Source: Chloranthus sessilifolius
Lineage: Eukaryota; Streptophyta; Magnoliopsida; Chloranthales; Chloranthaceae
Reading direction: 5' to 3'
Assembly: GCA_021018995.1 (NCBI GenBank)
Contig: CM037585.1
Coordinates: 86,528,646 to 86,592,645 of the forward strand
Length of the DNA: 64,000 nt
Positions 1-64,000 of this stretch are shown piece after piece (position 1 is the stretch's first letter; the number at the start of each line of letters is the position of its first letter). The notes beneath the pieces are model-generated. The model ran no database searches, was not told where the DNA came from, and worked only from the letters and a program-made list of their open reading frames with translations. The position numbers and the translations under genes are program-made.

Positions 1-316
1 AAATGTTCTATGTGAATTGCGCGAGAGCTTCCCAAATCTCAATTTGGAATGCGCGAGGGCTTAGTACCAAACAGGGGCAATACAGGTAGTGCAGCATACT
101 CATAAATATTCAAAAAATATGCATTCAATTCGAAAATCAGAAGAAGAAGAAGAAATCATACCAATCCCACATAAACTCTATCAAGCTCAACATATTCGAA
201 CTCCACATAAACACTACAATTTCCTAAAAATTATTGAAGAAACAAAAGTAGTATAGTACAACATGGACAAAACTGTGGGTCAGGTAGATGTAGGGTCCCA
301 TGAAAATGAATAGTGT
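1..316 (-). other. Post-integrase spacer of element 1
   Basis: No coding potential seen. It lies downstream of integrase in element orientation, where Athila elements carry a spacer before ORF3. Two GCGCGAG copies (19-25 and 51-57) match the motif that is clustered in this element's own LTR (8003-8550), so the window probably opens inside an internal copy of that cluster. The rest is A-rich, with GAA runs near 140-155. Confidence 0.6.
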
Positions 317-1690
317 TCAAAGGGTCAGTAGGTTTTCGATACAAGGTTTAAGCCTCTGTCCATTCACTTTGAAGGTCCTCCCAGATTTGGGATCCTTGAC
401 TTCCACAGCACTAGATGGGAAAACATTTAGTACAACATAGGGACCTTCCCATCTAGATTTTAATTTGCTAGGACAAAATTTTAGTTTGGAGTTGAACAAC
501 CAAACCTTACCACTAGTTATGAGGCTTTTTCCTCAGCAAGCCCTTGTCAAAGAAAGCTCTAGATCGTTCCTTGTAGATCCTGGCATTGGTGTAAGCATCC
601 ATCCTCAGCTCATCCAATTCAGTCAGCTGCAATGACCTGTGATGACCAGCAGAAGTTAGGTTTATATTTAAATTCTTAATGGCCCAATAGGCCTTGTGTT
701 TTAACTCTACTGGGAGATGGCAAGCCTTGCCATAGACCAGTCTGAATGGGGACATTCCAATGGGGGTCTTATAGGCAGTCCTATAAGCCCACAGTGCATC
801 GTTCAATTTATCGGCCCAATCTCTCCTGTCAGTCCTTACTGTTTTCTCAAGGATGTGCTTGATCTCCCTATTAGAAATTTTGACTTGCCTACTTGTCTGT
901 GGGTGGTAGGGAGTAGCAATCCTATGGGTCACAAAATATTTCTTGAGCAAGCTCTCAAAATTTCTGTTGCAGAAATGGCTACCCCCATCACTGATAATAG
1001 CTCTAGAGGTTCCAAATCTGGAAAAAATGTGCTGCCTTACAAATTTGAGGACCACCTGGTTGTCATTGGATCTTGTGGCAATGACTTTTACCCATTTGGA
1101 AACATAGTCCACTGCCACTAAGATGAACTGATAACCATTAGGAGGAAAGGGGCCCATGAAGTCTATACCCCATACATCAAACAATTCTACAACAAGGATG
1201 GGCTGCAAAGGCATTGAATTTCTTTTGGACAGCCCTCCTAATTTTTGACATCTCTCACATGCCTTGCAGTGTGTATATGCATCTTTGAATAAAGAAGGCC
1301 AGTAAAACCCACACTGCAGGACCTTATCAACTGTTTTTCTCCCACTAAAGTGGCCTCCACAGGCATTTTCATGGCACATGGCCAGAATACTGGGGACATC
1401 ACTTTCGGGAACACATCTTCGGATGATTTGGTCTACACAGTACTTGTATAGGCAAGGTTCCTCCCAGAAAAAATATTTGACCTTTGAGAAAAATAGGTCT
1501 TTGTCCATTTTGGTCCAGTGGGCAGGAATCTTTCCTATAACTAGATAATTAACAATGTGTGCAAACCAAGGGACCAAGGATTGGATGGCAAATAATTGCT
1601 CATCCGGGAAGGCATCATTTGTAGGACCATCAAGGCATTTCTCCAAGACAATTCTGGACAAGTGGTCAGCCACCACATTCTCCACCTTGT
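317..1690 (-). pseudogene. Integrase of element 1 (frameshifted)
   Basis: Integrase joins retrotransposon cDNA to chromosomal DNA in the nucleus. Visible in order: an HHCC zinc-binding region (H-N-A-C-G-G-H, then CKACERC); the first catalytic Asp in [11 protein letters not shown]; the second in IISDGGSHF; the catalytic Glu in [11 protein letters not shown]; then the GPY-type C-terminal wording WEGPYVV. The main frame spans 513-1685. The last 60 residues (317-499) are in another frame, so an indel lies near 505. The join to RNase H near 1680 is also frameshifted. Catalytic residues are intact and damage is confined to the two joins. The end matches the uninterrupted copy of the same region in element 2 (8751-9218). 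Confidence 0.92.
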
Positions 1691-4294
1691 GTCCTTGATT
1701 TCGATGTCAAAATCCTGCAGCAGGAGTATCCATCTAATCAGCCTAGGCTTAGCATCTCTTTTGGACAATAGGTACTTCAATGCTGAATGGTCAGTGAAGA
1801 TTACAGTTTTAGATCCTAGTAGATAAGCTCTAAATTTGTCAACAACATAAACCACTGCCAGAAGCTCTTTCTCAGTTGTGGTATAGTTCAACTGAGCTTC
1901 AGCAAGTGATTTGCTGACATAAGCAATGACCACAGGTAGTTTATCCTTTCTTTGGCCCAAAACAGCACCTATTGCCAAGTCTGATGCATCACACATCCGC
2001 TCAGAAGGCAGGGTATAGTCTGGTGTTTGGAGTACAGGGGTAGAGGTGAGGCATATTTTTAATGTTTCAAAAGCCTTAAGACATTCAGCAGAAAAGTCAA
2101 AGGGCACATCCTGGCAGAGCAGGTGGCACAATGGCTTAGCAATTTTGCTGAGGTCCTTAATGAACCTCCTGTAAAATCCTGCATGCCCAAGGAAAGAACT
2201 GATTTGTTTGACTATTTTTGGAGGGGGCAAATCGGCAATGAGGTCAACTTTGGCCTTGTCTACCTCAAGCCCTTCTTTTGAGATTACATGGCCCAACATA
2301 ATGCCTTATGTTACCATGAAGTGGCTCTTTTCCCAGCTTAAGACCAGATTGGTCTCCTCACATCTTTGCAAAACTAGGCTGAGGTGTTGTAGACACTGGC
2401 CAGAACTGTCCCCATAGACAGAAAAATCATCCATAAAAATCTCCAAAAAATTATCAATCATATAAGAGAATATGGCATACATACACCTCTGAAAAGTGGC
2501 TGGTGCATTACAAAGCCCAAAAGGCATCCTTCTATAAGCAAAGGTGCCAAAAGGACATGTAAAGGTGGTTTTCTCTTGGTCTTGAGGATGCACAGGGATT
2601 TGGTTGTACCCTGAGTACCCATCAAGAAAACAGTAAGAAGCTTTTCCAGCCAATTTGTTCAAAATTTGATCAATGAAGGGGAGAGGGAAATGGTCCTTTC
2701 TGGTCATAGAGTTGAGCTTCCTATAATCAATGGACACTCTCCAGCCAGTGGTCTCCCTGGCTGGTCTCAACTCTCCAGTTTCAGTTTTAATCACTGTTAT
2801 GCCAGATTTCTTGGGCACCACTTGGATAGGTGCCACCCAGTTAGAATCAGAGATGGGGTAAATCACCCCTGGATCTAGCAATTTGATGATCTCCTTGAGG
2901 ACCACTTCCTGCATGTGAGGATTTAACTTCTGCATTTCCCTGGAGGGTAGTGCTCCCTCCTCAAGATGAATCCTGTGCATGCAGATTGATGCATCTATTC
3001 CTCCCAGATCGGCAATGGTCCAACCAATTGCCTTCTTGTGCTTCCTCAAAACTGTTAGTAATCCCTCTTCCTGCTCACTGGTAAGAGAGGAAGAGATAAT
3101 CACAAGAAGCTCATCACCTTTCTCAAGGAAGGCATATTTTAATGTTTCTGGAAGCTTCTTGAGTTCCAGATCGGGGGCTTGTAGGGTGGATGGCAAAATT
3201 GGTGCATTGGAGGTTGGAGGAAGAGGCAGCAATGTAGGTTTCCAACTGGAATGCTGCACTGAGCCCACAGAAGACTTCAATGTGGTCATGTCTTTTGGTA
3301 TCACATCTAGGTTCTCTTCCTCCACCATGTCCCAAATTTTAACTAATTTCCTGGCAATGTTGCCCCACTCCAGCAGAGTGGGCAATTCTTCTTCTACAAT
3401 TTTCTCTAGTACATCCACTGCAAAGCTCTCCTCATTGTCCATCTGAGGGTACTTTGCACTGTTGTACACATTCAGCTCAACTTTCATATGTCCGAAAGTT
3501 ACCTCCATTACTCCAAACCTGCACTGAATGCATGCATTAGCAGTGGCCAAGAAAGGCCTGCCTAATATAACAGGTATGAGATTTGGGCTATTGCTGCATC
3601 CCATATCCAAAACTAAGAAGTCAGCAGGGTAGAAAAACTTATCCACCCCCACTAAGACATCCTCAACCATTCCCAGAGGTCTCCTCTCAGACCTATCAGC
3701 CATCATTAGCACAATGGGGGTAGCTTTCAGCTCCCCCAAACCTAGCTGCAGATATACACTGTATGGAAACAGGTTAACACTGGCTCCAAGGTCTAAAAGG
3801 GCTTTTCCAATTTTATGGTCTCCAATTACGCAGGGAATAGTGGGTATACCTAGATCTTGCAACTTCTCAGGCACTGATATGTTAAATACAGAATTCACTG
3901 TATCAGTTGCAAAGACTTTTTTGGACACATGACCTCTAGCTTTTCTCTCTTGGGTGCAGAGGTCTTTCAGGAAGTTTGCATAGGCTGGGACCTGTTTAAT
4001 TACCTCAAGCAGGGGCAAATTGATTTTCACTTGCCTGAAGGTCTCCATCATTTCCTCCATCTGGGCATTCCCTTTATCAAAAGGGACAGGGCTATCCAAA
4101 GCTTAAGGAAATGGCATCTGAGGTTCTGCTGGTTCCTTAGCTGCTAGCCCATGACTAAACTTCTGTTTCTTTCTTTTTTCATGTTTTTCTCCCTGCTGAG
4201 GCTCAACTACAGCCTCTTTATTTTTCTCTTCGCAGGTGGTGCAATTCTTGGCTTTGTGTTCCAACAACATCTCTATCCTGATCATTTGCATCAT
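1680..4294 (-). pseudogene. Protease, reverse transcriptase and RNase H of element 1
   Basis: This is the central pol region, making element cDNA in cytoplasmic particles. The retroviral-type aspartic protease motif is LLDLGASVNLFP near 3770-3800. RT has the YRKLNSMTRKDHFPLPFIDQ start, the MPFGLCNAPATFQRC block, and FMDDFSVYG holding the two adjacent catalytic Asp. RNase H follows, with VMCDAS-type wording read here as RMCDASDLAIGAVLGQ and TTTEKELLAVVY. Stops interrupt a single frame at about 4100 (after PQMPFP) and about 2303 (after SHFMVT). The first fits a CAA-to-TAA change. A further frameshift near 1680 separates integrase. Length is normal for the family, so decay is by small changes rather than deletion. 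Confidence 0.93.
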
Positions 4295-5905
4295 CTGTGG
4301 GAATGACCTCTGCTGGTTTGTTACCCACCTGGTTGTCTATCAGCCTGCCAGACCTTAGGGTAGTCACAGCATTGGTTCCTTCAAAACTTGAGGAAGCTTC
4401 TTCAATTAAAAATTGACCCTTGGGGTTAGCAACTGGCTGGCAGGGCAACCTCCCTTCATCTCTCCTAGCCAAGGTATTTGAAATTTGGTTTATTTGTTCT
4501 TCCATTTTCTGGAGGCTCTGACCATGAGAGTCCACAGTCTGAGCCAAGGATCCCAGGTTTTGCAATGAAGTCAAGACCTGGTCCTCAAAGGAAACATTTC
4601 TTAGTTGAGAGTGGAGTACAACCAACTGATTTTGTTGCTGATGGGGCTGCTGCTGGTGCTTGAAATTGGACCTAGGGGCATCTCCTTGGTTGAATTGCTG
4701 CTGTGGCCTTTGAGGTAAGGTCAACATCTGCTGAGGCTGCATGTAATTGTCTTGCCTCCACCTCAAATTTGGGTGGTCTCTCCATTGGTAACCAGCATTT
4801 TGGTGCTGGTATCCATATGGCTATCTGTTTTTGCCCCCAGATTGTTACTGGCCATAAGATTGAGCAGCAGCATGTTCCAAAACCAATTCAGGAAATTGCC
4901 TTGCAGATGGACATTCCTCCACTGTGTGCTGTGGGGACTGGCATATCAGACATGCCTCTGCCACATGAGCAACCCTTCTGGGTTGCATCACAGTCAGTAA
5001 TTTGTCAAACTTCATAGAGAGGTTTGCCATCTGCAGCTGCAGGTCATTGTTCCCAGACACCTCATAAACTTTTCCTCTTGATCCAGCAGCAGGCCCCACC
5101 TTTGACTCAGTTTCTTGACTAGTTCTTGCCAGGGATGGCTTTTGAAAAGCATTCTCACTAATAACCTCAAGAGGCATCGACTATATCTCTATTTTTCTCA
5201 TCAATCCCATTGTAGGAGCTTTGTACAAGAGGCATCGACCATATCTCTATTTTTCTCATCAATCCCATTGTAGAAGCTTTGTACAAGCTGCCACACTGGG
5301 ATCTTGTGGTGGGGGCATTGTTTGAGCATTTCTTTAAACCTATCCCAGGATTGGTTAAAATCCTCAGTTGGGGATTGAGCAAAAGCAAGAATCTCTTTCC
5401 TCAACTGGCTAGTTTTGGTCTCAGGGAAGAACTTGGTCAGGAACTTGGTCTGCAGGTCTTTCCATGAAGCAATGCTATTATTGGGAAGAGTGGTCAACCA
5501 GGTACTGGCCCTATCCTTCAGAGAGAAGGGAAAGAGTCTGAGCCTAGTAGCCTCAGGTCCCAAACCAGTGATATTAAAAGTGGTGCACAAGGCCAAGAAC
5601 TGGTCAATATGCTTGTACGGGTCCTCCTTGCTAAGCCCATGGAAAGAGGGCAGCAGCTGGATGATTGAAGTTTTTATTTCATAATTCCCTTGAACATCAG
5701 GGAATTGAATGCTAAAAGGGGAGTTATAGTCATCCGGAGCATTCAACTCCTTGAGAGTTCTGGGTTGTTCTTCACCCATATTTGCTGTCACAAATTCACT
5801 TGGGGGCTCTCCTGTGGTGTGCCTGTCTCTTCTAAGTCTCTTTCCCCTTTCTAACTCAGGGTTAAGAGGCTCTAAAGTAGGGCTGGGAGATCTCCTCCCT
5901 AGCAT
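4218..5905 (-). pseudogene. Gag of element 1, interrupted
   Basis: Gag forms the nucleocapsid particle. The Athila gag core is clear (FHGLSKEDPYKHIDQFL, RLRLFPFSLKDRASTWL, ACPHH-type wording QCPHHKIPVWQLVQSFYNG). A CCHC zinc knuckle follows (CLICQSPQHTVEEC, C-X2-C-X4-H-X4-C) near 4905-4950, then a Gln/Pro-rich linker and a short heptad-like stretch. Start chosen at 5905, the first Met before the recognisable core; it lies about 340 bp after the primer site. Damage: a 58-bp tandem duplication (5171-5286) shifts the frame, two stops lie in the Gln-rich linker near 4800-4845, and there is a frameshift at about 4220-4290 before protease. Confidence 0.92.
5171..5286. repeat. 58-bp tandem duplication inside gag
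   Basis: Bases 5171-5228 are repeated at 5229-5286 with two visible differences (ctat/ccat near the start, taggag/tagaag near the end). As 58 is not a multiple of 3, it shifts the gag frame and duplicates the peptide NGIDEKNRD in two frames. Confidence 0.95.
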
Positions 5906-6248
5906 AGAAGCACATCAACAGCAAGGAGAGCTTCTTGCAGGCACATTGCAAATGAATAACTTTACAATTAACAAATTTATCTAACTAATTTACAGCTATT
6001 CAAAGAATACATTTACAACTATCTTAGATACTACTAGAGAATTTTCCAAAAAGATAGACAGAGTTTTAAAAGTTAGAGAGTTTGCAAACAGAGGTAGCTA
6101 AGCTCCAATTGCAGTCCAACTGTCCTTCACTGCTGCTGTCTAGATCTGCAAAAAAAAAAATTCACAAATATATCAGCAGTATCAATTATTCTTAACTACC
6201 AAAGAATAATAAAACTACAAAAACTTAGGGTCTACTAAAAGATCAACG
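5906..6248 (-). other. 5' leader of element 1
   Basis: Untranslated leader between the primer binding site and gag, about 340 bp. It is AT-rich with a short A-run near 6150. No reading frame seen. Packaging signals may lie here, but none can be identified by eye. Confidence 0.6.
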
Positions 6249-6267
6249 ATCCCCGGCAGCGGCACCA
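6249..6267 (-). promoter_or_regulatory. Primer binding site, tRNA-Asp type (element 1)
   Basis: On minus the sequence reads TGGTGCCGCTGCCGGGGAT, close to the Athila primer site TGGCGCCGTTGCCGGGGA that pairs with the 3' end of tRNA-Asp. It differs at two positions. It sits 6 bp inside the LTR end at 6274, as expected for first-strand priming. Confidence 0.88.
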
Positions 6268-7760
6268 AAAACTTGTTGCTCCCCCAGCTATGCTTTCTTT
6301 GTTTGTTGGTGGTAAAAGTAATTTGAAAATCAAAGAAAGAGTAAAACAGGGGATGGAATCAGCACAACTGAGAAGTCCTGGACCTGTAAGATACAGGGTC
6401 CATTGTGGCAAGTTTTGATAAGTAAGAGTTTGTCCCACAGGGAAAGGTGATCTACAGCTCCAAGGGAGCCATCTCTAGTAGTCCCTCCAGATCTGACTAC
6501 AGATCTGGTAGTCCTAAAAGGAGGGGAGTTTAAGGTCACTTATTCTAGGTATTCTAAGGTAACCTAATGTCTAAACTACAGAAAGGGTTGAGAGGATGGA
6601 TGGAGTGTGGAAAATAAATATAAAAGGGTGAGAAGTATGTTATTGAGCCTAGATCAGAGGAGCTTTGTAACTCAGATTCAGATCTGATGTTATAGAAATC
6701 CTGTCCAATGGCTACGTTATCACCATTGAGGAGAAAGGATCCAACCCATCTCTCTGCCATGATTCAATCCCTTAAGGTTATAACCTGTCCACTCAAATGG
6801 TCACAGACTATCCCATAGGGGAACCACAATCCTGGGATGGGTCAAAGTAAGTTAATCATTGTAGGCACTATTTCATCCAGGGTACCAGCTCAAGAATCCA
6901 TAGGGAACCTCAACCTCTAAAGCTCTATGTGTGGGGCTAAGGCTGTATAGGACCATGATAGCCCAGACACATAGAACCAACAAGAGATTGAGTACAACCT
7001 TCGATCTAGCTGTCCATTGCTTGAGTGAGGCTACAATGGTCCAGTGACAACCCTACAATCTCTATAACTAGATCAGATCTAACATCTGATAGCGGATCTA
7101 TACAAATATAGGGGAGTCTGCCTCTGTACAATCTCCCACCAGGCTAATACAAGCTCAGGTGTAAAGAAGAAAGATCCATCTTGGATCGGTGGATTAGAAT
7201 CACCCTAAGGCTATAGCCTGTCCACTTGAATGGTCACAGACTATCCCAGAGGCTATCCTCCTCACGGAGCCCAAGACAAAAAAAAAATATCGCGGCCACC
7301 ACCATGGCCACAAGGCTACCAGCTCAAGCTCCCATGGGGATTTCAGATCAAGTGGGTCCTGTAGTGGGGCTAAGGCTGTATGGGACCATGATAGCCCAGA
7401 TACACAGGTCACTTGGATCTGAGTGGCCCTTAGAATTAGTCCTCCATTGCTTTGAATCACAGCCAAAGCAATGGCGGATCATTAGACAACAGCCTTGCAC
7501 AGAGCATCTCACATTCAAACACAAATCCCATAATGTAAAAAAAATCCTATTACAGAACTTTCGTTAAACTAGTTCAAAATCCATACAAAGACATAGCCAG
7601 CAAGGGCTGGACTATGGAGAGAAGGAAAAAGAAAAAGAAAACTACTTACAGCTATAAAAAGAAAAGAAAAACGATCTCAGATCAAGTCTCCAAGAAATGA
7701 GATGTGTTCCCAGCTATTCCAGGATATTCCAAGATGTCTAAACCTAAGCTAAGTATGGGT

Positions 7761-7768
7761 CTATATAG
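7761..7768 (-). promoter_or_regulatory. Candidate TATA box of element 1 LTR
   Basis: CTATATAG about 980 bp into the LTR in element orientation, with the CpG motif cluster (8003-8550) upstream. The position separates a long U3 from a 1.5-kb R/U5. No transcription start can be read from sequence. Confidence 0.5.
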
Positions 7769-8002
7769 CAGTGGTGTGGCGGTGCATTAGGGTTAGGAAA
7801 CCCTAATTTTAGTGATGCCACATGGCCTAATAGTGATCCTTGGATGCCTCGGGGTGCGTGCATAGAAATTTAAGCATGGGAGTGCATGCCCTAATCGCTA
7901 AAAATTCCTAAAAAGTCCTCTACTGAAGTGATGGAAGTTGAAGTTCAGAGCTTCGCTAGGTAGCTATTATTTCCCAGACTTGTCGCGTGGTAGCTCTTGC
8001 TC

Positions 8003-8550
8003 TTCGCGAGGATGGTTTGACATTGAAGCTTCAACCGTTGCGAGGTTGGAGTTCAAGCAGTCGCGAGGTAGCTGCGCATTCGCTGGGTTGATCTTCGCGA
8101 GGATGGATTTGAATAGCGCGAGAACTGCGCGATCACTTTTCTTTAATGGACTTCACGAGTTACCTCGCGAGGCTTTAATGAGTTCTGAACTGCGCGAGGT
8201 TCCATGTCTTAATTGATCTTCGTGAGGATAGCTCTGCCTTCGTGAGGATGCTTTCTTCTCGAATGGTGTGAGAACTGCGCGAGGAGTTCTCTTCTGATAG
8301 TTGCATCCTGCGGCGATTGCGCGACAACAACGCGAGGAGTCTTCTGAAGCTCTCTCTCTCCTTAGCCGTTCTGAGTGAACTGTGCGAGGTTAAGAGAGGT
8401 CTACTTTGAACTGCGCGAGACTACGCGATGTGTTCTACTCTTGAGCTTCGCGAGAGCTGCGCGAGTTTGTGCTTCTGAAGCTCTTCAGTTACTCAACTGC
8501 GCGAGAAGTTGTTGTAAAGTCTTGGGAAGCTCAGTCGGACTGCGCGAGGC
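8003..8550. repeat. Cluster of CGCGA(G) motifs in U3 of element 1
   Basis: At least fifteen copies of CGCGA(G), many as GCGCGAG in the context 'gaactgcgcgag', within about 550 bp, with degenerate copies (tgcgag, cgtgag) between. The core CGCG is its own reverse complement. The density is far above the AT-rich surroundings. The same motif occurs at 19-57 in the post-pol spacer. Confidence 0.85.
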
Positions 8551-8750
8551 TCATTTCAGGTCTGGATTCAGGGTTCATCCTTCTGAGGGACTTCTGGTGC
8601 CAAAACAGGCTCCTTAGTAGGATTCCTGGCCTTATTTCACTGCTGATTATTACCTACATAAAATACTTAATAAGAACTTATTAGATGGCTAAGGGTCTAA
8701 TCAAAGGTTAAGTTAAGGGGTGAAAAGTGGTACTTTTCAGGTCTTAACAC

Positions 8751-9218
8751 CCATTCAGATTGGTCTATGGTAAAGCATGCCATTTACCAGTGGAGTTAGA
8801 ATATAAGGCCTTTTGGGCTATTAAAACCTTGAACATGGATCTTACTATTGTTGGTAATCACAGGAAATTGCAGCTTGCTGAGTTGGAGGAGCTGAGAATG
8901 GATGCATACACCAATGCAAGATCTTACAAAGAAAAAGTTAAGGCTTTCTATGATAAAAATCTGCTGAGAAAGGAGTTCATAGCTGGCTCCAAGGTATGGC
9001 TATTCAACTCAAAACTTAAGTTTTTTCCTGGAAAGCTGAGATCCAGATGGGAAGGGCGATATACTGTCATTCAAGCATCTCCTTCTGGGGTTGTTGAAAT
9101 TATGGACCCAAGTAATGGGAGAACCTTGAAAGTAAATGGTCAGAGGCTCAAACCATGCATTGAAAATACCCTGGAGCCTGTGCTGACCATCTACCATCAA
9201 GAGCCTCCAAAAATCTAA
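8751..9218 (+). pseudogene. Integrase C-terminus of element 2
   Basis: Open from the insertion junction to a natural stop at 9218, reading [19 protein letters not shown] first and ending in the chromatin-proximal GPY-type region ([25 protein letters not shown]). The N-terminal zinc finger and catalytic core are cut off by element 1. This half has no stops, unlike the matching 317-700 segment of element 1, which makes it a useful reference for locating the latter's frameshift. Confidence 0.93.
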
Positions 9219-9910
9219 TATTAAACAACTGTATCATATGTATATTACTTGTGTTTGTTTTGTAGTTTTTGCATAGTTTATTTCTCTCTATTTTTAGTCA
9301 TGTTTTACACTCAAATCGAGAAGTTTACAATATGTGAAAAATCAATTCGCAAAGAAAAAATTCATTTCGAAAAGTTTAATTTCCTTTTCGAAAAGGATCT
9401 GAACCTGTAACTAACTGCTCAAAAAGAATGATTTGCTTTTCGAATAGATGGTTTTGAAGCCTTTTGCTTTTCGAAAAGTTAGTTCTAAAGCCTTTTGCTT
9501 TTCGAATGGTACTGATGCCATTCTCCTTTGTAAAAAGGACTGTTTTGAACTTTTCGAAGACTTTAAAGATGCTTTGCAAAAACATTTTGAGCATATTTAA
9601 ACCCTTTCGAAGCAAGGGTTTCATATTCGAAAGCCTTCCTTGAGTGTCCTGTTTCACAGAAAACCCATTTTCCTTCCATCCCTACGTGCTTTTAGAGTTC
9701 AGATCTAATTTCCTTCATATTTGTTCCACTGATTAAAGCTTGAAGAGAGGGATCCTTTACTTCTAATTCTAGAGGATTTAACCAAGTGATCAAAGATTTC
9801 AAGCAAAACCCTAGATTTCGGTATTTTTCTTTACATATCCTCTGTTTGTGTTTTGCAAAGTTGATTTCTGTATCAGCATACATTGTGTGACATTAAAACA
9901 AGGTTTTTAA
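9219..9910 (+). promoter_or_regulatory. Post-pol spacer of element 2 with TTCGAA motif cluster
   Basis: Noncoding 690 bp between integrase and ORF3. Between 9365 and 9635 it holds about eight copies of TTCGAA, most as CTTTTCGAAAAG or one-base variants. The same motif is clustered in the 3' LTR of this element (14391-14545). Because it sits directly upstream of ORF3, it could be an internal promoter or regulatory region. That role is inferred from position. Confidence 0.65.
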
Positions 9911-12362
9911 ATGGGGAAAGCTGAAAAATCATTGGCTGCAATGTTCCTGAAGTCTTCTGCTAAAAAAGTTAGCAAACCTCCACAAAAGGAAAAGTCAAAA
10001 CCTCAGCCAAAAGGAAACTGTCGATGGATAAAGCTGATAAAATTGAGAAAGGGAAGAAGGTTAGACATGAGGAACCCATCCCAGTAGCTGACCTTAGTTC
10101 TGAGCCTGAGCTTCCTCCTCTCCCTAAGCATTTGGTACTGCCAAACCCTTTCGTTGAAGCTCATAAGCTGATCCCAGAGCTTATCGTTGATGAAACCTTT
10201 TTCTTGAACAAACCTGAATGTAAGCTATCCTTGAACTACATCAGGGATGCTTCACTGAGAAATATCCTAACCCCGCTTCCAGAGAAAATCTATCCAAGAA
10301 TGGTGAGATTATGGTATCAAAACATGGTAAAAGTGATTGAGAAGGATGCTGATGTCCCTACTCTTGTAATTTTCATTGATGATTGTGATTTAACAGTCAC
10401 TTATGAAGACATTGGAAATGCCTTGGGGATCCCATTTCAACATGATCCGGCTGGTCCTTTGGCTGCACCAGAGACAACTTCTTTTAGAGAAATGGCTGCA
10501 CATCTAACCCAAGGCATAGTTGGAACTGGGCAGTCCATCATGAGGAGAGACTTAGCACCTCAATTTTTGCTGATGTATTCCATTTTGAGGGGATGTTTTT
10601 ATGTCACTGGGCACGACCCTCTTTCATTTCTCTAAGGGGCAATTCTTCAATGCCCCTATGCTAATTTTTGAAGCCATGGCTGACATCAGTGCCAAGATGA
10701 AGAAGGAGCAAAAAATAGCTGGAATACCATTTGGTAGGCTGATCACAGCCCTACTAAGAGCCAAATTTGACATTGATGAGCAAGAGCCATTTGAGATTGT
10801 CTCCCCTCACGCTTTTGGGAAGAGGGCTTAGACTAGAAGCCAAACCATGTTGAATAGAATGAGGGAAGAGGTTGAGCCAGCCCCTGCAGCTGCCATTGAA
10901 CCTGCTATACCTGAACCAGCCCCTGCAGCTGCCCAAGAATTTGCTATACCAGACCCTGAGGTGCCCAGCTCTTTAGCTGCACCTATTTCACTTGCAGCTG
11001 ACATTGAACAAGCCGTCATTCCTGAGGTGACCAGCTCTTCAGCTGCACCCATTGTTGAAGAGGTCATCATCTTACCCACTTCACCTAGCACAGCTCCTAT
11101 TCCTTCACCCATTCCAGCAGTCCCATCACTCATAACCACCATAATCCCAATTGCAGACTCTCCCTGTACACCAACCACTCCAGCCATACTCACACCACCA
11201 ATTTCCCCTAACACTGTCTAAGATATGGCCATAGATTTTGTTGAACAATCTCTTAGCACTCCCCTTCTCCAAAGCTTCTCAGGTTCACCTGCTCATTCAA
11301 CTCATACACCTGAAATCACTCATACCCCTGACCCTGAGATATTCACAACAGAGGCCTATTCATCGTTGATGGGAGCTATCTTGGAGAACATTGGACTTGA
11401 ATCTGTACCTATACCTGACCCTTCTCATTTCACCCATTTGGCTACTTCCCCCTTTACAGCCATTTCACCCATTGCCCCTCAACCATCTACATCAATTTTA
11501 CTAGCCCCTACTTTGCATACGACACCCACACCTGACACAATTAGCCAAATCTTTACCTTTCTCAAATCCATCCAAGCCTAACTACAGATCAACACAGACA
11601 ACCAGTCTGTGACAAATTCCATTCTCCAAACCTTGGCCTCCACATCCCAAACAACCACCTTAGCCACTGTACCTTCTGTTTCTGACCAAGCAACCCAAAC
11701 AGATCCAGAGGTAATAGTTTTAGATCCCATCCCCACTGTCTGACCATGCTACCCAATTCGAACCTGAGGCAATACTTTTGGATTCACATACACCCACCCT
11801 TAATGTCTCTGCTCAAGCCACCCAAACTGACCCTGAACTAGTGCTTGTAGATTCCTCTACCCCTTCCTCCACTGCTGGAATACATTTGGTCCCCTACCAC
11901 TCCATTCCCATCCCACGTTTTGCCACTCTTAAAAGGGCTATGGAACATAACCCTTACATCTTTCGCGACGTTCTTAAGGGGATTGCCGATTTCCACACTT
12001 ACATCAAAACCCCTTATGAAGACCAGATTCGAAAACTGGAGCTGTTTATGAAATTTGAAAGAGAGAAGATGCAGGACCTGTTGGGCCAAACTTTTCAGAT
12101 GGTTAGGAGTGAACAACACAAAGTTACCATGTTGCAAGCACAGCTTGAACAAGAAAAATTGAGGGCTGCTAGACTTGAAAAATATATTGGCCTCACAAAA
12201 AATATCAAATCTGAGGAATACACCGAGCTGCAAGCCACAATCCAGGAGAAGGCCAAATCGAGTTCAGACTCCAATACTGACTCAAGTTCTGACTCTAACA
12301 GTGATTCTAGTTCTGATCCCATTGAACCCACTTATGATACAAACTTTGACCCCAGTTATTAA
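9911..12362 (+). pseudogene. Athila ORF3 ('putative plant transposon protein' type)
   Basis: The accessory ORF that Athila elements carry after pol, often called env-like. Start chosen at ATG 9911 (MGKAEKSLAAMFLK). A frameshift near 10020 moves to the frame opening at 10024. The N-terminal third (PFVEAHKLIPELIVDETFF, YPRMVRLWYQNM, VTYEDIGNALGIPF) resembles the domain annotated as putative plant transposon protein. The middle (10850-11580) is Pro/Ala/Thr-rich low complexity. The end (11900-12362) has a coiled coil (EREKMQDLLGQTF, LEQEKLRAARLEKYI) and an acidic Ser-Asp tail. There are frameshifts near 10020, 10600 and 11750, and stops after KRA, SPNTV and KSIQA that fit CAG/CAA-to-TAG/TAA changes. 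No convincing signal peptide or membrane span was seen, so an envelope role is not supported. Confidence 0.82.
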
Positions 12363-14126
12363 TACATTGTACATGTTTGTTTTGTTGGGTCTGTAGTATG
12401 TAATGCCTGTTTTCTGTTAACTTTTGTTAAATTGTAATTCCTGTGCATTTCTTTTCTGCTCTGTCAATATGATTTCTATTTTTTTTTGTTCTTTTCTTTG
12501 CTTATGCACTTCGGACCAGTGAGGACATTGCTCACCATAGGTTTGGGGGTGTAACAGAATTACCAATAGTTTAGTTAACATCAGTGCAGCTTATGATCAT
12601 AGCAGAATTTTTGAAGATGAAGTAATTTCACACCTGTTGTTTTGAAAAATGAGGAAGTTAAAATTTTTTAAAATTAATTTCCTAATGTAATTCTAATACT
12701 TTCATAAAGTGAATGTCAGAAAATTTTCAAAAGAAGATTGATGTTTTAGTAAACCTAAAAAGAGAGAAAACAGTGATGATATACCTCAGGATTTTGATAG
12801 AAAACCACACCTAGTGAGATTTGGGTCTGCTGAAATGGATTCTTTGGAGATATGAATTGGCAATTTTTTCTGCTCTAGGGACTGTTTGAACCTGCTTACT
12901 ATCACTAGAAGTTACACATATCCAAATTGAAATAACTTGACAGCAATCATGATATTAAAGACATGATGTAAGGCCTCCTTTTGGACAGTTTGAACTTCAA
13001 AAAGCCCCACCTTTTAAAACTGCCTTTGATACACACCATTTGAGCTTGATAAATCCAAGATTTCTTTGAAACCTCATCAACCTCATTTAGCCTAACCCTC
13101 ACTCTGAGAATTCAGAAGGCAAAGGAAAGAAAGCTGAAGAAAGGAGAGTTGGGTAACAGTTTGGTAAAAAGAAAAAAAAATTGAAGGCAATGATGTATCA
13201 GCAGAAGAAATGTGGCATTCCAGTCAATGTTGCTTTGAAAAAAAAAAAAAAAGAGAGGAAAAAGGAAAAGTCATTTCATTGGAAATTTGAAAAAAAAAAA
13301 GAGAAAAAGATGGCCACTTTGGCTCTGAAAATTCAAAGAAGAAGATGAAATTATGCTGATTTAAAGAAAGTATGTCTATCACCTCTGCACCTTGACAGAC
13401 TTCTTATTTTTAAACTCCATTTCACCCCTCTATTCTTGATAAATTTCACCCATAAGCCACATTACAACCCAAGTTAAAGTCCTTACTGATCAAAGATGGA
13501 TTGAGCTGTCACATGGAGATAAGGATTTGTGTAATCTATGGTGAAAAGAGCAGTAAATTCAGAACTAAAAAGCAATGCCTATGCTCCTGCTTACAGTCCT
13601 ATTTGAGGGCTGTAACTGCTCTTGAGCTGTGTGAAATAGTACAACCCTCCTACCTGCATGTTGAGTGAAAACCCTGGTGAGAGTTGGGTTTGAAATCAAC
13701 TTATTTGGGGTAACATCATAGCAGGATTCTCAAATAGAAGGCAAGCTTTTCATTAATTTTTCTTGTAAAAACTTTTTGACACAAACTAAGTGAATTATAA
13801 AAGGAATTACAACAGAATTTTAGTTTTGAACTGATAGTTTCTTGAGATTCCTCTTACAGCCTGACTGATGCAGGTGTGAATAATCTGATTGGATGAAAGT
13901 CTGCTTTAACAGAACTGCATTGATATTAACTGATTTATTGGAGAAGTTTGTGGGTACCTTCACTGAAAACCCTCAGGAGACTTCACTCCACTAGGGATCA
14001 CCTAGGGGTTCAAAAGGCTTGTTGCATATGCTAAATGCAACTGTGCTCCCTACATAAATGGCTTTTTCATTCTATTTCTAAATTTTGTCTTTGCTCAGGG
14101 ACTAGCAAAGGTTAGGTTTGGGGGTT
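12363..14126 (+). other. 3' noncoding region of element 2
   Basis: About 1.76 kb without a credible ORF. It holds a polypurine-like GGTTTGGGGGTG at 12540-12551, A-rich runs around 13170-13310, and a second G-rich tract (GGTTTGGGGG) at 14115-14124 directly before the 3' LTR, which is the better candidate for the plus-strand primer. Confidence 0.65.
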
Positions 14127-14390
14127 TGTTGAGAACTGGAAAATACCATTTTCCACCCCTTAACCTGAGTCTTGATAGACCTTTGAGAGTACTAAATAAG
14201 TGTTTTTAGCGTTTGTTTTATAGCTAACAATAAAGGCAGGCTTAACCCTAAAAGCAGCTTAAAAGTGCCAAAAAGATGATGACTCATGCGAATCTAGTGG
14301 AAGAAGGAGAAGGGACAAACTCACTGGCTGGCAAAATGCCTAAACTAAAGAGGACAAAGGCCTGATCTAAACCTGGAAAGAGGTTTAGAG

Positions 14391-14620
14391 CTATTCGAAT
14401 AGAAGAATGCATTACAGAATGCTTTTCGAAAAGAACCTGAACTTTTTGAAAAGAACCTGAACTTTTCGAAAAGATCTAAAAGCTCCAGGCTTAATTTTCG
14501 AAGAGCACCTAAACTCTTCGAAAGGATTTCCGACCTATTCGAAAAGAAGAGAACTCCTTGCAAACAGCACGAGAACTGTGTGAAAAGAGCTTCAGAAGTC
14601 ACAGTATCTTGCGAAAAGTT
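14391..14620. repeat. TTCGAA motif cluster in LTR of element 2
   Basis: Six or more TTCGAA cores (14394, 14436, 14464, 14496 and around 14517 and 14538), commonly in the context GAACTTTTCGAAAAG, plus decayed copies (cttttTgaaaag, tgcgaaaag). It lies in U3, about 450-600 bp upstream of the TATA box. Confidence 0.82.
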
Positions 14621-14857
14621 CTCCAAACTGTGTGAAATGGCATTCTGAAGATTCCCAGCATCTGCAAGGGTAATTCAGTAATCTCTACACGCACCCCAAT
14701 GCATTTAAAAACCCAGGGACATTTCAAAAGATTCTGAGCATGAACCAAAGGCATATTCCACCCCATGTGAACACCCGAAGATGAAATTACTTGGCGGGAA
14801 CTTCTAGAAGCTCTAACAGATTTTTGAATTATATAATATAATTGATGCTTCTGTCAT

Positions 14858-15002
14858 CTGATTGGCTGAACCAGATCAAGCAGTTCTGATTGGCCAAAAC
14901 AGATCTGGATCCTTGTGCTCGACTCCTATTGGTTGATACAAATCTAACCAATTCTGATTGGTTGATACACATCTGAGCTAGACTTGGGGAAAACTATAAA
15001 TA
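14858..15002 (+). promoter_or_regulatory. LTR core promoter: four CCAAT boxes and TATA (element 2)
   Basis: Four ATTGG (inverted CCAAT) sites in CTGATTGGYTGA-like repeats between about 14858 and 14965, followed by TATAAATA at 14995-15002. Spacing is normal for a plant pol II promoter. The solo LTR at 34397-36441 keeps a comparable ATTGG next to its TATA box. Confidence 0.75.
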
Positions 15003-16002
15003 GATGAACTATTTGCCCGATTTGGGCATCCATATTTTGAGTTTCATTTCTATTGCCCCATTTCCAACTCAGATAGCTTGTCTAAAACCTCTGTAATAGC
15101 CTAGCTTTTATCTGTACTTAAGAACTGTGAGATACTTGTGTAAATTCAAGTGAGAATTGTATTCAAGACTACAAATCCGAGAGTTGTTTAAGCTGTGCTC
15201 TGTAATTGTAATGGTGAATTTGAAAAGGTTGCTGTGAACCGTATGTTCTCAATTGGATTCGTGTTAAGGGTTCCCTGTGATCTCCTTATTTCATTAGATT
15301 CCTTTAGATTTACTGTTTTTAAAGCAATTTCCCTTAATTCATTATCCCTGTGAGAATTGGCGTTTGTAACCTAATTTCTCACAACATTTGTGGTAGTGTT
15401 TTTTTTGTTCTGAATCACGAATTCAAATTGAAGACTATTGGATGATCTATGTCTATTGAAGTGGACAGACCATAGCCATAAGTCCAACTTAACTTCAATC
15501 CTTGAGTTGGATTACTTTCTCTTGCATCTGTGTTGGTAGCCAGATGAAGATTGGATAATATCTCATTTGCTTTACATTTATTCTCATTCTGCAATCAAGT
15601 ACTAAATTGAAGTTAGAAATTATTTCTCCATTCTTAGTAATTTATATCAAATCTCCCCAACTCGGATCTGGATCATTTAGTTTTAATTTTTACTTTTATC
15701 ATTTAGTTAATGTGACAAATTCAACCTCCCATCTTATGTGCTTTGTAGATAGGATCAGAGGTCAGATCTGGTAGCTCAGATCTGAAGGTTTATCTTATAT
15801 TTTAAATCAATTCCCTGTAGATGATCTTTTACTCACTTACATTTAAAACTTGCTACAATTGGCCCTGATCTTGCAGGCTAATTATGTTCTCTCTGTGTTG
15901 ATATTTTCTTATTCTTTTGAATTTTCCAAATTCAGTACAATTCATCATTTGTAAGTCTGTTTTCAAAACATAAATAAATCATGCACACTAACAACAGCAA
16001 CA

Positions 16003-17588
16003 TATGCCTCCGGTGATACTTGTATAACTTTTGGGTTATGAATAAAGAGGCATTTTTTTGTTATGTTCGTTTATTCATTTTAACTTATTTAATGGATTAG
16101 TTGGATTTATCTGATTTGTTTGACTTAGTTTTCATTTATCTTAGAGTTTTAAGATTCATTCCAAATTTATTCAGGGCTTATCCCGAGGTTACTTTGCTTT
16201 ATTGGGTTTGGTTTAGGGGGGTTCGCTTGGTTCTGTTTGGTTTGTTGGGGGCATTTTTTTTTGGTCCCAAACAAGTTAGGGTCTCACTTTAGAGTTTTTT
16301 TCTTGTTTAAAGTTTCTTTAAGCTTGTTAGTTTAAGGTTTGATTTAACTTGAGTTTTGGTCTTTTATTTGATTCAACATGAGACTAAAAAGTTGTGAGTT
16401 TTCAAATGTTTTAGATGGGTATTAAATGTTTAAATCCTATTGGTTTATCTAGGCTTGGAGAGATTAGCGTTTCTTAGGGGGTTAAGTGTTGTGTGATTAT
16501 TAGTTCATCTGAGTTTGTCTTAGATTGTGGGTTTTCAAAGGGGGTATATGCTTGGTTTAGATTTAATTAGATTGGAATGATTTAAAGGTGTGACACTTGT
16601 CATTTGGTAATTCAGGAGGTATAGTTTATAAATGTGTGAGCCAAAAGTTTTGGGTTTTTGTTGTTTTGAATCTTATTTCAAGTTTGGGGATTAAAAGTTT
16701 TGGGACATTTTTTTGTCAGACGTTTCCTTGTTCATTAATGTCTTTTCTTCCTTTCTTTTTTGTATCACGGGTGTTGGGCCCGAAGAGTTGTGCTTATTGA
16801 GTGGATGATTGAGAATGGACGGGATTGGGAATGCAGGGTAGCAGTCGAATTGTTGCCATGCTAAGGGAAGAGGGAAAGATAGGATTTTTATTTTCCCTAA
16901 TAAATCCGGATTCGTGCATTGCTTGAAGGTGTGGATTTTAAGTTTCTTGTTTTGAGTTGTATATTCAGAGGGTATGCCCTCGGTGTATTTTGTAATTATT
17001 TTACTTTTTTATGAAGTGATTATGATTTTAATTTCTTTTATAAATTCAGGTTTAGTTTGTTTTGTAGCTTATTTGATTTATTTTGAGTGCGAGGTTTACT
17101 TGTTTAATTTATTTATTTCGGATCGAGGCATGTTAGGGGCATTTTTTATTTTGACTTAGTTTGGGCTTAGTTGGAGTGTATGAACGGTGAGAATATTTTT
17201 CCTGTTTAGTTTCGCCTTAGTTGGGGTAAGTTTTTTTTTGTTTAGTTTTAGTTGGAGTGTGTAAACGGTGTCGGGATATATATTTTTTTTCAGTTTGGTC
17301 TTAGTCTGGAGCATTTTATTTTAGTTGTCGGGTGCATATTTCTTTAAGTATGAAAAGTTTTGGATCGGGCTCAACCAGGGCGTTGTTTAGGCTAATAATT
17401 AGCGTCAAAGATCACCCAATTTAGGCTTGTGAACGTGCTGTTCTGGGCATTTTTTTTAATGTTTCTGAGGAATTGCGCGCTTCACACCAAGCGCATAAAT
17501 TAATTGCGTGCAGAGAGTAGACGCACATTCAGAGCATCAGAACGTAATTAGGCACTAGTTTTCGATCATTTGATTGAATTAAACACAG
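16003..17588. other. T-rich region upstream of the C antisense gene
   Basis: No coding exon could be supported. The plus strand is T-rich, with repeated 'tttagttggagtgt' units around 17155-17310, as expected for promoter, UTR or long introns of the plus-strand gene that follows. At 17463-17515 there are GCGC-centred inverted repeats (tgcgcgctt / aagcgca). Earlier exons could be present but unrecognised. Confidence 0.45.
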
Positions 17589-19443
17589 GTTATCGGGTGC
17601 GTGTTTGGGGCGGACGCCCGAGAGTATGTGCAGTGGCTTGGTGCATTGGGTGGCGGGCGCCTCTTCACACCTTCCTTCCATGGGAATGGCTCTTTCGCGG
17701 TCGGTGGGCCAAAGTCAGCATCGGCTTTGAGGGAGAGGTTGGTTGCGTTGGAGCAGGGCCATCTTACCGAGAGCATGCGGGGGGCATTAGACGCCCTCCA
17801 TAGGGCGATGGAGAGGATGGGGTGTGCTCCTTGTCTAGATGAGGAGATGCTACACTCCTTAGCCTCCTCGATTGCTCAGGCTGGGGCAGCGGAGGATGAG
17901 TTGGGGGCTCGACTAGCAGAGACTCGACGGCTCCTGGTGAGTTAATTTATAGTTTTTTTTTTTTCCGTTTATGTATTGTGTCGACTTTGTCTTTCAGTTG
18001 TTCTAACATAGTTGTGGCATCTCATTTTGTTTTATTTTGGATAGTTTGAGAGGGAGGGTGAGGTTGCTCGTCAGGCGGTGATGATCGATTTGTTAAACAG
18101 TCAGCAGCAGGCCGGCCGAGAGGTAGAGGCCAGCCTAGGTCTGAGATTGATTGATTGGTGAGCGTCTTTACAAATATAATTTAGCATTGTTAGCATTTTG
18201 AGCTTACCAATTGATGTGTTCATTGTTATTCATAGAGAGCCGAGCTCGCTGCTGGAGGTCCCGTTCAGGCATTTTATCCATCTTCAGTTGCTTCCTCCAG
18301 TCGGGAGGATCCAGCAATGGCTCAGCTTCGGGTCGAGCTAGATCATTGGGTAAGTTCCATTCAATCTTTTATCTCATTTGTGTCATTATAGTAGTTCGTT
18401 GGGTGTTACTGTTTCGCTTTCTTAGTAGCTTACTAATATTATGAGATATTTCAGTGTCGGGTTGCAGAGGATCTTCAGGCGAGGGAGGCGACTGCTGCCT
18501 CTCTACGCCCAGAGAGTAGGGTATGGGTTTTTTTTTTTTGGATGTGGCATAATTCTGTTTAGATTATTTCATCTTTATTTTGCTCTAACATGTCTTGTGT
18601 TGGTTTGTTTGGTTCTCTGTGCAGGCTATTTCGAACTCCGCTCGCGAGGCTCCCCCTTAGGAGTCTGTTCCTATCCCTACTGAGGTATGTTTTAGTTATT
18701 GTGTTCATAGTTTATTTGTTATTATAGTATTTTCTGATATATTTATTTGTTGTTGTCGTAGCTGCTTACGTTCACTGTTCCTTTCGTGCCTCCTGCTGAT
18801 CCAGTGACTGTTGAGACTGTTGGGCGACTCCTGGAGGAGAGGCTGGATCTGGTATAATTCTTTCCTTTTCAAAGTTTCTTATTTTGTTCATGTATATATA
18901 TTAGTTTTCCTTTGACTTGGTGTGGTTATGCAGGTCCGTCAGCATGAGGAGGCGTGTCTAGAGGCGGCGTGGGCGCGCGCCACTCCTAAGGCGAGACGGA
19001 TCCTCGGGGAGACGCAGAGTCGGGAGGACCTGATCATTGAGATGATGGTCACACAGAGGACTCAGACCGAGGCATTAGAAGTGACATGTAGGACGACGTA
19101 GGTGGAGATGCAGGTGTCCTTAGATCGGTTGCAGTATCGTCTGACGAGGAGTGAGTGAGGGGTGCATAGGTTGGTTAGTCAGCTTGATGGCTCAGAGTCG
19201 AGGGCTACGGGTTCCTCAGCTGGATAGTCTCATCACAAGTCACATGATTTCTTCAGGGATGATGCTCGTAGGGATTCGGCCGTTCGTGATATTCTTGTAG
19301 GGTATCCTCCTCGTTCTCGATCGAGGCAGTCTGTTAGCCAGACGAGTGAGGGGGGTTTTGTAGCAAGGCCTCGTCGTCTAGAGGTTCCAAGGACTCCAGG
19401 TACAGGGATTGTGTTTTTAGAGGACCAGTCTACGGACCTCTGA
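17589..19443 (+). pseudogene. Antisense multi-exon coiled-coil gene of element C
   Basis: Seven exons with good GT-AG borders are read as 17589-17936, 18045-18157, 18236-18349, 18455-18520, 18625-18684, 18762-18851 and 18934-19443. The exons are GC-rich and the introns T-rich, a strong contrast. The product is helical and charged (RLVALEQGHLTESMRGALDA, RQHEEACLEAAW, RRILGETQSREDLIIEMM), likely coiled coil, with an Arg/Ser-rich end (PPRSRSRQSVSQTS). Stops at about 18658, 19098 and 19155 show decay. No PMD was found in these exons; one may lie upstream or be lost. I do not recognise a family beyond similarity of layout to gene alpha of A and B (long 3' series of short exons, ending opposite integrase). 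Confidence 0.65.
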
Positions 19444-21075
19444 GCTGATGATACTGGGGATAGCAGCGCTCGGCCATCCCAGTGACAGCGTAGGGAGTAG
19501 GGGTGTGTGTATGTATTTTCTGCATTGTGTGTGCATTGTATATATAGGGGGAAGCCCCTGGTGACAAGTGTAAAAAGAAAAGAGATTTTTTAGCATATAT
19601 AGAGAGATTTTTTGGTTTAGATGTACCTGATTGGTTCCTTTTCCTTTTAGTTACCTCTTGCGTCTACCTTTGCTTTTTTTTGCTTTAGCACCATCGATCG
19701 TCATTGGGACTTAGATGCTTCCTGAGTCGGCCCGGTGATGATTGAAGGTTGTTTCGTATCTGCACATGTGAGAGTAACGCTATTAGTAGTTTTTGTTCTC
19801 CCCCTTACTAGTTGTCAGATCAGAGTCTGGTAGCAAAAGATGGATATGTGCACTTTTTTTTTTTCTTTTTTTAAAATGACAATAATGCAACAGGGAAAGC
19901 AAACAGCTAAGATAGAAATACTAACAAAACAATAAAAATAAAAATGCCCCAGTGTAGGAGCGTGGTAGGATTGGCAGTATGATATCTTCAGTAGCACTTT
20001 TCGGATGGTAGCTTTGTCGTTCCTCATCTTCTTTGTGGACAAGCCAGCGCTTCTGATATGATTCTTCTTGTAATCCAAAAAAAAAGCTCCAACGTTAAGA
20101 TGCAATGGAGCTTTTCTAGGTTTTGAGATGAAAACCTTGGGGCTATAAGTAGTCATGGGTATCTGGTGAGTTAGTTTCGAAGAAAAGTTGACCGGTGCTG
20201 TCATCGAATCGGGGAGGTCTCTTTGATTAGGTCAGTTGTATACAGGGGTTCATCTCAGGGTGGTGGTCGTCTTATCCCGTGGTTATTAGAGAAAAGTATG
20301 GTAGGTATAGTAGGTGATTGCATCAGTCATCATTCATCAGTTTTCAATTTTATTTCTAGGAGCATCCTGTAAGGCTTCTTATTTATTGTCCGAAAATACA
20401 AATAGGAGAGGGGAGTAAGGCTCAGTGATATGGGGAATAGTTCGTATCTAATGCTTCCCAAAAGGGTTAGGTAACAATCTTTTTCTGAGAGGGATATGGG
20501 ATGCCATAATTGAGCTTCTTCGTCATATTTCTGTGCCATAAAAAATTTCACATTCTATGGTTAGCAGGAGTTTGTCCTCCTCCCGCCACCTTACGACAAC
20601 ATCTAGTAGTATGGAGACATCAGGGATGCCCTCGCAACTTGCTTATACAATTCTAGTAACGTTACTAGGGATGTCCTCACGATCTGCTTATACTTCCCTG
20701 GGCTCATTGACTTGTTCATCCGTCGTAATGGTCTCACTCAATTTTTGATATGTAAATATATATATTTTTTGAAAGCATCTTGCTAGCACAAGAATGACTT
20801 TTGATTGAACCTAACATCTTCATTTTTTTCTGCTCTAATGTCTCCTCCAATGGCGGGGGAAGGGAAATGAGGATTGGGTATTACTTATGCTTTGAAAGAG
20901 GTTAGATAGGTCACTAGTTCTTTAATCAGATTGCCTGAGTGAGAAAAGGTGGGCAATAAATCGAAGGTCTTAAGGATATTCTGAGAATTGAAGGCGTACG
21001 ACTAATAAATGGGTCGTGACGACTATGGGAGTGATAAGTATAAGTATTTAACCATGAGATGTGATGATCACAGGG
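19444..21075. other. Intergenic region between convergent gene and integrase of C
   Basis: About 1.6 kb with only short chance ORFs. It contains 'tatatatagg' near 19540 and A/T-rich tracts. It corresponds in position to 41209-42612 of A and 60254-61635 of B, where the two convergent transcription units end. Nothing else identified. Confidence 0.5.
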
Positions 21076-23150
21076 CTAAGGGTAATATTTTCTAAGGTAT
21101 ATGGCGTTCCATGGGCTAGGGAGCTCTTCTCTGTCTTGGTTCGCCAGTTTGTAGGGATTTCCAGGATATGCGACTATTATGACGTATGGGCCTTCCCAGT
21201 TCGATTTCAGTTTTCCTTTCGAATAAGCGTACTTGAAAGGCATGATTTTCTTTAAGACTAATTCTCCAATATTAAAGGTTCGTTTGAGGACTTTCTTATT
21301 ATAAGCTCTGGCCACTCTCCTCTGATATACCTGAGTGTGATCAGCTGCCCTTAGACGTATTTCATCGAGCTGCTCTAGCTGCGTGAGTAGGGCAATTCTC
21401 CTCTTGTCTAAGGATAGCTCATCATCGAGTTGAATTTGTAAGGATGGTACTTGTATCTCATATGGTAGGACTGCCTCCATCCCGTAGGTAAGGAGGTAGG
21501 GAGTTTGGCCAGTGGCCGTACGAATAGAGGTCCTATAGGCCCAGAGTGCTTCTAGTAGTCGTTCAGGCCAGTCGGCTCCATTCCTTATTTCTACTGTGTG
21601 TTTCGGGATTTGAATCAGCGTTTTGTTTATAACTTCTGCCTATCCATTGCCTTGAGGGTAGAATGGTATGAGTGTCATAGATCGATATCGTACTTCTTGC
21701 ATAACTTATTTATTTTCTCTGTGATGAACAGTAGTCCGTTGTCAGTGACAAACATCCTGACTACTCCAAACCTGGTAATGATATTCTGAATGATAAACCT
21801 TATGAGTGTTGAAGCGATGATTCAGACATAGGATTCAGCTTCTGCCCATTTGGTGTAGTATTCGATCACTGTAAGTATGAATGCGTGCTTGTGAGTGCTC
21901 CCAATGGTGTCTGTGAAAAGTCCGATGATATCGAAGGCCCACATCAAAAATGGCCATGGCGAAGTCATAGTATTTAATGCAACTAATGGAGCTTTGACGA
22001 GTGCGATCTGTTCTTGGCATTGCTTATAGGATTGGACATAGAGGTGGCAATCTCTGATCATTGTCAGCCAAAAGTAGCCTTGTTGTGTAACTTGATCAAC
22101 GATTATTTGTCTACCAGAGTGGGCCCTACAGGCACTGGCTTGTGCTTCTCGGATGATGTATTATCCTTCGGTAGTCGTGACGCATCGTAGTAGTGCTCCT
22201 TTAGTGAAAGCCTCTTTATATAATGTTTTGCCGAGTATATAGAATCGGGTGCATTGGTTCCTTATAGTCTTTCGTTTGATCTTCATGGCGTCTTGAGAGA
22301 CGTGTCGATGTTTCAAGAAGTTCCAGATGTCGAATACCACGGTTGCCCATCATCGGTCGGTGATTTTTCAAATCTGAACATAGCGACTTCGATTTTCGTC
22401 TCGACGTGCTTTTTAGGAGCGAGTGCTTCTTTCAGCCCTGTACTTGTGGGGAGGACAGGTAATTCTCTCTTGACGGTCCATGCTACCTCGTGGGCGGGTA
22501 CTGTCAACTTTTTGATGAAGAAGGTCTTGGTACTATGCTTGATAGGTATTTTGATGACTGAGGCTAGCATGGCTAAGAAATCTGCAAGCTCATTTTCTAA
22601 TCTAGGGACGTGCATGAAAGAGATTCTTTTAAATTTTTTTACTAAATATTGAGCGGTTTCTAAGTATGCCATTAGTCTCATTACCTTAGTTTTCCATCCT
22701 CCTATAACTTGTGAAATTATTAGTTTGGAATCACCAATGATTTTTAACTGTTTAACACCTAATTGTAGTGTTGCTCGTAGTCCAACTATAAAGGCTTCGT
22801 ATTCTGCGACATTATTAGTGACAGAGAAATCTAGCTGAAAAGCTTTAGATATGACAACTCCTTCTGGGCTTAGGAGGACTATCCCAATGCCTTTTCCTTT
22901 GTGATTTAGAGCACCGTCAAAATAAAGGATCCATGACGTCTTATCGGGCTCTTTATTATGAATCATGAATAGGTCCTCATCAGGAAAATCCACATGTATG
23001 GGTTCATCACTAGGGAGTGGGAGATCTGTGAGGTAATCGGCGATTACATGTCCTTTGATCGATTTCTACTTGACGTAAGTGATATCGAATTCTTACAATA
23101 GAATATGCCAATGAACGATCTTTCCTGATATTGCGGGCTTTTCGAACCCC
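21076..23150 (-). pseudogene. RNase H and integrase remnants of element C
   Basis: From the right: the end of the first RNase H (FEKPAISGKIVHWH wording, then SIKGHVIADYL); the second, plant Tat-specific RNase H (LYFDGALNHKGKGIGIVLL, NNVAEYEAFIVGLRATLQLG, IIGDSKLIISQVIGGWK); the integrase N-terminus (CHLYVQSYKQCQEQ); the core (WAFDIIGLFTDTIGSTHKH); and the C-terminus (21480-21076, with GKLKSNWEGPYVI). A duplicated RNase H is characteristic of the Tat clade. The middle of integrase (21480-21822) is scrambled by stops and shifts. RT is absent: similarity stops abruptly near 23150. Confidence 0.88.
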
Positions 23151-23248
23151 ATGAAACCAAAGTTTCATTAGCAGACCGTCCCTATACTCTAACGCAACAT
23201 CTCAAACGTATATTACATGTTAAGAAAATCAGAAATTTCTAATGCTTA

Positions 23249-23260
23249 GCTCTGATACCA
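23249..23260 (-). promoter_or_regulatory. Primer binding site, initiator tRNA-Met type
   Basis: Minus strand reads TGGTATCAGAGC, the standard plant primer site pairing with the 3' end of initiator tRNA-Met. It lies 2 bp from the LTR end (23263). Confidence 0.88.
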
Positions 23261-24135
23261 ACTGTGACAGCCTGAATTTCCGGCCCTAGAAACCCGCGTC
23301 GTCAGGTCGGTCCATAATACTGAACCCCGAATGCATCGAATGGAGCACTTGGCACATCCACACACAAAGCGAAAAACAAAGCAGAACTCTAACTATATAG
23401 ATAGAGTCATCATATAAGCAAGAAATCTCTAATTCTAATATCAAAGTGCGCTAAAAAATAACAGTTCTAAATCCATGTGAGTACGCATGAACAAAAGAAT
23501 CGAACAAAACCACCAGTGATGGCCATCCATCACCAAAACATGGTTTACAAAATAATAGTTGAAATAATTACAAATATTTGAATCTCTACAATAAAAAGGC
23601 AACACATACCAAGCCGTATCTACACAAAATCTCACACTAAACACTCTCGCTAGCAGAAGAACTCCTCAGGCGGAGGCTTTGACTCTTCCCCCAGAACATA
23701 CTCGGAGTCCTCCAATTCAATATCTTTCGTGCCAGTGTCTTCACCTATACCTGTGTGATATAGTCAAAGGGTGAGCTTCATCCAAGGTCAATAGAGAAAA
23801 TATCCATAGCATGCATTTTTATCACATCACACATATATCTCATGATAGATATTAAAATAATTGAAGATCACATTGAAACACATTTAAATCAAAACGAAAC
23901 AAATCATATGCAGAATCCTGAGTATAACATGGTTTCCAAAGCTTTTCACGTCTCACACAAAGAAAACTTAAATCGATAACTTAACTAATCTCTCGAGCAT
24001 ATATAGCATCGAGATCCACAATATACTGATGGGAATACCCACCATAGTTGTTCAATAAACTATTTCACAATGTCATGCCCCTGGCTCTGTCAACAGGGTC
24101 ACTTGAGCTCACATTGACCATTTTTGGTCCACAAT

Positions 24136-24243
24136 GTACGGATATCCTGTCGTACCGGTCACACAAAGTTATACGGATATCCCGTCATACCAATCATGGA
24201 TATCCCATCGCGTCGATCACGGATATACCGCCGTGTCGGTTGG
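24136..24243. repeat. Four degenerate 23-35 bp repeats in LTR D
   Basis: Four copies of 'ggatatcccgtcgtacc'-like units, each holding GGATAT followed by a CpG-rich half, at about 24137, 24172, 24197 and 24219. Transcribed (R/U5) side of the TATA box. Confidence 0.75.
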
Positions 24244-24687
24244 GTATTCTCACATAAACCTTAAATCAAAGTGAGGAGCTAAATTATAGTTTATCGTCGT
24301 GAATTATGGTAATTTATAGCTAGGTTTAGGATTGAAGAATGGAACTTCACACACACATATGTCACACACACACACTTATCACACTTGAATCCGTGTACGA
24401 AGCCCATGTAGTTGAAATGACAAAGTGTTATGATTTTCACACACAGACACAGATTACATCATAACTCATATGTTTATCATAGTAAAGGTACATGATATAG
24501 GATTTTCCCTACCTCACGCGCAATCCACATGAAGTCTTTTCTTTCCACCAGCACTTTCATATCACACGCTCACAGTCTAGACCTAGAACACATCAAGTCA
24601 TGTCTTACACATCAAAATAATGAAGCAAAAGAGGTCTCAGAAGTCCTCTTTCTCAAAATTGAGAAATGCTAGAGTCTGGCAAAGTTG

Positions 24688-25130
24688 ATCGATCGAATCC
24701 CCAATCCGATCGATCGGTTTCAAAATCGATCGATCAAAATCCATTTCAATCGGGCCGTTTCCTTCACAAATATACAATTCTTTGTTTGTATAACCTATTT
24801 AACACTCAAAAACCCAATCTCACTTCACATTTTCAACCTGTCGAGCCTACAGGCATCCTGTTGAGCTTTTAGGTGAACCTGTCGACAATCCTGTCGAAGT
24901 CACATATGAACCTGTCGAGTTTGCACAACATCCACTCGAACAGAAGAAAACCAAATAAGAACCTCTCGAGCTGAGCACAAAGTTTGTCGAGACACAATTC
25001 GATCGATCGAATTCCCACTTGATCGATCAAATTCCCTTCTGAAATCACACTTCTCTGTTCTGTTTTATATAACTATTTCCTGACAAAATCGATCGATTGA
25101 TTCTCATTTCGATCAATCGATTTTTTCAGA
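24688..25130. repeat. CGATCGATCG and CCTGTCGAG motif cluster in LTR D
   Basis: Five or more copies of the self-complementary (GATC)2GA / CGATCGATCG type (24688-24740, 24998-25028, 25088-25125), with intervening CCTGTCGA units (24836-24935). Unlike the Athila clusters, this one lies downstream of the candidate TATA box. Confidence 0.8.
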
Positions 25131-25683
25131 TTCTCAGATCTTCGAGCTTTTCTTCCTATGTTTTATTTCTCCTAAAACCCTTCACATTGATTATAACTTC
25201 TTAGGGCATTTATTGCCCATTCACACTACATACTTACACAATAAATTCTAATCCCTAAGGGCATTAATTATCCAACTACAACTCATAATTCCTCATGATT
25301 TTAAATACAAATTCTTACCTTAAATCATAATCCTTGCACACCAACGGTCTAGGTCTTTAGATCATTAACTCCTTTCTCATTCACCAAAGTTTTGCAAATC
25401 TATCTCCTTATGGTCAAATCGATACACATGAGGGTTCTCTTCTTCTCTTCTCTTTTCTTTACAAGTTGGGTCTCATGCAACTAGGTAAGAAACGAAATTT
25501 CTCATCTAAGTCTAGCTTTTATACTTAAAGTTTTTGTTTGGGTATTAGGTCCATATACCGTATGTTAGTATACATCATCTCATCAAACGGTCATTTCATC
25601 TTTAATTCTGATTCTTATTTCATTTATCAGATCAAATTTATTTTCTTGAGTTGTGTGACCCGTCGGGCACGCATCCCGAGTCA

Positions 25684-27522
25684 TATGGTTCGGAAGTCAA
25701 AATTTTTGAGTATTTACAAGCAAGCTCTCGAAATATCTGTTACAAAAATGGCTTCCTCCCTCACTTATGTTGGCCTATGGAGCTTCAAACCGTGAGAATA
25801 TATTCTCCCTGATAAAAGGGATTACCACCTTATGATCATTTGTTTTTGTGTCTGCTGCCTCGACCCACTTTGAAATATAGTCGACAGCTACAAGTATATA
25901 CATAAATCCAAAAGATGGTGGGAAGGGACCCATGAAGTCTATGCCCCAAACATCAAAGGGCTCTACGACCAATATTGGTTGGAGAGGCATCATGTTCCAT
26001 CAGGACATGGACCCTGCTTTTTGACATTGGTCACATGCCAAACAAAAGTTATGGGCATCTTTGAATAATGATGGCTAATAAAATCCTAATTGTAGTACCT
26101 TAGCAGCCGATTTCTTTTCACTGAAGTGGCCCCCACAAGCATAAGTATGACAAAATTATAAAATATTATGGGTGTCACTATCGGGAACACATTTTCCAAT
26201 TATTTGGTCTGAGCATATCTTAAATAAATCAGGATTCTCCCAAGTATAATATTTTATATTAGAAAAGAAAATATATTTGTCATATTTGGACCAGGCCGGA
26301 GGAATCTTACCTGTGGCCAAACACGACAACCAGAAGTTCTTTCTCAGTAGTGGTGTAATTCACCTGAGCTTCAATCAAGGTTCGGCTTGCATAATAAATT
26401 ACGTGAAGGATCTTATCTTTTTGCTGTCCCAGGACTGCACCTATTGCATAATAAGAAGCGTCACACATTACTTCAAAAGGTAGGGAGTAGTCCAGAGGTT
26501 GAATGATTGGTGCTGATGAGAGATTTGCTCGAAGTTTATTGAATGTGTCACGACAGGCATCATCGAAGTCGAAAGGTACATCATTCGCTAATAGGTGACA
26601 TAAAGGTCTCAAAATTTTTGAGAAGTCTTTAATGAAGCGGCGATAGAAGCCAGCGTGGCCAAAGAATGATCAAATCTGTCCTACCGAAGTTGGTGGTGGT
26701 AGATTTGCTATTATATCGATTTTGGCCCTGTCAACTTCCATTCCTCTCCTAGAAACGATATGCCTAGGACTATGGCTTCCTGAACCATAAAATGGCTCTT
26801 CTCCCAACTTAACATCAAATTAGTCTTCTCACATCTCTCTAGAACAAGGGCAAGATGATCAAGACAAGAGTCAAACGTTCGGCCAAATATCGAGAAGCCA
26901 TCTATGAATACCTTAAAAAACTTGTCTATCATATCGAAAAAGATGCCCATCATACATCTTTGGAACATTACTAAAGCATTGCATAACCCAAAGGGCATAT
27001 GGGGATAAGCAAACGTTCTAGAAGGACACGTAAAGGTAGTCTTTTCTTAATCTTTCAGGTATATCAAAACTTTATTGCACCTTGAATATCCATCTAGAAA
27101 CTAAAAATACTTCTGACCTCAAGTTTTTCTAGAATTTGATCAATAAAGGGCAATGGGAAGTGATCCTTGCAAGTCATTGAGTTTAGCTTTCGGTAATCAA
27201 TACATATGCGCCAACCTGTGGTTTCGCGTAATGATACCAACTCACTGGCTGAATTTTCTTTGACTGTAATCTCAAGCTTCTTTGGGACTACTTGAATGGA
27301 GATCACCCACTCACTATCAGAAATTGGGTATATAATTCCAGCATCTAGTAATTTTATGATTTATTTTTGGACAACTTTCCTCATATTTGGATTTAGTCGT
27401 TGCTGACTTTCTTGTGAAGTCTTGGCATTGTCCCCTAAATGAATTTGATGCATTCATATTGATGGATGAAGCCTTTTAAGGTCAGCGATAGCTCACCCTA
27501 TCGCACGCTTATGCTTCGTAAG
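25684..27522 (-). pseudogene. Athila pol fragment E (RT, RNase H, integrase)
   Basis: An older Athila copy on minus, matching about 925-3040 of element 1. RT pieces: ETTGWRICIDYRKLNSMT, FPLPFIDQIL, MPFGLCNALVMFQRC; the catalytic motif has decayed to FIDGFSIFG, losing the second Asp. RNase H: VMCDASYYAIGAVLGQ, TTTEKELLVVVF. Integrase: [15 protein letters not shown]. An internal deletion of roughly 300 bp joins the RNase H middle (near 26310) to the integrase N-terminal region, and the frame is broken repeatedly in RT. The left end is cut by D at 25683, the right end by A at 27523. GTAAG (27518-27522) is the expected target site of A. Confidence 0.9.
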
Positions 27523-27932
27523 TGTAGACCCTCAAATTTGGCCCCAGGCCCGATAGAGACACTTTTTGAGAGAGGTGCACTTTCGAGCTTTTGATGGCAT
27601 GTATGGAACCCTTAAAAACCTCCTAGAACCCTTAGGATCCATCTCAAACTCTTAGGAATCATTCTAGACCCCTTATAAATTGTCCCAAACCTTTAGAAAC
27701 CAATCCCGATCTTTAGAACCCATTCCGAACCTAAACCTGACTTTTTCAGGCAATGGATGATGAGTGGTTCATCAGGACTAGTTGGGATCTTCTAATGCAA
27801 TTAAATCTTATGCCATTGAAAATTAAAAGTCCCCAGCATTCCAACGAGCCAAGAATTGCCCCGATCCGAGCTGTACATCAAAAGATATGGCATTCCGAAA
27901 TAGGGATTTCAGGGTAGGATCACATGAGATTT

Positions 27933-28097
27933 GGAGCATCTATTAGATGCGCCAAACCATTTCTCCCCAGAAATGGCTTGGCGCAACTAATAGTTGCTCC
28001 AACTATAAATGGGTCCCACCTCGAGCATCCAACTTCCTAGGCCACTGTGTGACATTGTTTTATTGTGTATTTGCGTGACGCATCTATTAGTTACATC
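27933..28097. promoter_or_regulatory. Palindrome cassette in U3 of A 5' LTR
   Basis: Three 21-bp near-palindromes at 27933-27953 (TCTA/TAGA type), 27980-28000 (ACTA/TAGT type) and 28077-28097 (decayed). The first two start 47 bp apart. Their 26-bp spacer is itself an inverted repeat, ccatttct...agaaatgg around CCCC. The group lies about 290-450 bp upstream of the LTR TATA box. Confidence 0.85.
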
Positions 28098-28380
28098 AAG
28101 CTTATGAACAGTGACCCTGAGTTTTTGCCTTGAAAATTGAGATTGGGGTTTAACTTGTTGACCATCTTGATCTTTGGGGTGTGTTTTACTAGTTCTGTTG
28201 CACCCATTCCCTATCTATTTGCATCCCTTTAAGTGCTTTAAACCTCTAACCTATCATCCACCATTGGAGCATCTCTTCACATATTTCAAGGCTCCAAAAA
28301 TCCTAGGAAACCTTAGATGGCTAGATTACCTAATTCCTAACCTCGTTTAGTCTCTAAACACCCTCCTAACCTCTCTTTTC

Positions 28381-28390
28381 CTATAAATAG
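28381..28390 (+). promoter_or_regulatory. TATA box of A 5' LTR
   Basis: CTATAAATAG followed by AGAGGCACCCC. The same sequence is at 50547-50556 in the 3' LTR and at 51878-51887 (minus) in the LTR of B, so it is conserved in all three LTR copies. Confidence 0.75.
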
Positions 28391-29107
28391 AGAGGCACCC
28401 CTCCCTTTACAAAGGCTTGAAAAATTTGCAAAAATAAGAGATTAATGAACCCCCTCTCTCTCTCCTCTAGTGCACCTTTTGCATACAAATTCTAGAATTC
28501 TCAAACTCCCTTTGAGACCCAACCTTTCATCCAAAAGCTCTAGGTTAGGTGTGTGCGACCCCATAGCCTTCTCTCTCTACCTCTTAGCTATCAAGCCCTA
28601 GGAGCTAGAATCCCATTTCTCACCATACAAGCCATTGAAGCTCACCAAAACAAGCCTAAGCAAGTTCCATAGCGGTGCAATAAGGGCCCGAGAGCTCCGA
28701 TTCTCCCTTCTATTCCTCTACCTTCTCGGTTCTCCCTCCATCCTCTCATTTGTGCCTTTACGTCGTCAAATTTTTGGTATGAATGGAGGGGCACAAATAG
28801 AATTTTAATGCCCCTTGGGCAAAAGGAAGACCTTTTTGCCTTTTTTATTTTATTTGTGTTTTGGCCATAAGTAGAGACCACATTAAGGAGGTTGATTGGG
28901 TGCCTAACACCTTCCCAATCGATAACCGAAGCCCCTACCCAAGAGCCTTTGGCGTAGTCCGGATTCAGAGTCAATTTTTGGTACTGCGGTGCTCTTTAAA
29001 TTTTATTTGGGTTTCTCGGGACACCAAAAGCTCTGGGTGGCGACTCTATAATTTTAAGTGTGCACATCTTCGTGACGGGATTGTCTCGATTCCCACGGTT
29101 GCACAGA

Positions 29108-29125
29108 TGGCGACTCTGCTGGGGA
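29108..29125 (+). promoter_or_regulatory. Primer binding site of element A
   Basis: TGGCGACTCTGCTGGGGA, 2 bp after the LTR. This wording is that of Tat/Ogre elements, reported to pair with tRNA-Arg. An extra TGGCGACTCT lies 70 bp upstream inside the LTR (29038-29047), and B keeps the same internal copy (51215-51224, minus). Confidence 0.82.
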
Positions 29126-30460
29126 GTAGCTAGTAGAGCTTACCCTCGAATTTTGGTCATTTTCTTTGAATTTACTAACCTTGTTCCGTTTTATTGCTTT
29201 TTGTTACTCACCCCTCCGATTATGTCATTTTACTCACCCTTGCTTTTATATCCTTTATGAGCCTTAGCCGATTGGCGGGCCTACTTGCGCACCATCTTAA
29301 ATTTTTTTACATTTATGTCATTTTAAGTACCTTAGCTGAATGACAGTCTATTTGTGCATTGTCATTTAATTTTCTTTACCTTTACGTCATTTTAAGTGCC
29401 TTAGCTATTTGGTGGGCCTACGTGCGCACTTACATTTCTGTAATCATATCACAAATAGTGGATGCCAGTCCGTAGAGGCGGCACGGGATCACCCCTTGTC
29501 TTTGAACTCTAAGCAAACTCCCTTTAAAAGTGAAAATTAAAATTGAACCAACAAGAGGGACTTAAATTGATTTTGCGGGATAGATTTTTGCGGGTTGGGA
29601 TATTTAGGGACACACACAAATTCTCAGGTCTTAGTACGGTGGCAACCCCTAGTGGTGATGATCCAGAAAAGTCCCAACCCACCTAGTACCAGAGAAAGCG
29701 CTTGCGCTTGAGGTATATCAAGTGGGTAACCTTCTCGTTACCAAGCTTAAAACTTGGGGAAAAGTGAGCGTTAGCGGAGCTGCACCGGCCTTGTAAACCC
29801 TTAGGATCGGTGAGGAAAGAGACGGATCATAAACAATCCATCCCCGGAAGCATAGCTTCTAGAAAAACTAGGTTAGAAGACTCATTTTAGGCTGAAAATC
29901 CTGCCATCAAGTAGTCTGGAGGTTTCTTTTTGCCTTGCGCCACTAATACATGCGCCAAGGCAAAATTCCCCAGAAATACACTGGCGCATGTATTAGTTGC
30001 ACCAGCTTTATTCTGGGCATTTTTGGTCTGGCGCACTTAATAGTCGCACCAGCCTTGTGTTAGATAGCAGCATCTCGAATCTATGGCCTGTTTCACATCC
30101 CAGACTCCCCGATTAGTATTTTTAGTGTCTCTGTTTGGGCCCTGCAACTTTCGACACCCAATACGCCCTCGCCGGTCAAGAGAAGGTTACTTCTTTTTTA
30201 CTCATTCCGAGGGATCAGGTTGTTTGCATTGGTTTCCATGCCTTTAATAGATCAAGGGGTTTCCCTTTGATTCTTTTGAAGCATTTCGAAGCCTTTGTTG
30301 CAAGACCTATTTAGGGTACGAGAGCCACCCAAAAAGGGAATTCAAAAGACCCCGAAATCCTTAAATCTTTTCACTTATAAAAATTCAAAAAAAAAATTAA
30401 AATAAAAAATTCTAAAAATAGAGTTTTGTTAGTGTTAGCACAACGACATCATCGTACCCT
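29126..30460 (+). other. 5' leader of element A
   Basis: About 1.3 kb without a supported ORF. 29260-29435 holds about three units of a repeat built from 'ccttagc', 'gggcctacktgcgcac' and 'cattttaagt'. 29934-30050 holds a palindrome cassette. The region just before gag is A-rich (30380-30420). Whether the leader hosts a second promoter or RNA structure is open. Confidence 0.6.
29934..30050. promoter_or_regulatory. Palindrome cassette in the leader of A
   Basis: Near-palindromes at about 29936-29956 (decayed), 29983-30003 and 30030-30050; the last two start 47 bp apart as elsewhere. Arms are mixed types (TGTA on one side, TAGT on the other in the second copy), so these copies are more eroded than those upstream of the antisense genes. 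About 410 bp upstream of the gag frame. Confidence 0.75.
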
Positions 30461-31384
30461 TTGTCATCCCGTAGGGGAAGGAGGAAGCTTTACGAGCCCT
30501 ACCTGAGGCACCCGTACCCTACCCGACACCAAGCCATGTCGTGGGCTATGGATCTGGCCTATGCCGATCCCAACTCATCCCCACCGCATTCCCCAACCCA
30601 TTCTCATGTGGAAGAAATTTTCGCATCAATCCCCCTCACACAATCACCCTTCACCATTTCCGGCCCGTTCGGCGCCCCCATCTTTCCATCTACCACCTCC
30701 CAAAATATCCAAAATCCAACCCCCCATTCCCCATTTTTACAAGCCATGCCTTCATCCATGGCCATTCCTAACCCATCTCACCTTCCATCCACACCCATTC
30801 AAAACCCGGCTGGATCCTCCACCTTCACCAATATACCCTATTTTTCATCCGCCCGATGCATACCCAATCCACCCACATCTATCCATGCCGCATCCAATCC
30901 CCCATATATTACTCCATCTACCCAAGTCATGCCCATTTTTTTCGAGGCCATGACTAGCTTTCCTCTCTCATCCATGCCCCATACATCCTCCCCACACATG
31001 CCCAATCCGTCCCCATTAACCAATGACCCATCTTATTTTTCTAACCCACCCCATATCCCACCACTTACCCGGGTCATGCCCGATTTTATCAGGGCCATGC
31101 CCAATTTTTTCTCCTCATCCACCCCATCCATGCCCCTCCAACCCTTAAATACCCCATCTCCATCCGATCTCCTTTCCGTGGCCATGATGGAAGAGATGGT
31201 CCAACCCTACACTAGGTGGAAGGCCTCCCAAAATATCCCCTCTCATCCACACCCCACATCCATGGATCCTTCTCATACCCTATCTAGCCTTCATGCCTCA
31301 TTCTCCCATGACCCCCATCATCCATACCATCCAAACCCCCATTACCCGCCTTCCCCAAGGCCCAATGGCCCAAAACCCCACGGA

Positions 31385-31625
31385 CCATACCACCAATGGC
31401 CCATGGCCCAGACCCACCAATGGTCCATGACCCAGACCCACCAATGGCCCATGGCTTAGACTCACCATGGGCCCATGGCCTAGACCCACCAAGGGCCCAT
31501 AGCCTAGACCTATCAAGGGCCCATGCCCCAAACCCATCAAGGGCCCATGGCCCAAAACCACCAAGGGCCTATGGCCCAGACCCCCCAAGGCCCACTGGGC
31601 TAGACCTATCATGACCAAGGCTTTA
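31385..31625 (+). repeat. 24-bp coding minisatellite in gag of A
   Basis: Units around 'accaagggcccatggcccag' encode an 8-residue repeat (HQGPMAQT and variants). Four units have TAG for CAG at the same codon: 31457, 31481, 31505 and 31601, spaced by 24 or multiples of 24. Confidence 0.88.
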
Positions 31626-33420
31626 TGGCCCAACCTCCGCAAGGACCCATGGGCCAGGCCTTTATAGCCCCCTCCCAAGGCTTCACGGCCCAAACCCAAG
31701 CCCAGCAAGGCCCTAACCTTGGAGCCTCACACCCATACCCTTCACAATTCCTCTAAAATTTCACTCACCCACAACCATCATATCCTGCTCAAACCCATAC
31801 GTTACATCAACCTCAATTCACCCACATCCCTACATCCCAAAGTCAGCTCCAAACTCTTCCCCATACCCAATGACCTCATCAGACCCAACCCTAAAATCAG
31901 ACTTCCACTCATCCCATCACCCAACAAACCTTCCCTCACATTCAATGGACTCACCCAACCCTCATTTAGACCATTCCCATCCAGTCCATGCAACACCAAC
32001 AAGAGAATCTCGCCCTCATTGCACCTTATGTAGATCAGCAATATGAAGAGGAAGAGATTAGGAACAATGGCGCTTATGTGGGGGCATTGGCAAGCATTAA
32101 TCCCCCTCCAATAATTACTCACCCCTTGATAGCACAGAGCGAGTCCCGACCGACTGCTAAGAAAGTGGCCCCCATGTCCAAGGAGTCAGAGCAGTTGAAA
32201 GAACAGTTAGACAAAATTCAGAAGCAGTTGTTGAAGATGGGTGGCGCTGAAATCCACGCCATGGACTTCTCGAATTTGTGTTTGTTCGCTGAGGTCCCCT
32301 TGCCTCCAAAATTTAAAATGCCGGCTTTCGACAAGTATAACAACATCGGCCATCCCATAGCACAACTTAACTCTTATTGTGGCGATATGTGCCAGTATGG
32401 AGGGGACAAAAGACTATTAATAAAAGTCTTTCAGAAAAGTTTCACTGGTCCAGCCTTGAGGTGGCTCACGCCCTTAGAACCATCTATGATAAAGACCTGA
32501 AAGGACTTGACGCATCTATTTCAAGAACAGTATGTCTACAATATAGACATTGAACTGCGCAAGTCAGACTTGGCTCGTTTGAAGCAGAAGCAGAATGAAA
32601 CCTTTAGCGATTATTTAGGGCATTGGAGAGCATTGGCAGCTTAGGTTAGAAACATGATACCTGATGATGAACAAATAGAAATGATTTTTAAGAACACTTT
32701 GCCAGTGATCTTAGACTTTCTAGTGTACCAGCAGCAGTCTAGCTTTGCTAATCTGGAAAGGAACGCCAATCACTGTGAAGATGATATCAGGAAAGGTCAC
32801 TTGAGAAAAATTGTACCCGAGGGAGCTAGCGGAGTTAGAAGATTTTTCTAGCAGCAGAATGAGGGCTGATATCCATAACAGTTCCAACACCAGGCCCAAT
32901 AATAATATAATCCCGTTCCAATTTAAGGTGGCCCAGCCAGCACCAGACAGAACTGAGCCTATGCAGAGAACATGGAATGGACAGGGGATGCAGATGACTT
33001 CAAAGCCAAGGAGAGCCCGCTACGATTGAGTTTTTATGCCCTTGGGGAAATCTTTGAATGTACTTTTACCTTTGCTAATAGAAAAGGGACTAGTTTCTGC
33101 CCTTCAACCGCGACCTCCTCCTAATCCGATCCCGAAGAACTATGTCCCCAACACTCACTATAATTTTTATCAAGGTCTGGGTCACCCGACTGATCGTTGC
33201 TTCCCATTAAAGCATGCGATGCAAGATTTAATTGATGTCGAGAAAATCATTCAACTTACACCTTCTCAAGTGAACCGGCATGCAAATATACATCAGGTGC
33301 CTTTACCCCCACACCCTACCAGAGGAGCAGGTCTCAGACCTACCATCGGGACGATGGAGGAATGTGAGGAAGCATTTGAGTTTGACCTATCGAACTACAT
33401 CAATGACCGGGGAGAAAGAA

Positions 33421-33550
33421 GTATTGGAGTGATTGAACCCTTGAATTTCTCAGATTATTTTCCCATCCCAGCATCCCAAATTGAAGTATTGGAGTGATTG
33501 AACCCTTGAATTTCTCAGATTATTTTCCCAACCCAGCACCCCAAATTGAG
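33421..33550. repeat. 65-bp tandem duplication in gag of A
   Basis: 33421-33485 is repeated at 33486-33550 (both start 'gtattggagtgattgaaccc'), with a few substitutions near the ends. A 65-bp insertion shifts the frame by two. Confidence 0.93.
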
Positions 33551-34396
33551 ATCTTAGGGCCTATTTCCCATCACCCACTCCCGTCAATTATATGAAAATA
33601 AATGCATATCAACCATATACTTTCACCCCCATCAGTTACCCAATATCCCACCAAGTCCCCCATCCCCCACCATCACCTGTTAATTATCAATGGCCCACTC
33701 CTACCCCATTACCTCCGGTGCAACCACCCACAAACCTCGTCACCCCAACCTGGCCTAATTTTGCCACCCAACCATCTATCACTAAGGTGAACCAAGTATT
33801 ACCCACCCCTCTGGAGCCAATAGTATAAGTGCATCAGTTACCAGCAGTCACACCATTTCAGATTTTGGGACCAACCTATAATCCTCATCAGGTCCCACTG
33901 AGTAATGAGCAGTCAGATGCCAATCCCGGCAGCAGTAGAGAAGGGGCAATAGACTTTGTCACAAGATCCAGGCAAATATCTAAGCAGCCGAAAGAACCAG
34001 CAGTAGCACCAACCCAACCAGAGGGAAAGAAAGATAGTGTCATTAATCCTTTAAAAAAAATGAGTTGGGAACATATATACTGGAGACTCAGTTGAGAAGG
34101 ATGCCAGCTCACATCATTGTATGGGATCTATTAATGACGTCCCCACTCCATTTTCAAGCTTTAATGGGGGCGTTAAAGAATGTGCACGTTTCACTTCAGG
34201 TGAGCCCAGATGAAGTCGGGCAAATTATTGTTCAAGTGATGGCTCCAAATGCCATTTCATTTTTAGATGCCGATTTATCAGATGAGGGAAGTAGTCACTC
34301 AAAATCCCTCAACATTATTGTGAAATCAGGAAATATGATAATCCCTTTGGTGTTAATTGACAATGGATTTTCTCTGAATATATGCCCATTGAGAAC

Positions 34397-36441
34397 TGTT
34401 GGCCAGCTTACCTTGTGCTAAAAAGGGGTTTAAAATCAAACAATTATAGAATCTCTGGATTGCATACACACCAAGGAAAACAGACTCACAGACCTACAAG
34501 TATTTAGGGCTATTGCAGCAAATTTTGAAAGGGTAAGTAAGGGTATGTCCATAGGAAAATGTGGTCTAACTTTTAGTAAATCTCCAGATCCAGAGTGGAT
34601 CTGGCACTCTATTCTAATCTAAGAAAGAGGAGAGGTTTTGGGGTTTTGTCACTTTAACTACAAACTACAAAATTAAGTGCTACTGATCCAGATCTAATTC
34701 AACACAGAGATCAAGGGAGATATAAAAGGGATGAAAAATCAAAGGATGAGAACAACAGCTAGGGGTATTGGTCTCTCACTGAAAATCAAAGGAATCAATG
34801 GCAATGCTAAGATTTGATTTGCTACAATCCTCTTTTCTGGCTCCCAGCTTCCCAGGTTACCCTGGCAGAGGTGAGGTATAAGAATCTTATCTCAATAAGA
34901 GAATTGAAGCAATTCTAAGGCTATGATCTATCCACTTTAATGGTCACAGACCATCCTAGAAATTGTTCTACTTTAAAGATCTTGAGTAGAACAGGAAAAC
35001 CATTGTAAATGCTGTAGATGCCAGGATATGAGACCCTCATAGGCTAACATCTACAAGAATATCCAACCCAGGGAAAACAAATACAAAAAAGTGAAATATA
35101 GATCAGAGCCACCTTTAAAATCCATAATTATATTATAAAACTACAACATAATTATGCTCAGATTTGTAATCTGTGCATCTTACAGTTCCTTACAATGCTT
35201 TTGAATCTCTCAATTTACAGCTTAAGACCTCACCCTAACTACTGAGAAGAGTTTAGCCACTCATGATTGGCTAAAGAGAGAAGGGAGAAAGGAGGAAGAA
35301 GGAAGAATTTTGGGAAAATGGATCTCGCCCTAAGCTCTGATTTTCTCAATTTTTGAATCATTTATTCTACATTTTTTCCAAGCTTTTATACTCTCCTCCT
35401 CTGTCCTTAGATCCATTTCAGCCAATCAAAACGCAAGGGAATAATTCTGTTATGCTGATGTGGCTGATTTTTCTTCTAGAAGCTCTTCTCTCATTGGTTC
35501 TCATCTGACAAGTACATGTGATACCGTTAGGGTTTTTGCGTGTGGCCCATTGTGTGCTAAAAATACCCCTAGGGGTCACTGACGTGCTTTAGAACATGTG
35601 CACAGGCTTCTGGCATGGACAACTACTGAAGCCAGAACTGAGAAGTTCCCAAAATTGAGTGTCGAGAGGTTTTGGGATCCTCTCGACAGGTTCTGTTTAT
35701 CTCTGAATGCAAATCAACAAGTTTATAGACCCATCGATAGGATTGACGAAGCTTGTCGATAGGATTGACGATTATCTCGTTCATCTCCTTGGCAGGTTCT
35801 GATCGACTCATCGATTGGTTGTCGTAGATCCTGTCGATAGCTTCTTTTCATCCTCTCGACAACTATGCCTAACAGTTGTCGACAGGATTGGGTGCACTGC
35901 ATGACGGGTTCTCGACAGGTTCCAACAGGAGCTCGACAGGTTCATTCATCCTCTCGACGTGTAAATCAATCCTCTTGGCTTCCTTTATACCTCCAGGTAT
36001 CCTCTCGACAGGATCTGGATCCTCTCAGTATCTTCTAACTTAGGCACCAGATCCTCTCAGCAGCTTAAGAGAACCTCTCGATGGCTTTATTTTTATGCTT
36101 CCTTGGCTGGCAGCACTTCTAATGTGCTGTCTTTCATCTGTCTTGCCCTAAGCCACCTCTGGGTGGATTCAATCTTCATCCCTTGGCATTGTACCTGATC
36201 TCAGGTGCACCTAGTTGGGTTCATGGATTTCCATGAGTTTCTAAGGCTTTGTGGATCGTTAGAGTTTGAGCATAGGCTGAGGCTGCAGATTGCTTATTTA
36301 GCCCTTTTTGTTGGTTGTTTGTGCTAAGGCTACAATTTATTGCTTATCTAGAAAACATACTTAACACACATTATTAAACACCTCAAGGTCTTCCAAAGGT
36401 CAGGTTAGGAGGTGAAAAATGGTATTTTTCACTGCTTAACA
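34397..36441 (-). mobile_element. Athila-type solo LTR (2,045 bp) in protease of A
   Basis: In LTR orientation it starts TGTTAAGCAGTG at 36441 and ends GGCCAACA at 34397, with the TGTT...AACA ends of the other Athila LTRs. Flanks AGAAC (34392-34396) and AAAAC (36442-36446) form a 5-bp target duplication with one substitution. No internal sequence is present, so the element was removed by LTR-LTR recombination. The TATA box is on minus at about 35384-35390, with ATTGG just upstream (35412-35420). It shares the 'atggtcacaga' repeat block with element 1's LTR. Confidence 0.93.
35645..36085. repeat. CTCGACAGG/TCGA motif cluster in the solo LTR
   Basis: About fourteen TCGA cores, most as CCTCTCGACAGG or CTGTCGATAGG variants, spread over 440 bp of U3 upstream of the TATA box. 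GTCGAC and ATCGAT forms are fully palindromic. Confidence 0.83.
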
Positions 36442-37440
36442 AAAACTGCCACAAAGATCAGGGTAGATCCGTGCATTTTGAGACCCACGAGAACCAGTGC
36501 ACGAGGTTTTGACAATAGAAGAAGAGAGATAATGGGAGAAGTTGACCTTGAGCTATTGATTGGGCCAATGACCTTCTCCATATTATTTCAAGTAATGGAC
36601 ATCAAATCTTCGTTCAATCTATTATTAGGATGCCCATGGTTGCAAGAGGTAGGAGCGATACCGTCGACGCTACATCAAAAGCTCAAGTTTATGTCCGGGC
36701 ATAAGATTATCACTATCATTGGTGAGGGGCACGGTGAGAAGGAAATAGCCACCAACAGTGTTAAAAAGCTAAAAGTGCTGGATGTGTAGCACACAGCTGA
36801 GGATGTTGACCTCCACAGTTTTGAGTATGAAATATCAACGGTACTCTCAAAGCCCATCGAGGGCATCATTCCAAAAATTGGAGGTGGAATGGTAGCGGCA
36901 GTGTCCATGCTCCAAAGTAGGGCTATCAAAGAGGAAAGGGGTTGGGACCCCAATTACAAGGAAGAAGAGATCCCATCACAACCAAGGGGGGCCAAAATGT
37001 TAAATTTGGGCTAGGTTACAGGCCCACGAAAGAAGAGGTATAAGAGGCTAAGGAGAAAGCCTGAGCGATAGTAGCTGTAAGAGCCAGAGGGATACACTTA
37101 GAAGAGAAGCCTCGTCCTAGGCCTCACATCAGGGATTCATTCGTAAGTGCTGGGGTTGTGAAGATCGACCGAAACGGGGCAACCCAATTAACCCCACACA
37201 AACCCGTAGCACTTGTTCACCCCACCAATCCCCACATTATCCTTCCTAACTTGGAAATAGACCTGGTCGCATTATCCCTCTTTGAGGAATGACATTCCGT
37301 ACCTGAATAATCTCCCCCTGTGGTAAATCACCACAAAACTGTATTAACGTTTGAGGACATAATCTCAGACAAACCTGGGATCAACATGATGGAAGCTGAA
37401 TCCGAAGAGCCATATCAGTCGGCACCCTTCATCCGAACAG

Positions 37441-37760
37441 GTAAAGGAGCGACCCCTCAGGTACGCAATTAAGCGTCTGTGCCCTAAACTTTGGAAGTGA
37501 GGAGTGGCCTAAACTTTGGCACCTATTTCCCAAAAAAAAATAACCTATAAAAAGTGAGATAAGCCCTTGGCAAGCAATACCGTGTATATATAGGGACCCG
37601 CTTTGCCCATGGCCCATTTTCGAAGAAAACAAAAATTCTAAAAACATAGAGAAAATATAAAATCCAAAAATATTGTCTTTCAAAATTCTAAATAAAATGT
37701 CATAAAAAGATGTCTTAATCGAAATGCCCGCCCCACGTAAAATCGACCCCTTTCTTGTAG
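37441..37760 (+). other. Probable Ogre-type intron between protease and RT
   Basis: An AT-rich segment separates coding blocks. The donor is CAG|GTAAAG at 37441 or CAG|GTACGC at 37461; the acceptor is TTTCTTGTAG ending at 37760. Length is 320 or 300 bp. Downstream coding text starts at once (DEDVPFEELPNELLEWF near 37790). Ogre elements are known to splice an intron at this place in pol. Confidence 0.6.
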
Positions 37761-40700
37761 AAATATAAGAAGAGGTACGAGTTACCAGTCTAGATGAGGA
37801 TGTCCCTTTTGAGGAGCTCCCCAATGAGCTCCTTGAGTGGTTTGCCAACTTTGAGCATGGCCCTACCCCCATCGTCGAAGAAGCCAAAGACGTTAATCTA
37901 GGGACTGAGGAGATTCCCCGAATTATCAAGATCGGAATGTCGCTGTCTCCTGAAGAAAGAAAAAGCATGATCGATTTCCTTTGGTCATGCCATGACATTT
38001 TTGCCTGGTCGTACGAGGGCATGCCTGGTCTAGATACCGATTTGATCGAGCATGAGTTGCCGCTCTACCCTGATATAAAGCCAGTCAAGTAGAAGCTAAG
38101 ACGTCTTCGACCCGAGTGGATGCTGAAAGTCAAGGACGAGGTCATCAAGCAGTATGATGCGGGGTTTCTCATGGTATCCAAGTACCCACAGTGGCTAGCC
38201 AATATTGTGCCTGTGCCTAAGAAGGATGGAAAAATTTGTATGTGTATTGATTTCCACAACCTGAACAAGGCGAGCCCAAAAGACAATTTTCCATTGCCGC
38301 ACATTGACATCTTGGTCAATAGCACTGCTAGGTACAGGATGCTTTCATTTATGGATGGATTCTCAGGATATAACCAAATCAAGATGGCAGAGGTTGACCG
38401 AGAAAAAATAGTGTTTATCACTCCTTGGGGAACCTTCTACTACCGTGTCATGCCGTTTGGATTAAAGAATGTTGGGGTAACCTATCAGAGGGCTATGACT
38501 GCACTATTTCATGACATGATGCACCGAGAAATTGAAGTGTATGTTGATGATATGATAGCAAAGTCATCGGAGCGAAGTGATCACTTGGTAAACCTCCAGA
38601 AGCTGTTTGAGAGGCTGAGAAAGTACAATTTATGTCTAAATCCACAAAAGTGCGCATTTAGAGCTACGTCTGAAAAACTGCTAGGATTCATTGTCAGCAA
38701 GAGAGGTATCGAAGTCGACCCAGTCAAGGTTAAGGCCATCACAGAAATGCCGCCGCCGTCTACTAAGAAAGAGGCAGAGGATTCTTGGGCAGGATATAGT
38801 ATATTAGTCGATTCATTACACAACTGACTTCAATCTGCATGTCGATTTTCAAGCTACTGAGAAAGAACTCGCCCGTTGAATGGAACGATGATTGTTAGGT
38901 AGCATTTGATAAAATCAAGAGCTATCTCCTCAATCCACCTGTGTTGGTACCACCCAAGCCGGGGAGACCACTTTTGATGTATCTCTCCATGACATAAGTT
39001 TTGATGGGATGTATCTTAGGGCAACATGATGAAACGAGAAGAAGGGAACAGGCTATCTACTATCTCAGTAAGAAGTTTACCGATTACGAGACGCGCTATT
39101 CTCATCTGGAGAAAGCATGCCTAGCTCTTATATGAGCCACTCAGAGGCTCTGCCATTACTTACTATCCCAAGTCGTTCTACTCCTTGCCCGTATGGATCC
39201 ATTGAAGTACCTTTTCGAGAAGCCGGCCGTCACTAGATGGACTGCACGCTGGCAACTCCTATTGTCTGAGTTTGATATCATGTATGTCACTCAGAAGTTG
39301 ATCAAGGGGCATGCACTGGCAGATCATCTTGTCGACAATCCTTTGCCAGATTATGAGCCTTTGAGAACTGAATTTCCTGATGAGGACATCCTATTCATGA
39401 CAGAAGCGATACTGAGGAAGCAGAAGAATCATGGGTAATGCACTTCGACGGGGAAACAAATGTCGAAGGTCAGGGAGTTCGTGCCATTCTGATTTTGCTA
39501 AAAGGATCACATGTACCAGTTTCTATCAAGCTCAATTTCCCATGCATGAATAATATGGCTGAATATGAGGCCTGTGTAGCAGGACTGCAGGCAGCCTCGA
39601 TATAAACGTAACTCACCTCCAAGTATTCGGTGATTCATAGTTGATCATATGTCAAACGAATGGAGATTGGAAGACGAAAGATGAGAAACTGAAACCCTAC
39701 CATGAGCACCTTGAGGATCTGATAGCTTGTTTAAAGGATGTGACATTCTCATATGTCCTGCGAATAAGGAATCGCTTTGCCAATGCGTTAGCAACTTTGG
39801 CATCAATGATAGAGATCCCCTATGGTGTCGAGATGAAGCCAATCATCATCCACCAGAGGAATGAGTTAGCCTTCTGCCTACAAATTGAGGAATCCCTAAA
39901 GCCTGATGATGAGCCACCATGGTTCTCAGATATCAAGAATTTCCTCGTGACACTAACTTTCCCTAAGGATACGTCCAGGACAGATCGGCGAACCATTCAA
40001 CGTTTAGCGACAGGCTACGTCATCTGTGATGAATGCCTTTACAAATGCTCCTACAATAATATCTTACCCAGATGCCTTACTGAGAGTGAAGTGATCAACA
40101 TCATGAAGGAGATCCACGAGGGAGTATGCGGTGCCCACTTCAACAGTCACATGCTCGCTAAGAAAATTCTATGGCAGGGATACTATTGGACCACCATGGA
40201 ATCGAATTGCTGCAAACACGCTCAGAAATGCTACAAGTGTCATGAACACTCCAGTCCGATACACGAACCTGCCATCGATCTACACTGCATGACCACTCCT
40301 TGGCCATTTGCTACCTAGGGCATGGATATCATCAGAATGATTAATCCGAAAGCCTCAAACGGACACCGGTTCATCATTGTCACCATCGGGTGCTTTACCA
40401 AATGGGTAGAGGCAGCGTCATATGCCAATATCACGGCCGAGCACGCTGAGAAGTTTCTCAAGAACAATATTATCTGCTGGTTTGGTGTACCCAAGGATAT
40501 CATCACGGATAATGGCACGAACTTTGCAAATAAGTACATCGGGGCCTTATGTGAGCAATATAAAATCAAGCACCATCACTCATCACCGTATCGGCCACAA
40601 ATTAGGCCGTGGAAGCTGCCAACAAAACTATCATCCACGTCCTTAAGAAAATGGTTGTCACCTATCGAGATTAGAGTGAGATGTTGCCATTTGCATTATG

Positions 40701-41208
40701 GGCCTATAGAAATTTGATCTGTACCGCTACAGTGGCAACATCATTCTCCCTTGTGTATGGAACTGAGGTCGTCCTACCTATAGAAGTTGAAGTACCCTCG
40801 CTCCGAATCCTCCATGAATCGGGTCTACCAGAAGCAGAAAAAGAGAGATCCCACTTTGATCAATTGAACTTACTGGACGAGAAAAGACTCCTCGCCTTGT
40901 GTCATACTCAGGTTTACCAAGGGCGAATTGCACGCGCTTACAATAAATGTGTCCGTGGTCGAGATTTGAAGGTAGGAGATACTATGCTGAAGAAGATCTT
41001 CCCATCCTTCCATACCAATCCAAGAGGAAAGTTTAAGCCTAATTGGGAGGGACAGTACGTCGTCAAGGAAGTACTGTCGGGATACGCCATCCGCCTCGCC
41101 ACTATGGATGGAGATCACTTTCTTGAGCCCATCAATGCTGGGTATGTCCGACAATTCTACTCATATGTCTATCGCGGCAAGGTAAGTATTGGTGAAACAG
41201 ATAACTGA
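37761..41208 (+). pseudogene. RT, dual RNase H and integrase of element A
   Basis: RT (about 37930-38780): IVPVPKKDGKICMCIDF, NKASPKDNFPLPHID, SFMDGFSGYNQIKM, MPFGLKNVGVTYQRAM and YVDDMIAKS with both catalytic Asp. First RNase H and connection (about 38780-39440): MDPLKYLFEKPAVTRW, KGHALADHL. Second RNase H (39430-39800): NNMAEYEACVAGLQAA, RIRNRFANALATLASM. Integrase: zinc region (GVCGAHFNSHMLAKKI, CYKCHEHS), MDIIRMINPKASNGH, IITDNGTNF, then the Glu helix in a shifted frame, and RGKFKPNWEGQYVV at the end. Damage: TAG after DIKPVK (about 38091), a frameshift near 38780, a run of stops at 39605-39640, TAG before the integrase core (40316), and a short deletion near 40600 just before the catalytic Glu helix. 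Confidence 0.92.
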
Positions 41209-42612
41209 CTGTTTAAGAATCACACAAAAGAGGCCATCATTCCAAGCACAGTAGCCAAAAAGCATCCCTAAAAACAATGATATCCTTTGCTACCCCATTC
41301 GAGCCTTGGCCTTTCTTTCAATAAACTCCTTCCCTGAAAAAGAAAAGTGTGAACATATACCAAAACAAAAAAGAAGAAGGGAAAATAGGATCACTATAAA
41401 AAAAAAAAAAAACAGAAAAGCAAAACATCAAAAAGAGATTGCATGAAATAAAAAAGAAAAAAAAGAAAAGGAATAGAAGAATCATGGGGGCTTGTACACT
41501 AAAGATCCCCCAAGGAAGAAGTGTGTTGTAGAAAACTGAAACCGTATCAAGGAATCCCTTTTAGCCCAACATACCTTCAATCCTAACCGGACGGCCAAGC
41601 TACACCTCGAAGAAAGCCCTCTTTTTAGGTTCACATGCAGTCACAGTATTTGTTAAATCAACATGAGCCGAGTTGTGAGACGACACCAGAACCCCATCTA
41701 GCCGGCTATGATGAAATCGACATCTATGTTGTGGCTTTCAATAGAAGAAAAAAAGAAAAAGAAAATAAAATAAAAATATACAAGCTCAAAGCAAGATGGA
41801 TGTGGTGAAAACCTAAAAGGGTGCTACAGGTAAAAACAGCGAGCTTGTGTGGACCAGGTGAAAACTCGAAAGGGCGCTTAGGGTAAGAGAGCTAAACCCA
41901 TGAACGTGGTGAGAACCCGAAGGGGCGCCATGAGTAAAAAGAGGGCAAAAATGGGCATGACGAACCCATCTTAGGCATTGTGAGCAAAAGAATTTTAAAA
42001 GAAAAAAATTAAAGAGGAAAGGTTTAAAATGATTGATAAGACTAATGTTTGAGGAACCCTTTTGGTTACTCTCCCTGTTCCCCTCTTTCGGACTGGGCTG
42101 CACATGTTAGTTCAAATCAGGCCCTAACCGGAATTATCTTTGTGAAACTGCTTTGTCAAACGTATGACTCGAGGTAAGGAGAATGGTTTGAATCAATCTA
42201 AAGGGATAGGTGTTCCGGCCTTGGGAAAACTACTGAGCTTTATTCAGATCTAGTTACAAAGGGGTTCAACCATGCTCAAAAGAGGACCCGCCATCTCACC
42301 ATATGACTAAGGCATTCAACAAAAAAAAGAGAAAAAGAAGAAATGAAAAAATAAATAGGAAAGAAAAAGAAACCATACTTTTTGTAAGATAATAGATATT
42401 TCTTTTCCATTCACGAACTCACATCTTTGCTTACACCACATCTCAAAAAATAATCGGTGTGATGTCTAACTTTCTCTCTTTCTTTTTTGACAAAAGCAGC
42501 AAAAACATAAAGAAAATATGTATACCAAAAAATTTGTGTATCTAAATAGGGGTTTCTTACACCCCTTTCTATGAATCTGATCTGTGCAAAAAGATATATG
42601 TACAGGAGGAAA
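41209..42612. other. Convergent intergenic region of A with 3 short repeats
   Basis: The 3' ends of integrase (plus) and gene beta (minus) face each other here. 41797-41945 has three units of 'gtgaaaacccgaaagggcgc...ggtaaaa', about 60-70 bp apart. B keeps three matching units at about 60890-61020 on the other strand. A-rich tracts at 41340-41480 and 42310-42380. No ORF is supported. Confidence 0.65.
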
Positions 42613-44132
42613 TCAACGGCCCAGCTCACGCTTCAAGGCACTAATCTCCGCAAGAAAACCATCCTCCCGAACATTCCGCTCAGTCAGCCAGCGGTCATGA
42701 ATGCTCTTATACCTCTTTCGAGAAGCATCGGTAGCCCCAAGAGCAACATTCAAGGCTCCTTTCAGACGAAGGACCTCACTCTCAGCTGTGTCAGCTCTGG
42801 TCTCTGCTACCTCTACTCTAACTTTCTCTTATGCCAAAAGCTCTTGTAAGACCCTCTTCTCATCGGTCAACAGCTCAATGCAAACTCGAAGCACCATCTC
42901 CTTCTTCGGCCAGGGCCCTCCCATATCAATACTCTCTGCTTGATCCAAATGATCAGTAGCAAGCTGCTCAGTTGATAGCCAAGCCTCGTACTCTGGAAAA
43001 GACTTAATTGAATCTCCTTGCTCCAAATCACGAATTAGCATCGACTGACGCGTCTCTCAAAGAGCAACAATTCGATCTTAGTTCCCAGAAGACCCCCTAG
43101 AAAAGATCAAATCACATAGAAGGGGTTTTGCCTTGTAAGGCACCTGCTGAGAGCAACCGAATTGACGCAACACCCGGAATGGGAAGTAGAAGGTGCTGCC
43201 AGTCAATCTTAAGAGGGTGATGCCCTCATGATTTCTCAAGTAAACTACTGGAAAGGTCCAATGCTACCAAGGGAGTCTCCATACTAGCTCTGCATCAGTT
43301 AGCCAAAGCTTTAACTTTGTCAAATCCCCCTATGGAATCATTTGACACCTGCCCAGAAAGCATCAGACCACCTCACCTCGAACAACATAAAAGTGAGGCA
43401 CGGGTCCCAAGATAGTGAGGTACTCATCTAACCAGACCTGGAGCAGTAAAGGACATCCCCTGAGGCTCTCTACCTTGCCCAGAGTGAATGCGTGAAGGCA
43501 CTAGTATAGTTTAGCAAGGACCAGATGCATCACTGATCGTCCTTCTTCCAACTTAGTCAAAATGTCGCAGAGAGCCAAAGAGAAACTCTCGCCCCCAGTG
43601 AAGAAAAGGACTTTCGAGATGAGATTGAGAGCAAAGTCTTTCAAGTTGAGGATGTTCCTAACCAGCAATTTTTGAAGACTTTCGTCACCGAAAAGTTCTT
43701 TGAGGAATTTAATCGAACACCTTGTGGCCCCCCCGATGAGACTTTTCTCAATTTAGATTTCTTCAAGCCCAGGGAGAGGTGAATTGCCTTAGCATAGCCA
43801 GATTTCGGCATGACTCTTGCAAGGCCTCTGTGGAGCTTCAAGCCTGACAGAGTGGACAACTCTTCAAGAGTAGGAGATAGTTCTCGCTTTCCAAAATGAA
43901 ATACATGGGCATTTGCATCCCAAAACGAGGTCGACGCATGATGTAGGTCCCACCATGGAGGAACCTCAAGAAAGAAGGAGAGACGGGATAGTCCAAGCCT
44001 CTCTAAATCAACGAGCTCGCTCTCATTCAGGCTTCCAAGCCAACCTTTTAGAAAATTGGGCCCCAGGCCCAAAGAAGGGAGTAAATTGGTTTCAGGCCCT
44101 CCATGTAAGGGAGGGTTGGAAAGTGGGTCCAT
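42613..44132 (-). pseudogene. Antisense gene beta of A (DUF7745-like, coiled coil)
   Basis: ATG at 44132 opens MDPLSNPPLHGGPETNLL. The N-terminal domain has SLNESELVDLERLGLSRL, then FWDANAHVFHFGKRELSPT and LEELSTLSGLKLHRGL, a pattern I associate with DUF7745-type plant proteins that grade into PMD-like sequences. The middle reads LGKVESLRGCPLLLQVWL and LTGSTFYFPFRVLRQFG. The C-terminus is a coiled coil (CIELLTDEKRVLQELLA, SEVLRLKGALNVALGA), ending at a TGA read at 42613-42615. It looks single-exon. Frameshifts near 43700 and 43500 and several stops break it. The same gene is in B (58768-60253). Role unknown; TE-borne PMD relatives have been proposed to affect silencing, which I only note as an idea. 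Confidence 0.7.
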
Positions 44133-44266
44133 GGATATACAAAGGTTTTTCAAGAATATAAAATTCAATGTATGACGATGGACCCGCCCTTGGGAAAGTA
44201 AGGAGAGAAAGAAACAGCAGAAAATTCCAAGCCAAAGTAAAAAGAGAGAAAATGGCCTTTCTTGGG

Positions 44267-44368
44267 CATATAAAGGGCCCACTGCCCCCAGGCTAAACCT
44301 GGCGCATGTAATACATGCGCCAGTGTAAATTTCTCTAGAATTAGCTTGGCGCATATAATACCTGTGCC
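44267..44368 (-). promoter_or_regulatory. Promoter of gene beta (A): TATA plus palindrome pair
   Basis: On minus, palindromes at 44348-44368 and 44301-44321 (starts 47 bp apart) are followed by TTTATATG at 44267-44275 and the ATG at 44132. The 44301 copy is a perfect palindrome of TGTA/TACA type, arms GGCGCATGTA and TACATGCGCC. The distance from palindromes to TATA is about 30-90 bp. Confidence 0.82.
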
Positions 44369-44775
44369 AAACCAATCTACCCCTTTTCCATGCAAAAAAT
44401 GGAGCTTTTAAGGGGATTTTGTGTGTATCTTTGTTGGACCCCTTAGCCAATTTGCCTGATTACCTATATTTTATACCTTGACTACATTTGAAATGCACCT
44501 AATATTGAAATCATTTAAATTCTATGCAAGAAGAACCCACACTAAGACGTACAGCCTCAAGGGCCATTTTTACAAGCAATCATCAAAGCCATCCTACAAG
44601 CAATCGACTACAATACAAAGGAAATATAGCAAGCATAGAAAAAGAGAGAGCTCTAAAAAAGCTAAAAGTCATCTCAATCAAATGAAAAAGTGCCATAATT
44701 ATCTGTTACAAATTATTTAAATTCCAAGAATATCATCCCAAAGTGTTTGAGAATGTCAAAATGCAGAAACTAGGC

Positions 44776-47241
44776 CTAATCCTTGCTGGCACCCTTTGAC
44801 TTCTTTCGCTAGCGCGAGGAGCTTTGAAAGGTCCGCATATCTCCTACTCGGGACCATGCCTGTGAAAGCCGACTAAGTAAAGAGCGCGATTCTTTGTCAC
44901 GTGCACGCTGCAAAACATATCCGAGGTCACCAATCAGGACCAATTGCGAGATAAAAATAGTAAAGCAGTGAGGGGAAACCGGTCGTCATGATACTCACCA
45001 TTTCCACATCCCAGAGATCAGCGATGTTGCGGTAGTACGCTGCATGGTCCATGACTGACTCAAAGTTCTACATTCAGAGGAAGAAAGATGTCAGTTACAG
45101 GGATTATTAGCAAACACAAGCATTTCTCAAAGGAGCGGAGGATTGATCATGAAAAGTCTTACCCTCGGAACTACCTCAAGAAGAGGAACCCGAGCTGCAT
45201 TAGCTGAAAGGTGGGCCTGCCTATCTACATTGATGCATAGATCCGAGAGAAAACCGTCGTCAAGGTGCCTAAAGGTCCCATGAACCATAGCAAGTGCACC
45301 ACCCAGCGCACCCATGGGAAAAGAGCCTGAAGGACCGACACCTGAAGGACCAGCACCTGAGGAACAAACACTTGAGGAACCCACACTGAAAGGACCAGCA
45401 TCTGAGGGACCTACCTCTAAAGCATTAGCAGTACCCGTCACCGCTCCACCTTCATCATCTGAATCACCTTCCTGGACAAATTGTGAAAAAGATAGAGATT
45501 TCCTTAGTAGAAATAAAAGTTGAATTAAAGCCGAAAGGGGACCAATCTAAAAAAAAAAAGAGAACTACTTGTGAGCGTGGGCTGCCAAAAGCCAGGAACC
45601 CCCAGGGACAAAGCGCGGAATAATAAACCGATATGGCAAAGACTCGTACCACATCCAATAGTCTTTAGGCATAAGAAGGGCATTGATGGGGATCCCATTT
45701 TGAAGGAAGGCTGCAGTAAGCTCCCCAATACTACCCACGGGATCCATGACGCCTGTGGGAGGGTCCAAGTGTATGGCAGGGTAGCCCTGGTACTAATGAA
45801 CTACCCGCTCTCCCAAGTAGTAGGCCTTGGCCCATGCCCCATAGAAAAAGACAATGCGGCGGTTGTTGAAAAGGCGAGATGGACCTACAGCAGCCCGATC
45901 CCAAAAAGGAGAGCTAATGTAACGGTCATATATGACCTACCCAAGTCAAGAAGTAGCCAATCAGTCAAGAATGAAGCATAATAACAAAGGATAATTTCTT
46001 AACTGAAATAAACAGAGGGGGAAAGGCCTTACCTGCTCGAGGATCATCAGATCGAATTAGGACCTCAGGCCCATCTCCAGATGCTTCATGCCCACATCTC
46101 AGCGCCGATGTTTGTTCCAGTTGCTCAAAAGTGGATAGGTATATATTTCGGAGTGAAGAAGCGGGTGTCAGGGTTGAAAATGAAGATACCCCCATGCCTG
46201 AAGAGAGCAGTGCATAAAAGATAAGTTAGAAGCAGACAATGACTATCCAATGAGACTTATAAAAGCAAAAGAGTTGAGAGATTACCTCCAGAATAGACCA
46301 AAATCCAACAACGAACTTCGCATTTCCCACAGAGGCTCCGACTAGGCTGGACATCAACACAACATAACCGGCCCCGCCCCAGTCGTATCTATGAATGTCA
46401 GCCAATTATCCATCAGGCTAAGCAAGCTCAGGTTGACCCGTCCAATCGCTAGCATTAGCAAAGAGGGTTTTGCCCAATATTATGAGGAGTGTGATGCGGG
46501 CCAATATGATTGCACGCTCAGGCGTAATATAAATTTGAACATCTGGCTGTCCGAGATCTACTAACTCATGCAGCCCAATAAGATCAGATAGCGAGGTCAT
46601 CTTAACCTCGGCATCATGCCGACTGGGGGAGGGGGGATAATCCCCTATCAATCTGATGATCTCATCTCAGCTGGGCCCTGCTAGGTTGGCTATGGAACGC
46701 CCTCTACATTGATACCTGTAATCATAGTCCAATCCACGAGCGTTAGGGTCATCTCAGCAAAGGCCATATGGAAGGACAAGGTCTCTGGGTGAAATCTCTC
46801 ACCCAGAACTCTCAGATATGCTGCATCTACCCTCATGGCGGGGCATGACAAGAACTCTCCAAAGCTAGCCTGCTCGAGCAAATACTTTACAACGGGTGGG
46901 ATATAGCGGTAAAAGTCCTAAAAATCTAACCAGCCCCCTCGGAATTCAATGTGGGGCAAGTCCTGCGTCAAAGAGAAAGATGCATCCGGTCATGGAAATA
47001 GAGCAAAACCGCACAGGAAAAGAACTGAGCCTATCTTTTTACCATGCTAGCAATGCCAAAATTTGAAATATGCGTGTATTGATGGTGAAGAAGACCGGTT
47101 CGGGCAGCCTCACCCTGCATCTCATGCCAAGGACCAGCAGGATGTTCCACTACTACGAATTGCTCTCCTTGAGGACCGTAAACCACTTTTGGCCCCTCTT
47201 CCTATTCTTCCTCTTGCACGTACTCCTCGTCGTTCGACATT
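44776..47241 (-). pseudogene. Antisense gene alpha of A (plant mobile domain, 7 coding exons)
   Basis: Exons on minus with GT-AG borders: 47241-47043, 46962-46286, 46197-46033, 45936-45569, 45471-45163, 45067-44999 and 44907-44776. ATG at 47240 (MSNDEEYVQEEE). Exon 2 carries the PMD signature (YLRVLGERFHPETLSFHM, AFAEMTLTLVDWTMITGI). Exon 4 reads FYGAWAKAYYLGER and DYWMWYESLPYRF. Exon 5 is a Gly-Pro-Ser repeat (SGVGPSG) followed by FLSDLCINVDRQAHLSA. Exons 6-7 are a short charged tail ending KKSKGASKD. PMD proteins such as MAIN and MAIL1 act in the nucleus in silencing and genome stability. TE-borne copies are known, but their role is unproven. Stops (for example in exons 1 and 2) make this copy inactive as read. 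Same exon plan as B. Confidence 0.82.
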
Positions 47242-48131
47242 CTGGGGCCAATACAATCAATCATATCAGGGCAGATCAATAATTGGAAATCATGATGCTG
47301 CAGGCCAAGGGAAGGTAAGTATGTTCTTTCTTTTGCTTATGTTAAAAAAAACAAAAAAAAAAACCCCTTTCTTTTTGTTTATAAACTCAAAAAAACAAAA
47401 ATAAAACCAAAAAAATCCCTGTACTTTGCTTATAAAATCAAAAATAAAAACAAAAAAATCCCTCTCTATTTTGTTTATAAATTCAAAAACAAAACGAAAA
47501 AAATCCCTGTACTTTGCTTATAAAATCAAAAACAAAAATAAAAAATCCCTTTCTAATTTGTTTATAAAATCAAAAACAAAAACAAAAAAATCCCTATTTT
47601 GTTTATAAAAATCAAAAACAAAAACAAAAAATCCCTTTCTTTTTGTTTATAAAATAAAAAAAACAAAAACAAAAAAAGTCCCTTCCCTTTGTTTACAAAA
47701 ATAAAAAACAAAACCAAAACCAAAAAAATCCTTGTACTTTCCTTATAAAATCAAAAACAAAAACAAAAAAATCCCTTTACTCTGTTTATAAAATCCAAAA
47801 AAAAACAAAAAAAATCCCTTTACTTTATTTATAAAATAAAAAACAAAACCAAAAAAAAATCCCTTTACTATTATTTGCAAAAATAAAAACAAAAACAAAA
47901 ACAAAAACAAAAATCCCTTTACCTTATTTACAAGCATAAAAACAAAAGAATAGATTTATGTCCTAATAAAATCCATAAAACAATAAAAAATATAGGGCAT
48001 CATTCAATAACATCAAACTCATCATCAATAAGCATGCTTACAATGAAAATAAACCATTTATCATCTAAAAATTGCAAGAACATGATCACATTTGCAAGAA
48101 AAATCAAATAAAATGGGTTTTAAATGGTTAC
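47242..48131 (-). repeat. 5'UTR intron of gene alpha (A), filled with a minisatellite
   Basis: The donor follows TCTTCAAAG at 48132 (minus), the acceptor is GGCCCCAG just before the coding exon at 47241: 890 bp. Between about 47340 and 47935 it holds about 13 tandem units of 41-53 bp built from 'tccctttactttgtttataaaat' and 'caaaaacaaaaa' (plus strand). On the sense strand the intron is therefore strongly T-rich. B's intron (54720-55745) is T-rich with less regular units of the same type. Confidence 0.75.
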
Positions 48132-48341
48132 CTTTGAAGAAAAGTGGGTCTTTGATCTAGCGCAGAGCGGGCGATTAATCGACGCAAGCAAATACCGGCA
48201 ATGAAGCACGCTTAGAGGCAATGTAAAGGAACCCTAGGAGGAGGTTTATTTTCGGTTTAGAAGAAGGGGGGAGAGAAAATTTTGAAAACACTACTCTTTT
48301 GCCCAAACTTGAGTTCTTTAAAATGATCCCCGACCATTCTT

Positions 48342-48409
48342 GGTGCATGTATTACATGCGCCAGGCTATTTCGCCCCCCAGTTGGCTTGGCGCAACTAAT
48401 AGTTGTGCC
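48342..48409 (-). promoter_or_regulatory. Palindrome pair upstream of gene alpha (A)
   Basis: Palindromes at 48342-48362 (TGTA/TACA type, one mismatch) and 48389-48409 (ACTA/TAGT type, one mismatch), starts 47 bp apart, about 210-280 bp upstream (minus) of the 5'UTR splice donor at 48131. No clear TATA was seen. Confidence 0.8.
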
Positions 48410-49750
48410 AGATCACTTTTGGGATGGCTTTTGGGCTTGGTGCGGGTCACATGCATAGCTTGGTACCCCTTCTCTTTGTTTTATTGTCCCGGCCGGTGCA
48501 CATGCTCCCAAATGATATGCCGATCCTCATTTGGCTTGCCCAGAAAGTTGTTCTAGAGTAAATGGATCGAGATCGAGGAGCATGCTCAAAGAATCCCGAT
48601 CAGACACATAAAGTGATATCTTTGAAAAACCAAAAAATCACATAAAAAAGATAGCTTTGAAAAACTAAAAAATCACATAAAAAAGATAGCTTTGAAAAAC
48701 CAAAAAAATCACATAAAAAAATAGAATAATTCACGTAAAATGATAGAATAGCTTCACATAAAATGATAAATAAATTTCCAAAAATAATTCACATAAAATA
48801 ATAAAGAAAATCCCAAAAATAATTCACATGAAATGATAGAATAGCTTCACATAAAATGATAATGAAAATCCCAAAAATAATTCACATGAAATGATAGAAT
48901 AGCTTCACATAAAATGATAAAGAAAATCCCAAAAATAATTCACATGAAATGATAGAATAGCTTCACATAAAATGATAAAGAAAATCCCAAAAATAATTCA
49001 CATAAAATAATAGAATAAAGTGATAGATTAAAAATCACATAAAATGATAACTCAAAATCCAAAAAATCATCATAAAAAGATAACTTAAAATTCAAAAAAT
49101 CATATAAAATGATAACATAAAAAGTCAAAATTTTCTCACATAAAATAACCAAAAATATGTGTTTTGAAAAGGCGACACGTGCTCCCAAAAAGCGATGCGA
49201 CATCTATTCGCTTCACTTGAGAAGTCGTGCTAAATAAACTTCGGGATCAATGGGTTCGCCCAAAGACCTTGAACCCTGCTTCAAGTAGGGGCACCCACGA
49301 CCAGTCAAATGGGGCAATCAATGCCTCAGGGGATTAAGGCGCAAACTATGGAACCTTACATATTTTTGCTTTGCGCCTATCTTTAAGTGTGGGTCGATCA
49401 CCCCTCTTACTTATGAAGCAGTGATATTCAGAATGAATCTCGAACTTCAATCACCTTCAAATCATCTCGATAAGCTGACATTTTTTTCGACAAACCGGCT
49501 TTCGCAACTTGAGAAGAAAACATTTTTCCCAGCAATTGGGCTTCCGCAACTCATTCAACCTCAGTTATGCCCAGTAATGTTGCTAAGTGCTTGGGGACCG
49601 ATTATCTTGAGAAACAGATGTTTTTCCCGACATACAGGACTTTCGTTTTCTCACCATGTTACTCACCCGATGTTTGAGGTTCATTTTGAATACAGTGGAC
49701 CCATCAGTAATGTCTTGGGCCTCTTCGGATGTCCCTTTTCTTTGGCATTC
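48410..49750. other. 3' noncoding region of A with 58-bp tandem repeats
   Basis: No ORF supported. 48600-48720 has 'gatagctttgaaaaac' repeats. 48763-49020 has 58-bp units (starts at 48823, 48881 and 48939) with 'cacatgaaatgatagaatag'. From 49180 on it matches the corresponding stretch of B (52790-53340, opposite strand) and leads to the 3' LTR. The polypurine tract that B has at 52776-52788 is missing here. Confidence 0.7.
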
Positions 49751-51154
49751 GAGCTTTTGATGGCATGTATGAAACCCTTAAGAACCTTTCTGAACCTTTA
49801 GGAGCCATCCCAAACCCTTAGAAATCATCCTAAACCCCTTAGAAACCGTCTCAAACCTTTAGAAACCAATCCCGACCTTTAGAACCCATTTTGAACCTAA
49901 ACCTGACTTTTTTGGGTAATGGATGATGAGTGGTGCATCGGGACTAGCTGAGATCTTCTACTATAATCAAATTTTATTCTATTAAAAAGTAAAGTTCCCA
50001 GCTTTCCAACAAGCCAAGAGTCGCCCCGATCCGAGCTGTACATCAAAAGATATGACATTCTGAACTTTAGGATTTCAGGGTAGGACCACATGAGATTTGG
50101 CGCATCTATTAGATGTGCCAAGCCATTTCTCCCCAGAAATGCCTTGGCATAACTAATAGTTGCGCCAGTTATAAATGGGTCCCACCTCGGGCATCCAACT
50201 TCCCAGGTCACTGTGTGACACTGTTTTACTGTACATTTACCTGACGCATCTATTAGTTGTGCCAGGCTTATGAATAGTGACTCTGGGTTTTTGCCTTGAA
50301 AATTGAGATTGGAATTTGATTTGTTGACCATCTTGATCTTTGGGGTGTGTTTTGCTAGTTCTGTTGCACTCATTCCCTATCTATTTGCAGCCCTTTAAGT
50401 GGTTTAAACCTCTAATCTATCATCTACCATTGGAGCATCTCTTCACATATTTCAAGGCTCCAAAAACCCTAGGAAACCTTAGATGGCTAGATTACCTAAT
50501 TACTAACCTAGTTTATCCTCTAAACACCCTCCTAATCTCTCTTTTCCTATAAATAGAGAGGCACCCCTACCGTTACAAAGGCTTGAATAATTTGCAAAAA
50601 TAAGAGATGAAGGAACCCCCTCTCTCTCCTCTAGTGCACCTTTTGCATACAGATTCCAGAATTCTCAAACTCCCTTTGAGAACCAACCTTTCACCCAAAA
50701 GCTCTAGGTTAGGTGTGTACTACCCCCTAGCCTTCTCTCTCTACCTCTTAGCTATCAAGCCCTAGGAGCTAGAACCGTATTTCTCACCATACAAGCCATT
50801 AAAGCTCACCGAAATAAGCCTACGCAAGGTTCCACAACAGTGCAACAAAGGCCCTAGAGCTCTGGCTCTCCCCTCTATTCCTCTACCTTCTTGGTTCTTC
50901 CTCCATCCTCTCATTTGTGCCGTTACGCCACCGAATCGGTAGGAGCGGAGGGGCACAAATAGGATTTTAACACCCCTTGGGTAAGCGGAAGACCTTTTTG
51001 CCTTTTTTATTTTATTTGTGTTTTGGCCATAAGCAGAGACCACATTAAGCGGGTTGATTGGGTGTCTAACACCTTCCCAATCAGTAACCGAAGCCCCTAC
51101 TCAAGAGCCTTTGGCGTAGTCCAAATTCAGAGTCAATTTTTGGCACTTCAGTGT
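49751..51154 (+). repeat. 3' LTR of element A, truncated at both ends
   Basis: Matches 27590-28990 of the 5' LTR. The first 65 bp or so, including TGTAGAC, are absent: the sequence jumps from internal 'tttggcattc' (49750) straight into 'gagcttttgatggcatgtatg'. The end stops at 'ggcacttcagtgt' (51154), where B's LTR begins; about 110 bp of LTR end are missing and should lie beyond B. Palindromes at 50099, 50146 and 50243; TATA at 50547-50556. Confidence 0.92.
50099..50263. promoter_or_regulatory. Palindrome cassette in A 3' LTR
   Basis: 50099-50119 (TCTA/TAGA), 50146-50166 (ACTA/TAGT) and 50243-50263. Spacings of 47 and 97 bp are identical to those in the 5' LTR, with the same inverted-repeat spacer around CCCC. 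Confidence 0.85.
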
Positions 51155-52775
51155 TGTGCAACCGTAAGATTTTGATAATCCCGTCGCGGCAATGCGCTCT
51201 TTAACAAAACATATAGAGTCGCCACCCAGAGCTTTTGGTGTCCCAGGAAACCTATATCATTTTTATAAGCACCGAAGTACCACAAATATGACTCTGAATC
51301 CAGTCCACACCAAAGGTTCTTGGGTAGGGGCTTCAATTATCGATCAGGAAGGTGTTAGACACCCAATCAACCTGCTTAATGCGGTCTCTACTAATGGCCA
51401 AAATAAAAATAATATAAAAGAAAAGAAAATGGCTTCCTCTTACTCAAAAGGGCTTAGAATCCTATTTGTACCCCTCCTTTCCTACCAAAAATTCAGTGGT
51501 GTAATGGTACAAATGGGAGGATGGAGGAATGACCGAGAAGGTAGAGGAATAGAGGGCAGAGCCAGAGCTCTCGGGCCCTTGTTGCACTATTGAGGAGCCT
51601 TGCGTTAGCTTGCTTTGATGAGCTTTTGAAGGTTTATATGGTATGAAAGGGGGTTCTAACTCTTAAGGCTTGAAGCTAAGAGGTAGATAAGGAAGACTAG
51701 GGGATCACACACACACCTAACCTAGAGGTTTTTAGTAAAATACTAAGGTTTAAAGGATTTTTTTAAATTCTGGAATTTGTATGGGGATGGTGCACCAAAG
51801 GGAGAAAGATCTTCTCACTTAAGCTCTTTCTCTCTTAGGCAAAAATTCTCAACCTTTAATCCAAGGGGAGGGGGGTTCTATTTATAGGCAAAGGGTGGGT
51901 TAGGAGAGTTTTTAGATCCTAATTGGGTTTAGTAATTAGGTAATCTAATATCTAAGGATTCCTAGGGTTTTTGGAGCCTTGAAAGATGTGGAGAGATGCT
52001 CTAATGGTGGATGATGGCGTGAGGCATTAAACCACTTAAGGGGTTGCATATAGATGATAAAAGGGTGCCACAGAACTGGAAAAATACACCCCAAAGGTCA
52101 AGGTGGTTAACAAGTCAAACCCCAATCACAAAATTCAGGGCAAAAACCAGAGGTTACTATTCATATGCCTGGTGAAACTATTAGTTGCGTCAGGCATATG
52201 CACAGTAAAAACAGTGCATATACAGTGCCTAGAAGTCAGCTCCCAGAGGTAGGGCCCACCTTAATGCTGGCACAACTATTAGTTGCGCTAGGCTTAATTT
52301 GGGGAGAGATGGCTTGGCATAACTAATAGTTGTACCAAGCTTACTTATAATTGGCGCAACTATTAGTTGCACCAAATCCCTAAGGGGGCCACTTGAAATT
52401 ACCTCTTTGCCCCTCGGGTTCAGACCGCCATATCTTTGCGCACACAGCTCCGATTGGGGTGATTCTTGGACCGTTGGAAAACTGACGACTTCTAATTTTC
52501 AATGGTATAAGATTCAATCATAGTAGAAGGCCGTAGCTAGTATCGATGCACCACTCTTCATCCATGGCTTAGGAAAACTAGGTTAAGGTTCGGAACGGAT
52601 TCTAAGGGTCGGGATTGGTTTCTAAAGGTTCGGGATGAATTCTAAGAGATTTGGGATGATTCCTAAGGGTTTAGGAAGGTATCTAAGGGTACCATACATG
52701 CCATTAAATGCTCAGAGGCACGCCTCTCACAAAATGTGTTTCGATCGGGCCTTGGGCTAAATTTGAGTGTCTACA
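51155..52775 (-). repeat. 3' LTR of element B (1,621 bp)
   Basis: On minus it starts TGTAGACACTCAAATTT at 52775 and ends CGGTTGCACA at 51155. Nearly the same length as A's 5' LTR. TATA on minus at 51878-51887. Four palindromes at 52171-52373, one more than in A. It contains the internal primer-site-like AGAGTCGCCA (51215-51224, plus). Confidence 0.93.
52171..52373. promoter_or_regulatory. Palindrome cassette in U3 of B LTR
   Basis: Near-palindromes at 52171-52191, 52269-52289, 52316-52336 and 52353-52373. The 52269/52316 pair (47 bp apart) and the 98-bp step to 52171 mirror A's LTR. The fourth copy at 52353 is extra. All four are ACTA/TAGT type, whereas A's first copy is TCTA/TAGA. Confidence 0.83.
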
Positions 52776-52788
52776 GATGCCCATCTTC
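52776..52788 (-). promoter_or_regulatory. Polypurine tract of element B
   Basis: Minus strand GAAGATGGGCATC directly before the LTR start TGTAGAC. It is the expected plus-strand primer position. The matching segment in A has been deleted. Confidence 0.65.
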
Positions 52789-54443
52789 AGTATCCGAATA
52801 CTAATGATCGAATGTCAAAGAAAATAGACATTCGAAGAGGCCCAAGGCATTACTGATGGGTCCGTTGCATTCAGAACAAACTTCAAACATCGGACGGGTA
52901 ACATGGTGAGAAAACGAAAGCCCTATAAGGCAGACTAAACATTCGTTTCTCAAGGCAATCGGTCCCCAAGCGCTTAATGACATTACTGGGCATAATCCAG
53001 GTGGGATGAGTTGCGAACGCCCTATAGTCGGGAAAATCATTCGCTTCTTAGGATGATTTTGAAGGTATTCGATGTTTAAAATTCATTCTGAATGTAACAA
53101 CTTTGCAAGTAAGAGGGGTGATCGACCCACATTCAAAGATAGGCACGAAGTAAACATACGCAAGGCTCCACAGTTTGCGTTTAATCCTATGAGGCATTTG
53201 ATTGCCCCATTTGACTAGTTGCGGGTGCCCCTGCCTAAGGTAGGGTTCAAAATCTTTAGGCGAACCCATCGATCTCAAAGTTTATTTAGCATGACTACCC
53301 GAGCGGAGCGAATAGAGGTCGCAATGCTTTTTGGGGAGTATGTGTCATTTTTGAAAATGTGCCCTGGATCAATATGGCCTAGAGCATCCAGCTTCAACTA
53401 CCTTAATCAGGTCCAACCAAACATTGAGTATCTCCCAAGAGGAACATCCAATCCTTGTCTCTACCAATAATGATCATAAACATCATTTAACTATGCATAA
53501 TTATGCACCCATTAGGGGTGATAAGCAACAAAGGCAATGGAAGCCCTGACCTGGACCTACCCGGGTATAATTTACGGGAACAAATGACCATCACATGGAT
53601 ACCCAGACGCATGGCGTACACTTTACAGGGATATCACTGCCAATACAGGTTTTAAGCCTACAAAAATAAAGGGAAATGAACCCTTCTGCATGCATGTTTA
53701 CACATAGTTTGGTTAATATGTAGTTTCATTTTCAACATGTTGGTTTCAACCAACGATTGACCTTCCTCCAAGGAATCTGAAGCTTAAGACACTTAAGTTC
53801 ACCCAAAAATAGAGTGCTTAGCTCAATGATTTAGCAGTGGAGTCGTCCCAATCAAAACATTGATGGTTTGATCATGATTGACACCATTTCTCCTACTTTA
53901 AAGCAAGATCCAAAGATTTGAGGCAAACCTTAGACTCTCAACTTTAATATGGCATAGCTGCATTGCTGATAAAATACTGTCCTTTTACTGCCTTATGCAT
54001 GTGCGTAGCTCTGTGGGAAAGCACGAATAGGTTTTTATTTTATGTTTTTTTTTGTTGTGATTTTTCTATCATTTTATGTGATTTTTTTTCAGATTTTTTA
54101 CTTTTTTAAAGTTATTATTTTATGTGAATTTTTGGTTTTTTAAAGTTATTATTTTATGTGAATTACTCTAACATTTTAGGTGAGTTATCTTATTATTTTT
54201 GGCTTTTCTGTAGAGATTTTTCTTTTTATCATTCTTTAGACTTTTTCACGTTTTTCTATATAGGATCGAAATGCCTATTGTTCTCGTCCATTTTATTCTT
54301 AGCACGACTTCTTGGGTCAGTTGCATGAGGATCGACCCACCGTTGGGAGGCGCGTGCATCTGTCGAGGGGAATAAACAAAGAGAGGGGGGGCTGGGCCAT
54401 GTAGCCGACCCGCACCAAGCCCAAGACCCGCTCCGAAATGGCT
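52789..54443. other. 3' noncoding region of B
   Basis: 52789-53350 matches 49180-49750 of A on the opposite strand. 53400-54030 has no counterpart in A and no coding potential. 54040-54200 is T-rich with 'ttattttatgtgaat' units related to A's 58-bp repeats. No gene seen. Confidence 0.65.
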
Positions 54444-54512
54444 GGCGCAACTATTAGTTGTGCCAAGCCAAAAGAAGGCCTAAAATGGCTTGGCGCAACT
54501 AATAGTTACGCC
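54444..54512 (+). promoter_or_regulatory. Palindrome pair upstream of gene alpha (B)
   Basis: 54444-54464 and 54492-54512, both ACTA/TAGT type with one mismatch each; starts 48 bp apart. The spacer begins AAGCC and ends GGCTT, complementary ends as in the LTR spacer. Gene alpha's 5'UTR exon follows and ends at the donor after 54719. Confidence 0.82.
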
Positions 54513-54719
54513 AGGCATGGCCAGGGAGCAAATTTAAACAGCCCAAGTTCGGGCAGTCACCGTGTGTTTTCAAAACTGCTCTCTTCCCCCTCTAAACTAA
54601 AAAACAGAGCCTCCCTAGGGTTCCTTTATATTGCCTCTACGTGTGCCCCATTGCCGGCATTTGCTCGTGCCGTTGGATCGTCCGAATCACGCTAGATGAA
54701 AGACCCTTTTTCTTCAAAG

Positions 54720-55745
54720 GTAACCATTAAAAACCCATTTTATTTGATTTTTCTTGCTTTTTCTTACAAATATGATCATGATCTTGCATTTTTAGATGAT
54801 AAATGATTTATTTTCGTTGTAGGCATATTTATTGATGATGTGTTGATGATTTTTTTGTGAATGATGCCCTATTTTTGTTGTTTTATGAGTTTTATTAATG
54901 CATAACATATATACATATTATATATTATTTTTTTTGTTTTTATTTGTGCATATGGAAAGGGTTTTATTTTTCTTTTTTTGTTTGTTTTCTTTTTTTTTTG
55001 AATAAAAGGCAAGGATTTTTTTGGTCTTTTCCATCTCTTTTTTGAAGATTAATTAAGGGAAATGGTAAATGATTTTTGGCTTTTGGTTTTTTTTTTTTGA
55101 AAACTACCCAAGGCATGGATTTATTTTTTGTTTGTTTTATAAAAAGAAGGGAATTTTTTTTGTTTTGTTTTTTGTTTTTTTTTTTGTTTTTAGTTTCTAC
55201 TCTTTTTTTTTATATATATATATGGACCTAAGGAAATGACTTCTTGTTGTTTTTGTTTTTGTTGTTTTTTATTTTATTTTATGGACAAAAGAAGGGATTT
55301 TTCTTTGTTTTAGTTTTTTACAAACATAAAAAGAAGAATTTTTTATATATATTTATTTATTTTTAGAAAGGATTTTCTTATGTTTCTAAACATAAAAGAG
55401 GGATTTTTTTCTTTTGACTTTTGTTTCTCTATAAGAGGACTTTTTGGTTTGCTTTGGGTTTTGATTTTTTAGGAGCCTGGAGAAACGACGGTGATGATGA
55501 TTTTTTTGTATTTTAGCAGGCTTTATTTTCAAACATAAAAAGAAAGGTTTATTTCTCTTTTATTTATTCTTGGAAAAGAGGAGGGATTTTTTTTTTTGCA
55601 TTTTAAATCTAAAGGGAATTTTTTTGTGTATCTTTATTTTCTGAAAATGAACAAAACGTGGGAGAGCATACTTACCTCCCCTGGCAGTGTAGCATAGAGT
55701 GGTTCTTTATCACTGATCTGCTCTGATGTAATTGTTTTCTGTTAG
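54720..55745 (+). other. T-rich 5'UTR intron of gene alpha (B)
   Basis: Donor CAAAG|GTAACC at 54720, acceptor TTTCTGTTAG at 55745, 1,026 bp. Long runs of T with 'tttttgttttt' and interspersed 'aagaaggga' blocks, the degenerate counterpart of A's minisatellite. (TA)n near 55211-55222. No ORF. Confidence 0.7.
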
Positions 55746-58128
55746 CCCATGATGTCCGGTGATGATGAGTATGTTCCCGAGGAGGGTCATGAGGAGGGGC
55801 CCGAGATAATTTATGGTCCGCGGGGGGAGTAATTCCTCTGGGTAGAGCGAAGAGCGGGCCCTTGGCTCGAAATGTAGGGCAAGGCTGCCCGGGTCGGCCT
55901 CCTACATCAACAGTTTATTCATATTTTGATTTTTGGCATAGCAGGCAGGGTAAGAGACGTGTTCAAATTTTCCTTTGCACATTTTAGCTTTATTTCCAAG
56001 ATTTGATGCACTTTCCTTTGGATGCAGGACCTCCCCTCCATCGTATTCCGCGGGGCGTGGCTGGATTTTCATGATTTCTACCTCTGAAGGCATTGATTGA
56101 GCATTTCCGCCCTAAGACGATAGCCTTCCATATGCCGTATGCTAATATGGCCTTGACGCCTGTTGATTGGGCAATGATTACTAGCATCAGGGTGGGGGGC
56201 ATGCCGATAGCTAGTCTCGTAGTGCTGAGCAAGGAGGACATCATCCGGATGATAGGGGCGTATCCCCCCGTGGTTAGATACATGGCACCGAGGTCAAGAT
56301 GACCTGGTTATCCGCACTCTATACGACTGAGGAGTTGGTGGATCTGGGGCAGCCAGATATGGTGCTTTATATTATGCCCGAGCGGGCAATCATCTTGGCC
56401 TGTATCACTCTCCTGCTCTTGTTTGGTAAGAACCTTTTTACCAATGTGAGCGGTGGCTGAGTCAGCCTAGTGTTGCTAAGCGTTATGAAAAATTGGGGCG
56501 ACGTCCATAGGTATGATTAGGGTGGGGTTGGATACGCATGGTTGATGTACGACGTAGCCGGGCCACCTTCGGGGAGGCTAAATCCGTCGTTGGCTTTTGG
56601 GCGGCACTGGAGGTAATCCCCTACCTTTTGCTTTTATTAGCTCTTTTGGATGATCCTTATGTGTTACTGACTTGGTCTCTTACACACTGCTTCCTCTTAG
56701 GTATGGGGGTACCACCACTTTCATCCTGGGCGCCCGCTCCCCCACTCGAATGCACTCACCTAGCCTCTTCTGAGCAACTGGAACCATGTTCAGTGCCGTG
56801 ATGTGGGCCTGAAGCACCTAGAGATGGGCTGGAGGTCGCAACTTGACCTGATGGTCCCTAAGTAGTTAAAGCCCTTTCCAACTCAGTTCACTTTAACTCA
56901 AAAATCCTCCCTAATTGGCTATGCTGCTTGTTTGATTGATTGGTTGTCTCTTGACTTGGACAGATCCTCCATGATCCGTACCTCAACTCTGCCTTGTAGG
57001 ACCAGGTAGCCGTAGGTCCATCGCGCCTTCTCAACAACCGCCGCGTTATTTTCTTTTATGGGGCGTGGGCGAGGGTCTACTATTTGGGGGAGCGGGTGGT
57101 GCACCAGCATCAGGGTTATTATGCCATACCCATGGACCCTCCTGCCGATGTCATGGGTCCTGCCGGTAGCGTTGAGGAGCTCATAGCGGCCTTCCTCAAT
57201 AACAGGTTCGCCATCAACGCCCTTCTTGTGCTTGGAGATTACCACATATGGTACGAGTGCTTGCCATATCGGTTCATCCTGCCACGCTTCATCCCTAGCA
57301 CTAACTTTCTTGCATTTGGCGGCCCACGTGGGCAGGTAGCTCTCCTTTCCCTTTTTCAGATTAGTCTCCTTGTATTTTAATTTGGCCCTTATTCTTTCTG
57401 AGTAGATTTTCATTTTGTTCACAGTTTGCTAAAGGGGATGACTTGGATAATGAAGGCAGGGCTGCGACAGGTACCGCTGATTCCTTAGGGTCAGGTCCTT
57501 TAGGTGAGGGCCCTTCTGGGGTTGGTCCGTCTGGTGAGGGCTCATCCAAAGCGGGTCCCTCCGGAGCTGGTCCGTCGGGCATCTCTCATGCAGGTGCTCC
57601 TGGTGGTGATCCGATTGTGGTCTACAGGACTTTTCGATGCCTTGATGATAGCTTTCTCTCGGGCTTGTGTGCCAATGTGGACAGGCAGGCGTGTATCTCT
57701 GCTGAAGCAGCCCGGGTCCCTCCTCCTGAGGTGATCCTAGGGGTAAGCCCTCTGACAACCCGTCTTTCTTTTATTTCAGCCTCCTTTTACATATGTTTTA
57801 TGATTGTCCTGATAGCCGATGTGGTGTCCCTCTGAATGTAGAAATTTGATTCGGCTGTGGAGTATGCGGCGTATCATCATAACATTGCAGAGCTTCGGGA
57901 TGTGGAGACAGTGAGTATTCTGCTGCTCTGCTTTTCCTGTGTGTTCCACCATTTTTTTGATTGGTCCTGGTCTCTGATTTTGGATATGACTTGCAGCGTG
58001 CACATGCTAAGGAGTCGTGATCTTTGCTTAGCAGGATTTCTCAGGCTTGGTCTTGGGTGGGAGATATGTGGACATACCAGGGCTCCTGACATCAGCGGAA
58101 GAAGTCAAAGGGTGCAGACAAGGATTAG
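55746..58128 (+). pseudogene. Antisense gene alpha of B (plant mobile domain, 7 coding exons)
   Basis: Exons 55746-55949 (ATG 55749, MSGDDEYVPEEGHEEGPE), 56028-56612, 56701 to about 56865, 56964-57334, 57425-57742, 57842-57910 and 57997-58128. The PMD signature is in exon 2 (FRPKTIAFHMPYANMALT, DWAMITSI). Exon 2 lacks about 130 bp present in A, covering the segment before this motif. Exon 4: FYGAWARVYYLGERVVHQ, DYHIWYECLPYRFILPRF. Exon 5: Gly-Pro-Ser repeats, then LSGLCANVDRQACISAEA. Exon 7 ends KSKGADKD, then TAG, as in A. Exon 3's donor reads GTAG|TTAAAG where A has GCAG|GTAAGG, so it is lost. There are stops in exons 1, 2, 3, 4 and 7. It transcribes towards integrase, convergent with pol. 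Confidence 0.82.
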
Positions 58129-58529
58129 GCCTTAGTTTCTTTATTCAAACATTCTAGCACTTTTGAGACGACTTTATTGGGATTTTTTGTTTGTAACTGA
58201 TATTTATGGCACTTTTGGGATGATGTTTTGCTTGGATATGCTCAGCGTCTCTCTTCGACTTGCAATGTTATCTCTTTCTTGCATATACCCTACTGTTTAC
58301 AGGAAGATCCTTGATGATTGCTTATAAAAAGCAGCGCTCGATGCCACATGTCTTGGCGAGAGTGTCTCCTGCATTAAAAGTGAAATTATTGCAATGTTAG
58401 GTGCCCTGTTAATTTCTTAGGTGCAACATAAAGCATGTGAATCAGGTCAGTAGGTTAAGAAACTAGCAACGGCTCCCCAAAATCCCAAAATTTTGAAAAA
58501 AGGAAGGCATGGAGGGGGGATTTTGTGCT
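58129..58529. other. Spacer between genes alpha and beta of B
   Basis: About 400 bp, no ORF. It contains the 3' flank of alpha and leads to the palindrome pair of the beta promoter. Confidence 0.5.
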
Positions 58530-58632
58530 GGCGCAACTATTAGTTGAGCCAGGCAATAATTTGGGACAAATGCACTGGCGCAACTAATAGTTGCGCCAGT
58601 TTTGGCCTGGGGAGCTGTGGGTCCTTATATAC
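58530..58632 (+). promoter_or_regulatory. Promoter of gene beta (B): palindrome pair and TATA
   Basis: Palindromes at 58530-58550 (one mismatch) and 58577-58597 (perfect, arms GGCGCAACTA and TAGTTGCGCC around one A), starts 47 bp apart, then TTATATAC at 58625-58632 and ATG at 58768. The layout matches A's beta promoter, but the arms are ACTA type here and TGTA type in A. Confidence 0.83.
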
Positions 58633-58767
58633 TCAGGACAGTCCAAAATCCTTCTCTTTTCTATTTGACTTGGTCTTTTTGACTGATTCTTTTTGTTCTT
58701 ATTTCCCTAGGGGTAGGTCCATCAACATACATCGAATTTTATATTCTTCAAAGATCCTTATACATTT

Positions 58768-60253
58768 ATGGACCCGCTTTCCAACCCTCCCTTACATGGA
58801 GGACCCGGAACCAATTTACTCATCTCTTTGGGCTTGGGGCCCAATTTTCTTAGAAGTTGGCTTGGGAGCTTAAATGAGAGCGAGCTTATTGAGCTTGAGT
58901 GGCTCGGCCTATCACGCCTTCCCTTCTTCCTCGATGTTCTTCCACGGTGGGACCTTCTTCACGCTGCCACTTCATTTTGGGATGCAAATGACCATGTATT
59001 CTGTTTTGGGAAGCGGGAGCTAATTCCAACCCTTGAGGAGCTATCCAATCTGTCTGACCTGAAGCTTCATAGTGGCCTTGCAAAAGTCACGCCAAGGTCG
59101 GGCTACTCCAAATCCATTCATCTTACCCTTGGCTTGAAGAAACTTGAGTATGAGAAAAGTCTTGTTGGGGGGCCCACAAGGTGTTCGCTAAAATTCCTCA
59201 AAGAATTTTTCGGTGATGGAAGTCTTCGAAAATTGCCGGTTAGGAACATTTTCAACGCGAAAGCCTTCGTTCTCGGTCTCATTTCAAAAGCCCTTTTCTT
59301 TACTAGGGAGAGAACTTCTCCTTGGCTCTTTACGATGTCTTGACTGAGTTTTTGGAGGGCCGATCAGTGATGCACTTGGTCCTTGCTCAACTATATCGAT
59401 GCCTTGATGTATTTGCCCTGGGCAAGGTGGAGAACCTTCGGGGATGTCCCTTGCTACTTCAGGTCTGGTTAGGCGAGCATCTTGCCATCTTAGGGCCTGT
59501 GCCCGCTTTTATATTGCCCGAGGTGAGGCGGCTCGCTACTTTTTGGGTAGGCGTCACTTGCTTCCGCAAGGCAATTTGTCTGCTTTAAAGCTTTGGTTGG
59601 CTGATGCCGAGCTGATATGGAGGCTTCCCTAGTTGGACCGAACCCTTCCCATAGTTCATTCCAGAGACCATGAGGGCATCACTCTCTTAGGATTGACTGG
59701 AAGCACCTTCTACTTTCCTTTACGAGTGTTGTGTCAGTTCGGCTGCTCTCAGTAGGTGCCTTGCGAGGTAAAACCTCCTCTATGTGACTTGATCTTTTCT
59801 AGGGGGTCCTCTAGGGACATAGACTGGATTGCTGCTCTTTGGGAGACACATTAGTCGACGCTGATGTGTGACATGGAGCAGGGAGATTCGATTAAGTCTT
59901 CTCCTGAGTATGAGGCATGGCTATTGACTGAGCAGCCTGTTGCTGAGCGTCCGGATCAGTCAGAGAGTGGTGATATGGGAGGCCCCTGGCCTAAGAAGGG
60001 GACGGCACTTCGAGCCCGTATTGAGTTGTTGATTGATGAGAAGAGGTTCCTACATGAGTTTTTAGCGCAAGAGAAGGTTAGAGCAGGGATAGCAGAGAGC
60101 GAGGTCCTTCGTCTAAAGGGATCTTTGAGTGTTGCCCTTGGAACCGCTGATGCTTCTCGGAAGAGGTATAAGAGCCTGCATGGTCGTTGGTTGGCCGAGC
60201 AGAATGTCCGGGAGGATGGTTTTTGTGCTGAGATTAGCGCTTTGAAGCGCTAG
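58768..60253 (+). pseudogene. Antisense gene beta of B (DUF7745-like, coiled coil)
   Basis: ATG 58768 (MDPLSNPPLHGGPGTNLL). N-terminal domain: SLNESELIELEWLGLSRL, FWDANDHVFCFGKRELIPT, LEELSNLSDLKLHSGLAK. A frameshift near 59306 (reading leaves the frame at FFTRERTS, resumes LALYDVLTEFLEGRSVMH), a second near 59500, and stops near 59630 and 59755 follow. The last part, 59864-60253, is open: KKGTALRARIELLIDEKRF, SEVLRLKGSLSVALGTAD, ending ISALKR, a clear coiled coil. Compared with A it is slightly shorter in the coil (A has an extra heptad-like segment). The first ORF half of 191 residues is the best preserved antisense coding stretch in the window. Confidence 0.72.
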
Positions 60254-61635
60254 TTGGGTCTTTGAGTCCCTCCTGCACATATAACTTTTTGCACAAATCA
60301 GATACACAGAAAAGGGGTGTAAGAAACCCCTTTACAGATAAACACATCTTTTTGTTATACATATTTTCTTTATGTTTTTGTTCTGCTTTTTGTAAAAAAG
60401 GAAGGAAAAAAAGAAAGCTACACATCACACCGGCTATTTTTTAGAATGTGGTGTAAGCGGTGCATAAAAGAGAAGGAAAGCTATTATATACAAACTCTCT
60501 TTTTTTTCTTTTTATTTTGTGTGCTTCTTTTTGGGTGTGGTGCCTTAATCACTGAGTGAGATCTCGGGTCCTCTTTTGAGCATGGTCGAACCCCCTTTTT
60601 TAAATGGTTGGGTATGAGAGAGTTTCAATAGCTTTACCAACACTGAAACGTCAATCCCCTCAGGCTGAGTCAAACCTTTCTCCTTACCTTGGGTCATACA
60701 TTTGACGAAGCAGTTTCACAAAGACAATACTGGTCGGGGCCCGATTTGAACAAGCATGAGCGGCCCAGAAAAGGGAATCGGGGAGAGTAACCAAGAGGGC
60801 TCCTCAAACATTAATTAATCATTTCAAACATTTCTTCTTTTCTTTTTTTCTTCTTTTCTTTTTTTTTATCTCCTTTTTTACCCGTGGAGTCCTTTCGGGT
60901 TTTCACTACGTCCATGAGTTTAGCTCTCTTACCCAGAGCGCCCTTTCGAGTTTTCACCTGGTCCGCACAAACTCGTTGTTTTTACCCGTAGTGCCCTTTC
61001 GGGTTTCCACTACGTCCATCTTGCTTTGAGCTTGTATTTTTATTTTATTTTTATTTCTTTCATTTTTTTCGAAAGCGACGACATAGACATCAATTCCGTC
61101 ATAGCCGGCTAGATGGGGTTCTGGTGTCATCTCACAATTCGGCTCGTGTTGACTTAACAGATACTATGACTACTTGTGAACCTACAAAGAAGGCTTTCTT
61201 CATGGTGTAGCTTGGCCATAGGTTAGGTTAGGATCTGAAGGTATGTGGGGCTAAATAAGGTTTTCTTGATATGGCTTCAGTTTTTCTCAACATACTTTCT
61301 TCCTTGGGGGATTTTACTATACACGTCCCACGATTTTTCTACATTTTTTTTATTCTTTTTACTCTATTTCAGGTAATCTCTTTTTCGGGTTTTACTTTTT
61401 CAATTTTTTTGGATTTTGATGGTTTCTTTACTTCCTTTCTTTGCTATATGCACACATTTTTTATTGGGGAAGGGGTTTATTGAAGGAAAGGCTCAGGCTC
61501 AAAATAGGGTAGCAAAGGATATCATCTTTTTTTAGAGATGCTTTTTGGCTATTGTGCTTAGAATGATAGCCTCTTTTGGGTGGTTCTTAAGCAGTTACGT
61601 ATTTGTTTCACCAATACTTACCTTATCGTGATAGA
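60254..61635. other. Convergent intergenic region of B
   Basis: Counterpart of 41209-42612. Three repeat units with 'ccctttcgggttttcacta' near 60890, 60945 and 60990. Long T/C-rich tracts at 60480-60520 and 60835-60870. No ORF supported. Confidence 0.65.
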
Positions 61636-64000
61636 CTAAGTGTAAAACCGTCGGACGTATCCAGCATTGATGGGCTCAGGAAGATGATCTCCGTCTATGG
61701 TGGCGAGGCGGATGGCATATCCCGGTAGCACCTCTCGAAAGACGTAATGTCCTTCCCAGTTTAGCTTGAACTTTCCTCTCGGATCGGCATGGAGGGATGT
61801 GAAGATCTTCTTCAGTACAGTGTATCCTATCTTTAGATCTCGACCGCTGACACATTTACTAGAAGCGCGTGCGATTCGCCCCTGGTAAACTTGAGTGTGA
61901 CACAAGGCTAGGAGTCTCTTCTCGTCTAATAAGTTCAATTGTTCAAAGCGGGATCTCTCTCTCTACTTCGGGTAAGCTTGATACCATAAGGATTCAGAGC
62001 GAGGGTACTTCAACCTCTATCGATAGGATGGCCTCAGTTCCATGCACAAGGGAGAATAGTGTTGCCCCTGTAGTGGTACAGATTGACATTCTGTAGGCTC
62101 ACAAAGCAAACGGCAGCATTTCGCTCCAATCTCGATAAGTGACAACCATCTTCTCAAGGATGCAGACGACTGTTTTATTCTCAACTTCCACAGCTCCATT
62201 AGTTTGAGGTCGATAAGGGGATGAGTGATGGTGCTTGATCTTGTATTGCTTGCAGAAGGCTCGGGTGCACTTATTCACAAAGTTGGTGTCATTGTCTGTG
62301 ATAATATCCTTGGGTAAATCGACACACAATATTACTCTTGAGAAACTTCTCGATGTGACTGGCCGTGATGTTGGCATATGATGCCACTTCTACCCACTTG
62401 GTAAAGTATTCAATGGCAATGAGGATGAACCGATGTCCGTTTTATGCTTTCGGATTAATCATTCTGACGACGTCAAGGCCCCAGGTAGCAAATAGCCAAG
62501 GAGTGGTCATGCAGTGAAGATCAATGGTAGGAGCATGTATTAGACTGGAGTGTTCCTGACACTTGTAGCATTTCTGAACATGTTTGTAGCAATCTGATTC
62601 CATAGTGGTCCAAAAGTATCCTTGCTATAGAATTTTCTTGGCGAGCATGTGACCGCTGATGTGGGCTCCACATACTCCCTTGTAGATCTCCTTCATGATA
62701 TTGATCACTTCACCTTCAGTAAGGCACCTGAGCAAAATATTATGATAGGACTGCTTGTAAAGGCATTCCCCACAAATGACGTAGCCTGCCGCTAGATGTT
62801 GAATGGTTCGTAGGTCAGTCTTGGACGTACCCTCAGGGAAAGCTAGTGTCTCGAGAAAATTCTTGATATCTGAGAACCAAGGTGGCTCATCATCAGGCTT
62901 TGTAGCTTCCTTAATCTGAAGACAGAAGGTCAGCTCATTCCTTTGCTCGATCATGACCGGCTTCATCTCAACACCATACGAGATTTCTATCATTGAAGCC
63001 AAAGTGGCTAGTGCGTCGGCAAAGCGATTCCTTATTCGTGGGACATATGAGAATGTCACGTCTTGAAAGCAAGCTATCAGATCCTCGAGGTGCTCATAGT
63101 AGGGGATCAGTTTCTCATCTTTCATCTTCCAGTCTCCATTTGTCTGGCATATGATTAACTGCGAATCGCCAAATACTTAGAGGTGAGTTATATTCAGATC
63201 GAGAGCTGCTTGTAGACCAGTGGCATAAGCTTCGTACTCAGCCATGTTGTTTGTGCAGGGGAAGTTGAGCTTGATAGAGACGGGTATGTGGGATCCTTTT
63301 GACAAAATCAGAATGGCACCAACTCCTTGACCCTCGACATTAGCTGCCCCTTCCAAGTGCATTACCCAAGAATCTTCTGCTTCTTCAGTATCGTCTTCTG
63401 TCATGAATAGGATGTCCTCATTGGGGAACTCAGTTCTCAAAGGCTCATAGTAAGGTAAAGGATTGTTGGCAAGATGATTGGCGAGTGCCTGCCCCTTAAT
63501 CGACTTCTGAGTGACATAGGTGATGTCAAACTTAGACAATAAAACCTGCCACCGTGCAGTCCGCCTAGTGAGGACTGGCTTTTCAAACAGGTATTTCAAC
63601 GGGTCCATTCGGGCCAAAAGTAGAACAGCCTGGGATAGCAAGTAATGGCGGTGCCTCTGAATAGCCGATACAAGAGCCAAGCATGCTTTCTCCAGATGAG
63701 AATAACGCATTTCATAATTAATAAACTTCTTACTCAGATAGTAGATGGCCTGCCCTCTTCTTCCTGTCTCATCATGCTGTCCTAAGATGCATCCCATCAA
63801 AACTTCTCTCATTGAGAGATACATCAAGAGTGGTCTCCTCAGCTTGAGTGGTACCAAAACAGGTGAGTTAACGAGGTAGCATTTGATTTTATCGAATGCT
63901 GCCTGACAATCATCGTTCCATTCAACGGGTGAGTTCTTCCTTAGTAGCTTAAAGATCGGCGTGCAGATTGGAGTTAGCTGTGCAATGAATCGACTGATAT
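61636..64000 (-). pseudogene. RNase H and integrase of element B
   Basis: From the right edge on minus: RNase H 1 (REVLMGCILGQHDETGRRG, YLSKKFINYEMRYSHLEK), MDPLKYLFEKPVLTRRTA, RNase H 2 (VMHLEGAANVEGQGVGAIL, NNMAEYEAYATGLQAALDL, RIRNRFADALATLASM), integrase zinc region (GVCGAHISGHMLAKKI), core with IITDNDTNF, where the usual Gly after the catalytic Asp-Asn is Asp, the Glu helix (GAVEVENKTVVCILEKM) and the C-terminus (GKFKLNWEGHYVFREV). Stops: TAA at about 63178 where A-type text has CAA, TAG near 62625 (Trp expected), TAA near 62445. Frameshifts lie near 62380 and 61950. RT continues beyond the window. Confidence 0.9.

Follow-up and report, generated by a model that had tools for sequence, protein, structure and literature searches.

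Do the short paired palindromes that recur at the long terminal repeats (LTRs), the leader and two antisense genes (alpha and beta) of a plant retrotransposon serve as operators, and which protein would read them? The question is raised by a 64,000-nucleotide stretch of Chloranthus sessilifolius DNA (the window), in which two elements of one family, A and B, carry such sites. The pairing is real and is larger than a preliminary description had stated. We favour the reading, drawn from sequence, that a dimeric DNA-binding protein uses the sites as operators, and that this protein is most probably one encoded by the element itself, namely the plant mobile domain (PMD) proteins alpha and beta, at a probability of roughly 0.55. 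The features concerned are as follows.

27524..29107, + strand: 5' LTR of element A; TG...CA ends by eye, followed by a PBS-like sequence
27933..28000, + strand: U3 cassette of A, a palindrome pair at 47 bp spacing around an inverted-repeat spacer
28077..28097, + strand: third U3 site of A, 97 bp past the second site and ~285 bp upstream of TATAAA
29936..30050, + strand: leader array of A, three sites with spacings of 47 and 47 bp
43641..44132, - strand: beta of A, antisense; the stretch still open in a copy that appears broken, assigned to PMD via its L019 relative
44301..44368, - strand: cassette upstream of beta of A (beta ATG at 44132)
45400..48341 (approximate), - strand: alpha of A, antisense, decayed, probably with introns
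48342..48409, - strand: cassette upstream of alpha of A
50099..50166, + strand: U3 cassette of the 3' LTR of A, with a further site at 50243
52171..52373, - strand: U3 array of the 3' LTR of B (sites 52171, 52269, 52316 and 52353)
54444..54512, + strand: cassette upstream of alpha of B, 48 bp spacing
54513..57835 (approximate), + strand: alpha of B, antisense to B, decayed, probably with introns
58530..58597, + strand: cassette upstream of beta of B (beta ATG at 58768)
58768..59343, + strand: beta of B, partial open frame

Element and encoded proteins

The element was matched to RVT_1 (E = 8e-27) and Integrase_H2C2 (E = 3.2e-5, just below the family cut-off); an RVT_3 match upstream of H2C2 may be RH or aRH. 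With LTR repeats, RT and integrase, it agrees with the Ty3/gypsy Tat-Ogre lineage, and the extra PMD ORF of that lineage was found above the cut-off in the related loci L016 and L019 and below it in the window pieces. According to a published figure, 57% of Ogre elements carry an extra PMD ORF.

Matches to PF10536 (PMD; cut-off 34.9) reached 60.4 bits for alpha of L016 and 51.3 bits for beta of L019. In the window, one piece of alpha of A matches PF10536 below the family cut-off and beta of A has a weak DUF7745 match; the alpha and beta copies here appear broken, with their own Pfam matches below cut-off, which counts against the operator reading. Values of dN/dS were low (0.07–0.19 for alpha pieces and 0.13–0.38 for beta pieces), with several dS values near saturation and no significance test. 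Homologues of alpha and beta were searched for in a large protein set, with none at E 0.001, and a search of solved structures for beta gave none that was relevant; the structure model of beta had a mean pLDDT of 33. The PMD proteins of the alpha and beta copies are a plausible class of regulator, and both their matches above the cut-off and their low dN/dS count for the operator reading.

Palindrome sequence and copy number

The motif, previously described as 21 bp, spans 23–25 bp, YTGGCGCAACTAWTAGTTGCGCCAR. An unscored T lies immediately 5' of the 21-mer in 121/126 sites and an A immediately 3' in 125/126, and because both are nearly universal the minimum length of the palindrome is 23 bp. 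The window was scanned with a 21-position consensus score at a threshold of 17; sites scoring 14–15 were left uncounted since shuffled sequence attains such scores. Twenty near-palindromes had previously been described as confined to A and B: the confinement stands, all strong copies lying within 27933..58597 inside these elements, and their number is corrected to 21. Ten first-order shuffled windows yielded one site scoring at least 17 in total.

In the host genome (2.17 Gb), exact GGCGCA-N9-TGCGCC occurs 14,997 times, against once for the reversed control, and TTGCGCCA-N10..40-TGGCGCAA pairs number 6,204 versus 0 for the control; this census counts for operators. The AG/AG combination of half-sites accounts for 119 sites in the genome-wide count. 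The palindrome was absent from the viral contigs searched.

Pair spacing and spacers

All eight pairs of the preliminary description were recovered. Seven are 47 bp apart (27933/27980, 29983/30030, 44301/44348, 48342/48389, 50099/50146, 52269/52316 and 58530/58577) and one, 54444/54492, is 48 bp apart. The leader of A holds a triple instead of a pair, 29936 joining 29983/30030. Additional LTR sites were located at 28077, 50243, 52171 and 52353, and spacings of 37–38 and 97–99 bp therefore occur as well. The genome scan for paired palindromes that had been proposed (search open to spacings of up to 63) gave 47 or 48 bp in 41 of the first 50 distinct close pairs of the listing, every one of which comes from contig C1: the spacing was 47 in 20, 48 in 21, 37–38 in five, and 33, 46, 49 or 50 in the other four. 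Within copies, the 47-bp interval proved no more constant than arbitrary 47-bp intervals (median 0.92 versus 0.91), so descent accounts for part of the constancy; this counts against operators.

Motif and spacing are the same at four places in the element and the spacers are largely different, which counts for operators; between LTR and alpha spacers there is some likeness. The spacer in the LTR of A (U3 cassette 27933..28000) is itself an inverted repeat, as had been noted. This property is clearest in the LTR and in some alpha cassettes, but most leader and beta spacers did not stand clearly above shuffles.

Linkage to the family and placement at presumed promoters

Linkage was assessed in the 22 loci met successively along contig C1, with 34 listed pairs lying outside these loci. 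All 101 sites in the 22 loci fall in, or at most 250 bp from, the LTR (59), leader (31), alpha (six) or beta (five) of the family; none was nearest to gag or pol or in unassigned DNA, which counts for operators. The operator-like module attributed jointly to the LTR, the leader and both antisense genes is family-specific in the loci examined, and its positions correspond between copies that have diverged.

Inspection by eye shows TTTATAT or TTATATA 3' of the beta cassette in 4/4 copies and TTTAAA 3' of the alpha cassette in 4/4 copies, both of which count for operators. Counting against them, a strict TATAWA scan matched two of four beta stretches and none of four alpha stretches, and in alpha of L016 about 60 bases separate the TTTAAA from the nearest preceding full site. 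When alpha-family copies were picked by protein alone, strong sites were found at the expected distance in four of six, the remaining two being without a site in the stretch examined (a point against operators); among 15 other PMD genes, none had a site scoring at least 16 (a point for them). The derivatives L005, L013 and L022 keep their LTR sites although neither alpha nor beta was matched from the post-pol region to the LTR (no blastn match over 1–2 kb of unmatched DNA), which a trans-acting factor would allow.

Conservation and symmetry

Motif columns are slightly more conserved than others (0.81 versus 0.75 in the LTR and 0.77 versus 0.72 in the leader), with a majority base of 84% on average for LTR columns. 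Individual sites vary in conservation between the top 8% and the lower half; this and the small margin over other columns count against operators. The two half-sites are of equal type in 89/126 sites against 73.9 expected and a maximum of 86 in 10,000 shuffles, a comparison uncorrected for shared ancestry. In LTRs, AC/AC has switched symmetrically to TC/TC in both LTRs of A, to AG/AG in L008, L010 and L024, and to GG/GG in L014; in L024, L014 and both LTRs of A the next site remains AC/AC. The agreement of half-sites and these switches count for operators. Against operators count the LTR of L017, where symmetry is broken (CG/AG, TG/AC and TC/TG), the ambiguous homology of the single LTR site of L010 and a consistent asymmetry in several leader sites. 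Whole units have been gained and lost in the arrays.

Proposed mechanism and alternatives

Under the operator reading, the palindromes would work at the DNA level. A dimer would recognise a pair of inverted half-sites, each roughly YTGGCGCAACTA, that flank a TA-W-TA core. Such sites, 47–48 bp (sometimes 37–38 or 97–99) apart, lie upstream of the sense promoter in U3, within the leader and, for each antisense gene, immediately upstream of its likely core promoter. The likeliest reader would be alpha, beta or both, acting in trans and on their own promoters, and the family might thereby keep itself transcribable through activation or protection from silencing. Dimer binding, the identity of the binder and the direction of the effect are the steps that we infer.

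A host transcription factor, for example a cell-cycle factor, could instead bind sites that the element has collected to ride on host expression; we regard this chief rival as rather unlikely. The E2F consensus is TTTSSCGS or WTTSSCSS. The outer GGCGC arms resemble E2F sites, but just 13/126 sites contain the former and 18/126 the latter, which rejects or at least weakens E2F identity, and a near-invariant TA-W-TA core within a 23–25 bp dyad is unlike E2F. Amplification of E2F sites by plant transposable elements has a precedent reported in a review, and the case for an element-encoded binder is itself inferential. Host binding is further opposed by the upstream stretches of three host-type PMD genes, which are without the site, and by a second PMD-encoding repeat family in the same genome, which has other repeated motifs upstream of its PMD (CACCCAC arrays and an inverted pair of AGTACCTTTAAATCCAC).

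More generally, and tentatively, Gypsy-encoded PMD proteins may be self-encoded retrotransposon regulators, each PMD-carrying family having its own promoter-arrayed operator and protein and operator co-evolving, here with the palindrome of A and B as against the motifs of the second family.

The palindromes could also form RNA hairpins in element transcripts, serving in dimerisation, packaging or as small-RNA precursors. Six of six folded stretches (five cassettes and the leader array) beat nearly all shuffles (z -2.5 to -12.9), and the leader and 3' U3 would be part of the genomic RNA; any palindrome, however, folds by construction. Arm substitutions in element sense comprise 51 C>T and 51 G>A (32 and 23 at CpG), and because this lacks a wobble bias the structured-RNA alternative raised earlier is weakened. 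With symmetric changes confined to the single 21-bp site and none across the cassette, cassettes upstream of the likely alpha and beta core promoters, and no match in an Rfam search of the window, hairpins are very improbable. We give as little credence to the idea that the array stems from an ancient tandem duplication, spread by copying between element positions, and survives as a neutral, now functionless relic. The gain and loss of whole units, the partial likeness of LTR and alpha spacers, and an interval length and raw conservation that hardly exceed background in the LTR and leader would fit a relic; spacers that mostly vary by position around constant palindromes, restriction to four element positions, the symmetric half-site switches and the flanking T and A (121/126 and 125/126 versus the 84% mean LTR majority base) do not. 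Insertion of a separate MITE-like repeat at several element positions was suggested by the inverted-repeat appearance of the LTR cassette. Unlinked copies, named beforehand as the sign of such a repeat, were sought in the 22 loci and not found; the linkage of 101/101 sites at corresponding places in the family contradicts an independent repeat and makes this explanation negligible.

Returning to operators read by PMD proteins, PMD genes occur widely among Gypsy/Ogre elements and are related by descent to MAIN and MAIL1, two silencing genes, and the literature examined does not give the function or DNA target of a retrotransposon PMD. A literature search returned no description of the palindrome or of a PMD target in such elements. 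The present candidate target, with ~15,000 exact copies in one genome and placed at presumed promoters of PMD genes themselves, makes PMD function a simple binding or reporter question. The arrangement suggests that a giant plant retrotransposon may use a protein that it encodes to switch the genes that it carries.

Comparison with known systems

A 2025 Nature Plants paper by Pelissier reportedly, to judge by its title, belongs to the topic of host PMD proteins and promoter motifs. The host PMD proteins MAIN and MAIL1 interact, and genes depending on them have a promoter motif in common; in the accounts consulted, direct recognition of this DOWN motif by MAIN/MAIL1/PP7L is left as a hypothesis (PMC7156037, PMC9899485). 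The likeness lies in PMD proteins tied to a promoter DNA motif, but the host system concerns host genes and another motif (CATGCAGTTT in MORC1). No exact CATGCAGTTT is present in A or the examined part of B; places with one mismatch number three in A and none in the examined part of B, a point against operators.

Ogre elements carry PMD eORFs (Neumann 2019, PMC6317226), and the PMD-A1/A2 clades are Gypsy-encoded only (Ikeda 2017, PMC5418596). These too are Ty3/gypsy elements with extra PMD genes, but the accounts consulted describe no cis target, whereas the element here has two PMD genes and a common promoter site. The TRP28 genes of Retand are antisense, lie between pol and the 3' LTR and have been proposed to bind DNA in regulation (Vicient 2025, PMC11963269); they resemble alpha and beta in antisense position and proposed role, and differ in protein domain and in that no target motif is given in the account consulted.

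VANC21, a protein encoded by a transposable element, binds a repeated motif of its own element (Hosaka 2017, PMC5735166) and, like the motif of MAIN- and MAIL1-dependent genes, is a precedent that counts for operators. The VANC/VANDAL anti-silencing system of Arabidopsis MULEs and the element here both combine an element protein with repeated short motifs in the element's own non-coding DNA, and related VANDAL families use different motifs, like the PMD families here. The VANC21 motif is a 9-mer, YAGTATTAY, of which no exact copy occurs in A or the examined part of B; here the site is a palindrome of 23–25 bp with near-fixed spacing, associated with PMD proteins. VANDALs are DNA transposons, whereas the present element has RT, integrase and LTRs and is no MULE. 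If the operator reading is true, self-encoded sequence-specific control, so far exemplified by VANC in DNA transposons, would extend to LTR retrotransposons of plants.

Site scoring and census

Sites were scored against the 21-position consensus GGCGCA[AT][CG]TA[AT]TA[CG][AT]TGCGCC, with a threshold in the window of at least 17. Ten first-order shuffled windows together gave one site at this level, and scores of 14 or 15 in the window were disregarded because shuffles attain them too. The window contains 21 sites scoring at least 17, every one within A or B (two related Ty3/gypsy LTR retrotransposons), the confinement that the preliminary description had claimed for its twenty. All eight pairs that it reported were found, but its list was incomplete: a third leader site and extra LTR sites had been overlooked. 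The neighbouring features are as follows.

Window 51160-52770, reversed: element B at the 3' LTR of A, which it adjoins or interrupts (junction placed by eye)
Window 48615-49156 and 47391-47947: tandem arrays rich in A/T, those close to the 3' LTR with period 58 and other periods, that in the presumed intron of the antisense gene alpha with period 43
Window 31390-31606: nine-copy tandem repeat of a 24-bp unit; it overlaps the last part of the proline-rich open frame ahead of gag

The 2.17-Gb assembly (32 contigs, window included) contains 14,997 exact GGCGCA-N9-TGCGCC sequences and one match to the pattern written backwards, which served as the control; close site pairs numbered 6,204 versus 0 for the control. 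The first 50 listed pairs all come from one contig (C1); their spacing was 47 or 48 bp in 41, 37 or 38 bp in five and 51 to 63 bp in none (search range 33 to 63 bp).

Linkage of sites to the element family

The 22 loci analysed, of about 10 kb each, are consecutive entries on C1 in the list of exact sites, with none skipped and the entries further along left out; each therefore has at least one exact site. When sites fitting 14 or more of the 17 scored positions were counted, 101 of 101 lay inside a blastn match to the LTR (59), leader (31), alpha (six) or beta, the second antisense gene (five), of the family, or no more than 250 bp from one. None was nearest to gag (19.8 kb matched) or pol (7.3 kb matched), and none fell in the unassigned remainder of the 217 kb. 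Family matches were 64-84% identical to A, and mean pairwise identity was 75% for aligned LTRs and 73% for leaders. Alignment of 25 LTRs places the sites roughly 250-600 bases into the stretch, upstream of the TATA box observed in A. A family-wide array of dyads at presumed control regions is real.

Three of the 22 loci (L005, L013 and L022) pass from a post-pol region to an LTR-adjacent region through 1-2 kb that matches neither alpha nor beta, and retain the U3 sites; these derivatives may use a factor in trans.

Motif, spacers and symmetry

The 21-mer is flanked by T and A in 121 and 125 of 126 sites, respectively, neither base having played a part in site finding, and the next positions out hold Y (122 sites) and R (124 sites). 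T9, A10, T12 and A13 are near-invariant, although all four belonged to the score. The LTR spacers are of the type AAGCCATTTCTCCCCAGAAATGGCCT, the leader and beta cassettes have other types and alpha spacers are partly alike; since spacers are mostly position-specific, equal spacing recurs over differing DNA. Two observations count against strong constraint: motif columns barely exceed the remaining columns in raw identity, and in LTR and leader the 47-bp interval shows no extra constancy, arbitrary 47-bp intervals being preserved equally. Each motif carries two CpGs, a dinucleotide that tends to mutate rapidly in methylated DNA; CpG retention at motif columns was 0.70 (LTR) and 0.73 (leader), versus 0.59 and 0.62 at other columns.

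Of 126 sites, 89 had positions 7-8 in agreement with their mirror positions, versus an expected 73.9 with shared descent ignored. On an LTR tree with arrays excluded, one LTR site has changed symmetrically, to TC/TC in both LTRs of A, AG/AG in L008, L010 and L024 and GG/GG in L014, and its neighbour, where it exists (A's two LTRs, L024, L014), is still AC/AC. Site homology is ambiguous in L010 because that LTR part has a single site, and the LTR sites of L017, sister to L014, break the pattern by being asymmetric. These switches favour a dimer acting at the single site rather than a cassette-length hairpin, and could also stem from copying between arms or between sites. Pairing of the palindromes as RNA gains no support from the arm substitutions, which in element sense comprise 51 C>T and 51 G>A across 120 oriented sites.

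Antisense genes and their presumed promoters

Against the plant mobile domain (PMD; PF10536; cut-off 34.9 bits), the window's alpha pieces from A and B scored 31.1 and 19.1 bits, respectively, both under the cut-off; the beta frames matched DUF7745 alone, weakly. Fuller copies elsewhere settle the PMD identity: beta in L019, open for 430 codons, scored 51.3 bits (DUF7745, 33.9 bits), and alpha in L016 scored 60.4 bits. Pairwise dN/dS was 0.13-0.38 for beta pieces (up to four copies) and 0.07-0.19 for alpha pieces (four copies each, one pair incomputable), as point values with some dS near saturation. By eye, TTTATAT or TTATATA follows the beta cassette by about 20-30 bases in four of four copies (two of four in a strict TATAWA scan), and TTTAAA follows the alpha cassette in four of four (about 60 bases on in L016; none in the strict scan), with a conserved stretch resembling an intron donor beyond it.

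PMD loci chosen independently of the motif

Fifteen control genes were drawn from 128 PF10536 matches, about every third from the fourth onward. None of them had a site scoring at least 16 within 3.2 kb upstream (two sites scored 15, as expected by chance), and three host-type PMD genes had none scoring at least 15 in 3.2 kb. Strong sites were present in four of six alpha-family copies, sampled from 150 listed hits and fetched at the expected distance. The control loci show only slight similarity to the window, the exception being L027, with a match of more than 1 kb to the pol DNA of A and B. Loci L028-L040, outside the window, represent a second family of PMD-encoding repeats, which resembles A and B little in DNA sequence; upstream of PMD it carries repeated CACCCAC, some forming the palindrome CACCCACWTAWGTGGGTG, and an inverted AGTACCTTTAAATCCAC pair. 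Within the first 2,250 bases fetched per locus, 13 of the 15 loci have CACCCAC at least once and 12 at least twice, with up to 10 copies per locus versus shuffle means of 0.04-0.18. Inverted AGTACCTTTAAATCCAC-like pairs 73-83 bp apart occur in nine of 15 (at most four mismatches; a raw count with seeds from these loci). Such arrangements at other PMD loci suggest that each PMD repeat family may have its own operator; 11 of the 15 share long mutual DNA matches, and the loci, being related, are not independent.

Interpretation and comparison with known systems

The best reading, to which we give a probability of roughly 0.55, is that the sites serve as operator for a dimeric regulator, the PMD proteins of the element itself being the likeliest candidates. 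PMD protein-DNA motif modules are reportedly the subject, going by its title, of a 2025 paper in Nature Plants.

In the portions of the sources drawn on here, host PMD proteins are linked with a promoter motif (PMC7156037, PMC9899485), the PMD-A1 and A2 clades are encoded by Gypsy elements only (PMC5418596) and 57% of Ogre elements carry a PMD (PMC6317226); excerpts from PMC9289625, PMC13317346, PMC13409832 and PMC6419827 were also drawn on. AG/AG-type sites (e.g. L010 3907) include AGTATTAC, which by eye matches eight of nine positions of YAGTATTAY, given in an excerpt on the VANC system (PMC5735166) as the motif of VANC21, the anti-silencing protein of Arabidopsis VANDAL transposons; this resemblance is probably chance. 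Antisense genes, like alpha and beta here, are described for Retand elements in the part of PMC11963269 consulted.
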